A stretch of 64,000 nt of DNA, from NCBI GenBank assembly GCA_017506865.1, contig JAFCMP010000081.1, positions 124,001-188,000 of the forward strand. The letters are read 5' to 3'. The stretch comes from Tribonema minus. Lineage: Eukaryota > Sar > Xanthophyceae > Tribonematales > Tribonemataceae. Of the stretch, positions 1 to 64,000 are shown one piece after another. Position 1 is the stretch's first letter. Each line of letters opens with the position of its first letter. The position numbers were made by a program, and so were the translations under genes. Under the pieces are notes generated by a model. The model was not told the origin of the DNA and ran no database searches. It was given only the letters and a program-made list of their open reading frames with translations.

Positions 1-508
1 CGTGCATGGAAGTGGTAGAATGAGCCCTTGGGGTTCGCATACGCAGTTGACGAGCACGACATTGAAGCTTACAAAAGTGAAGTTGAAGGGCCTGCTTTTA
101 GCTGCAGTGCACAGCAAAAGAAACCGCTGCTGCCAAGCATGAGCGACCTGAGCCGGCTCAACATTCAGCGGACGGGGGCACGCAGCATATTACCGCTGAT
201 GCACTTCACGCTGACAGCGGGGTTCGCACACTTGGCGCAGGCGCTCGTGCAATGGCTGCCGCAGCAGTCACTTGGCACGGCTGCATTTGTTAGGTGCACG
301 GTTCCATCATTACAAAGGCATGTATGTGTATGTGACTACGCGCATACATGCCTTGTGTGTACTTGCACTCACATGCAAAAGTGCCAGGTTCACTGGCTCA
401 GCGCGCGCAGCATCGTCAAAGTCAACATAAGCACCTATGTATGTACGTTACGTGTCTACATACCGTACGTGTGCAACATACATACCGCAAGTATGCATAA
501 ATACTCAC

Positions 509-3135
509 ATGCCGAAGACGAGGTGGAACTGGCTGAGCGCGCCCAGTATGCCGCGCAGCATGGGCGGCGCGATCTCGCCCACGTAGATGGGCACAAACAC
601 CGTGCTTGCGCCCGCGGCGGTGCCCACGAGCAGGCGCGCAAAGATGAGCCATGCGACGCTCGGCGCAAAGAACATGATCACGCCCGACGCCAAGAACACG
701 TAGCTCGCGAGCATCAGCGCTCCACGGCGCCCCAGGGCATTGCTCAGGTGGCCGCCCGCGAAGGCGCCCATGAGGCCCCCGACGCAGAAGATGGACACTA
801 CGACGCTCCACTCCAGCGGCGTGTGGCCGGGGAAGACGACGGCCTCGCAGCCGTTGATGACGCCCGAGTTGAAGCCAAACTGCAGCGTGGACTGCATGGC
901 GAGCAGCGAGGCGACCGCGAGGCTCGGCGTGAGCTTGCCCGTGGCGATCTCGTGCTCCAGCTCCTCGGGCTCCACCTCCTCAATGAGCACCTGCGCATAG
1001 CAGGAGTGTTTCAAAGAATGTGTGATGCAATGAGTACCTGCAATCGGCAGTTGTTGCCATGAGCGCCTGCACAGAGCAGGTGTTTGAAGGAATGAGTGCA
1101 CCACGTGTGCGCTGAGTACCTGCAGTCAGCAGTTGTATTGAGGAACGTGTGACGCGTGTGCATGATGTGTGTGTGTGTGTCACACTTCCTGAGGGTGTTG
1201 GAGGGCAGGTGAGGTGAGCACCCGCAGCAGCGCTCAGCACATCATCCATCACAGCAATATGTTGAACAACACGTGCACAAAATGTTGAAGTTTCTCTCAA
1301 GCTCAACTACCTGCGCTCTTGCGCACACAATGAGGTTCACTGAAATCCACCGCCTCAAGCACGCCTGCGCGCCGCTTTCACCAGCAACCTGTCCCCTTAA
1401 GCATGCCTGAACTGCCTGTGTGCCGCTTTCACCAGAAGTTGTCCCCTCGAGCATGCCTGCGCGCCGCTTAGTCCTGAACCTGCTTTTGTCCCCAACCCCG
1501 ACTGCGCACCGCCTAACCCTAACCGTTACTTCTAACCCTAACCCTAGATATGCAGCCATGCGCCTGGACATGCGCATTTTCATCGCCACTGCTTGTCGCT
1601 GTCGAAAGTGCTTCAAGCCCTCCCGTCCTCACACTCAGCAGCTATACTACACGTCTACAGCTCAAAACGTAAGCGACCACCATGCGTAATCAAGCGACAT
1701 GAGTGCACTTGAAAATGATTCAGAATTGGTTCAGGAGGTGCCATGCCGTTGCTGGCTGTTCAGCACACATGAGCTCGCGGGTGCACACTTTGGATGCCAA
1801 AGCTAAGCAGCACTAGTGGCTGTGCCACAAGAACGCAGTCCTTGCAAACGTGTGCTGCCAGCGAGGCGTGCAAAGCGATGCTACGGTCGCAATTAGCTTG
1901 CGCACCACCAGAGCATCATGCACGAGAGCAGTGTAAACACATTGATACCAGTGAATGGCACGCAGCCAATGTGTGCGCTGTTGCGAGTTTTGCAGTGACG
2001 TGCTGGCCGGAATCATGTGCGCCGCCGACATTTGGAAATGAAAGGGCAACAGTCACTTACAGTGGCACTCATGCTAGGCAGACTACAACCCCCCTGAGCA
2101 TCCTCCGAGTTTGTGGATGATTGTTCTTCATGATTACCTCAACAACTGCATGCTACCAGCAACACAAATACAATACCCGGTGGCATTTGCACTAGCCACT
2201 AGCAAGATCATTGTACTCACCGATTCCTCAGGCAGCTCCAGCTTAGGTGCCGATGGCAGGAGGATGCTCATGCGTGAGCGCCTCCTGTAGACAGACTCCC
2301 GCGGCATGCCCATTGTGGCCGTGAAGGGAAGCTCAAAGTACAGGCGCTGCACCTCCTTGCTCCTTATATCCGTGGTGGATTTGTATTTAAGGGCCTGCGT
2401 GCAGGAACGATTCAGATTATAGTGCAGAGTGTGGATTTCTGAAAAGAGTGGAATTTCATTGTAGCAGCGCCGAATGCAGACCTCTTATAGGTGAGTGCCT
2501 GATGTGATAACCAGCAACGAATTTGGTGAAAGCTACTTAATTCGCAAAGTATTTGCAGGTGCTGACGAGTGCCAGCATGCAGCTGTGCTGTGTGTTCTAT
2601 CAAGACTGGACATGCCCTTGTATGCTCGTGCGGCACGCGGAGATGCGTGCAGCTCTGTGAATTCATGCCAGTGCGTGATGCAGCAATAGAATATTGAGAT
2701 TATCATACCACACCACGCACGCCAACAGGGGTCCAAATACTTCAATTTGGGAGTTCCTGCTTGTCCTATGTGAATGCTGCATTCGAATGCTGCATGCGAC
2801 ATGCTCGCATCTTGTATAGCTGCCGGTTTTTTGATAGAACATGTGAGGAATTGCACGCAGCGCTATGTAAGCATGCAATACGGAAAAGGAGTGCCCGCCT
2901 AAATAGATACGTCCCTGGAGATGCTTGCCCCGCTCTAATTCCTGCCACGCTCACACACACGGAGCAACCGTGGATAGGCGCAGGAGCATTCCATAAGATC
3001 ATGAGTCGCGAATGACATGCTGTGTGGTGCGCTTCTGCTTACCGGCATGGCCGTCGGAGGGTGATCCGACGGCAGATCTGAAGTCGATGCATACTTGTGC
3101 AGTGGCGCCTTCTTGAACAGCTTCTCGGTTGACAT
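509..3135 (-). CDS. GLUT-type sugar transporter (MFS), 5' part, runs off the left edge
   Basis: Three exons join in phase: 3043-3135, 2221-2394 and 509-990. The start is the ATG at 3135 (begins MSTEKLFKKAPL). Residues 1-89 form a polar cytoplasmic tail. The third exon holds about the first four membrane helices of a sugar porter: FGFNSGVINGCE in helix 1, GGLMGAFAGG in helix 2, a GRR loop, then VPIYVGEIAPPMLRG, the PxYxxE/RG signature after helix 4. The last donor (GTGAGT at 508) splits a codon, so later exons lie left of the window; nothing exon-like was found at 1-508 on this strand. Family knowledge: such proteins carry hexoses by facilitated diffusion or proton symport. The substrate cannot be read from this half. 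Intron 2 (991-2220) carries a TG run at about 1166-1184 and a CCCTAA tract near 1506-1545. Exon 1 and the DNA upstream are duplicated at 7371-8105. Confidence 0.8.
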
Positions 3136-3637
3136 GCCTCCTGTGACAGCGCCAGCCCCACGCCCTCGCTCTCCCGCCTTCCGGCCCTGCACTTCCTGAG
3201 TCCTGCCTTCCGCACTTCACTTCTTCACCTGCGCTGACTGAGCGCTGCCATCATGCCGAATGCGGCGTTCCCAGTTGCCCCTGGTCACCACACCAAGCAC
3301 TGCCAGGCAGGATCCATTCAGTGACACGAGAACCCTTTGGTGGCGCGGCGCACGCAGCCACGTTTTCTGCTAGGGCCATGCATGCGAAGCATGTCTAGCA
3401 GGCGCAGTCTCACCATCGGCAGCCCACTGGACCAAGCGGCAGCTTACTATAGTATAAATTGTCAGACTCGCCTCTCCAGGGCCTCAGCGCTGCCTCACCT
3501 GCGCTATACAGGCAACTTGAAGGTAGACGTACATGTGAACGACCTGCCACTCATACGCTGCACTCAAGAAAACGAGCACTGCAAAGCGGATAGGGTAGGA
3601 CAAATGTGCTGCACGAGCAATGGCTTCTGCCACACTG
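2938..3637 (-). repeat. Direct repeat, copy 1: GLUT first exon plus upstream region
   Basis: About 700 bp from the start of intron 1, through the 93-bp first exon, to some 500 bp upstream of its ATG. It matches 7371-8105 closely with small indels. This copy is joined to the rest of the transporter gene and is presumably the original. The upstream part is the only candidate promoter for the transporter. Confidence 0.85.
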
Positions 3638-4772
3638 AGTGAAATACTGTTAGCAGTACTGGCAGAGCTGTTCCAACGTGAATGTGCCGCCTGTCCAGGG
3701 TGCGCGCCTCTGATGCAGCTCTTGCGACACCCTGTAGATGTGGATGATCAGTTTGCCTGGTCGTATGACGACGCGGTGTGCGGCGTTCACAAGATGGCGT
3801 TCAAACTGGCGACGACACCAGTCTTGTTTGGTTGCAACTCCTGGTGCGTATGCGGTCTCCAGCAAGGGTATTAAGATCGTTATTGTGATTTTAAATGAGT
3901 TGCGCTACTAGTGTAACCAAATGTTGTTTAAACTTGAAGTTCGAGTTGGGGCCAATCGGGATTCGGGTCGACGCCCGACCCAGTTCGGCCCCCGACCTGA
4001 CAAACCTCAAACAGTCTCAAACCTCCAAAACCTTGAAATAACAGCTCCTTGCCGTACAGCTACGCTGTCATGGTGTAGAGTCCGTGGAGACGCTAGCAGC
4101 TGCTGCTCATCATGAAGTCTCCTGTGCAAATGCTGATTTACGACAGCTGCACGGCTGGGTCCACAGGGCCGTAGCTGTGGGCTGATGAGCTGCTGGTGCA
4201 GGCAACTATGCCTAGAGTCTTTGATCATCAGCAAAGCTGCGTCAGGCACTGTTCCCTAGCGCAAGCTCGAGGCGGGGGGGGGGGGGGGAGGGAGCAAGGT
4301 GAAGGTGGCACGAATTTGTGAATTGTGCCGCCGACTCTCAGAGATTGGGAGCTGACTACGCTGCAGGGGGTATGGTGCTGAAGCACAGCAGCGCTACCGT
4401 AGTGACTGTCGCCATCGCCCACTGTCGTTCCGGCGTTGTTTGGTAACCCCGGGAATGCGTTCAAGGAAAGTTCCCAGATATTCCAGTCCTAACTCTACTT
4501 ACCCTCACCCTAACCCTAAACCCTCACCCAAAGTAGCCCTAGCCCTAGATCGCGCCTGGGTTGGCGACTGAGGACCCTACCTTGTTCACGGTACTTGCTC
4601 TGAGCCATGCATTCCTGGAGGTAATCACAGGCAGCATGAAGTTAGTGTCACCGGACATCACCGAATGTAGTCGATTTTGGCCGGTGTCTGTTTGACAAAA
4701 CGGTTTGGTTTGTGTCGACCGACCGACCCACTTTAGAAGTTTATTTCGACCCGAATCCCGATTGCTCACACC
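3638..4772. other. No gene recognised; degenerate CCCTAA tract and poly-G run
   Basis: Open frames here are short and have no recognisable motif. A plus-strand frame at 3620-3874 reads as a Cys-containing 84-residue peptide without splice context. A G-run lies at about 4266-4288, and a degenerate telomere-type tract (ACCCTCACCCTAACCCTAAA style) at about 4500-4545. I assign nothing else. Confidence 0.5.
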
Positions 4773-5186
4773 TCACCCCTTGGCACTGTAATACAGTACA
4801 CACTGTGTGACAGATTTCACCGCTCCTAGTGGCGTGCATGCCATGCGCAGTGCGCAGCAGCTAGCCAGGTCGCTGTAGGACCGTTTGGGCATTGCTGCTC
4901 CACAAGGGCACATGGGGATGCCAAACTGCAGCTTATGAAAATCAACGTGAAAATGTCTCTCAGGCAGGGTAATGTCACAGGCGATGCACGACTGCACGTG
5001 CCACAGTGTTCCAGCCACCGTGACTGCGGCAGCCTTGCAAGCCCACGATTGAAGTGTAAACTTGACACATGGCTTAAAACTGTCAGCACAATGCTTATGG
5101 CACGGCCGCCGCCAAGGCAGCATAGGCAGGCCAGTGGTTTCGACAGGCCTGGGCCGTGTAGCAATTGAACTTGAAGTGCACTGCAA
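4773..5186 (-). other. Cys/His-rich open frame, unknown, possibly part of the gag-like element
   Basis: An open frame of about 137 codons directly downstream, on the same strand, of the decayed gag-like ORF. It contains many Cys and His residues (for example CHKHCADSFKPC and PMCPCGAA) in no zinc-knuckle or other spacing that I recognise. It has no convincing ATG; a CAG acceptor-like site precedes it at about 5183. It could be the remnant of the element's next ORF, an exon, or chance. Confidence 0.2.
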
Positions 5187-5237
5187 GTAAGCTCTTAACT
5201 TCGCTGTGTAGTGTACATTTGTATCAGTTCTCAGATC

Positions 5238-7013
5238 TTAGGGCCCGAACTTCGGGGCCCGCCGTAGAACTCGCCCTTCATGGCCCGCCAACTTGAAAGT
5301 ATGTCGCGCTCCGGGCCTCGCAGCATGTCCGCGATTGCCTGCCGCGGGTCCCCCTCCTGTGGGGTCAACAGCGCCGCAAGGCCGCGCTTGTCCTGCTCGC
5401 GCAGCGCGGCAATGCGCGCCACGCTGTCGAGCACCGTGTGACAGTGCGCATCTCCTCCAGGTTGAACCGCAGCACGTTGGACAGGCGGTACTGCTGCGTG
5501 TTGAATGGCGCCAGGCCGCGCTCCAGCAGCGTGATGGCGACGCACTCAAACAGGTCCGGCAGCTTTCGCCCTTTTTCGCGCGCCTGCGCCGCTGCCTGCC
5601 AGTATAGCATCTTCACGTCTTGGACGTGGCGGCGCGCGCGCACTATGTAGCTGCCGGTGTCCTCCTTGGTCTGCTGCTGGAACTCGACGAGCTCCTGCAG
5701 TGCGGCGTCGAAGCTGGTTGCGGGTGTGGGTGGTGTGCAATCTTCATCACCGCCTCACCAACGTCCCCTGGCCATGCATCGTCGCGCCGCCAAGTGGTGA
5801 TGGCGCTCGAAGCTTCGCCCTCCGCGACCCGCTCCATGAACTTGAAGTGGAGGAAGTCGCTGTGCTCCGTGACCTTGTTGCTAACAAGGAACTGGTGAAG
5901 CTCCGCCACCCACTCAGCAATATCTTGGCGCTCAGCTGCCGGCTGGCGCCAACGCCCTTGGCACCCCATAGCTTGGCTGCTTGCGCCAGCTGCTTGGTGT
6001 CCAGCATATGTATATTATGCCGTGGACGGTAGCCGTAGAGGGGCCACTGGCAACGATGCCCCAGTCTTGGTAGAGGCGTAACAGGAACTGCGGTGTCGGC
6101 GATGGCTCGCGACAGCTGCGCTGACTGCCTGAGCTGTGGCGGTCTTAGCCGTGCCGCTCCTCGCGGTCCTGGGCGAGTGGCTGTTTGAGCTGCCGCCGTC
6201 TCTGGAGCTGTCGTCACCGCCGCCGCCGCCACAGCGGCGCCGCCGTCACGACGATCCCCGCAGCCGCTGCCGCCATCCCCGCGGCCGCCGCCGCCGCCAC
6301 CGCCGCTGCCGTTGCCTCCGCCGTTGCTGCAGCGGCCGCTGCTGCCGTCGCGGCTGTCGCAGCCGCCACCGCCGCTAGCGTCGCGGCGGCCGCTGCCGCC
6401 GCCGCGCTCATCAATCAGGCTGTCGTGGTGGCTGCTATGTATGCTGGCTGCGGCGCGTGCGGTGGCTACTGCCGCGGCCGGTGCTGCTGCTACTACTGCT
6501 ACTACTGCTGCCGTCGTCTCCGCCACTACCATTGCCACCGCTGCGCCCGCCAAATACCTGGGCAAGGCGCTGAGCCAGGCGCTCTTCGCGCTCCAGCTGT
6601 TCTGCTGTGATGCGCTGGTCACGCTCTGAGTCTCGCTGGCTGGCTGCCAAGCGCTGTTCGCGCTCTCGTTGTTTAGCAGCCAAGCGCTGTTTGCGCTCTT
6701 GCTGTTTTGCTGCAAAGCGCATCGACATGCGCTCTTCGCGCTCCGACTGCTGAGCCGCCGACTTCAAGTTGTCGAGCCGTTCTTGCTGCCGAAGCTCCCT
6801 TTGCTGCGCCAGAAGGGCGAACATCTGCTGGAGCAAGTCCGCATGAGGAGATTTTAGGTTGGCTCCCTCCTCAGCCAGGAGCGCCAATGGCTCCAGCACG
6901 TCGGCCATAGGCCACGTATTTGCCTCCACTGCTGCCGCTGCTGCTTGCGGCATTGCCCGCCTACTTGAGGTTTGGCTTTGCAGCTGGGGGCGAATGCTGC
7001 ACAGGTATGTCAT
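5238..7013 (-). pseudogene. Gag-like retroelement ORF, frameshifted remnant
   Basis: An ATG at 7013 opens a frame with a long heptad-like coiled coil (about 6600-6850; QQRELRQQERL then repeats of AAKQRERERL type) that ends in Gly/Ser-rich low complexity (stop at 6435). After an Ala/Gly-rich stretch in other frames, gag-capsid-like sequence resumes at about 5969: EWVAELHQFLVSNK, HFKFMERVAEGEA, then in another frame QQQTKEDTGSYIVRAR and LPDLFECVAITLLERGL, then ALREQDKRGLAALLTP in a third. Shifts lie near 5730 and 5442, and one or more between 6435 and 5969. The order (coiled coil, small helical capsid-like domain, a 'QxxxEs-x-Y' block) is gag-like by inference, not by exact match. No protease, reverse transcriptase, integrase or LTR was found. 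A recently dead element or fragment is most likely; introns could explain some breaks. Confidence 0.5.
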
Positions 7014-7370
7014 GCTAATGTGCCGTGGCTGGCTAGGGATGAAGTAACGCCGTGGACACCTGCTGTTTTGCCTGTCCCCCCCCCGGTCGCTGGCCAGAAC
7101 TACTGGGATCCCAGAACTTATCTCTCCGACCGTTTCTCCGATCGCCAATTTGCCGATGATAGAGTGGCGAGGGTCCGTACGCCTCAAACTCCTCAAATGT
7201 TGAAACAAGGCCTCTCTGGGCCAGCAGAACTGCGCTGTGCAAGCAGCAGTACACCACACACCAGTGCAAGGTGAGTCTTGAACAAGTGACAACCCTAACC
7301 CTAGGGTAACAGGCAATGCTAGGAACGTGCGCAGTTATGAATTTTCATATACGCTGGTTGGCATCCCTAC

Positions 7371-8105
7371 ATTCCTGCCACGCTCACACACACGGAGCAA
7401 CCGTGGATAGGCGCAGGAGCATTCCATAAGATCATGAGTCGCGTATGACATGCTCTGTGGTGCGCTTCTGCTTACCGGCATGGCCGTCGGAGGGTGGTCC
7501 GACGGCAGATCTGAAGTCGAGGCATACTTGTGCAGTGGCGCCTTCTTGAACAGCTTCTCGGTTGACATGCCTCCTGTGACAGCGCCAGCCCCACGCCCCT
7601 GCTCTCCCGCCTTCCGGCCCTGCACTTCCTGAGTCCTGCCTTCGCACTTCAGCTGAACCTGCGCTGACTGAGCGCTGCCATCATGCCGAATGCGGCAAGT
7701 CCCAGTTGCCCCTGGTCACCACACCACGCACTGCCAGGCAGGATCCATTCACGAGAACCCTTTGGTGGCGCTGCGCACGCAGCCACGTTTTCTGCTAGGG
7801 CCATGCATGCGAAGCATGCTGCAGCGGCCCAGGTTCGGTGTCTAGCAGGCGCAGTCTTACCATCGGCAGCCCTGGACCAAACGGCAGCGGCTTGTAAATC
7901 TGTCAGACTCGCCTCTCCAGGGCCTCGAGCGCTGCCTCAACTAGGCAGCTGCGCTATACCTACAGGCAAACTTGAAGGCAGACGTGCATGTGAATGACCT
8001 GCCACTCATACGCTGCACTCAAGAAAACGAGCACTGCAAAGCGGATAGGGCAGGACAAATTGAATATGCCTGCACCGTGCACGAGCAATGTCTTCTGCCA
8101 GACTG
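7371..8105 (-). repeat. Direct repeat, copy 2: orphan copy of GLUT promoter and first exon
   Basis: Second copy of 2938-3637 in the same orientation. The first exon (7476-7568) encodes the same 31 residues and keeps its GTAAGC donor, but the matching sequence stops about 105 bp into the intron. Downstream comes the gag-like remnant on the same strand, not a transporter. It is therefore an orphan promoter plus first exon, which could splice into the gag-like sequence. Confidence 0.8.
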
Positions 8106-8309
8106 CCAGTGGGCTAGTTGCTGAACGGTGGAACGTGCCAGACATGTCACAAAAGCTTTGCTAGTCCAGAGTCCATTGAGGTGCAGCGCACAGCAGCATG
8201 GCGGCGCTTCTTCTGGTTCATGATGATCAAACCGTGCGATTTTCAGCCAGCTGCAAGTGGCACGTCCTGCATTCCCCCATCTGCCCGGAGAAGTACGGGG
8301 TATGTACGT

Positions 8310-10325
8310 ACTAGGTATTGCATGAGCTCACGTGCTCACGTGACCGCGGCCGAGAGTTGATTTTGGTGAACACAGCCAGTCACTTGCAGCCGCCAGCCCC
8401 CAGCATGGAGGCATTAGTGAAGGAGAACGGGTCGGTGGCCTCCCTTTGTCGCCAGGAGCAGGGCAGCGACTTCAGGCTTCGGTGTGCAGCAGGCGCTGTG
8501 ACGCTGCCCATTCACTCGCCTGTCCTGAAATCGCACAGCCGCTTCTTCGAGATAGCGCTGGATCCCGCCAGCCCTTTCGTCGAAGCACAGACGGGGGTTT
8601 TGGTCAAGGATCACTGGGGCGAGGCAGAGACACGAGCTCTTCTGCAGCTTTGCTACACCGGAAAGGCAGATGTGCTCGTGTTCGACCTACCAGCACTGGT
8701 GCGCTGCGCCATGGAGAGCGAGTGCCCTAAAGTGGAAACAGCCGCACGGCGTGCCTGCGCACAGGCTATGTCAACCAGTACGCTTTCAGCCCTTACCGAG
8801 CTGCCTGAACCCTCTGATGAAGCAGAGTCGTCCCGGACGCAGCTTTTCACGATGCATTGCGATCCTGGAGCAGCATGGCACCAGAGGATATGAGAACGCT
8901 GTTCTTGCAGAATGAACCTCAGGGCTATGGTACTCCAACAGCAAGCATTGAGCGCATACCAGCAGCAGGCAAAGGGGATAGTATCAGGTCAACAACCGTG
9001 CCTCTGACGAGTTTCCAGAGCTTTTTGCAAGCCTGAAAGTGGAGGCTCAGGGCCCAGGCGCAGCAGCCTATGAGGCAGGGCTACGAATAGGCAGCCTCCG
9101 CCTGAACGAGATCTTCCCTCAGGCTGCTGGTTCCAGGCACATGCCTGTTTACAAGGAGGTGCAGTTTGCGTTCACTGGCCCTGGCATGGCTGCCGCCTCG
9201 GCGCTGCTGCAGCGCACCACCACACTCGGCAATCCCCCAGACGAGGGCCATGCACGCACGTCATACGCTTGCAAGAGCAGCATCAGCAGCAGCGGCATCA
9301 AGCTGGACGTTCGTCTCGTGACGCCAATCTTCCGCGGCGCTGTTGTCAGGGACCTGGCAGAAAAGCTAGGCTGCGAAGCCTGGTTCCACAAGAGCACCTC
9401 CCTGGGATTCATGCCGGGAGGCTCCAACGACGCGGTGCCGACAGTCAGCGGCTGTGCAGACAAGTTGCTGGAGCTGCTGTCCGCACTACCACCCAGCGGG
9501 CCTGCAGGCTTTGCACAGGACATGAGGACGTCACTGCGTGTCACAAACTTGAGTCCGAGCATGGCATTATGCTCTGCCGGTTGCTGAATCTTGTGCCAGC
9601 AGCAGTGGCAGCGGGGCAAGGTGAGCAGCTGTCAGTGGCCGGTGCCGTTTGTCTGTCCTGTTTTTGACAACGCACCACCGTGGTACAGCAGCAATGATCT
9701 CTGATATAATTTGGTATGTAGTCAGAAGCATTTGCAAGTCGCACTTATGCGACCATGGACCGATGAGTCGCCGTATGCTTGCGTCTAGAGTAGCACATCT
9801 CCGCCTGAAGCGATTGCATAACAGCGGGTGACAGATACAGCACTTGCGACTACTTCAGGAGTGTAATGTACTCATGGACATTTGTTTGTTTTAAGGGCCC
9901 CGACTGCACAACTCCTGAGTATGCAAGCGGTCAAACTTCCTTGCTCCACAGGCGCACAAGTGGACTCGTAATTGTCGTCATTACATATATGCAGAAGATA
10001 GATGGCAGCATGCACAGCTAGCTACTTGACGGAGTTGTTGACTCTTGTTGAAGCAGACGAACTTTGGTTGAGATATGCAACCCCCCCCCCCCCTCCCCCC
10101 TTTTGCGTGCATTGCAGGGAGTCTGGGCCGAGAGCTGCACCGTGGGGAGGGCGAGGTCCTCTGCAACACGGGGTATGCCAACCAGCCCGCCCACTTCTAT
10201 GCGCTGCTGCCGTTGTGCATGATGAAGGCACTGCTCAGTGACCTGACTGCTGGCGTTCCACGCATTGCCGATGGGGACTGCGGTACAGCCTCTCAGACGC
10301 AAGCTCAGCGCACGGTGCGCATTGT
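8310..10325 (+). repeat. Inverted repeat, left arm
   Basis: About 2.0 kb matching the reverse complement of 18625-20582, with indels and substitutions. Each arm carries one copy of the BTB gene. The arms enclose about 8.3 kb containing the inositol symporter and the ribonuclease HII genes. Confidence 0.85.
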
Positions 10326-10353
10326 CAACCCGCCGCACACCCCGCACACATGA
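8405..10353 (+). pseudogene. BTB/POZ-domain protein, left copy, frameshifted
   Basis: The ATG at 8405 opens a BTB fold: RLRCAAGAVTLPIHSPVLKS (core with the 'hkxvLxxxSxxF' block followed by HSRFFE) and TRALLQLCYTGKADV (helix with the [LY]-Y-T/S-G-x motif), continuing to LSALTELPEP. The frame then breaks near 8885 and again near 9028, and a short insertion near 9562 breaks it once more, relative to the right copy. Between the breaks homology continues: FAFTGPGMAAASALLQR, VVRDLAEKLGCEAWFHK, NDAVPTVSGCADKLLELL. A last exon starts after CAG at 10113 (GSLGREL... ANQPAHFYALLPL). BTB proteins usually dimerise or act as Cullin-3 adaptors; the C-terminal part resembles nothing I recognise. Three lesions make this copy a probable pseudogene, although unrecognised introns could explain one. 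Confidence 0.6.
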
Positions 10354-11752
10354 AGCACAAACAGCCGGTCTGCGTACCTTTGCATAAAGATGAGACATGC
10401 CCTCGTGCAAATACTGCAGTACATACTACTGGCATACATGCCACTTGCATCTTATATACATGCATGCCAACAATGAGATCGGTGAGTAAGGGGAAATCAC
10501 ATCCCAAACACATGCCAACCACATGCATTGTGTTCATTATGTAGTCTGCAGCAGGTATGGTACTTGGAAGCACTGCAGCACAGCATGCACAGCTTGTCCT
10601 TATGCATTTGCGTCAGTGCATGCGCATAGCAAGCCGAACCGTGTATGACGAGTTGAACCAGACTCGGACTCTATCGCAGGAGTCCACAAGTGCCCAATGT
10701 GGGCAGCGGTCACACAGTTGGCCTTGCACATGTAAATGTACATCGGCTGCCTCACCAGCTGCATTTTTCCTGCTGCTCGCAATCAGTGTATACAGCTGTG
10801 TACGCTCACCGTGCTTCGTGCCGCAGCTGCATTTTTACTTTAGCTATAGTGTCATTGTGTGCACAGATGACTGCATTGCCACTGTCTGCGCACCGTTTGC
10901 TATGTCACATGACAGTGCAGTGATGAATGCGGCACGAAGCCTGGTTGTGGTATGGCAAGCTAGTGTACTGTGTGCATACGTGGTGACATCTGTACATCAC
11001 GTCAGTCTGCAATAGTTCTTTGCCGCCATGGTACATCATCGAGTGATGTGTATACGTTGACAATACGTCAAGAAATGTTGTATAGTCACGGACAAACCTG
11101 AAGCCGTCCTCAAATATTGGAGATGACTGCCAGTGGCCAGTCATCCATACATGACGACATGGCAACCTCGCGTCACTACGGCCTTTACCATTATTGACAG
11201 TCTATGGCAAAAGATTTCACGCTGTTTCAATGTGCGCGTCGCCGATTGATGATGCCAAAACATGCAAGAAGAAAAGGAGTACTCCTGCAGCAAACATAGG
11301 TGACTGCCGTCCAGCAACACATCACAATCGACAGCGTGACAATCTTTTGTGCCTGTGCTTATCACAAGCACTCAAACTGGACCAAGCATTGACGGCACAC
11401 ACAAACATCAGCAACAGGCCGAGAGACCAGATACATCACAAGCGGGTGATGCATGCAGCAGAGACATGATTAAATCTCTTGTAATATTGAGCTCGCATAA
11501 CGTGTACTTGTATGGCAGTGCGGCACCATTTTTGCACTTTGAGCACATGGAACTGCCCACAGCAAACAACCACCGCAGGCACTGTACCTCAAATATACAA
11601 TACAAACAACCATGATGGTAGGCCCTGGGCAGCTCTACTTGCATCTACTGGCGCACACGAGAGTGGCATAGACAGCAGTGCGCAGGCCTGCCGCTGTCTG
11701 TCAAGCCCGTCCGCAAAACCGCTAGTCGGCCCCCTGGCTCACCCAACGACCA
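10354..11752. other. No gene recognised
   Basis: Spacer between the left BTB copy and the 3' end of the inositol symporter. Only short frames with no motif, splice context or repeats of note. It probably includes the 3' untranslated regions of both convergent genes. Confidence 0.5.
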
Positions 11753-14700
11753 TCAAATGAGCGCTGCAGTGGCGCTTCCCCCCTGCCCTCCCCCCGCATC
11801 CCCATCCCCATCCCCCGAGAATGACCGCTCGCGCTCCGCGCCGCCGTCGCCATCGCCCAGCGGCGCGAACCCGCGCACCGTGGCGCCGCCCGCTGAGCCG
11901 TGGCCATTGCCAGTTACGTCGGTTACGGCGTAACTGTAGCGCGCGTCGCCATCGCGCTCAAACAGCGCCTCCACCTCCTCCAGCGACAGGCCGGCGGTCT
12001 CGGGCATGGCGGCGCGCGCCCACGCCCACCCCGCCACCGCCACCGCCGCGTACAGCCAGAAGGCGCCGTGCTGCGAGAGCGCCGTCGGCGCGGCGATGCT
12101 CAGGAAGGTGGCCGACACGACCACGTTGCCCGCCCAGTTGACGCACGTGGAGACGGACGTGCCGAGCGAGCGCGCGCGCTGCGGGTAGATCTCCGCGTTG
12201 ACGGTCCACGGCACGCTCGACAGGCCGATGCCGAAGCACGCGAGGTAGGCGACCATGCTCAGTGCGGCGAGCCAGCCCAGCGCGCCGTTGCTGCACGCCG
12301 CGTCCTGTGTGGGGGGGGGAGGGGGGGGGGGGGGGGGGGGCTTCATTTGGTTTGATGTCATATATCGGGGCATCTGAAACGGGTTTGAAATGCAGGCATG
12401 GAGGGTATTGTGAGCTGCTGCTGTCATGAAGCATGATGTGTTGTTGACGGTAAATGGGGAGGGCTGAGCAGTGCGTGTTGGCCATCCTGAGCACTGACGT
12501 TCACTGTAGCAGGCAGCGACGTCCAAGGATGTGCAAGTGGATGCACCACCAGCCTGCATATCGCTGCGCCGGCAACCCTAACCCTAACCCTAACCCAACC
12601 CTAATCCCTTACTCTAACCCTAAAGACTAGCATAGTATGCAGGTACAGACGCGCGCTACCGCAGCAGCGACTGACCACGCACTGACCACGCTCACCTTCC
12701 ACTGACTGGCATCGCACCGCCCCAGCACATCGGTGCCCCCGCCCCCCCCCGCCGCCGCCGCCAGGCACTCCCCCGTCGCCGCGCAAAACCCGCACCCATC
12801 TATCTGCAGGCAGCGGTAGCACGAATCCACGGGCTGCGGCCCGAAGATAACGTTCCGCACCGCGGAACACGCCGCGTCCGCAGGTTCTGTTCCCGGAACG
12901 GCGCCGGCGCTGAGCACGAGCTGCAGGTAGAAGCTCAGGCCAAGGCTCACGAGGGCGCCCGCTACGAGCGCCAGCGACGTGAGCAGCAGGCGGCGGCGGC
13001 CCTGGCGCTCTATGAGGGTCATGCCGATGGCGACGCCGCCGCTCTGTGCGAGCGCCGTGAAGCCTGCGAGCCAGATGGAGGCGGACTCGCTGAAGCCCGC
13101 CATGTTGTAGATGGTCGCCGAGTAGTACCTGCGCGGCGCGGCGCGAGGCGATGCGGCGAAGTGGACGGTGACATGAGGGAATGATGGCACTTTTGTCCAA
13201 TGCCATGAATGGCAGTGCACTGCAGCATCGCTGTTTCGGTGCCGTCACTGCTCTGCGCGCTTGCGCTGCGAAGCCTGACAGCCAACTCACTGTGCACATG
13301 CCATGGACGGTGGGAGCGGTGTCAAGCGCTCAAGCCAGATGCATACCCAGCCATGCCGCAACCAGGTGGTGCTGGCAGCCTCAGTTCGTCATGACCATGC
13401 CGCGAGGTACTGTCACTGACGGCTGCGGAAAGGTGGCGCTGACGCGTGCGCCCGCAGTGCACGACTATCTGTATAGGCGGGCGATGCGGCGCACTACTGA
13501 ATGCGCATCACACACACATCGAGGCATCAGTGCTCAGCTCTCCTCCGCGCGCTGCCGCCGCACTCACATGACCGTGTTGATGCCCACGAACTGCTGCAGC
13601 GCCTGCAGGCCGCACCCCAGCAGCAGCGCGCGCCGCACCGGCGGGTCGCGCAGCATGTCGCGCCACCCGTATCCCCCCCCCACCCCCGCGTCGCCGTGCT
13701 CCTCCATGCCGCGCGCCACCTCCGCGATCTCCGCGCTTACGTCCTTGACGCCGCGCACGCGCCTGAGCACTGCCGCGGCGTCGTCCGCGCGGCCGCGCGC
13801 GAGCAGCCAGCGCGGCGACTCCGGCAGGACGAGGAACGCGGCGCCCATGAGCAGCGCGGGCGCCGCGGACAGGCCCAGCATCCAGCGCCAGCCGCCGGGG
13901 ACAGCGCTCAGCGCGCCGTCGACCATGCCCGCGGCGAACTGCCCCGCGGTGATGAGCAGCGTGTTGAGGGTGAGGAGGCGGCCGCGCAGGCGCGTCGGCG
14001 CCGCCTCCGCAATGTACACGGGCGCGGTGAGCGAGGCGAGGCCGATGCCCGCGCCCACGACGGCGCGCCCCGCCAGAAGCGCGCCGAACCCCGGCGCCGC
14101 GCCCAGCAGCGCAGCACCGGCCGTGAAGGTGGCCGCCGCGAAGAGCAGCACGGGGCGGCGCCCGTAGGCCTGGCTCGCGGCGCCGCCGAGCGCGGACGCG
14201 ACGACGGCGGCGGCGATGGTCGCGCTGACGACGGCCTCCTGCTGGACGTCGCTGAGGCCGAGCTCCGCGCGGATCTTGAGCATCGCGCCGGAGACGACGC
14301 CGCTGCAGGCGCGGGAGGCGGGGGACGGAGGGCGTAGGGGATGCGCGATGAGGCTCTGAGATGTGTGGTTTGATCGTGGGCGGCAGTTGAGCTGCACGCG
14401 GTGCGTGTTGTGTTGACAGGGTTCGCATGCGTGCACAAACCCCCTCCCGAAGCAGAAGATGTTCAGTGAGTACAGATCAAGCATGCACCAGAAGAGTCAC
14501 AGTTCGAACAGTGAGCCCGATCCGGTGGACATTGGGTGGGAACTGCGTGACAACAGGAACGTCTTCAGAACATATCGGTGCTGCATTTTGCTGATGCACA
14601 AGCACAAGGCCTCCTCTCCACCTGAGAGCGCCAATGTTGCCAAGCCACGAAGAGAGATGTATAGCGCCCAGGAAGACACAGTCGGTGCACCTCTGCCACA

Positions 14701-14934
14701 AGCACCACGCATGGTTCTGCCACCGATAACTCACGTGTCATAGCCAAACAGGAATCCCCCGCATGCCGCCGCCAGCGTGAGCACAATGACATATGGTGTT
14801 GTTTCATCTGGCGGCCGTTTGATCGGCGAGTGACCGCCAGTCTGGTAGTGGCCAGATGTGCTGAAAACGTTGTCTTCGCTGCCGTCCGTAAATGGCAGTG
14901 GCCTGCGTGTACGCACAATCACAGGAGCAGACAT
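11753..14934 (-). CDS. H+/myo-inositol symporter (HMIT/INT type, MFS sugar porter)
   Basis: Four exons (14735-14934, 13568-14302, 12696-13128, 11753-12304) join to 1920 bp, 639 residues. Splicing rebuilds family motifs across junctions: GGFLFGYDT|GVVSGA (helix 1) and QQFVGINTV|MYYSATI (helix 7). Others are YGRRPVLL, PVYIAEAAPTRLRGR, PESPRWLLARGR, SSVPWTVNAEIYPQRAR and PETAGLSLEEVEALF. Between helices 9 and 10 is a long outside loop with paired cysteines (CSAVRNVIFG..., CYRC, CGFC, GEC). This PSI-like loop is the hallmark of plant INT and animal HMIT transporters and separates them from hexose carriers. Expected role: proton-driven uptake of myo-inositol across the plasma or vacuole membrane. 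The tail is Gly/Asp-rich and hydrophilic (about 60 residues). Intron 3 holds a CCCTAA array at 12574-12624 inside exon-flanking DNA and a poly-C tract before the exon 4 acceptor. The ATG at 14934 is the first in frame. Confidence 0.93.
12574..12624. repeat. Interstitial telomere-type tract in intron 3 of the inositol symporter
   Basis: Four near-perfect CCCTAA units followed by degenerate ones, between exons 3 and 4. Confidence 0.9.
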
Positions 14935-15750
14935 TCACAAGGAGAGTTTCTGCTAATTGTCGGCAACACTTGATGTACAGTGCAAAAAAAGCAGAGTGTG
15001 GCAGCAAGCTAGGAAAAGTGATCATGGCAACTGCCTTGCGCGCGCCTCTGAGGTGGGGAATAGCAATAGGGAATCAATGTCGCTCCATACATACACGATG
15101 TAGAAGTAAATCTGTCAAATGCGATTTCTCAGACATTTCTGATCCGTGCATGTCGGCAGGCGAACTGCTGAAGGTGGATAGTACTACATTTCAGCTAGCA
15201 GGTATAGCCAGCGATCAGTCTGACTGCAGCATATCAGTGAGCCACCTGTTTCAATTCGTTTGCATCATCATGCGCACCTGCTCTGCGAGTGAGCAGCGAA
15301 CAGCGAAACTACCTGTTCACTGCTCAGGTGCAACAAATACCTGGCCGGAGCTTCATGTCCTCGTGGCAGGTTATGCCGCACTGCTGTTGCTGAGCATGAT
15401 CGTAGATGAGCAAGCAGCAGGGCAAGACCTCTGCAGCAGCGCGATTTTGCAGTTACGGCAACTCAGAAGTGGGCATTTGTGACTAAAGCACGCACCTGCT
15501 GCTTGTCTGGTGCATGAGAGGCGTAGCTCTGCCGTCTCCGGGCTGGTGCATCAGCACTCCTCGCACCTTAGCGCTGCAGCGCCCATTCAGCGAGCATATG
15601 GTTCAGACAACTTCAGCTGTGAAGTTTGGTTTTGAAGTTGCCGTGAATCACTACTTGTGAGCAACCGGGGTAGATACACGCAAATGCAGTGCTGACGGCA
15701 GGCTAAGCTGCATACGACGAACTTACAACTTTTGGATCGCTACTTCGTTG
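14935..15750. other. Divergent intergenic region, no further gene seen
   Basis: Lies between the start of the inositol symporter (minus) and that of ribonuclease HII (plus), so it should hold both promoters. A plus-strand open frame at 14892-15482 (about 196 codons) has no recognisable motif and no splice context. I see no clear TATA box or repeat. Confidence 0.45.
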
Positions 15751-17531
15751 ATGTTCACAGCCCTTACGAGGCTCTCTGTGTTCGAGCTACTAGTCATGAC
15801 AGCAGCAGCGCCAGTGCCTCGACGATCTTTGAGACTTCAAGCGGTGCGCACGCCGTCCCCTATTGCAGCTGCATACGCCGGCGCCACCTTCGTTCAACCA
15901 CCGAATAACACAAAGGCGCCGGGCCTGAAGCCGGGCGCCAGAAGAAAGGCCGCCGTGGTAGTCGAGCCTCAGGATGCAGTGACAGCAGCGGCTGAAATAG
16001 CTTGTCTTCCTTCCGCAAGAGAAAAGCACTACAGAACGCAGGTGAGGAAAAGTAATGACAGTAAAGTGACAGTTCGGGGTGCTAACACTCGAGGTTTCTG
16101 CCAGCCATTCTGCTGCTGCTGCTGTATCCTCTGCTTGCTGTCACTTCAGCTTTTTCTCTCTATCTCTCTCTGCGGTCGGCATTCCCCATTGTGTTCGGTT
16201 GCATTTGTGTGCACGAAAGTAGACAACATGGTCTTGTTCCACTTGGTCAATTGCTTACGCAAACGCTTTGCCACCGCTTGCCCTGGGTGCATGACGCTGC
16301 CCTGCTTCTGCCTCTGTGCTGATGCACACACACACACACACACCCCACGCTGCGCTGTCCATTCACCTAGCAGGGAATCGACTGGGTGATAGGCGTGGAC
16401 GAGGCAGGCCGCGGACCATTAGCCGGCCCTGTCTGCGCAGCTGCATATGCGCTGCCAGCGACTGGCCTTAGAATAGCAGGCGTCGTCGACAGCAAGCTCA
16501 TAGCCGAGCCAGAGCGGGAGCGGCTGTATGAGGAGCTGACGGCGGTGCGCGGAGCACTGTGGTCAGCAACCGTCACCAGCGCTCAGCGCATTGACGAGAT
16601 CAACATACTGCAGGCCACCATGGAGAGCATGCAGGTGACTGGCGGCGCCCTCTTGTCTGCATGCGCACTGGACTATGGTGCATAGGTTAAGGTGGTGCTG
16701 CTGTTACATCATGTTGTAGCAAAACTGTGGCAAAAGCAGTAGCCTACATGCTATATGTAACACATGGGTTAAGAGGCAACAAACCATGCACATGGCATGC
16801 CATCATGCCATCAAGGCGGCATTCATCAATGATGTCCTTGAAATGTGTCATAAACTAGCGACACCCGATGTATTTCATGTACAAATTGTTTTTCTGCGTG
16901 TATCTGAGAGCAGTATACAGTCCTTGGGGGTGCATGCACCTCGCCAAGCTTGGCACCTCGGGTATGTGTGTTCGCAGTAAGACAGAGCTGGATAGTGTCA
17001 TGCAGCGGCTGGTGAAACGTGTTTCTGAACAACAGCTTTGGAGCTGACACATGGCATGTGCAGAGTCGTGTGCTTGAAGGCACACAAGTGCCTGCTGGTA
17101 TGCGCCCTAATGTAGGTGCTGATCGGTCGCATGCTCCTGACAGGGCTGCCACTACTTCCAGCGTCTCCACGCTCAGAGTGTGTTGTCTTTGTTCTCGTGC
17201 ACCGCAGATTTCGGCACATGACGTCATGCGCCAGTGCCCGCCGGCAGCGAAAGCCGCCGTCTTGATAGACGGCAACAGAGTCCCTGATAACATGGAGCTC
17301 CCTGCAGAGTGCATCATCAAGGGCGATGGCAAAGAGTACAGCATCGCCGCCGCCAGCATCATTGCCAAGGTGACGCGTGATAGGCTGATGCGGCAGTACC
17401 ACGAGCAGTACCCTGCGTACGGGTTCGAGAGGCACAAGGGGTACGGCACGGCTGCACACATGGCGGCGATCGCGCAGCACGGGGCGTGCCCCATACACAG
17501 GATGACGTTCAAGCCGCTGCGCGTGGACTAG
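15751..17531 (+). CDS. rnhB: Ribonuclease HII (type 2 RNase H)
   Basis: Three exons (15751-16041, 16374-16634, 17208-17531) in phase 0 give 291 residues. The enzyme cuts the RNA strand of RNA-DNA hybrids and removes single ribonucleotides from DNA. Visible motifs: [14 protein letters not shown] (first catalytic Asp-Glu pair), VLIDGNRVP (Asp), [17 protein letters not shown] (the serine-rich helix and fourth acidic residue), [14 protein letters not shown] and PIHRMTFKP near the C terminus. The splice between exons 2 and 3 removes a 573-bp intron and joins ATMESMQ to ISAHDVM, as the family requires. About 100 residues precede the core. They are rich in Arg, Ser, Ala and Pro ([16 protein letters not shown]) and could be an organelle transit peptide. 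The single-chain, bacterial-type core would fit an organellar enzyme; that is inference. A second ATG at 15796 would shorten the protein by 15 residues. Confidence 0.92.
16322..16344. repeat. (CA)n microsatellite
   Basis: About ten CA units in intron 1 of the ribonuclease HII gene, close to the exon 2 acceptor. Confidence 0.9.
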
Positions 17532-18624
17532 ATGTGGACTCAGCGTGGACTGCTTAGATGTGGACGCAGCGTTCATGTTGTGCTACTGAGTTTCAGTGGC
17601 GACTGTGGTGCCGAGTTGGTGTTTTACGAGTGAGTGCAGACTGGCACAGGGTGGCCGAGGGCTGCAGTGCATGCAGCAAAGAGACGTCGGTGGCATGCAG
17701 ATGCGCATGCCTGCAGCTGTGGTGATAATGATCACGAGATTGTTTTTGTTGACACGGACTGTCCTTGTCGCCTCATTGTGGCAAGGCAGATTGCTGAGAT
17801 CAGTTGCAGTTGCCCTGCTTGCTCACACATCTGGCGGATTGCGGCAATGTAGATTCTGATGCACACATTGGCAAGGTATGTGAGCATGCAGTGATGAGCA
17901 CTTTGATGCATGCATACTTGGATGTATTGTGTCCCAGAACCCTCGCACACACTCAGGCTTTGCCACATGTTACACCTGGGGTTCCGCAGGCTTTCTGGCT
18001 TCACGAGCAACAGTGTCACACTGGCAGCAGCCTGTGTGACAAGCACATGACGGCAAGCCCCAAAAGCTGTGCTACAGCCGTTCAACACGCCTTTGTAAGT
18101 TGTCGCTTAGGGCGCGAAATGTGCGTGCACTTGATGTGCCAGCGAGCGTGAAGCATGGAGAACTGATGCGTGTAAACTACAGCTCCTTGTACTTCAGGAG
18201 TCTGAACAAGTGCCAATTGATGCGCTGGGCGTCCCCGGACTTCAGATTACATGGCATCCTGATGGGCCCCTACAGAGGCTCTGTTTATGTTCACAAAGTT
18301 GTTGCCACTGCACTTGGGCATGCACACTGACAAACACAAAACACACGATCAGATTGATGTTGGGCATGATGCTGTGCCATTGCGCATGCATGTGTGGAGG
18401 GGGGGGGAGGGGGGGCGCAGCGAATTCGGGAACAGTCCTGATGAGACCCACAGCCTTGCTGCCCCCTCCCAGAAGGGGGGTGGATGCAACATTGCTCAAG
18501 CTTACGACCTGCTTTGCCTGTTGTGTTGGCCATAAGCCTTCACGTCCCATCCGCTTTCTCATATGTTGAAGTGCGACAAGGTCTGCTGAGCACTGTGGCT
18601 CACCGCGCCTGTGGCGGTCACCTG
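17532..18624. other. Intergenic; one Cys-rich open frame of unknown status
   Basis: Downstream of ribonuclease HII. A plus-strand frame ending at 17852 (17634-17852) contains CSCGDNDHEIVFVDTDCPC and CSCPACSHIWRI, a paired-cysteine pattern that could bind zinc. There is no clear start, so it may be a terminal exon or chance. A G-run lies near 18399-18416. Nothing else recognised. Confidence 0.3.
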
Positions 18625-20512
18625 ACGACAAGCACCGTGCGGTGGGCCTGCGATTGGGTGGCTTTACCACAGTCGCCATCAGGGATGTGTGGTGCTGCCG
18701 CAGTCTGGTCGCTGAGTAGTGCTTTCATCATGCAGAGCGGTAGCAGCACGTAGAAATGGGCGGGCTGGTCGGCATTCCCTGTGTGGCAGAGGACCTTTCC
18801 CTGAGGCTCGTCACCGCGTGTCTGTGGGCCCAGACTCCCTGAAATACACGCAGACAGGAAGGGGGGGGGGGGGGCTTGCATAAATCAGCCACACTTCGTC
18901 TGCTTCAACAAAAATTAACAACTCCGTCAGGTAGCTAGCTGTGCATGCTGCCATCTATCTTCTGCACATATGTGACGACGATAGATACGAGTGCACTTGT
19001 GCGCCTGTGGGATAAGGCAGTTTGATCACTTGCATACTCAGGAGGTGTGGAGTTGGGGCGCTTAAAACAACCAAGTCCATGAGTACAGTACACTCCTGAA
19101 GTAGTCGCAAGTGCTGTATCTGTCACCCGCCGTTATGCAATCGCTTCAGACGGAGATGTGCTACTCCAAAAGCAAGCACGAGGCGACTTATCGGTCCGTG
19201 GTCGCATAAGTGCGCCATGCAGATGCTTTTCATACCAATAAAGGATCATTGCTGCTGTACTACGGTGGTGCGCTATCAAAAACAGCACAGGCCACCGGCA
19301 GCTGCTCACCTTGCCCCGCTGCCACTGCTCCCGGCACAAGATTGAGCAACCGGCAGAGCATGCTCGGGCTCATGTTTGTGACACGCAGTGACATCCTCAT
19401 GTCCTGTGAAAAGCCTGCAGGCCCGCTGGATAGCAGCGCGGATAGCAGTTCCAGCAGCTTGTCTGCAGAGCCGCTGACTGTGGGCACCGCGTCGTTGGAG
19501 CCTCCCAGCAGGAATCCTCGGGATTTGCCCTGGTGGAACCAGGCCTCGCAGCCCAGTCGGTCTGCCAGGTGTTTGACAACAGTTCCTCTAGAGAAGGGCG
19601 CAGCGAGGCGCACATCTAGCTTGATGCTGCTGCTGCTGATGCTGCTGTTGATAGCGTATGACATGCGTGCATGGCCCGAGTCTGGGGGATCGCCGAGTGT
19701 GGTGGTGCGCTGGAGCAACGCCGAGGCGGCAGCCATGGCGGGGCCAGTGAACGCAACCTGCACGTTCTTTTGAACAGGTATGCGCCTGCAACAACGTGGC
19801 AGCTTCTCCTTGTCGCTTAGCTCTGCTTCCATTCCGTCTGGCTCTGCTTCCAGGCTGCCGCTCCCTTCACGTTCAGCCTCCAATCGCACATGTACGCGGA
19901 GCTCTGAAGTGCCTTCAGAAGCACGGGTGTCGACCTGATACTGGCAACGGTAGACCTGGGTATTGCACACTGGGTCTGTTGATGGACTGTCCTCAATTCG
20001 CAGGTCGCAAGGCTTCATCTCCAAAAACAGTGTCCTCACATCCTCCGGCGCAGTCCAGGATCGCAAGGCGCAGTGAAATTTTGCGTCTGGGGAGGAGGCT
20101 GCTTCATGAGCGGATTCAGGCAGCTCGGTGAGGGCCGAAAGCGTATCCGTCGACACAGCCTGTGCGCAGGCTAGCCGTGCGGCTGCTTCCACTTGAGGGC
20201 ACTCGGTCTCCATGGCGCAGCGCACCAGTGCTGGTAGGTCGTTGACGAGCACATCTGCCTTGCCGCTGTAGCAGAGCTGCAGTAGAGCTCTAGTCTCCGC
20301 CTCTCTCCAATGGTCCTTGACCAGAAGTCCTGTATGTGCTTCGATGAATGGGCTGGCGGGATCCAGCGCTCTCTCGAAGAAGCGGCTGTGCGATTTCAGG
20401 ACAGGCGAGTGAATGGGCAGCGTAACAGTGCCTGCCGAAGCCTGAAGTCGCTGCCCTGCTCCTGGCAGCAGAGAGAGGCCACCGGACCGTGCTCCTCCAC
20501 TAATGCCTCCAT
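18625..20512 (-). pseudogene. BTB/POZ-domain protein, right copy, one frame lesion
   Basis: The matching ATG is at 20512 (MEALVEEHGPVASL). Relative to the left copy, about 7 bases are missing near 20434, which throws the start out of frame with the rest. From there a single open frame runs to 19260 with the BTB core (TVTLPIHSPVLKSHSRFFE; TRALLQLCYSGKADV), then EDVRTLFLEMKPCDLRI, FTGPAMAAASALLQR and VVKHLADRLGCEAWFHQ. A donor (GGGCAAG|GTGAGC) lies at about 19311, and a last exon with ADQPAHFYVLLPLCMMK follows at about 18620-18840. This copy keeps the central reading frame that the left copy lost, so it is the better guide to the ancestral protein. If the missing 7 bases are an assembly error, or an upstream exon supplies a start, it may still be active. 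Confidence 0.55.
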
Positions 20513-20582
20513 ACCGCTGTGCTGTGTGTTCAGGATGCGTGGTCTTTGAGTCACGTGAGCATGTGAGTGCCCGCAATACCTA
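18625..20582 (-). repeat. Inverted repeat, right arm
   Basis: Reverse-complement partner of 8310-10325. It spans the BTB gene copy from upstream of its ATG to the end of its last exon. Confidence 0.85.
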
Positions 20583-21079
20583 CAGTACCCTGGCTGAGTT
20601 CAGAGCCTGCCGCTGGCTGGACCAGGTGGCTGGCTGGCTGGCTGCTGGTTAGAATCTAGGGGCACGTGAGCAAGTGAGGACACGAGGTACCGATGTATGC
20701 TGTGTGTGCGAAAAGTGTGAAGAAAAAAAGAGCGGCGGCGGCGGCGGAGGCAGCCGCAAGCTGCCTGCCTCGATGCACGGCGGCAATAACAGTGGCGTAT
20801 CATGGTGGCGGCGGATCAAGCTGCAGAGCCGTGCAAGCTAGTACCCCCATGGCTCGTAGGTGGAAAAAGGGATAACTTTTTGCCTTTGCCTCCAATAAAA
20901 TAATAAAAAAATTAATGAGTCGGAGGCAAACATGTCGAATGCAGCAAGCAAAAGCATTACATCTGTACATTGATGCACACGTGAGGCACTGAAAGAGAAG
21001 ACACTGAAACGCTGCGCCGGGCGCACTCGCAGCTGTCGCACCACCGGGTGTTCGTGGCAGTTCGTCACGACGGCTGACT
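20583..21079. other. Spacer between BTB copy and SUMO protease
   Basis: Holds an A/T-rich patch (about 20880-20920) with AATAAA-like hexamers and a GGC-repeat patch near 20731-20750. No gene recognised. Confidence 0.5.
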
Positions 21080-22150
21080 TCAAGTTGACTTGAGGTGTAG
21101 CAGTGCCTCGACCGCTGTCGCCTGCGCCGCCAGTGCTGCCTTGCGCTCCTCCTCCCGGGAGGAATCGGAGACCAGAACACGGGCAATTGTCTCCCGCATC
21201 AACGCCGCGCGACAGGCCTGGGCCCTGCGCCACTCTTGTCCCCGGGCATGCGGGATCGAGTAGGACAGGAAGTCAGGGGAGGCGCCTCGCGGCGCTGCGG
21301 CGACCGCCGCAGCCGCGAATGCCGCAAACACCCCGCAGCTGCACGTGTCAGGATGCCGTGGGGCCTCTGGAGCACTTGCAAGTTCCCACCAGTGTGGGAG
21401 CTGGGCACTATCGTCCCCTGCAGTCCAAAAGGACAGGTCTTCAAGGAACATCAGCACGTGATAGGAGCGGGAGAGACTCGCCCCGTTTTCATCCTCCATG
21501 CCCGCCCCATCCTCGCCCCCCCCCCCCTCCGCCTCCCCTGCCCCCAGTGAGTCGTACTCGGTGACAGTGTGAGTGTTGAAGTCCGCGGCCACCAGCACCC
21601 AGTGGTTCCCACTCATGTGCACCGGGACCACGAACTTCGACACCGTCGGGTCCCGCCACAGCCTTGCCAGGCCGCTCTTTTCTCCACTGCGCCCCTCGCA
21701 CCACTTCACCACATGTTTGAAACAGTAGCACACCCCCGCCCGGATACTCGGATAGCCCGCCATCAGGTTTGCGTAGAACTGCGTGTTGGCAAACACCGTC
21801 CGCGGGAAGCGGAGCCTCAAGGTCGCCAGCCAGCAGTTGATGACCTCGTCGTTGAGCCAGCCCCCGGGGCGGAGTCCGGCGAAGAACCTGTCGGCGGAGA
21901 CCGAATTGCCGTCTATGGAGACGACTGGCTGAGTGTCCGGCCGTGCGAACGCTGCGTGCAGGGCCCCCCTCTCCTCCGGCGTGAGGGCGCGGGGCACGAG
22001 GTCCGGGGGGAGCGAGCTGACGGCGTCGAGATCCCGTGGCTGCGGGGGGCGGTAGCCTTCGCCGTTGCTGCCGCTCGGCGTCACGGCGCTGCTGTTGTGC
22101 GCGCTGCACGCGGTTTCTGCGTAGACATGCTCTGATCTTCCCAATGCCAT
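21080..22150 (-). CDS. Ulp1/SENP-type SUMO protease (peptidase family C48)
   Basis: A single open frame of 356 residues from the ATG at 22150. Ulp1 enzymes mature SUMO and remove it from targets. The catalytic fold is visible from residue 98: GWLNDEVINCWL (substrate groove), FANTQFYANL, FVVPVHMSGNHWVLVAAD with the catalytic His at about 183, EYDSLG with Asp at about 200, and CSCGVFAAFAA with the nucleophile Cys at about 272. Oddities: the usual Gln six residues before the Cys (QxNxxDCG) reads as His here, the Asp of DCG reads as Ser, and an acidic Gly-rich insert (about 205-225) follows the Asp. The C terminus is helical and charged. Residues 1-95 have no recognised domain. A CAG|GTGAG-like string just upstream of the ATG leaves open an upstream exon. 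Ulp1 genes also occur in some transposons, but I see no transposase or terminal repeats here. Confidence 0.85.
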   Translation of the reverse strand: MALGRSEHVYAETACSAHNSSAVTPSGSNGEGYRPPQPRDLDAVSSLPPDLVPRALTPEERGALHAAFARPDTQPVVSIDGNSVSADRFFAGLRPGGWLNDEVINCWLATLRLRFPRTVFANTQFYANLMAGYPSIRAGVCYCFKHVVKWCEGRSGEKSGLARLWRDPTVSKFVVPVHMSGNHWVLVAADFNTHTVTEYDSLGAGEAEGGGGEDGAGMEDENGASLSRSYHVLMFLEDLSFWTAGDDSAQLPHWWELASAPEAPRHPDTCSCGVFAAFAAAAVAAAPRGASPDFLSYSIPHARGQEWRRAQACRAALMRETIARVLVSDSSREEERKAALAAQATAVEALLHLKST

Positions 22151-25100
22151 AATCTCACCTGCGTGCAGAGAGTGAGGAAATGGAAAACAGTATCAGTGTA
22201 GGCGACTGCGGGACGGGGGGGCTGTGCACATTTATGCTCAGTCTGTAAAAACAAAATCTGCTGTGCTAACAGCACTGACTCAGGGCACCAGTGGAGGAAG
22301 AAGGGTTCAGGGGCTCCGCTTAGGGCGAGCGCGCCGAAACCTCATAGGGTTTCGCCTCAGGTTCCGCAACCTTTAAGGCCGACGCTGAAGACGTCGGTAT
22401 GGATGCCTGAGCTGTTGGAACTCAACAACACGTAAATCACTCATTGTCTGGGGCTTTGAGCACTACAGTAACTCTCGCAGCCCTGTAACATATCGGATAT
22501 ATCGTCTGAGCATATCGCCAGAGGTACCACTGCTTCTTGAGTCTTTTGCGTCACATGCGTGACCTGACAGGCTGGTGCGCATCGGTTTAGTATCAGGCTT
22601 ATGTGGCTACACCGTCATACCAGTGCACAGTGAGTCATGGACGTGTGCCCTCCTTGATCCTCAGCATACTATCAAGATTGCGCACTCTTGCTGGGGAGAG
22701 CTGCTGAGCACCACCAAGGGCCGAACTCCCCAGCCAAGTTCAAAATATCTGCAGTCTGTGATCATCGACGTCATGACAAATCCTGCACAGCACTGCAGCT
22801 GCTGAACCACCGCAGCGTGCTCCAGATGCCATACAGCCATCCACCAACAAAACTCAAGCTCAACGTCGCCCCCACCAGGCCGAATTTCATATAGTCATGG
22901 TGCAGTAGACACTGACCAGCGGTATCGTGGCGCCAGCGTAGCCACTGCTGCCACCACTGCCGCCACCACCATCCCCCGCCAGTGACCCTAATTCTAACCC
23001 TAACCCTAACCAGTGCACCACGACCATGACCGACCATGACCATCACTTGTCCCCCTACACTTCATCTTTGCCCTTGTTCTGTCCAGTCGCCAATCCGGCC
23101 GCCGCAACCAAGGCTGTCGTACCTGTGCCCATGCCTCCCAGTACCTCGCAATTGGCGATTGGCCCATCTGCCAGAGCCACCGCTTGAGCTTGACAAAACG
23201 TCATGCAGAGCTTCGACCTCTGCGGTTCTTCATGCTGTATCGTAATCGCCTGACCAGGCCCCTGACTCAGGTCGAATCGGCGACTTAGCCCGCAGCCTGA
23301 CAAAACAGTACGCGACAGCTAAACATTAACGGGGGCTGGCGAGCTGGTGCGTTCAATTAATCAACTTCTTGCACCTCGCTGTCACAGGTAATTATCACGG
23401 GGGAAGTGCAATTACCTGCGACGCCACGCCCTTGTGCGCTCCCCCAGAAATGCGCCTAACTACTGCTGCCTTGAACAGCACGAACCAGGCTCTGCTAAAC
23501 TTCCATCCCGCACCCCCTGCTCCCTTCACGTGGTACGCCTGGTGCGAAGATCAGGCGCTTTGCTGGTCGGGACAGCAGCACGCCTAGGTGTTGGGATGTC
23601 CTGTATTTGTCTCCACTGCAGCGCATCAGGCAACTGTACAAGGGTCAGTGCTCAGCGTACTGTGTACTGGTGACCCCCCCCCTCACGACCTGGGTGACGG
23701 CACAAAAGCTGCGCTGCGCCGCTTGCGCTGGCGTCAAAGCAAACACACATGACTGTGCAGCAGGCGGCGCGCGCGCGTGCTGCCGCCCATTGAAGCCGTC
23801 CGACTCGGCGGCGCTGTGCTTGGCTATTCACGGAGCCGGTGGTAGACGAATCAATATGCTATTTTTTTTAAGCAGCCAGCGAGAGTGCACGTATGCTTCA
23901 CTGCTGATCATGATGCAGCCTTGCTGCCGCCCATGGACGCAGGTGGCAATTGCATGCCATTCTTTGCGGGTCATGATGGCCGTGAAGCCACAGACATGGC
24001 AACAGCCGTGAAGCCACAGAGCATAAAGCTTGCCGCCGCCGTTCCTTAGTGCGCAGAACTGTGTGCACGTAAACCAAGGTAGTGAGGCATGATCCTTCAC
24101 GTGTACCAAACCCAGATCGGAGTCAATGTACATGCAGCATGGCAACAGCTACAAGGCAGCGCACGCAACACGGGCAACGAAGCGCGTGCGCGAGTCACGG
24201 CATGCATACATCTGACAAGCCTCTCATAGCACACAAGGTGTCATTGAAACGACGCTGGAAAACGGTGGACGGGGACACAGCGGGAGCTACAGCAAATGGG
24301 ACAGGGGTGCGGAGGGGGGGGGAAGTACTGGCAGGGACGTATGCTGGAAACTCGAAGAGAGGGGAGAGAGTCAGGCGGGCGGGGAGGGGGGCGAGGGGCA
24401 CAAAGGGCACAAGGGAAGACAGGGGATGCGGAATTGGAGCTGGAGGTTGGGAGGCGTGGTAAACACCACACCGGCGTCGCCTGAGGACAGCGGGGGGAGA
24501 GGGCACGCATAGTGTGCGCGATACAGGGGGATTGGCCTGGGGGGGGGGGGGTTGAAGGAGGGTTTTGGCTAACTTCAACTTTGTGACGCCCCAGAGGCCG
24601 TCGGTTGATCTTCGGAGCGGTGGGACTTCTCGAAGGCGTGGAAGGCACTGACATGCGCGCTGGCGCTCTCAGTCGCAGCACGCGGGATGGGAAAGGCGGG
24701 GAGGGGGATGCAGGGGGGGAGGGGGAGCTACAATACCGGGAGGAAGGGGTATAGAGCCACGACTGTGCCAACGGCTGCGCTGCACGCGCAAGCGGGGGAC
24801 AGTGGGGGAGGGGCGTGAATTCTCGCGCACTCTTGGGGGATCTACTCACAGTCTGACAGGGGGAGCGGCAGCGCAGGAGCCCCTGCCCGCCAACAGTGGT
24901 GCGCAAGCGCTGCGCAGCGGGGAGGGGAAGAACCTATCGGGAGGCGGGGGGGGGGGGAGGGGGCGAAGCAACGAGCCTCTCCTCAACGACTCGACTGCTT
25001 GTAACAACACGCCATCAACACCGCGGCAGCGCACAGCGGCGCGCGCGGCAAACCCGCAGCAGCGGCCGTGGCTTCTCTCGTTGCACAGCAGCAGCACCAG

Positions 25101-25181
25101 CGCCGGCTCGAACAACAGCAGCGGCGGCAGCGACAGCAGCGCACGCGCATCGCCCTGCGCGACTGCAGCAACGCTCAGCTC
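22151..25181. other. Three kilobases without a recognised gene
   Basis: Lies between the SUMO protease start and the 3' end of the HECT gene. Contents: an AGGGTTTCGCCTCAGG-like stretch near 22310-22390, a CCCTAA tract at 22985-23010, and long G/A-rich low-complexity DNA at 24290-24960 that opens Pro/Ser-rich frames on the minus strand without domains. No RNA gene was recognised. Confidence 0.5.
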
Positions 25182-27717
25182 TCACTCCTTGCCGAAGCCC
25201 GTGCGCAGCTCGAGCTCAATGACCTCGGCGAGCTTCGCGCGCAGCGTCTCGCGGTCGCCGTACGGCGGCAGGTCGAGGCGGTTGAAGCACGTGTGCGCGA
25301 CGGGGTACGCGCCCTCGCCATATGCGGGCGCGGGGAGCGCGGCGAGCGTGAACAGGCGCACCTCGCCGTCGACGCCCTGCAGCTCGCGGAAGCCGCCGAG
25401 GGGGACGCGCGACGTGCCCGTGACGAACTGCAGGAGGCGCGCGCGCGTGGGCTGGTCAAACTCGCGCACCACGTCCCAGAACCAGCGCACGAGGCGGTGC
25501 GTGGGGCGCAGCGTGCCAAGGAGCGCCGTGTGCGCGGCCCTGCGAGGGGGGGGGGGGACAGGGGGGGGGGGGCGATGGTTAGGTGTTGAATCAGGGGTCA
25601 GGCGAATGCAACACGCCGCCGCGCCGGCGGAGGATGTGATGGCAGCAGCGTGGGCGCACCGATCGCACAAAGCTGCTGCAGAGTGCGCAGTGAGTGGGCA
25701 TTTACGCACACGACAGGGAGGCCTCATGCCAACGCTAGGTTTTGGCGCTGCCGCGCAGCAGTCATCGACGTCGTCAGCAACGGCATCGAGCTCGCGCAGC
25801 GGAGCGCTGCAACAGATTGAGCGCGCTGCAACGCTCCGAGCACTGCAACATTCTGAACGCAGTCACGCACCAGTCGTCGACGTCGATGGCGTCGACGTCG
25901 ATGGCGTCGACGTCGATGGCGTCGAGCCCGCACAGCGGAGCACTGCAACAGAGTGAGCGCTGCAACACGTCAAACAACAGTGGAGCGCTGCCACGCACCA
26001 GTCGTCGACGTCGATGGCGTCGAGCCCGCACAGCAGCAGCTCCAGCTCCTGCGGGTCGAAGACGACCAGCAGACCCGGGGGTATCACCTCGTAGAACCCG
26101 GAGAGCATCGCGGCGAGCTGCGGGGAGATGCGGTCCAGCAACTTGAACTTGGTCGAGATCTGCGCGCACAAAGACAGGGTGAGGGTACAGGTCAGAAGGG
26201 CAAGAGGAGCGCATCATGCGGACGGTACTTCTGTAACTGTGACTGGCTCCATGGCGTGGCATGAAAGTGGATGAGCAAGAGTCTGCTAGCTGGTTTACTG
26301 TCGCTGTTCGCAACCTGTCGCAGCGCAAATCCTAACCCTAACCCTAATTCGACGCCCATCTTCACACATGGCGCGTCTCTCTCTCTCCTCTGGGTGCTCT
26401 CTTCCGCTTCAAAGCTAACTCAAGTCATACATGCAGCCTGACCCTAAGCCTGACTCAACTCCCATCATTACGCACTTTGCAGGTCTCTCTCCTCTGAGTG
26501 CTCTCTTCCGCTGCAAAGCTAACCCCAAGTCATGCTCGCAGTTAGTTACCCCTACTCCCACGCCTACCCCTAGCCCCCCCTAACCCTAACCCTGGTTAAC
26601 GCTGCGCACCTCGCAGAACTCGTGCTTGTTGGCGTCTGTCACCAGTATGTCGCGGCCGCCGGGCTTGAGCTCCACCACTTGGTAGCGCTCGCGGCCCTTG
26701 GCAGCGTGTCCGCTCTCCTCCACCGTCGTGAAGTCCAGGCTCAGCACCTAGTCAGAACAAGGGATAGGGGGGGGGCGGGGGGTGTTTAAATCAGAAATGC
26801 GGTTTGGGTTAAAGGTCGGGAAGGGGGAGCAGGGGGGGTCAGTTGTACCCGTGCCCCCCTTGACCACAGATTCTGTGCAGCCCCGACACCCTTGATAATG
26901 ATAAGCCTGACAAGCTGGCCCGAGGCTGCGTGCGTCCTTCTGAGCCTGTCAGGATCACAGTGAAAACCGTAATCTGCACAGCTCCGTGTCAATGGCGGTG
27001 CCCTGTGGCCAATCGCCTCTGCCGTCATGGACTCCTGACAGAGGGCGAGCACACCAAAGAGCAGCGCTGGATGTTAAGCGTGTTGCTGTGCGGCCTAACC
27101 CTAGCCATAGTGTCGTCTTTTGCGGCCTTACCCCGACCCTAACTCTGACATCGTGTGGCAGCTGGCGCCACGCCGCCGCTGCTTACGCAAACGGGCAAGG
27201 CGTCACCGATTGCCTTAGCGCGAGGATCGCTGTTAGGGTTGCAGTCAGGATGAGCGCTCGAAACGAGGCATCAGGGGCCAAACTTTTGGCAGTTGCCATG
27301 AAGCAATCGTGTGCTGCACGCTGCCGGCCGCGGCTGGTGACAGCGGCGCGGCGGCAAGCCATAACCCTCACTCTAACCCTAAGCGTGCCGCACAAAGCAA
27401 CGCAAGGCTTCAACTTCAACATGAGGAGATACAGCATGATGAGCCGCGCAGCGCGCCGCGCACCTCGACGTTTTGATGCCCCCGCAGCCACTGAAGGTTC
27501 TCTGCCAGCTTGCGGTCGACAAACTTCAAGTCACGGTGCGTCACCGGCACGCCGAGGAGGTGCTTGTACAGCGGTCGGCTCAGGTGCACTGGCAGTGACT
27601 TCTCCTCCTGCGAGCGCGCGTTATGGGGGAAGGGGGGCACAGCAGCAGCAGCAGTAGAGCGCAACATGAGCAAACACACAGGTACCAGGTGGGCAAGTCC
27701 AGGAGTTTGGTTAAGGT

Positions 27718-27756
<39 letters not shown>

Positions 27757-29177
27757 GGTATAGCATGAGCAAAAGCACAGCTGCCAGGTAGGCACTTGAT
27801 GTTGCAGTGAGGGGGACGCAGAGCGCTGCTGGAGGGCCGCCTGCAGATCACAGTGATAATCAAGCAAGTCTGAGTCGTGCGCGCGATTCGCAAATCAAGT
27901 CTGAGTCATGCCCGCGACTGCAGGGGGAATGCACAAAGGCTGTCCCATCAACAATAAGTGCACGTGGCCGCTGTTTGAGAGCACAGCCCCAACCCTACCC
28001 CTACCTCTAACCCCAACCCTACCAATGGGCATTTCGCCAGCGCGCACCAGCATGGCCTTGCGGAGGACGCGCCCGGCGAAACGGTACATGTTATGCAGTG
28101 CCCCCCCCCCCCCCCCCCTCCCGCGCTTTCAAAGCCAGGAAAGCACCATGCGTGCCACCCTAGCCCTAACCCTACCCCTACTTGTGAGCATGTCGCCGGC
28201 GCTCACCAGCATGGACTTGCCGAGGAAGCGCCCGGCGCAGCGGTATGCGTTATGCAGTGCGCCCCCCCGTCTCGCGCTTTCAGAAGCCAGAGAACCTCCC
28301 TGCACCACATCCTAGCCCTAACCCTACATATGGGCAGTGCGGCAGCGCTCACCAGCATGGCCTGGCCGAGGCCACCCGGCAAAGCGACACGCGTTATGCA
28401 GTGCGCCCCCCCCCCCCCCCCCCCTGCCGCGCTTGGGAACCACCACGTGCCATCCTAACCCTAGCCCCAACCCTAACCCTACATATGGGCAGTGCGACAG
28501 TGCTCACCAGCATGGCCTTGCCGAGGAAGCGCCCTGCGAAGCGGTACGCGCCCTGCAGCGTGCCGAACGCGCGTGCGGCCGCCGCAAACGGCGCGAGCCC
28601 CGCCGCCGTCGCCGGGTTGATGGTGTACGTCATGTGGTCTGTCTGCGCGTGCGCAAAGAGGCCGAGGGCGGGCTCGAAGAGCGCGTTGGCCACCAGCTCG
28701 AACCACTCGCGCCCGACGCCGCCAGCATCGATGGCGCTCTCGCCGATAAACCTGCGCAGCAAGACAACAAAAAACAGCGAGCGGGGGGGGGGGGGAGGGG
28801 TGAGGGGTGAGCACGTTGCCATGCCTGTGGATGAATGTCAGGGCAGAATACATGTGCACGCATACTCCTGAACAGCGCTCAGAGCCTGAACAGCGCTTAC
28901 AGCGAGAAGAGAACAAGCAGTGCGCGCGGCGAGCCTCGGCAGACTAACCCTAACCCTGGGGTTGCGGCGGCACAGCGCCAAAGGCAAAGCGCTCTCTCTC
29001 TCTCCATGCTAAAGGCCAAAAGCGGCAGTAAGGGAGTGGGGAAGGGGGGGGCGTCACCTGATGCGCAGTGGGCGCCGCAGCTGCGCCGTGTCCATGGCCG
29101 CAAACGCGCGCGCGCTAGACTCCAGCAGCGCCGCCCGTGACACCTCCATCACGCGCGCGCTGGGCCAGCCGCCATCC

Positions 29178-29211
<34 letters not shown>

Positions 29212-32200
29212 GCGCCGCGCCGGGGACCAGGCGCCAGAACTGTCCCGTGGCCGCGCCGGCGCTCTGCCGCGGCGCGTGCGGCTGGTGCCACGACTGCTGC
29301 CACGCCTGGCGTTGCTGAAGCTGCGCCTCCTCGTCGAAGCGGTCGCTGCAGTTGCTGCCGGTCGTCGCGGGCGTTGCGACGCCTGCGCGGGAACGGGGGG
29401 GAGAAGGGGGGGGGGGGGGGTTAGGTTTAGGGTTAGGGTTAGGGTAGGGCTGCGTCAGGCGTCGCACGCTCTTTAGGGTTGGGCAGCCGAACCGACTCCA
29501 CTGCTGCATACCGGAGAGGCCGCTCTGCACCGCGGCAGCAGACAGAGTGTTTGCTGCAGCAGCGTACACAGCCGCTGCTGCCGCTGCTGCATTCGGCAGC
29601 ACCGTCTGAGACCAGCAGAAGTGCGCCCCAGGAGTGCGGCTGTTCACGCCCGTGGCGCGCAGCAGGCACTCACGCTTAGGGTCAGGCGTAGAAACCAGCG
29701 ATGCTTTTGCCGCTGCTCACGTGCTGCGCAGCGTAAGTCGCCCCTACCCCGTCGGAAGCAGCACTGTTCCTCACGTGCACCAATTCAGCAGCTTTGTCGC
29801 ACACGCAGCGCACATGCCCCCTAGACCTGAACCAGATGCAGCCCTCACCTGGTGGCAGACGCGCGGGGAGAGGCGGCACCGCATCCACCTCCGCATGCGC
29901 TGCCGCCGCGCCGCCGCCGCCGCCGCCACCGCCGTCCGCCGCGCTCAGCGCGCGCAGCTGGCGCCGCAGCCACGCTCGCTTCGCCTCAAACGGCAGGCTC
30001 GCCACAACGCCGAGAGCGTCCGCGGTAATAGCACCGGAGGCTGCGCCGCTGCCGCCGCCGCCGCCGCCGCCGCTGCCTCCGCCGCTGCCTCCGCCGCCCT
30101 TGAGCGTCTCCACGAGCCGCTGCATGTCGGCGAGGTCCTCCTTTAGGTCGGAGCCGCGCACCCACTCGAGCTCGCCGCCGGGCAGCAGGCGCCGCAGCCA
30201 CGCTCCGCTTGCGGACTGCGTCGTCGGCGGCGGCGGCAGCGGCGGCGGCGCAGGGGCGTGCAAGAGGGGTTAGGGGGTTAGGGTTAGCTTTGTGTGTGAG
30301 GTTTGGGTTGGGACTGGAAGCGCCCTGCTGGCCGCGTTTTGCGCGTATAGGTGTGCGCGTGCCCAACGTGAACTTCGCGTGTTCTGTATGTGGACTTCTT
30401 GTATACTCACTGCGGACAACCGCTCACGGCATCACCGACTCCGTCGTCCAGCGCTGCAAATCACGAGCCACGTGCACGCTGCCAACAAAAGTCGCAGAAC
30501 TCGCCTCGCCTAATTTAACCCTGATGCTAACCCCAAGCGCCGCTTCATGACATTGCTCGGGGACTTGCTCCACCTTGGCTGGGAGTCGGCGAGGGCCGCA
30601 GGTGCGACCGATAGTCAGAGCTAGAACTCGTGCGCGCAAACTTCAAACCACTCAAGTGCTGAGTGAAACCCGCAAGCTCACCTGCACGATTCGCGCCGCG
30701 GCTGCGGATGGCAGCTGCGACGACGCAGCAGCGCCGCCATCCCTCTCGGGCCCCGCGTAACTGTAAAACTGCAACCGCCGCTGCTGCTCGCTGCCGCTAT
30801 CGCCGCCGCCGTGCGCATCCGCGCCGTCCTCCAACGCTGCCGCCGCCGCCACCGGCAACGGCTCGCCTGGCTCAACGCGTGCTGCCGGCGCTGCCGCGGC
30901 CATGACCTCCTCCGCCGGCCGCCACACCACCTCCCCCGAGCGGTTGATGCTGCGCACCAGGCGCCCGCCGCCGCCGCCGCCGCCGCCCTGCAGCGCCCCC
31001 AGCTCCACGTCCACGGCGCTCGGCAGCGCCGCAGAGCACTGCCACATGGCGTGCGCGTGCGGAATGGTGAGGAGCGGTTGCGCCGCCGCCGCCGCCGCGG
31101 CAGCGGCCGCCGCGTCGCCGCCGCCGAGCGCCGCGGCGGCGGCGGCAGTGGCGCTGTTGCTCTCCCAGGAGACGGCGGTGACGGCGGAGGCCGCGCTGGG
31201 GTCGTCTACGGTGCAGTGCGCGTAGCGCGCGCGCAGGTACGCGTGGACGCAGCCCTGCAGCTCGCCACGCCAGGCGAGCCACGAGTGGCGGCGCAGGTCG
31301 CGCGCGAGCCACGCCGCCATGAGCACGCGCGCAAAGCCGAGGACGTACATCTGCGTATGTACATGCGTGCGGGGGGGGGAAGGGGGGGTGGGGGTGTGAG
31401 GGGGTGGAGTGGGGTGGGGGGGTGGGGCGGGGAGGCGGGGCGCGTGCACAGAAATGGGCCATGTTGCAATATGGCACGACGGAACTTGTGACTATCATAC
31501 GCGCGCACCTGCATAATTTTCTAAAAGGCTAAGCAGCAGCGCTCACCGGAAGCGTGGCCAGCCTTGCGATGCGTGACCGACGCCGCGCGCACGCGTGCTT
31601 CCTACACACGCGGCCGGTCCAGCGATGGACGGCCGCAGGCGTGCACGCTTACCTGTGTACTTATATGGCTTACATACTTGCATACCCTCAGTAGTGGCTG
31701 CAGCGCGCGACGCACCTGCGTGGCGACGACAGACTCGCTCACGTACGCGAGCGCAATGTGCTGCAGCAGCACTCAACACACGCGCAGCCTGGGCGCGCAC
31801 TGTCACATATGTACATTCCATCCGCAGCTACAGCACGCAACGCAACGTACCTGCGCGGCGATGGCGGGCTCGCTCACATGCGCGAGCGCCACGTGCTGCA
31901 GCAGCACTCAACACACGCGCGGCCAGTCTAGCAACGGAGGGCTACGCACGCAACGCAACGCACCTGCGCGGCGATGGCGGGCTCACTGACGTGCGCTAGC
32001 GCAATGTGCTGCGCGCCTGTTGCGAGCGCGGCGAGGAACGCCGCCAGCAGCGACCACTCGGCCAGGTACAGCGGGCCGAGGCGCAGGGGCGTCCACAGGC
32101 GCAGCACCACCACCGCCGCAAACATGAGCACGCAGACCCCCAGCGTCAGCACCAGGGACACCTGCGGGGGGGGGGGGGGGGGGGTGACGACGGGGGGTTG

Positions 32201-35200
32201 GGGTCGGGATCTGAGTTAGGGTTGAAGTTGAAGTTTGGGTAAGATCAGGTCACAGGGCAGCGGGAATACGAGTCTGAGGAAGGAAAGGCGTCAGCACCAG
32301 GGATGCCTGCAGTGTCAGGGCTCAGAGGTCAGGGTCTGAGTCAGGATCTGAATCAGGGCCAAAGTTGAAGTGTGGGGAAGATCAGGTCGCAGCAGAACAT
32401 GTGTCTGAGGAAGGAATAACACGGTAAGATCAGCATGCGGCGGTCCTTATCCTAACCCTAACCTAACCCTAAGAGTGCAGGAATGAGGGCATGCGATCAT
32501 GCGGCAGCGGAAACACACGCTTGGGACCCCCCCTGTTATTCGCGGCTCTTGCGCCCGTGCTGAGCATCGCAAGGTGCGGTACGTGGTGACAACGCTCGGC
32601 GCACTAGCAGCGTAGCGCCGCCGCGCGCAGTGCGCGAGGCTCCCGTGCTACACGGCCGCTCCACTATGCAACACACACCAGAGCACACAGGAAAGCGTCA
32701 CCACTGTTCCCTTCAGACAAGATCACAGCTAATGCACACACCAACACTAAAAAAAACGCAACTCTGCACGCCCGCGCTGATAACCTGATTCATTCCCGCC
32801 TTCATGGCGCATCCGAGTTGGAAGCTCGACTGCGTCCGCGCAGCTCGCCATACGTACATGGCTGCTGAGACCGCGTCTATCACCATCGTGTCTCAGACGC
32901 CGCTGGGGACGACGTTGGTGCAGTCCGATGTGCTCGTCGAAAGTGCGGTGACGCATGCCTTGCAGGCTTTGAGTCAAACAGCTGTGGACGCATCGGTGAG
33001 TAATCACTAAGCACTCTAAAGGCTAAACGAGGGCCAGGACTCGGCCAATGCTTAAGCACTCTAAAGGCTAAACGAGGGCCAGATCTCGGCCAATGCTTAT
33101 GACCCCTCGACTGCGCAGTGATTACTCTAAAGGCTAACCGAGGGCCAGGACTTGGCCAATGCTTAAGCACTCCAAAGGCTAAACGAGGGCCAGGACTCGG
33201 CCAATGCTTAAAACCCCTCGACTGCGCAGTGATTACTCACCGATGCGTCCACAGCTGTCAAAGCGTGCAAGGCATGCGTCACCGCACTTTCGACGAGCAC
33301 ATCGGACTTCACCAACATAGTCCCCAGCGGCGTCTGAGACACGATGGTGATAGACGCGGTCTCAGCAGCCAAGTACGTATGGCGAGCTGCGCGGACGCAG
33401 TCGAGCTTCCAACTCGGATGCGCCATGAAGGCGCACCCCCCTGCGTTGCATTGCAGCACGTCTGATTTGGGGCCGAACAAGGGGTTGTACGTGCCTGGCA
33501 GAGACAAGTGCTAAGCGACATGCCCCGAAGCAAAATTTATTGCTGTGTCTCACCGCTGGTCTGCGCCAGCGCCCCGGTGTCCAGGCCGTGCCAGATGAGA
33601 GAAAGGAGGAACAACTGCAGCATACCCCCAAGCCGCTTTGTGGCCGCCGTCGCCGTCGCCATCATCTGGACCGCCCCGCCAGCAGTTGTTTGGCTATTTA
33701 TTCTCGCGAATAAACTTAACTTTTGAATTTGAACAACACCAGTTGGCAAGGGTTTTTTACACTTATGACAACGCTCAGCTCAAAACGCTCAGCGCACCTG
33801 CAGCGCGACGCCGGTGCGCGCGGCGCACAAGTCCTCCGTGGTGCACACTACCCACAGCAGCATGTCCCACGTCATGAGGATGGCAAAGGCGGCGCACAGG
33901 CGCCACGCGGGCCGCCCCACCTGAGCGTTGCGCAGCAGCAACAGCGGCAGCAGCAGCAGTCAGCAGCAGCAGCAGCAGCCAGCAGCAGAGGCAGGACATC
34001 CTATAGCATGCCAAAGTCATCTGCGGAGTGGCAGCAGTGAGGGCTTGGATGCGGGGGGAGCGAGAAGTGTTTAAACTTAACCATGAAGCACAGCTGCGGG
34101 AACGCGCGCCCCACTTGATGCTTCAACTTGTACTTTAACCGCCACTCGTACAACCTAAGCGACAGGGCATCAGTGGAGTGGAATCCGTCGGCGCATGACC
34201 ACTCCAACTTCACCAGCAGAACGCAACCGATGTGAACTTCAACTGTGGACTCACCGCCTTGCAGGCGGCAGGCGGCTCCGGCGAGTTGAGGTAGTCCGCG
34301 CGCGCGCCTAGGCCCACCCACAGTGAGCTGCTGATGAGCCACGTGCCGCACGCGTACATGGCCGCGCAGAACGACGCCGTCGTCACCAGCCAGAAGAACG
34401 CGTTGCGCGCCAGCTGCAGCACGTGAGAGGGGGCGCGCGGGTGTGAGGGGGGGGGAACACGACGGTACACATGTAATTGGGAAGGGATAGAGTACGCACG
34501 CAGGTGTGCGAAGAAGAAAGCGTTGGGCGCCAGCTGCTGACATAAATGGGGGGGAGCGGCCATGAGGGGGGGGGGGAGGGGTCGGGGCGGAACGGCACCA
34601 TCGTCACACACTTGGAGAATGCACTGTAAAAGCGCCGGTTGCAAGGGCACGCAGCCCTACTGCGTGCAGGCAAGCAGGCACCATTTGTGCACTCACCACA
34701 GAGTACAGCATGTACGCCGACAGCTCCTTCCCGGCGGCGCCCTCGTCCTCCGTGAGCTGGTGCGGCGTCCACAGGCGGAACGACGCCGCGGCGCCCGCAA
34801 ACATCATGTTGATGAACACGGCGCGGCGCACGGCGGCGAGGCCGAGTAGCGATTCCGCAAGGAAGGACGCAAAGTACAGGAGGGCGGCACACAGGCCGAC
34901 CACGAGGTCGATGAAGAGGACCTCCTGGAAGAACTCTATCTGGGGGTTGGGGAGGCGCTCGAAGAAGTGGACGCCGAGGATGACGATCGTCGGGAGGGTG
35001 AGGACGCAGAAGTTGAAGATGAACGGGCTGCACGCGGGGGCGGGGGGGGGGGGGGGGGGGGGGGGGAGGGAGCGCCATGAATGATTAGTCAAATAAAGCG
35101 GATGGGTAGGGGGGTGGGGGTGGGGGATGGAGGGAGCGCCACGGTCATTCAGTGATCTTAAGTCAAGGCGCAAGGGGGTTAGGGTTAGGATGAGGGGTTA

Positions 35201-36207
35201 GGGTTAGGGTTGACAGGGCACAACAAGCGCCCAAGGATAGCAGTACAGTGACTGCGCCGTCAAGTCGCCGCCCTGACAAGCACTTCTGCACACACACCAC
35301 ACATGGAGAGCCGAGGTGGCGTACGAACGATTTTGTACATGCCCCCCACGCCCCTCTCTGAATGCATTGCATACCTGCCCACCCCCCAACGCATACCACG
35401 CTGCTGTGCGCGCACTTTTGTGAGAAGGGTCATACTGAAATGGGAATTCTGGGAGTACATCCACTACATACCCCCCTCCCCCCAGAAATACACACCTGCT
35501 CGCCCCACAACGCAAACATACCCCCCTGCTCTGTGCGCACTCACGAGGGGAAGGTCGCACTGGGATGGGAGATCTGGGCGTACATCCACTACATACATAC
35601 CGCCCTTCTGTCCGCGCACTCACGTGAGGATGGTCGTACTGGGATGGGAGATCTGAGAGTACATCCACTCCGGCACGGGGGCCTGGCCATCCGCGCTGCG
35701 GTAGATGCCCATGGTCGTGACGAGGATGAGGACATCGTCCAGGATGTGGCGGTTGTACGTCAGGTACAGCACCGTGATGGCCAGCATGTAGAAGTTGAGC
35801 ATCACCGAGGCGTACAGCTGCGCGCACGCGCGGACAATGAGGGGGGAGGGGGGCGGGGGGGGAGTGAGCGTTGCTGTAATCTGGAACCCTAACGGGAAGC
35901 GTGGTGGAGAGGGCGGTGTCGGTAGCTAAAATCAAGCTAGCACTCATGGGGCGTGGCAAGCGCACACACAAAAGAGAGTGCGGTGCACACACATGCAGTC
36001 GTATACCCCGATGTGGTGTGATGGAGCGGAGGCACCAAAGTCCTCCACGGAGCTGCGCATGGGTGGCATGTCTAAGCTGAGACAAACGTTCCAACAGCCT
36101 GAACATTTGAGGCAACGCCGACCCCCCCGTCAGTTGTCGCTTGTAATGTGGCACTAGCTGCAGGAAAGCACAGCAGCAGCGTATCTCAGATTCATCGCCA
36201 GCACCAC

Positions 36208-36245
<38 letters not shown>

Positions 36246-38731
36246 CCACCACCATCACATCAGCAGCATGGGCGATAGCTGCAGCGGCAGCAGCAGGAGG
36301 AGCAGCAGCGACAGCAGCGGCGACAGCTGCAGCAGCAGCGGCAGCGCCACCGTCATCATCAACAACATCAGCGGCAGCAGCAGCAGCAGCGGCAGCAGCA
36401 GCAGCAGCAGCAGCGCCAGCCCTCACCGTAATCCACGTGAAGCTCTCCGGCATGTCAAAGTCGGCGTAGTACGCGTGGTCGTTGCTGGTGGTGAGCAGGT
36501 AGATCTCGCACGCCTTGAGCGCGAGGTCCGCGCAGCACAGCACGCCAAACAGCGCGCAGTGGCGCTGCAGCTGCACCGGCGGCGGCGCCAGCTCCTCCAG
36601 CCCCGACAGGCAGCTGCGGTGGAACCTGCGGGCGGTGGCGGCGGCGGCGGCGCGCGTCAGCGTGGAGAAAGGGGGCGTCGCCGTGAGCTGCGGCGCGAGC
36701 AGCGGCGCGTGTGCAGCACGCAGCAACATTGTGGCGGCGATGCGTGTGACACGTGGGCGGCCCACGCGCAACGCACAGCTGCGAGACCGTCACGGAGAGA
36801 GTTAAGATTAGGGAAGTGCTTCATCTGACTCCGACCGTGATTCGCAAAGCCATGCGCGCGACTCTGGGCCAGCGCAGTGCCTGAAGTGCTGTCGCCCGCT
36901 AAGCTGATACGTATTACTTGTGAACTCACGACTCGCCCTCTCAGTGCTCAGCAGAGGGAGGGGGCGCAGAAAGAGAGCGCACATCCCCGCAGCTGCCGCA
37001 AGTGCCCCCCAAAGCAAGGGCGGACTTGAGGCTCCACAGCAGCGCTCAACAGCCTCGAGCACATCATGCGCTGAGACAAGAGCGGCGCTCTCTTTCGACG
37101 AACTCGCGCGCGCGCACCTCCCCTTACGTGACCGTGAGCAAGGCGTGCAACCCCAACCCTACAAGAGAGCACACACACGTAACCCCAACTGAGCCCCCTG
37201 ACCCCCCTGCACATGTAAAACCAACTCAGCGCGCACACAAGTTCACCTGTAGCCCGCCGCCGTCACCAGCGCAAAGAGGACCACCTCTGCCAGCAGACCC
37301 GCCTGCAGGCCCGTGTTGCGCGCGTCAAAGGCGTGGCCCGCGATGAGCACTGCCGCCTGTGCGAGGCACAGCGGCAGGCGGAAGCGCGCCCACAGCGAGT
37401 ACAGCTGCGCGAGCACCTTCATGCCGCGCCAGCGCGCGTCCAGGTCCTCGTTGGCCTCCACGCGCCGCACGACCCTGCGACCGCAGGTGAGTCATGAGTC
37501 ACTGATGAGTCAAGTCACATTTTGAGGGGGAGTCAAGGGCAGGGCAGGAATGGATGAAAACGCGCGTGTCATGTGTTGCATGCGGTGAATTGCCTCGTTG
37601 GCCTCCACGCGCCGCACGACCCTGCGGCGGCGGGTGAGTCATGAGTCGATGATGAGTTATGAGTCGAGTCACTTTTGGAAGGGAGTCCAAAGGGAGGCAT
37701 TGAAAATGCGCGTGTCATGTGTTGCATGCGGTGCATTGCTGTCGCCGTCAATGCAGTGGCCGCAGCGGAGCGTGCCGGTGATCAACAAGGTCATGAATCG
37801 TACTCATTGATGTCTGAATCGTGTAAAGTAGCGCTCAACAGCGGCGCGGGCGCGCGCGCACCCGTCAGCGTGCGCGGCTGCCACGCCCGTGCAGCACAGG
37901 ACAGAATGCAGAAAGCGCCAAAGACAGGTGCAGACACAAGGAAACGAGCCTCACACCAGCGCTGCCGCCCCTCACCTGCCCATGAGCGCAGCTGCCACGT
38001 CGCTGGCACATCGATGGCGGCGACCAGCAGGCACAGTCCGGGCTGAACCATACGTGCTCACTCATCAAACAGCACTGCTCAACAGCTGCGACAGCGCACG
38101 CGCACCGACCGCGCCACGCGCACACACACACATCACACAAACACGCACTCTCTAGCCCTAGCCCTAGCCTTGCCTCTCACCTGCCCGTGAGCGTGCGCAG
38201 CTGCCACGCGGGCAGCACAATGGCGACGGCGAGCAGCGCGGACGTGGGCGCGTACGACGCCGCGGGGCGGCCGCTCACAGGCGTCAGAAACAGCGCCAGA
38301 CCCCCCACCAGAAGCGACGCCCACTGCAGCGCCGTTACGCAGAGGTCAAGTGTGTCGACGCGCGCGCCGAGAGCGCGCACGGGGATCGCGTCGGCGCCGC
38401 TCGCCGCCGCCGCGACGCCCGCCGCGCGCAGGCACTTGGGGCTGAGCAGCAGCCACAGGAGCGGGTTGGCGCCGTGGAGCCAGCCGTGCAGCAGCGGCGG
38501 CACGGACCACAGCAGCAGCACCTTCCACTCCACCGTGTCGACGTACTGGTAGAGGCCTGCGCGTTGCGCGCGCAGGGGGGGGGGGGGGGGGGGGGGGGGG
38601 TTGGCGCGCGTCACGGGCAGGGGGGGGGGTTGGTGATTGGGGGGTGAGAGAAGGGGGAGGGGGGTGCGGGAGACACACGCCGTTTGCGCCGCAACCTGGC
38701 TCTGCTTACGTGTCTCGTCTTGGTTGAGCAT
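25182..38731 (-). CDS. Polytopic membrane protein with C-terminal HECT E3 ubiquitin ligase domain
   Basis: Seventeen exons: 38710-38731, 38181-38556, 37247-37474, 36427-36625, 35624-35817, 34697-35027, 34255-34413, 33798-33920, 31964-32161, 30682-31350, 29849-30215, 29058-29382, 28508-28751, 27464-27607, 26610-26747, 25999-26159, 25182-25539. All phases chain; the total is 4236 bp, 1411 residues. Residues about 15-610 hold roughly 12-15 hydrophobic helices (e.g. LDLCVTALQWASLLVGGLAL, NFYMLAITVLYLTY, FNFCVLTLPTIVILGVHFF, LVLTLGVCVLMFAAVVVL). Residues 610-1050 are soluble, with Ala/Gly-rich linkers and two similar WLRR/RLVR...GE[VL]xW blocks. The HECT domain fills about 1050-1411: IGESAIDAGGVGREWFELV, FAGRFLGKAML|EEKSLP, YKHLLGVPVTHRDL, VTDANKHEF, VIPPGLLVVFDPQELELLLC, DVDDW, and VAHTCFNRLDLPPY with the thioester Cys at about 1377, ending in GFGKE. 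Expected: ubiquitin transfer to membrane substrates. The 22-bp first exon is the least certain part. Confidence 0.85.
25866..25940 (-). repeat. Degenerate copy of the 3' edge of HECT-gene exon 16
   Basis: Repeats the sequence around the exon end (CTCGACGCCATCGACGTCGA type) inside the following intron, with an internal triplication of an 18-base unit. The genuine border is at 25999. Confidence 0.8.
27718..27753. repeat. (CAG)12 tract in an intron
   Basis: Pure CAG/CTG run in the intron between HECT-gene exons 13 and 14; shorter CAG runs lie just before it (about 27640-27657). Confidence 0.9.
28020..28410 (-). repeat. Three tandem degenerate copies of the 3' edge of HECT-gene exon 13
   Basis: Core CACCAGCATGGCCTTGCCGA (plus strand) occurs at the genuine exon end (28505) and, in degenerate form, at about 28350, 28204 and 28045, so the spacing is 146-159 bp. 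Each copy keeps about 20 coding residues' worth of exon (RFAGRxLxKAML), a donor-like GTGAGC/GTGCGC, and a CCCTAA tract plus poly-C run beside it. Confidence 0.9.
28452..28484. repeat. Interstitial telomere-type tract after HECT-gene exon 13
   Basis: Degenerate CCCTAA units immediately downstream (minus strand) of the genuine donor. Sister tracts lie beside each partial exon copy (about 27992-28024, 28160-28180, 28310-28326). Confidence 0.85.
29421..29449. repeat. Interstitial TTAGGG tract in an intron
   Basis: TTAGGG units next to a 15-plus-base G run, just upstream (minus strand) of the acceptor of HECT-gene exon 12. Confidence 0.9.
31700..31920 (-). repeat. Two tandem degenerate copies of the 3' edge of HECT-gene exon 9
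   Basis: The genuine border (31964, GCCGCGCAG|GTGCGT) is repeated at about 31832-31915 and 31705-31795. Each copy includes the CACCTGCGCGGCGATGGCGG-type core and a shared tail around CTGCAGCAGCACTCAACACA. The donor is kept in each. Confidence 0.85.
32790..33440. repeat. Palindromic element nested in HECT-gene intron 8
   Basis: Arms of about 215 bp (32790-33010 plus; 33220-33440 minus) are near-identical inverted copies, each coding MAHPSWKLDCVRAARHTY and ending in a GTGAGT donor. The spacer has four copies of a 42-bp unit (CTCTAAAGGCTAAACGAGGG...) in two pairs, each pair followed by CCTCGACTGCGCAGTGATTA. The four units are in the same orientation. Confidence 0.9.
33241..33665 (-). CDS. Putative small secreted protein, nested in the HECT gene, partial
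   Basis: Two exons (33554-33665 and 33241-33494) join in phase. The ATG at 33665 begins a typical signal peptide: basic TKR, hydrophobic MLQLFLLSLIWHG, then GALA as a cleavage site. The second exon (FGPKSDVLQCNAGGCAF ... AETASITIVSQTPLGTML) has no family I recognise. It ends at a good GTGAGT donor with no following exon visible, and its last 215 bp are one arm of the palindromic element. It lies on the same strand as the host gene, between host exons 8 and 9, which join in phase without it. It could be a nested gene, a fragment carried in with the element, or an alternative exon set. Confidence 0.35.
34495..34560 (-). repeat. Degenerate copy of the 5' edge of HECT-gene exon 7
   Basis: Repeats the acceptor and first ten or so codons (QLAPNAFF against QLARNAFF) about 125 bp upstream of the genuine border at 34413, then loses the frame. 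Confidence 0.8.
35042..35066. repeat. Homopolymer G25 (poly-C on the coding strand)
   Basis: Ends about 13 bases before the acceptor of HECT-gene exon 6 and would act as its polypyrimidine tract. Confidence 0.9.
35175..35212. repeat. Interstitial TTAGGG tract in HECT-gene intron 5
   Basis: Several TTAGGG units with a few substitutions. Confidence 0.9.
35425..35605 (-). repeat. Two tandem degenerate copies of the 3' edge of HECT-gene exon 5
   Basis: The exon end (GTGGATGTACTCTCAGATCT type, donor at 35623) recurs at about 35535-35605 and 35425-35490, spacing about 100 bp. Each is followed by donor-like or broken donor sequence and a shared GCGCACAGAGCAG-type tail. Confidence 0.85.
36181..36420. 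repeat. CAG/AGC-rich tract in HECT-gene intron 4
   Basis: A pure CAG run at 36211-36245, then impure AGC repeats almost to the exon 4 donor. On the minus strand it reads as CTG/GCT repeats directly after the donor. Confidence 0.9.
37590..37740 (-). repeat. Degenerate copy of the 5' edge of HECT-gene exon 3 with flank
   Basis: The genuine acceptor (GTCGCAG|GGTCGTGCGG at 37474) is repeated at about 37620 with the first dozen codons. The flanking intron, including GTGTCATGTGTTGCATGCGG, is duplicated too. Unit length about 145 bp. Confidence 0.85.
37855..38030 (-). repeat. Two degenerate copies of the 3' edge of HECT-gene exon 2
   Basis: The exon end (GGCAGCTGCGCACGCTCACG-like, border at 38181) recurs at about 37980-38025 and 37858-37897. 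Spacing is about 120-200 bp. Confidence 0.75.
38575..38600. repeat. Homopolymer G26 (poly-C on the coding strand)
   Basis: Lies about 17 bases before the acceptor of HECT-gene exon 2. Same arrangement as at the acceptors at 35027, 32161, 12304, 41161 and 63907. Confidence 0.9.
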
Positions 38732-39483
38732 TGTGGGAAATAAGGTTTCGAGCGTGGGGAATCATCTTGCAGAGCAACACGCTTCGTGGCAATGAATGCT
38801 GTTCGTGACAGCAAGTATGGAAGGATCGCCAGATGGCAGTCACTTGAACTGGAAAGAATGAACAATGTGAAAGTAACACGGCCTCGAAGCGCGCACACAT
38901 CAGTCAAGGTGCGTAAGAACTGTGGCAGCATGCAACGGGCAGCTGCACTTCATTCACTTCTGCTCAAGGGGCAATGAGTTCCCTCTACCAACGATCGGTG
39001 GTGCCTACATAGGGGCATATATGGTGCAGATGGTGTATGCGGCGCACACGCTCTGTGCTGGAGTAACTGCAGTGCAAAGTGCAAGTCCAGCTGCCATTCT
39101 TTGTCGGTATGTCTAAGACACTGACGCGGTTGAACGAAGTGATGACCATCTGATGTAGCGACTGTCCTCTGCTTCCAGCATAGAGGGATGCACAGAAGTG
39201 GAGCAGAGTGCTGCTATCCAGTGTCACACATCGCGCATCGCCGTGTCATCACAGTGTCAATGCGGTTGTGGATAGCTAGGTTCGATGCTTTGCAGATAAG
39301 TGCAAGCCTCGATAAGTCTCAGTCACCTTAGTGCAAACACGAGATATTTATAAAACAAAACAAGGGTGAGCATATTCTTGCAGCGCCGGAGTAGCGGCAC
39401 GGACGGCGCTGACATAGAGAATGGCGAGGGCGCTCGTCGCCTGTAAAATCGTCGTGATGCTAACTGAGGCAGCCCGCCATACG
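38732..39483. other. Upstream of the HECT gene; possible divergent first exon
   Basis: Sixty bases upstream of the HECT gene's ATG, a plus-strand ATG at 38792 opens 39 codons (MNAVRDSKYGRIARWQ...) ending at a good donor (AAG|GTGCGT, 38908). I could not find a matching downstream exon, so this is only a candidate. No other gene seen up to 39483. Confidence 0.25.
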
Positions 39484-40028
39484 TTACTCATCGACACCCA
39501 TCAGTTGCGGGTTTTTAAAAGTGAAACAGCGGAGTGAGTGACCTAGCGAAGACCGTACTGTGCGACATGCTTGGAAGTTCTGGGATTGCACGGCTTTCAC
39601 TACATGAGCAAAGACGACAGTCTGCACTGTTGCGTCTACAGACGTAAACGGCACAACGAAGTGAGTGCCAGGTATTTGCAGGGTGGCGGAAACTTGTACT
39701 GACGACACAGACGAGCTTCGTCGGCACACGACACTGCGCAGAGGATGATGAATGAGGGCAGCGCACAGGCAGCTGAAACTTGTGCAGGTGCTGGTGAAGG
39801 CGCTAATGCGCGCTCGCGTGCCAGTTTACTTCTACGTAGTTCGGTCACAACAACAAAAAAAGAACCCTCACCTGCCAGCAGCGCCACATGCACCAGCCCA
39901 TGCCCCGTGAGAGTAAAGTATAGCCCAAATGGAGGCTCTCCCCACCTCGAGGGCTCGCCTGAGTCGAGCTCTGCTGCTCCGGTGCCGCAGCAGCAGCCCT
40001 TCAACTTTGCAGCAGCCTTGGCTGCCAT
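39484..40028 (-). CDS. Unknown 123-residue protein, two exons
   Basis: Exons 39872-40028 and 39484-39698 join in phase to 372 bp. The start is the ATG at 40028 (MAAKAAAKLKGCCCGTG). The middle is hydrophobic (FGLYFTLTGHGLVHVALLA, continuing over the splice as VQVSATLQIPGTHFVV), and the C-terminal half is mixed. The CCC cluster could be acylated. I recognise no family. Donor (G|GTGAGG) and acceptor (CAG) are both good, and the joined frame stays open, which random sequence would do less often. It starts 313 bp from the aminoacylase gene on the other strand, so the two may share a promoter region. Confidence 0.45.
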
Positions 40029-40340
40029 TTTGGCCCCACTACCTGCCCGCCATTCCCCCTTCCAGCGCCACAGTCACCATGTGAACGCCTGACTTGAGTG
40101 CACCTCTCTGTTCCTCGGCCACCACGGAGCACACGTCGGCTGTGCCGTATTGCTGGATTGAAATTGGGCACTGTCGTCTTTTTTAATCGCAGAGCATGCA
40201 TCGAGCAGAGGAGAGTGAGAGTGAGTGAGTGCGGCCGTTTGTCCATTGCATTGCGGTTGGCCGTGTCTGCAAGTAACTTTGTGACAGCCGCAGAGCGCCT
40301 ATCGCGTGGCCAGACGACTCCCTGTGTGCCGCTCGTCAGC
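40029..40340. promoter_or_regulatory. Shared divergent promoter region, aminoacylase / unknown protein
   Basis: The 312 bp between two head-to-head start codons. It must hold the 5' untranslated regions and core promoters of both. A GAGTGAGAGTGAGTGAGTG stretch lies near 40213-40230. No TATA box is obvious. Inference from layout. Confidence 0.4.
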
Positions 40341-42663
40341 ATGGGTGAGGATGGCGAGCGTCCTGAAGTATCCAGGTTTCGGGAATTCCTGCGGATACGC
40401 AGCATCAGCGGCGAGGGTCCCAAGGGAGTCTACCAGACTGCAGTGGACTGGCTGACACGCTACGTCGATGACCTGCTGCACCTGTCATGGGAGACAGTCA
40501 GCCCGTGCAAGGGCAAGCCAATCCTCATAGTGAAGTGGCCTGGATCAGAGCCAAGCCTCCCCAGCGTCGTATTGAACAGCCACTACGACGTGGTGCCAGC
40601 AATGCAGGTCTGAAAGCGCTCCGTTCTCGACGACGCGGGGGCTGGTCAACATATGTATGTTGCTGTGCAAAGCAAAAGCAGCTTTAAAATTTTTGGCAGC
40701 TCACCATTTGGCAGCCAGCTCTTGACCTGCTGCTGCTGTCGCTCATCCACGTCGCGCAGGAGCACTGGACTGTGGACGCTTTTGCTGCAGAGAAAACCGA
40801 GGAAGGGCGTATCTATGGCCGCGGCGCACAGGACATGAAGGTGTGTACAGCTTTCGTCAGCATGCAGTGCTGGGGCACTGTCGCAAGCTGTTCTTGGTTG
40901 CAGGTGCAGATCATGCCTGCCTGCTTTGCTGTGATCAGCTCAGCTGGTTTGCTTGCTTTGTCTTCCTAGAGTGATTGATGGCCTAACCCGGTTCCAGATC
41001 CCGTTCACTTCAAACCGAAATGACTTTCCTTTGCAGGCTCCCACGCCACGGCTATCAAACATGAGCTGCACGCTCGCTTCTGTACCACTCAGCACACGTT
41101 ACCGCAGCACGCCCCGCCTGCCAACTGACGCACTTAATCCCCCCCCCCCCCCCCTCCCAGTGCGTGTGCATCCAGTACCTGGAAGCCATCCGGCGCCTGA
41201 TCGAGCGCCGGTGGCAGCCGCGCCGCACCGTGTACCTCACCTTTGTCCCCGACGAGGAGCTGGGGGGGACGGAGGGGATGGGCGTGTTCCTGGAGACGCC
41301 GCAGTTCGCGGCGCTGCAGCCGATAGGCATCGCGCTGGATGAGGGCCTGGCGAACCCTAGCAACGCGTACACGGTGTTTTACGGGGAGCGCACGCCGTGG
41401 TGGCTGCTGGTCAAGGCGGAGGGGCCCACGGGGCACGGCAGCCGGTTCATCGAGGGCACCGCCATGGCGAAGCTCGTCGACGTGTGCAACAAGTGAGTCC
41501 GGGGTCGGAGTCGGAGTCGCGCAGCAAATGGTTCCACACGTGCGTCGATGGCTGTCTTTGTGGCGACATGTTCGTGCTGCGCTTACGCAGCCGCGCGGAT
41601 GGCTGCCGCATTGGCGCGCGTGGGGGGGGGGGGGGGGGGCGGGGGGGGGCGGGGCACGGCGCATAGTCACAGAGGAAAGGTGTGCACCGGCCCCTGTCTG
41701 CAGCATATCGCATGCAGTGGCCCTGCGGCGCACTCTCAGCAGACGAGAGATGTGGCAGCGCTGGCGTGAGCGTGCGCGCCCGGTCCGCGCCCAGCAGCAC
41801 GCGCTGTGTGCGCATGCATGTATTGTGCGGCGCGCAGTCATCGCCTTGCAAGGCGCTAGCGCCGCGCAGCCTCCCTCACAACGCACGACACATGCACGCC
41901 GGCGCGCGCCAGCGGATGCTGATCCGCCACCACGCCTGCTGATCGCTGCTGCCGCTGGCCGCTCCCACTGCGCTGCAGGGCGCTCGAGTTCCGGCGCGCG
42001 CAGCGCGCGGAGCTCGGGCACAGCGGCGGCTGCAGCCACGCCGCCGCCAAGACGCTGGGCGACGTGACGACGCTCAACCTGACGATGCTGCGCGGCGGCG
42101 TGACGCTGGATGGCGGCGCGACGTACTCGCTCAACGTCATCCCCACGGAGGCGCAGGCGGGGTTCGACGTGCGCATCTGCGCGCGCACGCCGCCGTCTGA
42201 GTTCCGCGCGCTCATCGACGACTGGTGCCGCGCGGAGGGCGTCTCGTGGAGCTTCGCGCCGTGGACGACGCCGCTGCACGACCACTACCTCACCTCGATA
42301 GACCGCGACGTAAATCCATGGTGGGGGATGTTTTTGGACGCGATGGCGCACGGCGGCGTGCCCGTGGAGCCGGAAATCTTCCCCGCGGCCACCGACTCGC
42401 GGTTTTTGAGGCGCATAGGCGTGGCAGCGCTCGGCTTCTCGCCGATGCGCCGCACGCCCGTGCTGCTGCACGAGCACGACGAGTGGCTGCACGAGGACGT
42501 CTTCCTGGAGGGCATTGACGTGTACGAGAGGCTCGTGGAGGCGCTTGCGGGCGCGCCGCGCCTGCGCACGGAGGCAGCCGAGGGGGGGCCGGCAGAGGGG
42601 GCGGCGGGGGCGGCGGAGGCACCGGCGGAGGGGGGGGAGGCAGGGGCAGGGGCGGAGCTATAG
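40341..42663 (+). CDS. ACY1: Aminoacylase-1 (N-acyl-L-amino-acid amidohydrolase, peptidase M20)
   Basis: Four exons (40341-40607, 40760-40840, 41161-41492, 41979-42663) give 1365 bp, 454 residues. The cytosolic zinc enzyme frees acetate or other acyl groups from N-acylated amino acids. Motifs: VVLNSHYDVVPA (zinc His, about 81), YGRGAQDMK (bridging Asp, about 114), LTFVPDEELGGTEGM (catalytic and zinc Glu, about 148-149), GIALDEGLANP (about 177), TGHGSRFIEGTA (dimerisation-lid start), EIFPAATDSRFLRRIGVAAL and GFSPMRRTPVLLHEHDEWLH (C-terminal zinc His). All expected ligands are present. Human ACY1 is about 408 residues; the extra length is a Gly/Ala/Glu/Pro tail of about 40 residues (PAEG repeats). 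A related PAEG-rich stretch lies past the stop at 42740-42850 and looks like a duplicated tail. The exon 1 donor is the weaker GTCTGA. Exon 3 is preceded by a poly-C tract. Confidence 0.95.
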
Positions 42664-43472
42664 CTGGCACACCCGCCGGGCCGCCGCCCTGTACATATAC
42701 ACCGACTTCAGACTTCAAGTACTTGTTGAAGTATATGCTCTGGCAGCAGCGGAGGCGCCGGCAGAGGGGGCAGCGGAGGCACCGGCGAAGGGGGTAACGG
42801 AGGCACCAGCGGAGGTGGCGGGGGCAGGGGCGGGTGCGGGGGCGGGCGGAGCGATAGGTGGCGCGCCGCTGCTGTACAAACTTGCGTTCTTCAGGAAGCA
42901 CTTGAAGTGTAGGCTTTGGAGGTCACACAAGGAAGGGGTGCGCGCATCCTCACAGTGTTGATAGTTGTTTGTATGCACATGCGCATCATGGTATGGTGCT
43001 GCATAGGAGTAACCCTGGGAATGCCCGGCCTACCTTGCGGCCTTCATATGTAGATAGTGCAAGTCACAAGTACACGGATGAGGCCATTGCGTTTTGAGCT
43101 TTGCTCGATGGTACATAACCTCAGATGCTGCCAGCCCCTTGGAGATGTGTCTCGCATGGCATTGCCCAGTTGAAGGTCTGCCTGGGCACGTCACTAGGCC
43201 TAACCCTAACCCTACTTTTGACCTGCGCATCACATGTCAATGACGACCACATGGGCTGCACATGCAACTGCCAGCAGGGGAAGGCACTTGAGCAGCTGTG
43301 CTTCACACACACGCAAATCATGTGACACGCTCAGTCAGTACAACCACGGCTCACGACACCGCACGGCAACTCGCTTGCCCGACTCTGACTCTCCCATCAC
43401 ACACACACACAAGTCTTATTCAGTTAGCAGCGCAGCATGGCTCAGCAACTGCCACTTGCACGGGCCACCGCG
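42664..43472. other. Convergent intergenic region; echo of the aminoacylase tail
   Basis: After the aminoacylase stop, 42715-42860 repeats GAGGCACCGGCGGAGGGGGC-like units that also code its Gly/Ala/Glu/Pro tail, in an open frame ending at 42961. A CCCTAA tract lies at about 43200-43214. No gene recognised in the remainder. Confidence 0.5.
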
Positions 43473-45130
43473 TCAGCACACGAGCACGTTGTTGCCGCGC
43501 CACGTCGTTGCGCGCGGCGGCGCCCCCTCCGCCGCCTCCTCCCCTTCCGGCAGCGCGGCCGCCACGTACGCGCCGCTCTGCACGATGCCGCTGGCAAACG
43601 TGAAGGTGCCGTCGCCGATGGGCTTTCCGCCGATGAAGGCGCCCGCGTACACCGTGCCGTCCTTGAAGATCTGAGCCGTGTCGAGGGGGGGTGAAGCAGC
43701 GGAACGGGGGCGTGAGTTGTTGTACGACCGCAGTCAGCACTGCTCGCCACAGCGGGGAAGATGTGTGATAGTGTTAGAGCACATGCGGTGGCTCAGCTGA
43801 CGACCGCACTCGTGAACACACGCATAGACTGCTGCTGTGATGCTGTGGTCCTTGCAGTGGCTACCAACTTGCATGAAAAGCTCTCATATACAAGCAGGTG
43901 CTGATGTGAAGCGTTGTCTGACTCGCGAGGCTACGATCCAGCAGCAATGTTCAACTGGGCGAATTCCTTGATGTGAGTACAGTGGAGACACAAGAGCTGC
44001 AATCAACTCTAAATTAGTCGGCAAACTTACCAAAACGCATAGGCGCTGCGTAGAAGCAAGTGCACAGCAAACACCGTGCGGGTGAGACACTGATGACCTT
44101 GGCCACAACCACCATTGTAGCCGCAGACATGAATAGTTCAAGTGGCGACTCTCACCCATTTTCCCTCCGTGATGCTGCCGTTTACCCATGTGCCCTGCAT
44201 CATGGACGAGTCTGCGCCAAACTGATACGTCCCCTGGCCGCTCTTCTGCCCCGCCTCCCACGTCCCCGAGTAGATATCGCTGCTCGCCTTGTATGTGTAT
44301 GTACCTAACGAGACAGGGCCAGCGGCCGCCGCGTGCGTTGAGCATCACCAAGCGACGTGGCCTCCGCGGAGCACTTAGCGACAAATCATATCTAGAACAA
44401 TTCAGGGGGAGCATTCGAACCGATCAGTTCGCGGCCCGCACGCACTAGAACCGGTGTGGGGCCAGGAGTGGGGACAGTGATCCAGCATGATGCAGAGTGC
44501 AATTTGACAAGAGAAAGGGCCAAGTGCACTGGCATACGCAGATCAATCACCTTCTCCATGATGGAGATTATCCTTCCATTCGCCCCAGTATGTGTCGCCG
44601 TTTGGATAAGTCATTTTTCCTGTCCCACATTTGGCACCATCCACATAGCTGCCCTCATAGGTCGCCAGCACAACGGGACCCTCGTCCTCCTCGCCTGGGG
44701 GCTTCATCCAGGTGTACTTGCCGTGCCCATGCTTCTTGCGATCGTCGTTGAAACTGCCCTCAAAAGTGCTGCCATCGGTGTACGTCACCTGAGATCATAG
44801 CACAGTATGATTGCATGAGTGATTGCTGCCTGATTGCTGCGGTCGGTGGCATGAGCAACTCTGTCGACTGCTGAGATGCGGATAGCGCCGCAGAGACAAC
44901 ACACAATGAATGCGCCACTAACGACAGTGATGCTCATATCGTGATTCACCACCTGTTGCCGGGGCATGCTAGCATTGTGGCTACTATGCAGGTCATCTTG
45001 ATCTAGGATCGGCAAATTGTAAACTCACCAGAGCTTTCCCTGCGCGTGGTAGCCAGTTGTGGACTTGCGGCTCAGCGTCCTCAGCGACATCTGTGTACTC
45101 GCACTTATATTCTGCCTCTTGTTCTGCCAT
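43473..45130 (-). CDS. MORN-repeat protein, radial-spoke-head-like
   Basis: Four exons (45029-45130, 44551-44788, 44156-44304, 43473-43670) join to 687 bp, 228 residues. After an acidic N terminus come MORN repeats: YTDGSTFEGSFNDDRK, ATYEGSYVDGAKCGTGKMTY, NGDTYWGEWKDNLHHGEGTY (rebuilt over the exon 2/3 splice), SDIYSGTWEAGQKSGQGTY, MMQGTWVNGSITEGKW, GTVYAGAFIGGKPIGDGTF. MORN arrays of this length and spacing occur in radial spoke head proteins such as RSPH1, and also in phosphatidylinositol kinases and junctophilins; none of those extra domains is present. A role in cilia is therefore likely but not proven. The start is the first ATG, 149 bp from the divergent plus-strand gene. Confidence 0.85.
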
Positions 45131-45279
45131 GTCGCCAATCGCGGTTAGTCCAGGCTGCGGTTAGTCCAGGCTGCGAATGAAGTATGATTTATCCTGCCGT
45201 TACGCCAAAGTAACAGTTGAAGTTTGAGGAAAACGTTCAACTGTAACTTGACTGAGAAGAGAGAGAGAGAGATGTTGCG
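45131..45279. promoter_or_regulatory. Shared divergent promoter, MORN gene / plus-strand gene
   Basis: 149 bp between head-to-head ATGs, with an AGAGAGAGAGAGA run (about 45257-45271) just before the plus-strand start. A GA-rich initiator region is plausible. Inference from layout. Confidence 0.45.
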
Positions 45280-45944
45280 ATGACGCAGCTGGGGCTGCCG
45301 GCGCTGGTGCAGCCTGGCGAAAGCAGACATGCAGAGGCAGGACATGGTGCAAGCGCTAGATACTATGACAATGCGAAGACGTTCGCCCGAGCAGAAGCAC
45401 TTCGAGCGACCTTCACAGAAGGAGATGCCGCCACCTTCGCTGCTGCTGGAAGGGAGCAACGCTTTCTGATTCTGCAAGTATGTCAATTCCGGACTCTATA
45501 TTACTCTGTAGAGTGCGGGTCGCTTGCAATCTTCATGTGCAATGATTGATGTTGATGACAAATTAATCATGTTCTACGTACTGTGCAGCTGAGAGCCAAG
45601 TATCGCAAGGACGGAGCGGGGCATGGCCGCAGGATACCCTGTGATAGGAAACTTAAGCTGCTGGATACCGATATGCCATTTGGGGATATCAGGTGAGCTG
45701 TTTCATGAGACCGGCACGCAATCTCGGCAGCCACTTGAAATTGACAATCTTTGCTGCTGACCGCCATCAAATGAAGGGCGCCTGGTTCACCAACGCTTGT
45801 GCTCACGACACCAATTACCAGCAGCATGTGACATTGCAGTTGTGTTGGAACTGTCGCAGAGGTAAAGGCGCCGACCCCCGGTCCCCGCAACAGCGCCCTC
45901 TGTCTGCGGAGCCGCTGTCCGCTCTGTACGTCTCCAAGTCGCCG
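45280..45944 (+). CDS. 5' exons of an unknown plus-strand gene, probably the start of the IQ-motif gene
   Basis: Three exons join in phase (45280-45477, 45589-45692, 45860-45944): 128 codons, open throughout. The start is the ATG at 45280 (MTQLGLPALVQPGE). The protein is hydrophilic (FARAEALRATFTEGDAATF; LRAKYRKDGAGHGRRIP; KLKLLDTDMPFGDIRGKG), with no family I recognise. The third exon ends at GTGAGC. No stop or polyadenylation context separates it from the plus-strand exons further right, so it may be the N terminus of the IQ-motif protein. The link across 45945-49844 is not established. Confidence 0.5.
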
Positions 45945-46976
45945 GTGAGCACTGTGATCACCGCATACTATTTGCTATGCGCTGCATAGCAAATGAAGCA
46001 CAGCCCAGCAACTGACTCAATGATGTGCATTGGTTGCGGTGCTGAACGCTGCTGCACACATGGACACGCGTGACAGTTCCGAGAGTAAAACGAGCGCGCT
46101 TTGAGAGTTGCAGAGTCCGCGCCAGGTATTATTCTGCTTGCATGCTGCAGTTCCAGATGCTGCAGTTCGAGATTGCATCCGCTGCAGCACATCTGACAGT
46201 GTCAAAGCGCCCGTCTAACGTGCTGTGTCGGACAAGATGTGCTTTTGTGCGTTTTGGGTCTCCTGCGGCAAAGCGTCAAGAATGCCAGACAGAAGCTTGT
46301 GCTTGTTATTAGCAGCCATTGGGAGCGCTTCGGTCCGCTCAGCGCGGCTCTGCTCCCAACCGTTGCCAGTTGCTTGCGCTCAGTGCTGATGGTGCGTGCA
46401 TGTACTTTTGGAGTGCAAGCCTGCTCTCATTCATTAGTCCTTGACACTCCACACCACCGCTGCTCTGAGCCCTGCAGCACCACGGCGGCGGCGGTGGCGG
46501 CGGCGGCGGCAGCAGCACCCACCCGGGCAGCGGCGGCAGGGACAGCCCAACACACAGGTACCACCACCACCACCGCCACCACCACCAGCAGCAGCAGCAG
46601 CAGCAGCACCAGCAGCAGCGCGGCAGCGGGCAGGCGCGGTTGGCGGCGGCGCTAGCGCTGTACCAGAGGAGCCTGCGGCTGGACGGCGCGGCTGGAACGG
46701 TCAGCAGGACCTCGCCCGGGCGTGCCAGGCCGCGCAGAGTGGCGGGCGGGGGGACAGGGGGTGTGGGGGGCAGCACAAGTGTTGAGCGCTGCCGCGAGGG
46801 TGCTGCACGGTGCTGCGAGGTGCGCCAGGGTCAGGGGTAGTTGAGGGTCGGCAAGGGGGGGATCTTAGGCTTGGGGGGGGGGGGCGACAGCTGTCGGTCC
46901 GCACATCCTGCACTCGGGGTGATGGTCGGAAAAGTCATGCAGTGATGATCAGCTGGGCGGCCTTACCAGCTGCATG

Positions 46977-47002
46977 ACCTAACCCTAACCCTAACCCTGA
47001 CC
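46977..47002. repeat. Interstitial telomere-type tract
   Basis: Four CCCTAA units, the last degenerate. Confidence 0.9.
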
Positions 47003-47289
47003 CTGTGTACGCGATGGCCCTTTGCAACATTGCCAGCATACAGGAGGCCATGCGAGTGGCAGGGCTGCCGGGGTTGGGCACCTGAGCACTGCTGGAAAGT
47101 GCGGGGGGGGAGGGGGGGGGGGTCAAATCGGGAGGGGGGCGGTGCACGTGCCGTTCGCGGACTGCAAGAGTTCTCACCCTTACCCCTGGCCCTGACCCCA
47201 ACCCCCAGATGGCTGTCGAGCGCTTGCTGGCTGGGACTGGCCTGCAAATTGTGAACGCTCTTGCCGCATTGTCTGCTGACCATCACACC

Positions 47290-47700
47290 ATTGTGTGCGC
47301 ACTGTTCAGATGGGAGGCCACGCCAGCCATTACGACGAGCCGGACATCCTGTCGTGATTCACATATCAGCATCGCAGATAGCTGTACATCCTGTCCCATG
47401 ATGCATACGTCATCATCGCACATTCGCCCGTGTGCGCTGTTCAGGTGGAGGCCGCGCCAGCCTTTGCGGCATCATCACCGCACACAGCCGTACATCCTTT
47501 CATGATGTATCATCGTGCTCTATATATATGGAAACGATTCAAAAGATCGTCGAGCATATATATTGTATAGCATCATCGCACATAGCCGTATCTAGCATCA
47601 TCGCACATTGCCGTACGTCCTCCCATGATGCATACATCATCATTGCACATTTGCCCGTGTGCGCTGTTCAGGTGGAGGCTGCGCCAGCCTTTGCGGTGAG
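47290..47700 (+). repeat. Three tandem copies of an acceptor-plus-exon start (VEAAPAFA)
   Basis: GTGTGCGCTGTTCAGGTGGA-type sequence, ending in GCCAGCCTTTGCG or close to it, occurs at about 47296-47333, 47430-47470 and 47657-47696. Only the last is followed by a good GTGAGC donor. Between them CATCATCGCACAT-like units are also repeated. Confidence 0.85.
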
Positions 47701-47754
47701 CCAGCACAGCCATCATGCCGTCGTGCTGGACAGCGGCATTCTCTCTGTCGCCGC

Positions 47755-47980
47755 GCCGCCACCCCCCAGAGCCGAGCCGCAGCACCGGCAGGTATGCATG
47801 TACCTAACCCTAATTCTAACCCTACTTAAAAGTCTCCACCCATTGCTGGTTCTCGACTGTGACGTCTATGCTGCTGTGCCTATCACTGCTCCCCCAGAGC
47901 CGAGCCACAGCACCGGCAGGTAGGTCTTGTACCTAACCCTAACCCTAACCCTACTTAAGCCGCAGCACCGGCAGGCACTA
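47755..47980 (+). repeat. Duplicated 22-bp mini-exon candidate with telomere-type tracts
   Basis: CAG|AGCCGAGCC...CACCGGCAG|GTA occurs at about 47769-47790 and 47899-47920, identical but for one base, each with a full acceptor and donor and each followed by ACCTAACCCTAA tracts. A third partial copy (CCGCAGCACCGGCAG) is at about 47960. Confidence 0.85.
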
Positions 47981-48630
47981 ACTGTAACTTGTTGAAAGGC
48001 TGTGGCTGTGCATCTTCGCGCTGGCCTGTTTCACTGTGCAATTGAGGAAGTTTGCGCCGGGCGTACGGCTCATGCGAGGGTGGTTGCATAGTGTGACGAG
48101 CGTGTGATGTGCTGAAATTCATCCATGACGCAGTTGACGATACCCTAGCATTGACGTACCATCTCTAACCGTCCGTAAGTTTTACTACCAGTGTGTCCCC
48201 GCCCGTTGCTGGGCTTCTTGACGGTGCAGTTTAGGAAGTGGATCCAGGGCATACGGTTCTACTCAAGGGTGCTGCATAGTGTAACATGCATGCGAAGTGC
48301 TGAAATCCACCCATGAGGGAATTGGCAACAACCCTAACGCCAACTTAACCTAGTGTTAACCCTTGCCCTAATCCTTGCAGCTATTCGCGTGTGTGTTGCA
48401 GGCCTTAATGGGCAGGAGTGCACTCCTGAATGCACCAAGAAGCACTTTAGAGGTAGACATTGCTATGTACTCGTACAGATGTAACCACAAGTCTCTGACT
48501 TCCGTAACCCTGAGTCAACCCTAATCTTAACCCCGAGGGCCTGTCGATGGCACACATTTGATAAGAGCACAGAGCAACATATGTTATTGTCCACTTATGG
48601 ACAGCATTAAGGCAAGGGCTGGGGTGGCGA

Positions 48631-48678
48631 TTAGGGTTAAGGTTACTGTTAGGGTTAGGGTTAGAGTTAGGGTTGGGG
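48631..48678. repeat. Interstitial TTAGGG tract
   Basis: About six TTAGGG-like units, reading TTAGGG on the coding strand, opposite to the tract at 46977. Confidence 0.9.
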
Positions 48679-49206
48679 CTGGTGTACTTCACCCCACTGG
48701 GACGCTGGCATGCTGCTCAAGCGACCTTGCAATTTTGTCACAAACCCTAAGCCTGGCCCTGACCCCTCACCTAACTCGGACCTTCTAAGTCGTGACCCTA
48801 AACAGGAGCGTGATGCTGAGACATTCCCCAGACGCATCATGACGGTTCGTGAGGCGTGACGTCCGTGACCACAGGCACTGTTCCTACCTGTGGGAGGGTT
48901 GGGGGTTAGGGTTAGGGTTAGGTAGTGACCATGCACCGAAACCGTAATATGCTGAGGGTGAAGTCATGGCCGCGGTCGTGCAAGGCACAACCGCTTAAAG
49001 TCAGCGGGGTTAGTTCACACCTCAAGTGAACGTGCTGCGTCCAGTGCTTCTGACTGCTCTAACACCGATGGAAATGAAGCCAAATATCGTAGAGCTCTAG
49101 GTGACAACTGATGTATTTGCTAACGCCAATCCTGACTTCAACCTGCACTAAATCCCCAGGGCGTGCGCCGCGCTGCAGACCCTAACCGAGACGCTGCGAA
49201 CTTCAA

Positions 49207-49660
49207 CGTGCATGCATGACCAAGCGGCACGCGCATGGAGGATGGCAGGATGTTGCAGCTGGTCCTTAGGTTTAGGGCTAACCCTAACCCTGACTTCCTA
49301 ACCTGAACTCACCAGATCTAAAAGCCAAACATGGGCCAGTGACTCTGATGTCAAGCCCGCCGCAAACCCTAACCCTAATGACCAGGCGGTGCCCGCCATG
49401 AAGGAGGGCTGACTATAACCATGACTTGAACCTGACCCTCAACCTGCCGCATACACTAGTCAAGTGGACTGTTGTCGGGGTGGGGGTTGTCTTGTTTGAC
49501 ACTGATTCCAGTTCCGGCCTGGGGCGTGCTGCGCTGAGCTGCCGTGCCGACTGTAACGCCGCAAATGCTACGTGGTGATGATCAGGCGGCGCTGATGTCA
49601 AGCCCGTTGCAAACCCTAGCCCTAATCACCAGGTGGCACGCGCCATGGAGGGCTGACCCT
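49207..49660 (+). repeat. Four degenerate upstream copies of the 5' edge of the exon at 49845
   Basis: The acceptor and first codons (GATCAGGCGGCACGCGCCAT) recur in degenerate form at about 49212, 49378, 49568 and 49628 before the genuine copy at 49840. Each copy is separated by CCCTAA or TTAGGG tracts. Confidence 0.85.
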
Positions 49661-49677
49661 AAACCTGACACTCAGCC

Positions 49678-49706
49678 TTAGGGTTAGGGTTAGGGTTAGG
49701 GTTAGG
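49678..49706. repeat. Interstitial TTAGGG tract
   Basis: Four perfect TTAGGG units directly after the last degenerate copy of the exon edge. Confidence 0.95.
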
Positions 49707-49844
49707 AACGCTCCTCACAAGCCGGTCATTGCTTGCCCGGTTTGATGCTGACTCCATTTCCGTCCCTCAAGCAAGACCATAGGGCGAGCTGCGCTGCGCT
49801 GCAACGCTGATCTTAACGCCTCAAATGCTAATGGTGATGATCAG

Positions 49845-52800
49845 GCGGCACGCGCCATGGAGGAGGGCTGGACGTCACAGCTGGTGGACTTTGTCAAGGC
49901 GCACGGGCTGGAGCGCGCACTCGTTCCGGTGCACGCGCGCCTGGCTAAGGTGCGCGGTTTGCGTCAGTGTGCAACTTTGAAGTTTGAACGCAACTGCCAC
50001 TTGAGATGAGGGTTGATTGCGTGAGTGTTGGGAGTAGGGTTTGATATGGTGCTCGCGCAATGTTAGGGTTTGACGGTGCGTGCGCACTGTTATAGGGTGT
50101 AATATCGCGCGCAGAGCGTGGCTCATTCTAGCGCACCCGTGTGCTGCTCTATGGTGAAACCATCAGGTGCGCAGGCGCGTGTGCTCAAGGTCACTTTTAC
50201 TGTGTGTGCTCGGTGCACACGCGCCACTTTGCCCATGCAGCAGCGCTACCGCAGACTGCCATCAACCCAAACCCTAACCCTGACCATCGCAAGCAGCACT
50301 CGTAGAGGAGCATGATCAGTAGGGTATGATCACGGTGGTGCTTCTTTGAGCTGAGGCGTGAACGTAGTGTTCGTTGCAGGGTTGGGGTCAGGGTGAGGGT
50401 TACCACGTCTCGCCATGTGAGTGGTGTGCAGCCGAAGTCTGTGCACCACACTTGTGCTCTGATACCTTGCGAAATGACCCGTTTGCACCACTTCACACGC
50501 GTGAGGTTAGGGTTAGGGTGAGTACTTCGGAAGTATATCGCGTGCTGTGCTCAATCTGAATTTCTGCGCGCGCTTTGCGACCTGCCCCGTGCGCTGCAGA
50601 TGTGCATGAACTTCACACTCCAGCGACAGCGCTCAGCAAGGTGCGTACGCCATCACACGTCCATCAAAATCGCAGCTTTGCATGCCGTCGCCGCTATGCC
50701 GCGTTCGTTGTCCGTGAGCAGTCTTCGGTCTCCATGTAGAGGCTAGTGCTGGCGCCTGTGCGCTGCGGCGCAGCTTGGGTGCACTTCTGCTGACCAGTAG
50801 GAGCGTCGCGCTTTGCAGTGCTGGATGGTGACACTTCGGCCCCAGCAGTTAAGCGTGCGACATTGCTGTGCGTAAGGAGCGAGTTATTTACGTTTTTCTG
50901 CTATAATGCACAGCTGATGGTATCCAGCTCAGGTCAAGGTTAAGGTGCACTTGTCGCAGCTGTGGATGACTGCAGGCAACTCCGGCACCTCTGAGTAGAA
51001 GCGCAAGTTACGCTTGCGGTTCTTTTTGTATACACACCAAAGGCATGCGCATTGGCGCTAATGTCGTATTGAGCATAGCACAGGCAAGGTGCGCGGTCTC
51101 TAACTCCCTCCAGCGCACGAGCATTCTGCGGCCCAGCATTGGTGCCAGTGGATGAAAAGGCAATGGCCGTCATTAGGGAAAGTGTCTGAGGAAGTGTCAG
51201 GATTGATAAAAAAAGTGTCTGGGTGAGTGTCAGGGCTGAGTAGGGTAACGGTGTCGTCGGGTGATGGTCAGGACAAATGGGGGCGTAGGGCCAGGGTTAG
51301 GGTGAGGGTTTGGCTGACCCTAACCCCAACCCTAAGGATCAGAGCTGATGTGGATTTCTTCATATTGACTCACTTCAAGCTGACCCTGTTGTGGCACCGA
51401 GCATCGATGAGTGCCGCCTCAGCCATATGGCACATGCTCAGCGTCATACACAGGGTAAGGTTATAAGGGTCAAAGTGTTTGGGTTTAGGGTTAGAGTTAG
51501 GTTGAACCACCCTGGACGCCGTGTCTGTGCTGCAGGGAACGTGCGTGGTGGCTGTGGCGGGATCTGACGTTTGCACGCAGCAAACTTCAACATGAGGATG
51601 GGCAAGACGGGCCCACGGCCATTGCGACCTACGCCAAGGAACAAAGGTGGGGTGTCCACATTACTGTAACACATTGTTCCTCTTGAAGTTGGACCTCACA
51701 CACTCATGCAACACCCAGGAACGACTGCAAAGTTGTTGACTCGGCCCCCTATCTCAATGTCTGCATTAGCAGCCGTTGTGATACGCTCCTTGTGAATTAT
51801 TCATTGCATCGCCCAGCAGCGCTCACATGTGGCTTCAGCCAATTCACACTTCACAAGGTGACACTCCCGCTGCGCAGTAACTTGCGTTTTATATTCAAAG
51901 CGCCCACTCATGAGCCTTCGCTGCTGCATGCGCACGGAGAATTCCTCTTGCACTCCTGCGCTACATAACCTTTACCCTATCCCTAACCCCAACCCTAACT
52001 TAACCCTAACCCTGACCTTTTTCCTAACCTTGCAGTCGCTGCAAGCACGCATCTCGCATGGCTCTGTATGCAGTCACTGCACAGCAGCACAGCTCGCAGG
52101 CGTTCTCAGCCGTGCTACACCGTCTGACGCGTCCTGATGTGGTATCAGCAGCCATTCCGCTATGCTCCTTGCTTGCCCAGCACGTGACCCCACCAAGTCA
52201 CGTGTCAGCGCTCACCAAACTGCACGCAGTGACGCTCCCGCAGTGCAGATGCTTGTATTTATTTAAGAGAGCCTGCCCGTGGTGCCACTGACAGTGCTGC
52301 TGCGCACCTGTTGAGGCGATCCTAACCCTAACCCTAACCCCAACCTCAACGCATCCCCTCGCAACATTCACTTGCAGTCACTGCAACGCGGCACAGCGTG
52401 CAGGCATTTCCTCATGACCCTGTGTCCTGCATCCCGTACTGTGCAGCGTGACTTTGCTCGCGGAAGTGTGCGCGAGGCACGAGAGCGCGGTCGTGCATGC
52501 GCGCCTGCGCCGCTGGCGGACGCTGTGCGTGCAAGAAAAGGTCAGCACGGCTCAGCAACAGCCTGCGTGCGTGCGCACGTGCATGCTGTGTAGTGTGCAT
52601 CAGTGGATGTATCAGTGGCATCGCCCCGCAACACCACGCGTCTGCTGCTGTTTCAGCGACGCTGGCTGTTGACAGGGTGCTGTATAGCAGCGGACTGCGC
52701 TGCTTTCGTGACCAATGCCGCATGCTCACATATCAGGATAAGGCTGCAGGAATCATAACTGGTGTGTAGCAAGAATACACGGTCCTAACGCTAATCCTAA

Positions 52801-55800
52801 CCCTAACTTTGACCTAACATAACCTCACACGGCGCTGTGAGCTGCTGGTGCACCGCTCCAACGGTGCAGCGGTGGCCACCTCGCGTGGGTAATTTTCTTC
52901 AGGGTTACATAAGGGTTAGAGTTAGGATTGGGGATAGGTTAGGGTAAGGGTTAGCTAAACCTTTCCTTCACAACATGCACAGGACAGCAGCAATGCAGTC
53001 CAGCCACCTGAGCGCGCTGCCAATGCCCATCCTTACATCTTCTCACCCCGGCACGTCCACTTCAACTTCACCTGCAGACACAGCGGTCAACGGCGGCGCG
53101 CCGCGCAGCCGCGCACGTGATCATGTCAGTCATGCCACTTCATTGCTCAGCTCCCGGAGCGCTGCCAATACTTCAACTTCAAACCTCGGCATGTCAACTT
53201 GAACTCCGCCTGCAGACACAGCGGTCGGCGGCGGCGCGCCGCGCAGCCGCGCACGTTATCGTGTCGGCGCTCGTGCGCTGGCGCTGCGAGCGCGCGCGCG
53301 CGTTGCGGGCGGCGCGCGCGGCGCTGCTCGCGCAGCGGCGCAGCAGCGCGGAGCGCGCCAAACAGCAGGTATGTATCAGGTCAGGGCTTGGGTATGGGTT
53401 CAGGTTTAGGGTTGAGGTAGCGGCAAGCCGCTGAGACTGCGCCAGCGGTGGCACCCGAGTGCAGCTTTCGCGCTACGATACGCGCAGCAGCGCGGAGCGC
53501 ACCAAGCAGCGGGTGCGTATTGAGCTAGGAATCCAATGGGTATGGGTTCAGGTTCAGGGTTGAGGTACCGACGAGCCGCTGAGACTGCGCCAGCGATGGC
53601 ATCGGAGCGCAGCTTCCACGACGCGTCTGCCCTTCCTGGTTACCGGCGCGTTTGCGCGGAAAACTGTTTATGGCAGGGAAGACTTGCGAATGTTCTTCGC
53701 CTGCATCGAGCTGGTGAGCTGCCCAGGCAAGCGCGTCTCGAACTGACTTTGCTGACACAGCACCTCCGTACTGTTGCGGTTTCCATCGACACGTGGCGCT
53801 CCCTCCTGCTGACACATGGCGCTCTCTCAGCGCACACCTGTTCCTCGGTGCTCAGTCGCCGCGAGTGCTGCACCGCGGCTGCACTCCGAGGCCTCGTACA
53901 CATGTGATCTGTGACTGTGCAAGCGGTGCTAACGCGTGATTTGGACACTGACTCTAACCCTAACCCTAATTGTGACGTCGCGCAGGCCATGGCAGCGGTG
54001 CTCCAGATGGAGGAGCAGCGGCAGGAGGACATCAAAGAGGTGAAGCTTAACTCTAACCCTTGCCCTGCCTAAACCCACCCCTAAACCCTGAGCTGCTGGC
54101 ATGCCGTGTGCCAATCAACACGCGTGTCAGGCTGCGATGCCGAAGATGCCTGTGAGCTCAAGGCTAGGCTAATAATTATATTGGGCTAGGGCTTGGTTAA
54201 GGGCTGACTGCGCTGCGATACTCCGCTTTTCATACTATCCATATACTGAAATATCACCAATTATATCAGTCATGATTTTTTGTCAGCACCGATGCCGCAA
54301 GCGCCTGCCAGGCGATGTGCGCGGTCTCTGTGTTTGATGCTGCAGTGCTCAGTATTCAGTGCTCTGTACGAGTGATGCAGAACAGGTGACGGCGATGGCT
54401 GCTTGTCGCAGATTTGTCACGTTGTACGACAGCTATGGAGCTGTGAAGTCACCTACTCACATGACCTCACCCACGTGAGACAGCAAGAAATCTTGTCAGG
54501 TGCTAGGCAATCACTGAGCAGCTCAGGGCACTGTGTGTATATATGTATAGCTCTCGACCATGCATGCCTGTGCGCCTCGCACTGTACCAGCGGTGACCGT
54601 TGATGAGCGCTGCTGCCAGCGTCGCAGATTATGGCAGGGCGCACCCTTAGGGTTAGAAAACCTAACCCTTTTCCTAACCCTAAGATGTCTTACGTACATG
54701 CCTACACATGGCATCCGTCTGCAGGTAGATATGCATTCCAGGACTCATCAGTCGACTCATCAACATACTCATCCACTCATTCATGCATTCGCCCGCGTAT
54801 CGTCGCACCGCGTCGCACTTGTGTCCTGACACGGCAATTGACTCACTCACATACTCGTTTACTCGGTCATGTTGCTGCTGCCAGGCGGCCCGCATCCTGC
54901 GCAGCCGGCGCAAGTACCAGCACCGGTGAGATGATTTCAGCTTGAACCCTGACGCCATCCGCAACGCTTATGCTAGCTCAAATCCTGAGCACCTGCGCTC
55001 GTCTCATTGTGAATCTTTAAGTGGGTAAGCCTAATCTCAACCTCAACAGCCGTCTCTGCGGTGATTGCAAAGCCTAGGTCAGTCGTCACATGACCCTCAC
55101 TCCAACTCCAATCTAAGCCCTGCAGTGCTGACTCTAGGATTATCGCGTGGGGCTTTCAGACCAGAAATCAAGTCTATGAGCACAGCATCGCACTGGTGGA
55201 ATGACTATAGTTGTAACCCTGACGCTATCCCTAGCCCTATTGCTAACCCTAATCGTAAGCACATGTACTCGTCTCAATTGTCAACCTTCAAGTGAATGGT
55301 CCTGATCTCGGCCTCAAGCGCCGTGTCTGCGGCTATCACTTTACTTTCACCTCAACCCAACCCTGTACCCTGTAGTCGTATACTTCGAAGTATTAGGGTT
55401 AGGGCGAGGGTTAGCCTTGTCGGTTTTGGCAAGGTGATTGGGGTTTGAGTTAGGATGTGAAAAGGTGCGTATCGATGTCGCTGCCTGTCTATCCGCAGTC
55501 TGTTTTTGTCTCGCATACTCCGAGTGTGATGCTCGCATTCCCACCATTTGCCGCAGTGCGCGCACCTTACCCTAACCCTCGCCTTAACTTCAACCCTAAA
55601 GACAGACACACTTAACGTGCGCTTGATGTGCAACACCGCAAATTGGAGCACCTACACACCAAGTGGCAGACTGACTTGTAGAGTGTGGCACAGTCAGGAT
55701 TAACCTCCAGCGACCCTCAACAAGACCCTCACACCACTGCTGAGCACTGCTTGGGCTCGTTGCCATCATTGTATATGGCTGAGGCGTGGGCTCACACTGC

Positions 55801-58800
55801 TGTTCTGGCCTCATAGACTTGTTTTATTCTCTACACACAGCGAAAGTGGACTGCACCGTGCAGCAGGCGTGCTGCACCCCACACGTGTGCCGTCAGGCGC
55901 AGTGACGAGTCACTCACTTACTCAATTACTCGCTCGGGTCATCACTCACCTGCATACATACGTGCTGCCCCCCTTCAAATTTGTGCTGTCGTCGCTGCTC
56001 AAACCACCATCCCCCTTTCACGCCGTGTCCCAGAACGGCTCAGCAACGTCCCTCACCCTCCCAGTCACTCGCTCCCTCACGCACTCACTTGCATACATGA
56101 TGATGCGCGCCCCCAAGAGAGTGCGCTGTTGTTATCGCTCACGTTGCCGTCCACTTTCCTGCGCCGTGTCACAGAACGGACTGCGCGCAGCTGCTGCAGG
56201 CCCAGTGGCGGCGACACCAGGTGCGTGCATCGCACGGCGGGCTGGCGACTTGTACAACTTCCGTGTTTGTGTGAAGTAGGGAGTTCAACTTCAAGTTTCC
56301 AGGTCTCCAGGACTCAGCTGTGTCGCAGAATCACACGGGTGGTCAAATGTTGCGCACAGCAGTATTGCACAAGAAGTGTACATGCCTAACCGCGGCGTAC
56401 CCTTGCTGTTCTGCATACGCAGCAGAAGCAATGCAAATCTAGTACATGATGGGTGCAGTGTGGGTACACAAAACCATCGAGTGGTTTGAAATGGTCTGCG
56501 TACCCACACTTTACGACACCCTGTTGAACTGACTGATTGCGGATTGCTTGGGGCTAGGGTGATGGTCAGGTTTCAAGACTAGGGTCATTAATGCACCCAT
56601 GTGATGACAAACTGAGGGGAAATTCAAGTTTGGAGGCACCATTCAGAAGTCTTGGTGCCTGCTGAAGCACGTGCACATGAGCACACAAATAGTAGAGCTT
56701 CACCTTCACAAACTCGATTCAATCAGCCTGCCTGGGCATCATTATCACACGCATGAGCCTCTAGACGCACGAACCCACGAACCGGCATGGTCGACCAACG
56801 GAAATGCAAGTTCAGGGGTGCAAGTACAAAGCTTCAAGTAGTCCATAGCAAGCCAATGTGTTCATGCTGCTCACGCACACACGTCAGCACAAGAACCAAC
56901 AATGTCTCTTCCAAAGTCATGTTGAGATACCCCGCATACCCCCCTCGCTGCTGCCGCCGCCGCTGCCACCGCCGCAGACGCGCGCACGCTTGCTGCGCCG
57001 AGCCGAGACGGAGGCCGCGGCGCGCGCGCTGCGGCGGCGCACGCGCAATGAGGAGCTCTGGCACGACGTCCTCCGCGCGCCCATGCAGCTGCGGCTGCAG
57101 CGCTGGCTCAATGTCGCGGCGGTGGCGGCGGCGGCCAAGCACCGCGCCGCAGCGGCGCTCGACCGGCGGCGCTACCGGCAGGAGATCGCTGCGGTGCTCG
57201 CTGCGCAGGTCAGCGCTCAGCTCTGCGGTGTTTGACGTGCTCACGTGCATCAGTGCTTTGACCATTGCTGGGTGCTGTCCCCCCCCCCCTCAAAGAAAAG
57301 GGGGGTTGCGACAAGAGCTGGCTGTGCGTTGACACCCAAAGTCGGCAGAAGCGGGGCAGGCTGGCCATGCATGTGAGCGTTCCTGAGAGAGCAACATCAC
57401 CTCCTTGCATGCCACACAGCTCAGCGAGGACAGAACGCCCGCTGCAACAACACGTGCGGTGCGCCTCAGCAACTTGAGCCAGCTGCCGCCGCTACTGTGA
57501 CAGTGTGCAGCAGTGCTCAGCGCAGCAACCTCCCATCTGTACACCCCCCACCCCCCTTGCGCCGCCGCTGCTGATCGCTGCAGACCGTCGCAGCGATCGA
57601 GCTGCAGCGGCGCTGGCGCGGCTTCTACGGGCGCTGGCAGTACCTGGAGACGCTGTGGCGCGTGCGCCGCCTGCAGGGGTGGGCGCGCGCGGCATTGTCG
57701 CGCTGGCAGCTGCAGAGCGAGATTGACGCCAGGTACGTGCGTTCTGACCTTCGGACCGTTGCTGAGCATTGACTTTAGCAGCTTCAGGTTGGCGTTAAGG
57801 GAAAGGTTTGGTTAGGGGTAGGCTACAGCATTAAGCTTAGCATAACCCCCGGCCTGCAGGGCTGGGCGCGCTTGGCGCTGTACATGAGCGAGAGCGCGCA
57901 GTGCCACGACAACGTGCATCTTGCACGTCGTTGACGCAGGGTGCTGCAGCGGCAGCGGCACGACCGCGCGGCCGCAGAGGACGGCAGCGCTCATTTTCAC
58001 ACAGTACATAACTACAGACACGCACGTGAGTCGTATCATTACAATCCGCAGCACTCGACGCCATCACAAGCGCATGCACATCTCTATTCCTCTGTGCACT
58101 GCTGCCGCAGGGTGACCGAGCGGCGGCGGCGCGAACGCGCGGCCGCGGAAGAGCGTGCCCGGCAGCGGTGCGCGCTGCTCGATGCGCACGCCAGGCGCCT
58201 GCAGCGCTGGGGGCGCCGCTGCCTGCTGCGCGGCTGCCTGCGCCGCAGGTTCGGCCTGCGCGCGGAGCGCATGCGCGCTGCGCGGTTCGCCAGGTGGGTT
58301 TTCCACTGCTAAGCAGGCGCAACGCGTGTGTATGTGTACTTGTACATACGCTGCATGTGTGCATCGAAAAAACTATCGATACACACACACTGCTTGCTGT
58401 CGAAATTGTCTTTGTTCAAGTTGGTAGAAGTTATTGGGTAGTAGTAGGTATAGCTGTTGTCGCCAGCAGCGTCAACACGCGCTTGTTGATGAAGAAGTCA
58501 CGATTCGCAGGCCACCGCGCAGCACACTGCAGGCTTATCGCACCCAACATCTCACAAGATGACTCATGCTGCAAGGAATACCAACCTACCCCTGCTGTTA
58601 TGGCGCGTCATTTCAATGTCTCCAACATCAACATCTCCGTTCCTTCAACGCCTGCTGTCGCGCCGTTGCCGTGCTGCCGTGCTAGAACGCGGCTGCTGAC
58701 CGCCATCCTCATTCAGCAGCACACAGCATGGCGCTTGAGGGAGTTCCTCCTCCCAGGTATGCCGCTTCATATCTCCTCAAGTAGGGTTAGGGCTATATTT

Positions 58801-59572
58801 GGGACCATCATCATGGGTCAACATCCGCTGGAGCATGTGCGGCCATCTCATGATCTTCCCCCTGTCGGTGCGCATATGACCAGCGTGATGCTACTTGTAT
58901 GCTGCATGGCCCGCTTTGCAGTTCCTCCTCCCAAGTACGCCCATGGTCTCAGCTCCTCAAGTAGGGCTAGAAATGAATACGTACGTTTGGGTCCGTCATC
59001 ATGGCTCAGCATCCGCTGGAGGATGTGCGGCCATCTCTCATTGCTTTTGTTGCCGTAGGTGCAAATATGACCAGCGTTGCAGCGTGATGTCAACTCGTGT
59101 GCTGCATGGCCTGCTTTGCCGCCATTTGTTGCGTGCGCAGTGCTGCCTTCCGCTCGCCTCATGCTTGCCCCATGGCGCGCTTTACGCTTAGAGTGCCGTG
59201 CGCGCATGCGGCAGCACAAACGATACGCAACACCAGTGCACTGCGCAGGCGCGGTTGTTGGCAGAATTCCCCCCCGCCGTCTCCGCTCACGCTGCTGGCA
59301 TGCATGCTAACACGCATTTGATATTCACTCTCACGCTAGCCCTCTGCGCGCACAAGAAACTACTAACCCTAACCCTGCTTGCGGCTGTGTCCGCAGCGGA
59401 GCGCTGCCACCTCACGCACGCACTGCGGCCGCACGACGTCGCGGCGCGCGCCAGGGCCCAGTGCCGAGCGCTGCGCACCGACGTCAGCGATCAGCAGCCC
59501 GCGGCTTTTGGCAGAGCGCTCGCGCGGCAGGACGAGGAGCGCGTGGACGCCGGTGAGCACTGCTGCTGCTGC

Positions 59573-59615
<43 letters not shown>

Positions 59616-62600
59616 GCCGCTGTGTATGAGCATCGCTGCTGCTGCTGCTGCGAATGAGCACCGCTGCTGCTAGTGCTGCTGCTGCTGCTGCTGTGCGGCC
59701 GCTGCTGCTGCCAAGGCCGCTGCCGCTGCTGCCGCCGCCGCTGCTGCTGCTGCTGCTGCTGCTGCTGCAGGTGAGCAGCGCTGCTGTGATTTAGAGGCGG
59801 TCGCGAGCCCTGAGTCTGTGTTGGGGGGATTTGGCAATGATTGAGCGCTGTCCTGGCGATGACTGACCCTAGCCCCAACCCTAGGCGATGGCATCGTGCT
59901 CAGCGCCTGACTGCAGAGCGGTGCAACCGAAAAGTGCAGCAGGACCAAGCGGAGCACTGACACTGACCGGCATACGGTCACACCTTAGCCCTATGGCAGT
60001 GCAGCTGCACAGCATTCGCACAGCCCTGGCAAGAAAAAACTGCAGTGCTCAGCACGGCGGCGCTGGCGCTGCGGCACACGGAACATCTCACACATGCTTT
60101 TGAAACTTTTGAGCATCCCGCCAGCAAGGAGGACGGCGCACAACATTTCCGCATGCTGCGAGGCTGCAGCGCCTGAACGCGGGTGCGATGTTTCTCAAAG
60201 CACGGTGCGCCTTGTTTCCACGTTTGACCGTGCGTTTCAATGCACACACACACAGGCACCCCACCCCCTGTCTCCGCCCCACAATGCTGCAGCCGCCTGC
60301 TCGTGCATGTGCTGTGAGCGGCGAGCAGCGATGCACATGCATAGGAATAGGTGTATGATGTCACTGACGGCACCCCGTCCTGAGGAACCACTACTCGGAT
60401 CTGAAAGCGCCTGGCATAGCAACCTGTTGTTCTGCAACAGCCAAACTACTGACGGGCCCTCTTTGCCTGCTGCCGCGCCTGCGCCAAAACATATGCGTGC
60501 AAGCGCCTTGGCACAGTGACTCGGGCCTTGCAACAGCCAGACTCCTCAGTTCCTCACCAGATTCCATTCTGCGCCACCGCTGCCGCCCGCGGTGCTGACG
60601 CTGCAGCGGCTAGTGCGCGTGTGCTTAACACCAAAACGCGTACTTGAAACTGCCTCGACATAGCAGAACTCGGGCTGTGCAACAGCTAGACTCCTCAGTT
60701 CCTCACCAGATCCCATTCTCTGCCACCGCTGCCCCCCGCAGCGCTGACGCTGCAGCGGCTCGCGCGCGTGCGGCGCGAGCGGCGAGCGCTGACGCGCGCT
60801 CTGGCGGCGCGCGCGCGGCTGCGGCTGCAGCAGCGCGACGCCGTTCTGCGCGCGCGCCGCGACGCCGCCAGCGCCACCATTGCGCAGGCGTGGCGCGCAC
60901 GTCATCTGCGCTGCGAGGTGCGCAGCACGCTGAGCACTGTTTGCTGAGCGCTGTGACTTCCCTTGATTGAAGTGTCGATCCCCGTTGGTTGAAGTTCAGT
61001 GCGCGCCACCTGCGCTGCAAGGTGCGCGGCGCGCTTGCGTTGAGCACTGTCACGCTGAGCGCTGTGACTCCTGTTGATTGAAGTGTCAGTCCCCGTTGGT
61101 TGAAGTTCAGTGCATGTGCTCGGGTGGCGCGCCCCGCGCGGCGGCCGCGGTAGGTACCACGTGCATGTGCACTCTCAATGTTGTGGAGTGCCGCGGACGT
61201 ATGTGCTGTGCAGTAGCACTCATCGCCAGCGCCGCACAGCATCACGAGATGCATGTCACATGCTGAGTGATCAGTTCAGTGGCGCTGAACGCGATGCCAC
61301 CTGTGTGGACCAGAAAGCGCCTACCAAGTACATGTGCGTCAGCGGGCAGCAGCATTTACCCTGCACCGCCCTGCTGCACATGCGCTGCAGCTGTTGGCGC
61401 GAGTGACGCACATGTGCATGACATGACGCATGTATGCATGTGCGTATGCATCCTTGCAACGGGCAGCAGCGCTCACCCTACACCACCCCTGCCGCACATG
61501 CGCTGCAGCTGTCGGCGCGCGTTACGCACACGCGACTACGACGCGAGGACGCGGCAGCGCGTTGCCTGCAGCGCCTGTGCCGCCACATCGTGGGCGCGCG
61601 GCGCCTCAGGGACAGGTTTGCCGTGCGGCGGCTCATCATGGACCAGGTGCGTTTGTGGACAGCGCTCAGTTAGGATAAGGGGGTTAGCATTATGGTTGGC
61701 ATTAGGGTCAGGGTTGAATGACATGTAGGTTTGCCGTACGACGGCTCATCATGGACCAGGTGAACTGCGCAGTTAGGGTTAGGGTTGGCATTAGGTTTAG
61801 CATTACAGTTAGCATTAGGGTTAGGGTTAGGTGACATCCAGGTTTGCCATGCGGCGGCTCATTATGGACCAGGTGCATTCATGGACAATGTTTAGTTACC
61901 TTTTGGCTTAAATTAGGGGTAGGCAACCCCCCCTCCTCTCTTGCGGACAGCACATGTGCTTGCAGCAGCCCCTCACAGTGTAGATTTAACGCCAGGGTGG
62001 CAGGCTTGTGCCGCCAGGCGCTCGTGGTGGTGTGCTGACCAGACAGTGCAGTGGTCCAGTAGGGTGCCTGTTTAAGACGAACATGAGGTCAGGAGGAGAA
62101 CCTCAGTGTTGCAGATCAGCGCGCCGGGCCGCAACGTGGACGCCTGATGTACTGTGGATGTACTGCGAAGCCTCGGAGCAGAGCAGCGTGAGAGGATGCT
62201 TTCACGAGCACACAGGCTTGACCTTTAACACTCATGCTAAGGCACAGGCATATATATCGCCCCCCTTCCCCCCTCAGGCGTGCTCGACTTTCCACAGTCA
62301 GCTTAGGGTCCTGCGGCAGACAGCTCATGTGCTTGCAGCAGTAGCTGATAGTGCAGATGCAAGTATTTATGTGCATGCACGTCAGTCAATGACGATCAGC
62401 AGCACATCGCACGCCCACGCCCTTTTGATCTGAATGCGCGCAACTAACATGCCACATCATTATTAACAGCACAAAGTTTCCACAATCTGTTGCACTTAAA
62501 ATATGCCAACATCGCGCTGACACACTTGTCCACCAGGCGATAGCGCTGGCAGAGATGAGCGGCGCATCGGGCCTGATTGCGCGGTGGTACCGCAGGCAAC

Positions 62601-64000
62601 ACGGACAGTACCACAGCATTCTGCGCACCGCTGCGCGCAACAACATCGCACGGAGGGAGAGGGAGCGCGCCGCTGCTGCGCATGTCAACGCTCAGCATGC
62701 CGCGGTGAGTCACTTAACGCTAATTCCAACCTCAACCCTAACCCTAACCCTGATTCTGACTGCAAGGGATGCGCTCGTAACCCTCGTTGCGCGCACGATA
62801 CACATGGGTGGCCTTGCCGACTGCATGCACCAGGAGATGTGGTCATCATCGTGGCCGTCATGTACTGTTTGAATGCGCTCGGCGTGTGATATTAGAATGG
62901 ACGGCTCTGCCACTGCCTGATGCAAGTACTCTGGTGCTTGTGAGACTGAGGAGCACCTGAGCGATGATGGTCAACAATCATCCCACCGCTACCCCTAACC
63001 TTTGCCCTAGCTGCTTGCCTCAGCACTCCACATTCTACATGCTGCAGTATGTGTGCTGCACGCTGGCTAACATCAGACGTGATCGACTGTGCAGCCACGG
63101 CACGCCGCGATTACACGCATCAAGAGCATCTACCCTGTGCAGCCACGATATAACCCTGATGTATGCACACGCCCCCCTGCCCCCAACCCCACCCCCCCAC
63201 CCCCCCGTGCGCAGGCCCTGAAGCTGCAGCGGTGGTGGCGGCAGAGCGCGGCGCTGTGGCGGCTTGCGCGCCGCGTGCGTCGCGGCCAGGCGCGCCGCGA
63301 CAGAGAGGCGCTGTGGCGGCGGCGCGAGGGCGCGGCGGCGGCGCTGCAGCGGTGGGCGCGCCGCCGCGCCGCCACCGCGGCGCTGGCAGCGCGGTTCAAG
63401 GCCCAGGCCAAGAAGGTACTTTGAAGTGCAGCAGAGGGGTTTGGGCTGAGGGGTTTGGGTTCGGTGATAGAGGGTATGTGATGGAGGAGCCGTGGCGACG
63501 ATGGTGGGACACGCTCGCGGGATAGGTAGGCGGCGCGCTGCCTTACACCATGCAGGTGGTGACGGGTTACCATTCATGCTGTACAGTTGAACACTTTGTG
63601 CTGAGTAGTGTTAGGTCGTATGAGAAGCGCTGAAATTGATACTGGAATGCTACTTCTGACTGCACATGACGCGCCTTGCACCAGATCCCACAGGAAAAAC
63701 ACCAGCATGTAAACGCCGTGATAGTTGGGGCTACAGCATCCTTTCCAGAGCAACCATTTTAGAGCCCCCTGCCGGTGCCAAGCTGTTGGCTCCAGCATCC
63801 AAGGCCGAGTGGGCCTGACACCAAGACGTCTTTCATTGCGGTGACTTCACTCGCCTGGTCCCCCTCCCCCCCCCCCCCCCCCCCCCCCTTGTCGGCTTTT
63901 GTACAGCTGCGGAAGAAGCGCAAGGCAGACGCGCGTACAGCACAGGAGCACGCTGCAGCAACAGTACTGCAGCGCTTCGCAAGACGCGCATGGGCCAGAC
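49845..64000 (+). CDS. Large IQ-motif (calmodulin-binding) protein, runs off the right edge
   Basis: Eighteen phase-consistent exons: 49845-49949, 50600-50640, 51536-51646, 52447-52540, 53222-53368, 53986-54039, 54885-54925, 56175-56220, 56978-57208, 57584-57732, 58111-58293, 58686-58756, 59397-59552, 60742-60917, 61509-61646, 62537-62704, 63215-63415, 63907 to the edge. Together they give about 735 codons without a stop. The protein is Arg/Ala/Leu-rich and helical, with repeated IQ-like segments: IELQRRWRGFYGRW, CLQRLCRHIVGARRLRDR, ALKLQRWWRQSAALWRLAR, AALQRWARRRAA, TVLQRFARRAWAR. IQ motifs bind calmodulin or myosin-light-chain-like proteins, often in ciliary, spindle or centrosome scaffolds. 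No motor, calponin-homology or kinase domain lies in this part, so the exact family is open. Divergent layout with the MORN gene, if the 45.28 kb exons belong here, would fit a ciliary scaffold. Exons are short (41-231 bp) and introns about 0.2-2.0 kb. Confidence 0.8.
52321..52346. repeat. Interstitial telomere-type tract
   Basis: CCTAACCCTAACCCTAACCC in an intron of the IQ-motif gene. Confidence 0.9.
53070..53135 (+). repeat. Degenerate copy of the 5' edge of the IQ-gene exon at 53222
   Basis: CCTGCAGACACAGCGGTC plus the next 40 bases match the genuine edge about 120 bp further on. The preceding ACTTCAACTT-type flank is duplicated too. Confidence 0.9.
53482..53620 (+). repeat. Degenerate copy of the 3' edge of the IQ-gene exon ending at 53368, with flank
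   Basis: AGCAGCGCGGAGCGCACCAA-like sequence with its donor region and about 110 bp of following intron (GGGTATGGGTTCAGG, GAGACTGCGCCAGCG) repeats 53350-53480. Confidence 0.9.
57855..57990 (+). repeat. Degenerate copies of two exon edges in one IQ-gene intron
   Basis: About 57858-57905 resembles the exon end at 57660-57732 (CTGCAGGGCTGGGCGCGC). About 57932-57990 repeats the start of the exon at 58111 (GACGCAG|GGTGCTGCAGCGGC...GACCGCGCGGCCGCAGAGGA). Both stand between the two genuine exons, which join in phase without them. Confidence 0.75.
58743..59125 (+). repeat. Tandem duplication after the IQ-gene exon ending at 58756
   Basis: The exon end GTTCCTCCTCCCAGGTATGC and about 170 bp of following intron recur from about 58920 (GTTCCTCCTCCCAAGTACGC). 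The second copy's donor is altered. The repeated block includes CAACATCCGCTGGAGCATGT and ATGACCAGCGTG. Confidence 0.9.
59563..59775. repeat. CTG/GCC-rich trinucleotide tract
   Basis: A near-pure CTG run (about 59566-59616), then impure CTG/GCC repeats to about 59770, directly after an IQ-gene donor (59553). The exons on either side join in phase without it. Confidence 0.9.
60540..60635 (+). repeat. Degenerate copy of the 5' edge of the IQ-gene exon at 60742
   Basis: CAGACTCCTCAGTTCCTCAC through CTGACGCTGCAGCGGCT repeats the genuine acceptor region 60690-60770. The copy's acceptor AG is changed (CCCGCGG against CCCGCAG). Confidence 0.9.
60890..61125 (+). repeat. Tandem copies of the 3' edge of the IQ-gene exon ending at 60917
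   Basis: GCGCGCCACCTGCGCTGCAAGGT at about 61000 repeats the genuine exon end, followed by the same roughly 100-bp intron block (TTGATTGAAGTGTCAGTCCC, GTTGGTTGAAGTTCAGTGC). The block appears twice in all. Confidence 0.9.
61725..61880 (+). repeat. Two tandem copies of the 3' edge of the IQ-gene exon ending at 61646
   Basis: AGGTTTGCCGTACGACGGCT...ATGGACCAG|GTG at about 61728-61762 and 61841-61874 repeat the exon end at 61612-61649. TTAGGG tracts (61771-61831) separate the two copies, and each keeps the CAG|GTG border. Confidence 0.95.
61771..61831. repeat. Interstitial TTAGGG tract
   Basis: TTAGGG and degenerate TTAGCA/TTAGGT units between two copies of an exon edge. Confidence 0.9.
63861..63888. 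repeat. Poly-C tract before an acceptor
   Basis: About 28 bases, nearly all C with one T, about 18 bases before the acceptor (GTACAG) of the last visible IQ-gene exon. Confidence 0.9.

Follow-up and report, generated by a model that had tools for sequence, protein, structure and literature searches.

The window, by which we mean the whole 64,000-nt stretch of Tribonema minus DNA that was analysed, carries a gene whose HECT label, proposed by a sequence-only reading of this DNA, was confirmed (E=1.3e-26), a gene labelled IQ, a name that was not confirmed, Pfam coming back blank for two of its exons in three frames each, and an aminoacylase gene (40341-42663, three introns). A search for the annotated protein of the HECT gene gave one distant match only, and Pfam gave no match on 799 residues of our reading of that gene. 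Self-BLAST of the window (E<=1e-4) returned 35 pairs of similar segments, 32 of them direct, and 27 of these 32 lie at an offset of 79-270 bp. All the degenerate copies of exon edges that had been listed in HECT and IQ introns were recovered (Table 1); for the case given as 60540 against 60690, the copy pair was found (60519/60668) but the acceptor lies at about 60742-60756, not at 60690. Self-BLAST also added edges beyond that list (25905/26003, 34392/34512, 47364/47593, 47763/47891, 53338/53482, 57932/58103, and 60897/61001), as well as pairs that lie off any exon edge of the final model, such as 27640/27739, 32195/32332, 54920/55190, 58742/58920, and 61340/61457. The aminoacylase gene contains no self-BLAST pair.

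Table 1. Exon edges (parents) and their copies in the window, all located by self-BLAST; positions are those of the window.
Feature	Position	Strand	Remark
HECT-gene parent, donor end of exon 28508-28751	28459..28569	-	start about 28454-28459
HECT donor-end copy 1, in intron	28304..28414	-	start about 28304-28312
HECT donor-end copy 2	28158..28268	-	
HECT donor-end copy 3	27999..28109	-	
Parent, donor-bearing exon end (about 25999)	26003..26034	-	boundary by eye
Copy of exon end 26003-26034	25905..25936	-	separate exon in gene model, decoy by eye
Parent, donor end of exon 31964-32161	31954..32037	-	
Copy of 31964 donor end	31841..31924	-	
Copy of 31964 donor end	31706..31789	-	decoy GT intact
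Parent, acceptor end of exon 34255-34413	34392..34455	-	
Copy of 34413 acceptor end, upstream in intron	34512..34574	-	AG intact
Parent, donor end	35596..35684	-	donor about 35622 by eye (gene model: 35663)
Copy of 35622 donor end	35517..35605	-	GTGAGT kept (by eye)
Copy of 35622 donor end	35392..35480	-	donor destroyed (by eye)
Parent, acceptor end of exon 37247-37474	37446..37593	-	
Copy of 37474 acceptor end, directly adjoining	37593..37739	-	unit 147 bp
Parent, acceptor end of exon 47672-47791	47593..47696	+	
Copy of 47672 acceptor end, upstream	47364..47469	+	AG intact
Parent, donor end of exon 47672-47791	47763..47829	+	
Copy of 47791 donor end, downstream	47891..47958	+	GT intact
Parent, acceptor end of exon 49845-49949	49837..49885	+	aligned stretch 49782-49885
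Copy of 49845 acceptor end	49216..49263	+	AG changed to AA
Copy of 49845 acceptor end, same intron	49345..49404	+	
Copy of 49845 acceptor end, closest to exon	49592..49651	+	
Parent, acceptor end of exon 53222-53368	53163..53265	+	
Copy of 53222 acceptor end, upstream	53024..53127	+	AG intact
Parent, donor end of exon 53222-53368	53338..53467	+	
Copy of 53368 donor end, downstream	53482..53615	+	GT intact
Parent, acceptor end of exon 58111-58293	58103..58152	+	
Copy of 58111 acceptor end, upstream	57932..57981	+	AG intact
Parent, acceptor side of exon 60756-60917	60668..60770	+	acceptor about 60742-60756
Copy of 60756-60917 acceptor side, upstream	60519..60621	+	
Parent, donor end of exon 60756-60917	60897..61002	+	
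Copy of 60917 donor end, adjoining	61001..61113	+	unit 104 bp
Parent, donor end of exon 61572-61646	61613..61672	+	
Copy 1 of 61646 donor end	61727..61786	+	end approximate
Copy 2 of 61646 donor end	61839..61898	+	GT intact

The sample comprised 264 kb of T. minus, namely the window and 20 stretches of 10 kb taken at fixed coordinates from four contigs, the latter 200 kb not being a random draw from the genome. Exons were called with a home-made, error-prone gene model, which on an HSP40 gene of 8 exons missed one, split another and called 4 decoy exons, and which recovered 2 of 4 exons in the aminoacylase gene. Exons shorter than 40 bp, with a coding score <=6, or recognized as decoys by rule were removed prior to counting, loci L001-L020 were excluded from the duplication statistics, and so were four clusters from two stretches, L026 and L036, in which no exon was called.

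Direct pairs far outnumbered inverted ones (181 vs 8 at offsets <=600 bp), as expected of local tandem duplication; pairs were absent from 6 of the 20 10-kb stretches. Pair identities spread from about 66 to 100%, which shows that the process recurs over time. Introns were aligned against exon edges for 236 of the 256 edges (introns <150 bp and exons <40 bp excluded): a copy was present in the edge's own adjoining intron in 56 cases, 31 donors and 25 acceptors, whereas none of the 236 edges matched a control intron, one from another locus being used for each. The first copy lies at a median distance of 146.5 bp (IQR 130-183, n=56), and units are mostly 90-250 bp long with a peak near 145 bp, of which exon contributes about one quarter (median 41 of 145 bp, n=45). 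Copies extended to within 3 bp of the junction in 89 of 111 instances. Among 16 contiguous cases, the joints apparently shared 1-5 bp in 11 (raw counts), four were shorter than the unit, and one had an 8-bp overlap. Introns with duplications are longer than those without (median 868 bp, n=47, vs 466 bp, n=81, introns >2500 or <30 bp removed), and detectable duplicated segments make up about 18% of the intron bases in the sample, in agreement with the proposal of intron growth. Exons are nearly free of such events: both copies fell within called exons in 3 of 190 pairs, two of them involving an exon already removed as a decoy by rule and the third (25871-25942 of the window) an exon judged a decoy by eye, so that no clear exon-internal duplication remains in 40 kb of exon, compared with 64 clusters over the 91 kb of intron sequence.

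A conveyor-belt order, with the youngest copy adjoining the exon, was rejected, as the nearest copy was the youngest at 17 of 30 edges (p=0.19, not significant). Neither G/C runs nor GC content separated introns with duplications from those without. An association of telomere-like motifs with duplicated introns was significant when unstratified (p=0.001) but lost significance within length strata (p=0.055 and 0.22); nothing on telomere-like intron repeats was traced in the open-access literature.

Duplicated exon edges occur across the T. minus genome. Protein searches, which are independent of our gene models, found 15 partial exon-end copies on 12 other contigs, all on the expected side of the exon; they come from 251 matches and three of four families. 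Scored in the same way, the 51 matches of the HECT family search contained no edge copy; their cut-off (E<=0.001) was stricter than that used for Cpn60 and kinesin (E<=10). The 2 matches of the RuBisCO search were left out of this scoring. In the HSP40 stretch, all five clusters touch an exon edge, and none of the copies is included in the annotated protein P0122.

That the duplications are centred on splice junctions, as had been claimed, is supported only in part. Junction-spanning clusters account for 44 of the 64 in introns, and a further cluster at 35596 joins them by hand reading; interior cases nevertheless exist, and exon sequence is the minor part of each unit. The main alternative is uniform tandem duplication without any junction preference, in which the conserved exon half prolongs the detectability of edge cases, and we consider it possible, though at well under even odds. 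With units of about 145 bp and introns of several hundred bp, a third of random placements would cross a junction, so that geometry alone gives 33.5% and detection bias raises this to 39.9%. Against the latter value, the observed proportion has p about 3e-6, with clusters taken as independent although duplication rates vary strongly among loci (the locus-to-locus difference was matched in 0 of 5000 permutations). The excess persists where the intron part is at least 85% identical (20 of 31 clusters). In favour of uniform duplication, the ten youngest clusters (identity >=0.90) show no excess, with four at edges and six interior, two of these six being 30-32 bp matches and one lying inside an inverted-repeat element. 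Exon borders are therefore likely, but not proven, to be a local hotspot for duplication, and the apparent hotspot may partly reflect retention or detection.

The copies decay at a neutral rate, without coding or splice-site constraint, because both the codon-position pattern and the retention of splice sites match neutral expectation. In 81 parent-copy records at 50 edges, identity is about 0.90 in the exon part and 0.83-0.85 in the intron part, and exon-part mismatches at codon positions 1, 2, and 3 are 8.6, 6.8, and 15.6%, as in a freely decaying copy. The duplications do create decoy splice sites, with GT or AG intact in 70 of the 81 records (one record, L028 2943 at offset 163, had no exon base aligned and was scored as site lost) and in 45 of 50 when only nearest copies are considered. 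This high retention, together with an open reading frame kept in several copies, could be taken to mean that selection keeps the copies for a function as alternative splice sites or exon ends; however, about 69 intact sites are predicted by (1-0.077)^2, nearest-copy unit lengths have no frame preference (16, 12, and 17 for remainders 0, 1, and 2 modulo 3), and none of the HSP40 copies enters the annotated protein. Selected function is thus improbable, and mutually exclusive exons under constraint were rejected on the codon-position and site-retention patterns.

In the Rogers model an exonic AGGT segment is duplicated in tandem and an intron is born, an event of the same class. As we read the account in PMC4974935, the start of the downstream exon is then copied to the beginning of the intron and the end of the upstream exon to its end. 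An intron of that type is flanked on either side by a copy of an exonic segment, while the T. minus copies are intronic and the donor copies bring their own donor and intron flank, which means that an existing intron was lengthened rather than born; we regard this model as very improbable here. Tandem repeats are difficult to assemble, and T. minus was omitted from one gene-cluster analysis for insufficient assembly quality (PMC12459048), but an assembly artefact was rejected as extremely improbable, since nearly all pairs are diverged, with indels and with differences of up to 34%, the only two identical pairs are short (32 and 41 bp), and protein-level copies recur on other contigs. Copies with splice sites would likewise be found in introns if splice junctions had been copied through RNA or carried by a mobile element of the introner type, but the absence of any match in control introns, one per edge, and the head-to-tail arrangement with intron flank led us to reject this reading as equally remote.

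Short duplications in tandem form a class of event that is already known, and the earlier statement that no named mechanism fits was too strong. According to PMC8355091, small tandem duplications are produced by break fill-in and end joining through CST/Pol alpha-primase and NHEJ; like those in T. minus, they are direct and head-to-tail, with no element and, as it appears for T. minus, with little or short microhomology, whereas T. minus adds the peak near 145 bp, the large share of intron bases and the bias to exon borders. In potato RdRp, an intron was gained via a tandem duplication that crossed an intron-exon boundary and copied the splice signals (PMC4974935); that was a single event giving a new intron, unlike the recurrent lengthening of existing introns in T. 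minus, where the protein was unaltered in the one copy-bearing annotated gene checked. Novel intron positions in Drosophila, arising by tandem duplication or sliding, also involve tandem duplications with proto-splice sites, but in PMC2891723 the cases are few and introns are created within coding sequence rather than enlarged. Introners (PMC9860276) shape introns genome-wide, as the T. minus process does, yet they are dispersed copies of one element, and the T. minus copies found are local. What is new here is the abundance, the narrow size and the splice-junction bias, and neither this abundance nor this bias was found in the open-access literature.

Taken as a whole, the data are best explained, with a probability of roughly 0.8, by intron growth through recurrent short tandem duplication, with exon borders as an apparent hotspot. 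Patch-mediated duplications in rice, reportedly described by Vaughn and Bennetzen, belong with the duplications left by break repair. In T. minus, recurrent head-to-tail duplications, probably left when staggered breaks are filled in and their ends joined, or by replication slip, would lengthen introns. A unit that straddles a junction would leave one copy with the intact exon and the other inside the intron as a spare exon end with a spare splice site. If splicing is kept at the original, exon-proximal site and the decoys are, as we presume, unused in RNA, the mRNA would be unchanged, and junction-straddling duplications would thus be tolerated, accumulate and decay neutrally, while exon-internal ones would be purged. 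As an added layer, duplication seems to be favoured locally at exon borders.

To our knowledge, intron lengthening without transposons is little documented. Intermediate states of many ages are preserved in a single T. minus genome, which opens unit size, breakpoints, the neutrality of decoy splice sites and the choice of the exon-proximal site to direct measurement. Systematic gene-prediction errors are predicted from decoy exon ends, and in several genes our own model did take decoys for exons. The nucleosome core and the Okazaki fragment are each close to 145 bp, and a ruler of chromatin or replication length might duplicate DNA preferentially at exon borders, a speculative suggestion that we hold to be rather doubtful. 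If it were true, junction-spanning duplication would be the chief way in which introns grow in the xanthophyte T. minus and would keep up a stock of spare splice sites for new exons.

Comparison of the window with itself yielded 35 pairs, 32 of which were direct, and all of the exon-edge copies listed by the sequence-only reading were recovered among them, together with further exon edges and some pairs located at no called edge. For the copy placed at 60540 against 60690, the pair was confirmed, while the junction sits nearer 60742-60756. The aminoacylase-1 gene of the window (four exons, 40341-42663), whose spliced product matched a protein of Tribonema minus with 100% identity across 454 aa, showed no pair in this comparison. 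In the 264 kb formed by the window and 20 stretches of 10 kb, 181 direct versus 8 inverted pairs were found at offsets of up to 600 bp; the direct offsets of the 20 stretches peaked at 120-160 bp, and 6 of the 20 lacked any direct pair within 600 bp. Counted edge by edge, 56 of 236 exon ends were copied one or more times within their own intron (two to five copies each at 30 edges), whereas none of the 236 had a copy in the intron from a different locus that served as control. Of 111 copies, 89 extended to within 3 bp of the junction; the median distance to the first copy was 146.5 bp (IQR 130-183), and the median spacing between successive copies was 147 bp (n = 55).

An excess of duplications at exon-intron junctions is well supported over the whole cluster set. 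With borders taken from a gene model trained on these same data, an exon border lay inside 52 of 90 clusters, whereas circular shifts gave 26.8 +/- 3.7 and none of 1000 shifts was as high; four clusters on two stretches without called exons were excluded. Under a stricter null, in which duplications were placed only at tolerated sites and both decay and detection were simulated, 33.5% of placed and 39.9% of detected clusters spanned a junction, as against 44 of 64 observed in called introns (p about 3e-6, clusters being assumed independent), and the simulated indel share (12%) matched the observed one (12.4%). The excess therefore holds overall, and still at intron parts at least 85% identical (20 edge and 11 interior clusters), but is absent from the few youngest clusters of at least 90% identity (4 edge, 6 interior).

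Evidence outside this gene model came from the HSP40 gene (locus L031), whose eight exons are defined by the annotated T. minus protein P0122, in which none of the donor-end copies is used. All five clusters of this stretch are at an exon edge; four span it, and the fifth (4186-4282) stops exactly there. Moreover, in whole-genome protein searches (73 Cpn60/TCP1, 140 kinesin, and 38 actin matches), a fixed rule identified seven, seven, and one partial copies, respectively, one of the kinesin copies (contig C168) being uncertain. These involved 13 exon edges on 12 contigs, and the side was as expected in 15 of 15, with acceptor copies upstream and donor copies downstream; the sole wrong-side pair matched copy with copy. 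Applied to the 51 HECT matches (E <= 0.001), the same rule found no partial copies. A HECT exon occurred three times with identical scores, on contigs C355 (loci L018, L019) and C551 (L020), two of them in opposite orientation on one 18.8-kb contig, which may be palindromic or mis-assembled.

Positions of the duplication-bearing genes of the window and of the donor-end copies in HSP40
Feature	Position	Strand	Basis or remark
HECT-domain gene	about 25-38.7 kb of window	minus	possibly a single gene; carries the duplications
Second gene with duplications (IQ gene of the sequence-only reading)	about 46 kb to past window end	plus	
HSP40 donor-end copy	7744-7718		P0122 exons, locus L031
HSP40 donor-end copies	6594-6502, 6368-6348		P0122 exons, locus L031
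HSP40 donor-end copies	4961-4881, 4690-4619		P0122 exons, locus L031
HSP40 donor-end copies	4007-3921, 3846-3814, 3571-3545		P0122 exons, locus L031

The label of the plus-strand gene was not borne out, as Pfam returned no match for two of its exons in three frames each. The minus-strand region encodes hydrophobic, membrane-like segments and a HECT domain, possibly in one gene, for which no close annotated protein was returned by protein search. One of its introns contains a 637-bp inverted repeat (32797-33433, arms 81% identical) that holds internal tandem repeats of 111 bp and 45 bp and resembles a foldback or MITE-type element. An inverted pair of 1.9 kb (80%; 8405-10318 and 18632-20512) and a direct pair of 0.7 kb (88%; 2938-3637 and 7371-8105) are perhaps transposon copies. 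Telomere-like CCCTAACCC/GGGTTAGGG motifs occur throughout introns on both strands (e.g., 48631-48678, 49678-49706, and 52321-52345 of the window). There are 92 in the 264 kb; called introns (91 kb) contain 65, and called exons (40 kb) none. Nine of 23 sense-strand CCCTAACCC motifs lie within 70 bp of an acceptor, possibly as a branch site or pyrimidine tract; the latter role is perhaps also played by a long sense-strand poly-C right before an acceptor of the minus-strand gene (32162-32185, poly-G on the plus strand).

Previous reports describe individual instances of short tandem duplication and ways in which it arises (PMC4974935, PMC2891723, PMC8355091), and T. minus (Xanthophyceae; genome of 158 Mb) was omitted from a gene-cluster analysis over assembly quality (PMC12459048). 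No genome with comparable abundance or junction bias was found in searches of the open-access literature.

Among the contiguous duplications, 11 of 16 apparently have 1-5 bp in common where the two copies meet, four fall short of the unit, and one overlaps by 8 bp, a pattern that end joining might leave. The 145-bp peak of the unit might be read in terms of nucleosomes or Okazaki fragments. Duplication rates vary strongly among loci (0 of 5000 permutations), and no cause was found. Introns with duplications have a median length of 868 bp, versus 466 bp without. Copies diverge by about 16% in the intron part, about 10% in the exon part, and 7.7% at the first two codon positions. Of 81 parent-copy records, 70 retain the splice dinucleotide, with about 69 expected under neutrality; thus, the copies decay like neutral sequence. 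The exon share of the duplicated unit is only about a quarter, perhaps because large decoys are harmful. Both copies lie inside called exons in only 3 of 190 pairs, in each of which one exon was judged to be a decoy (by rule in two pairs and by eye in the third), and therefore duplications within exons appear to be purged.
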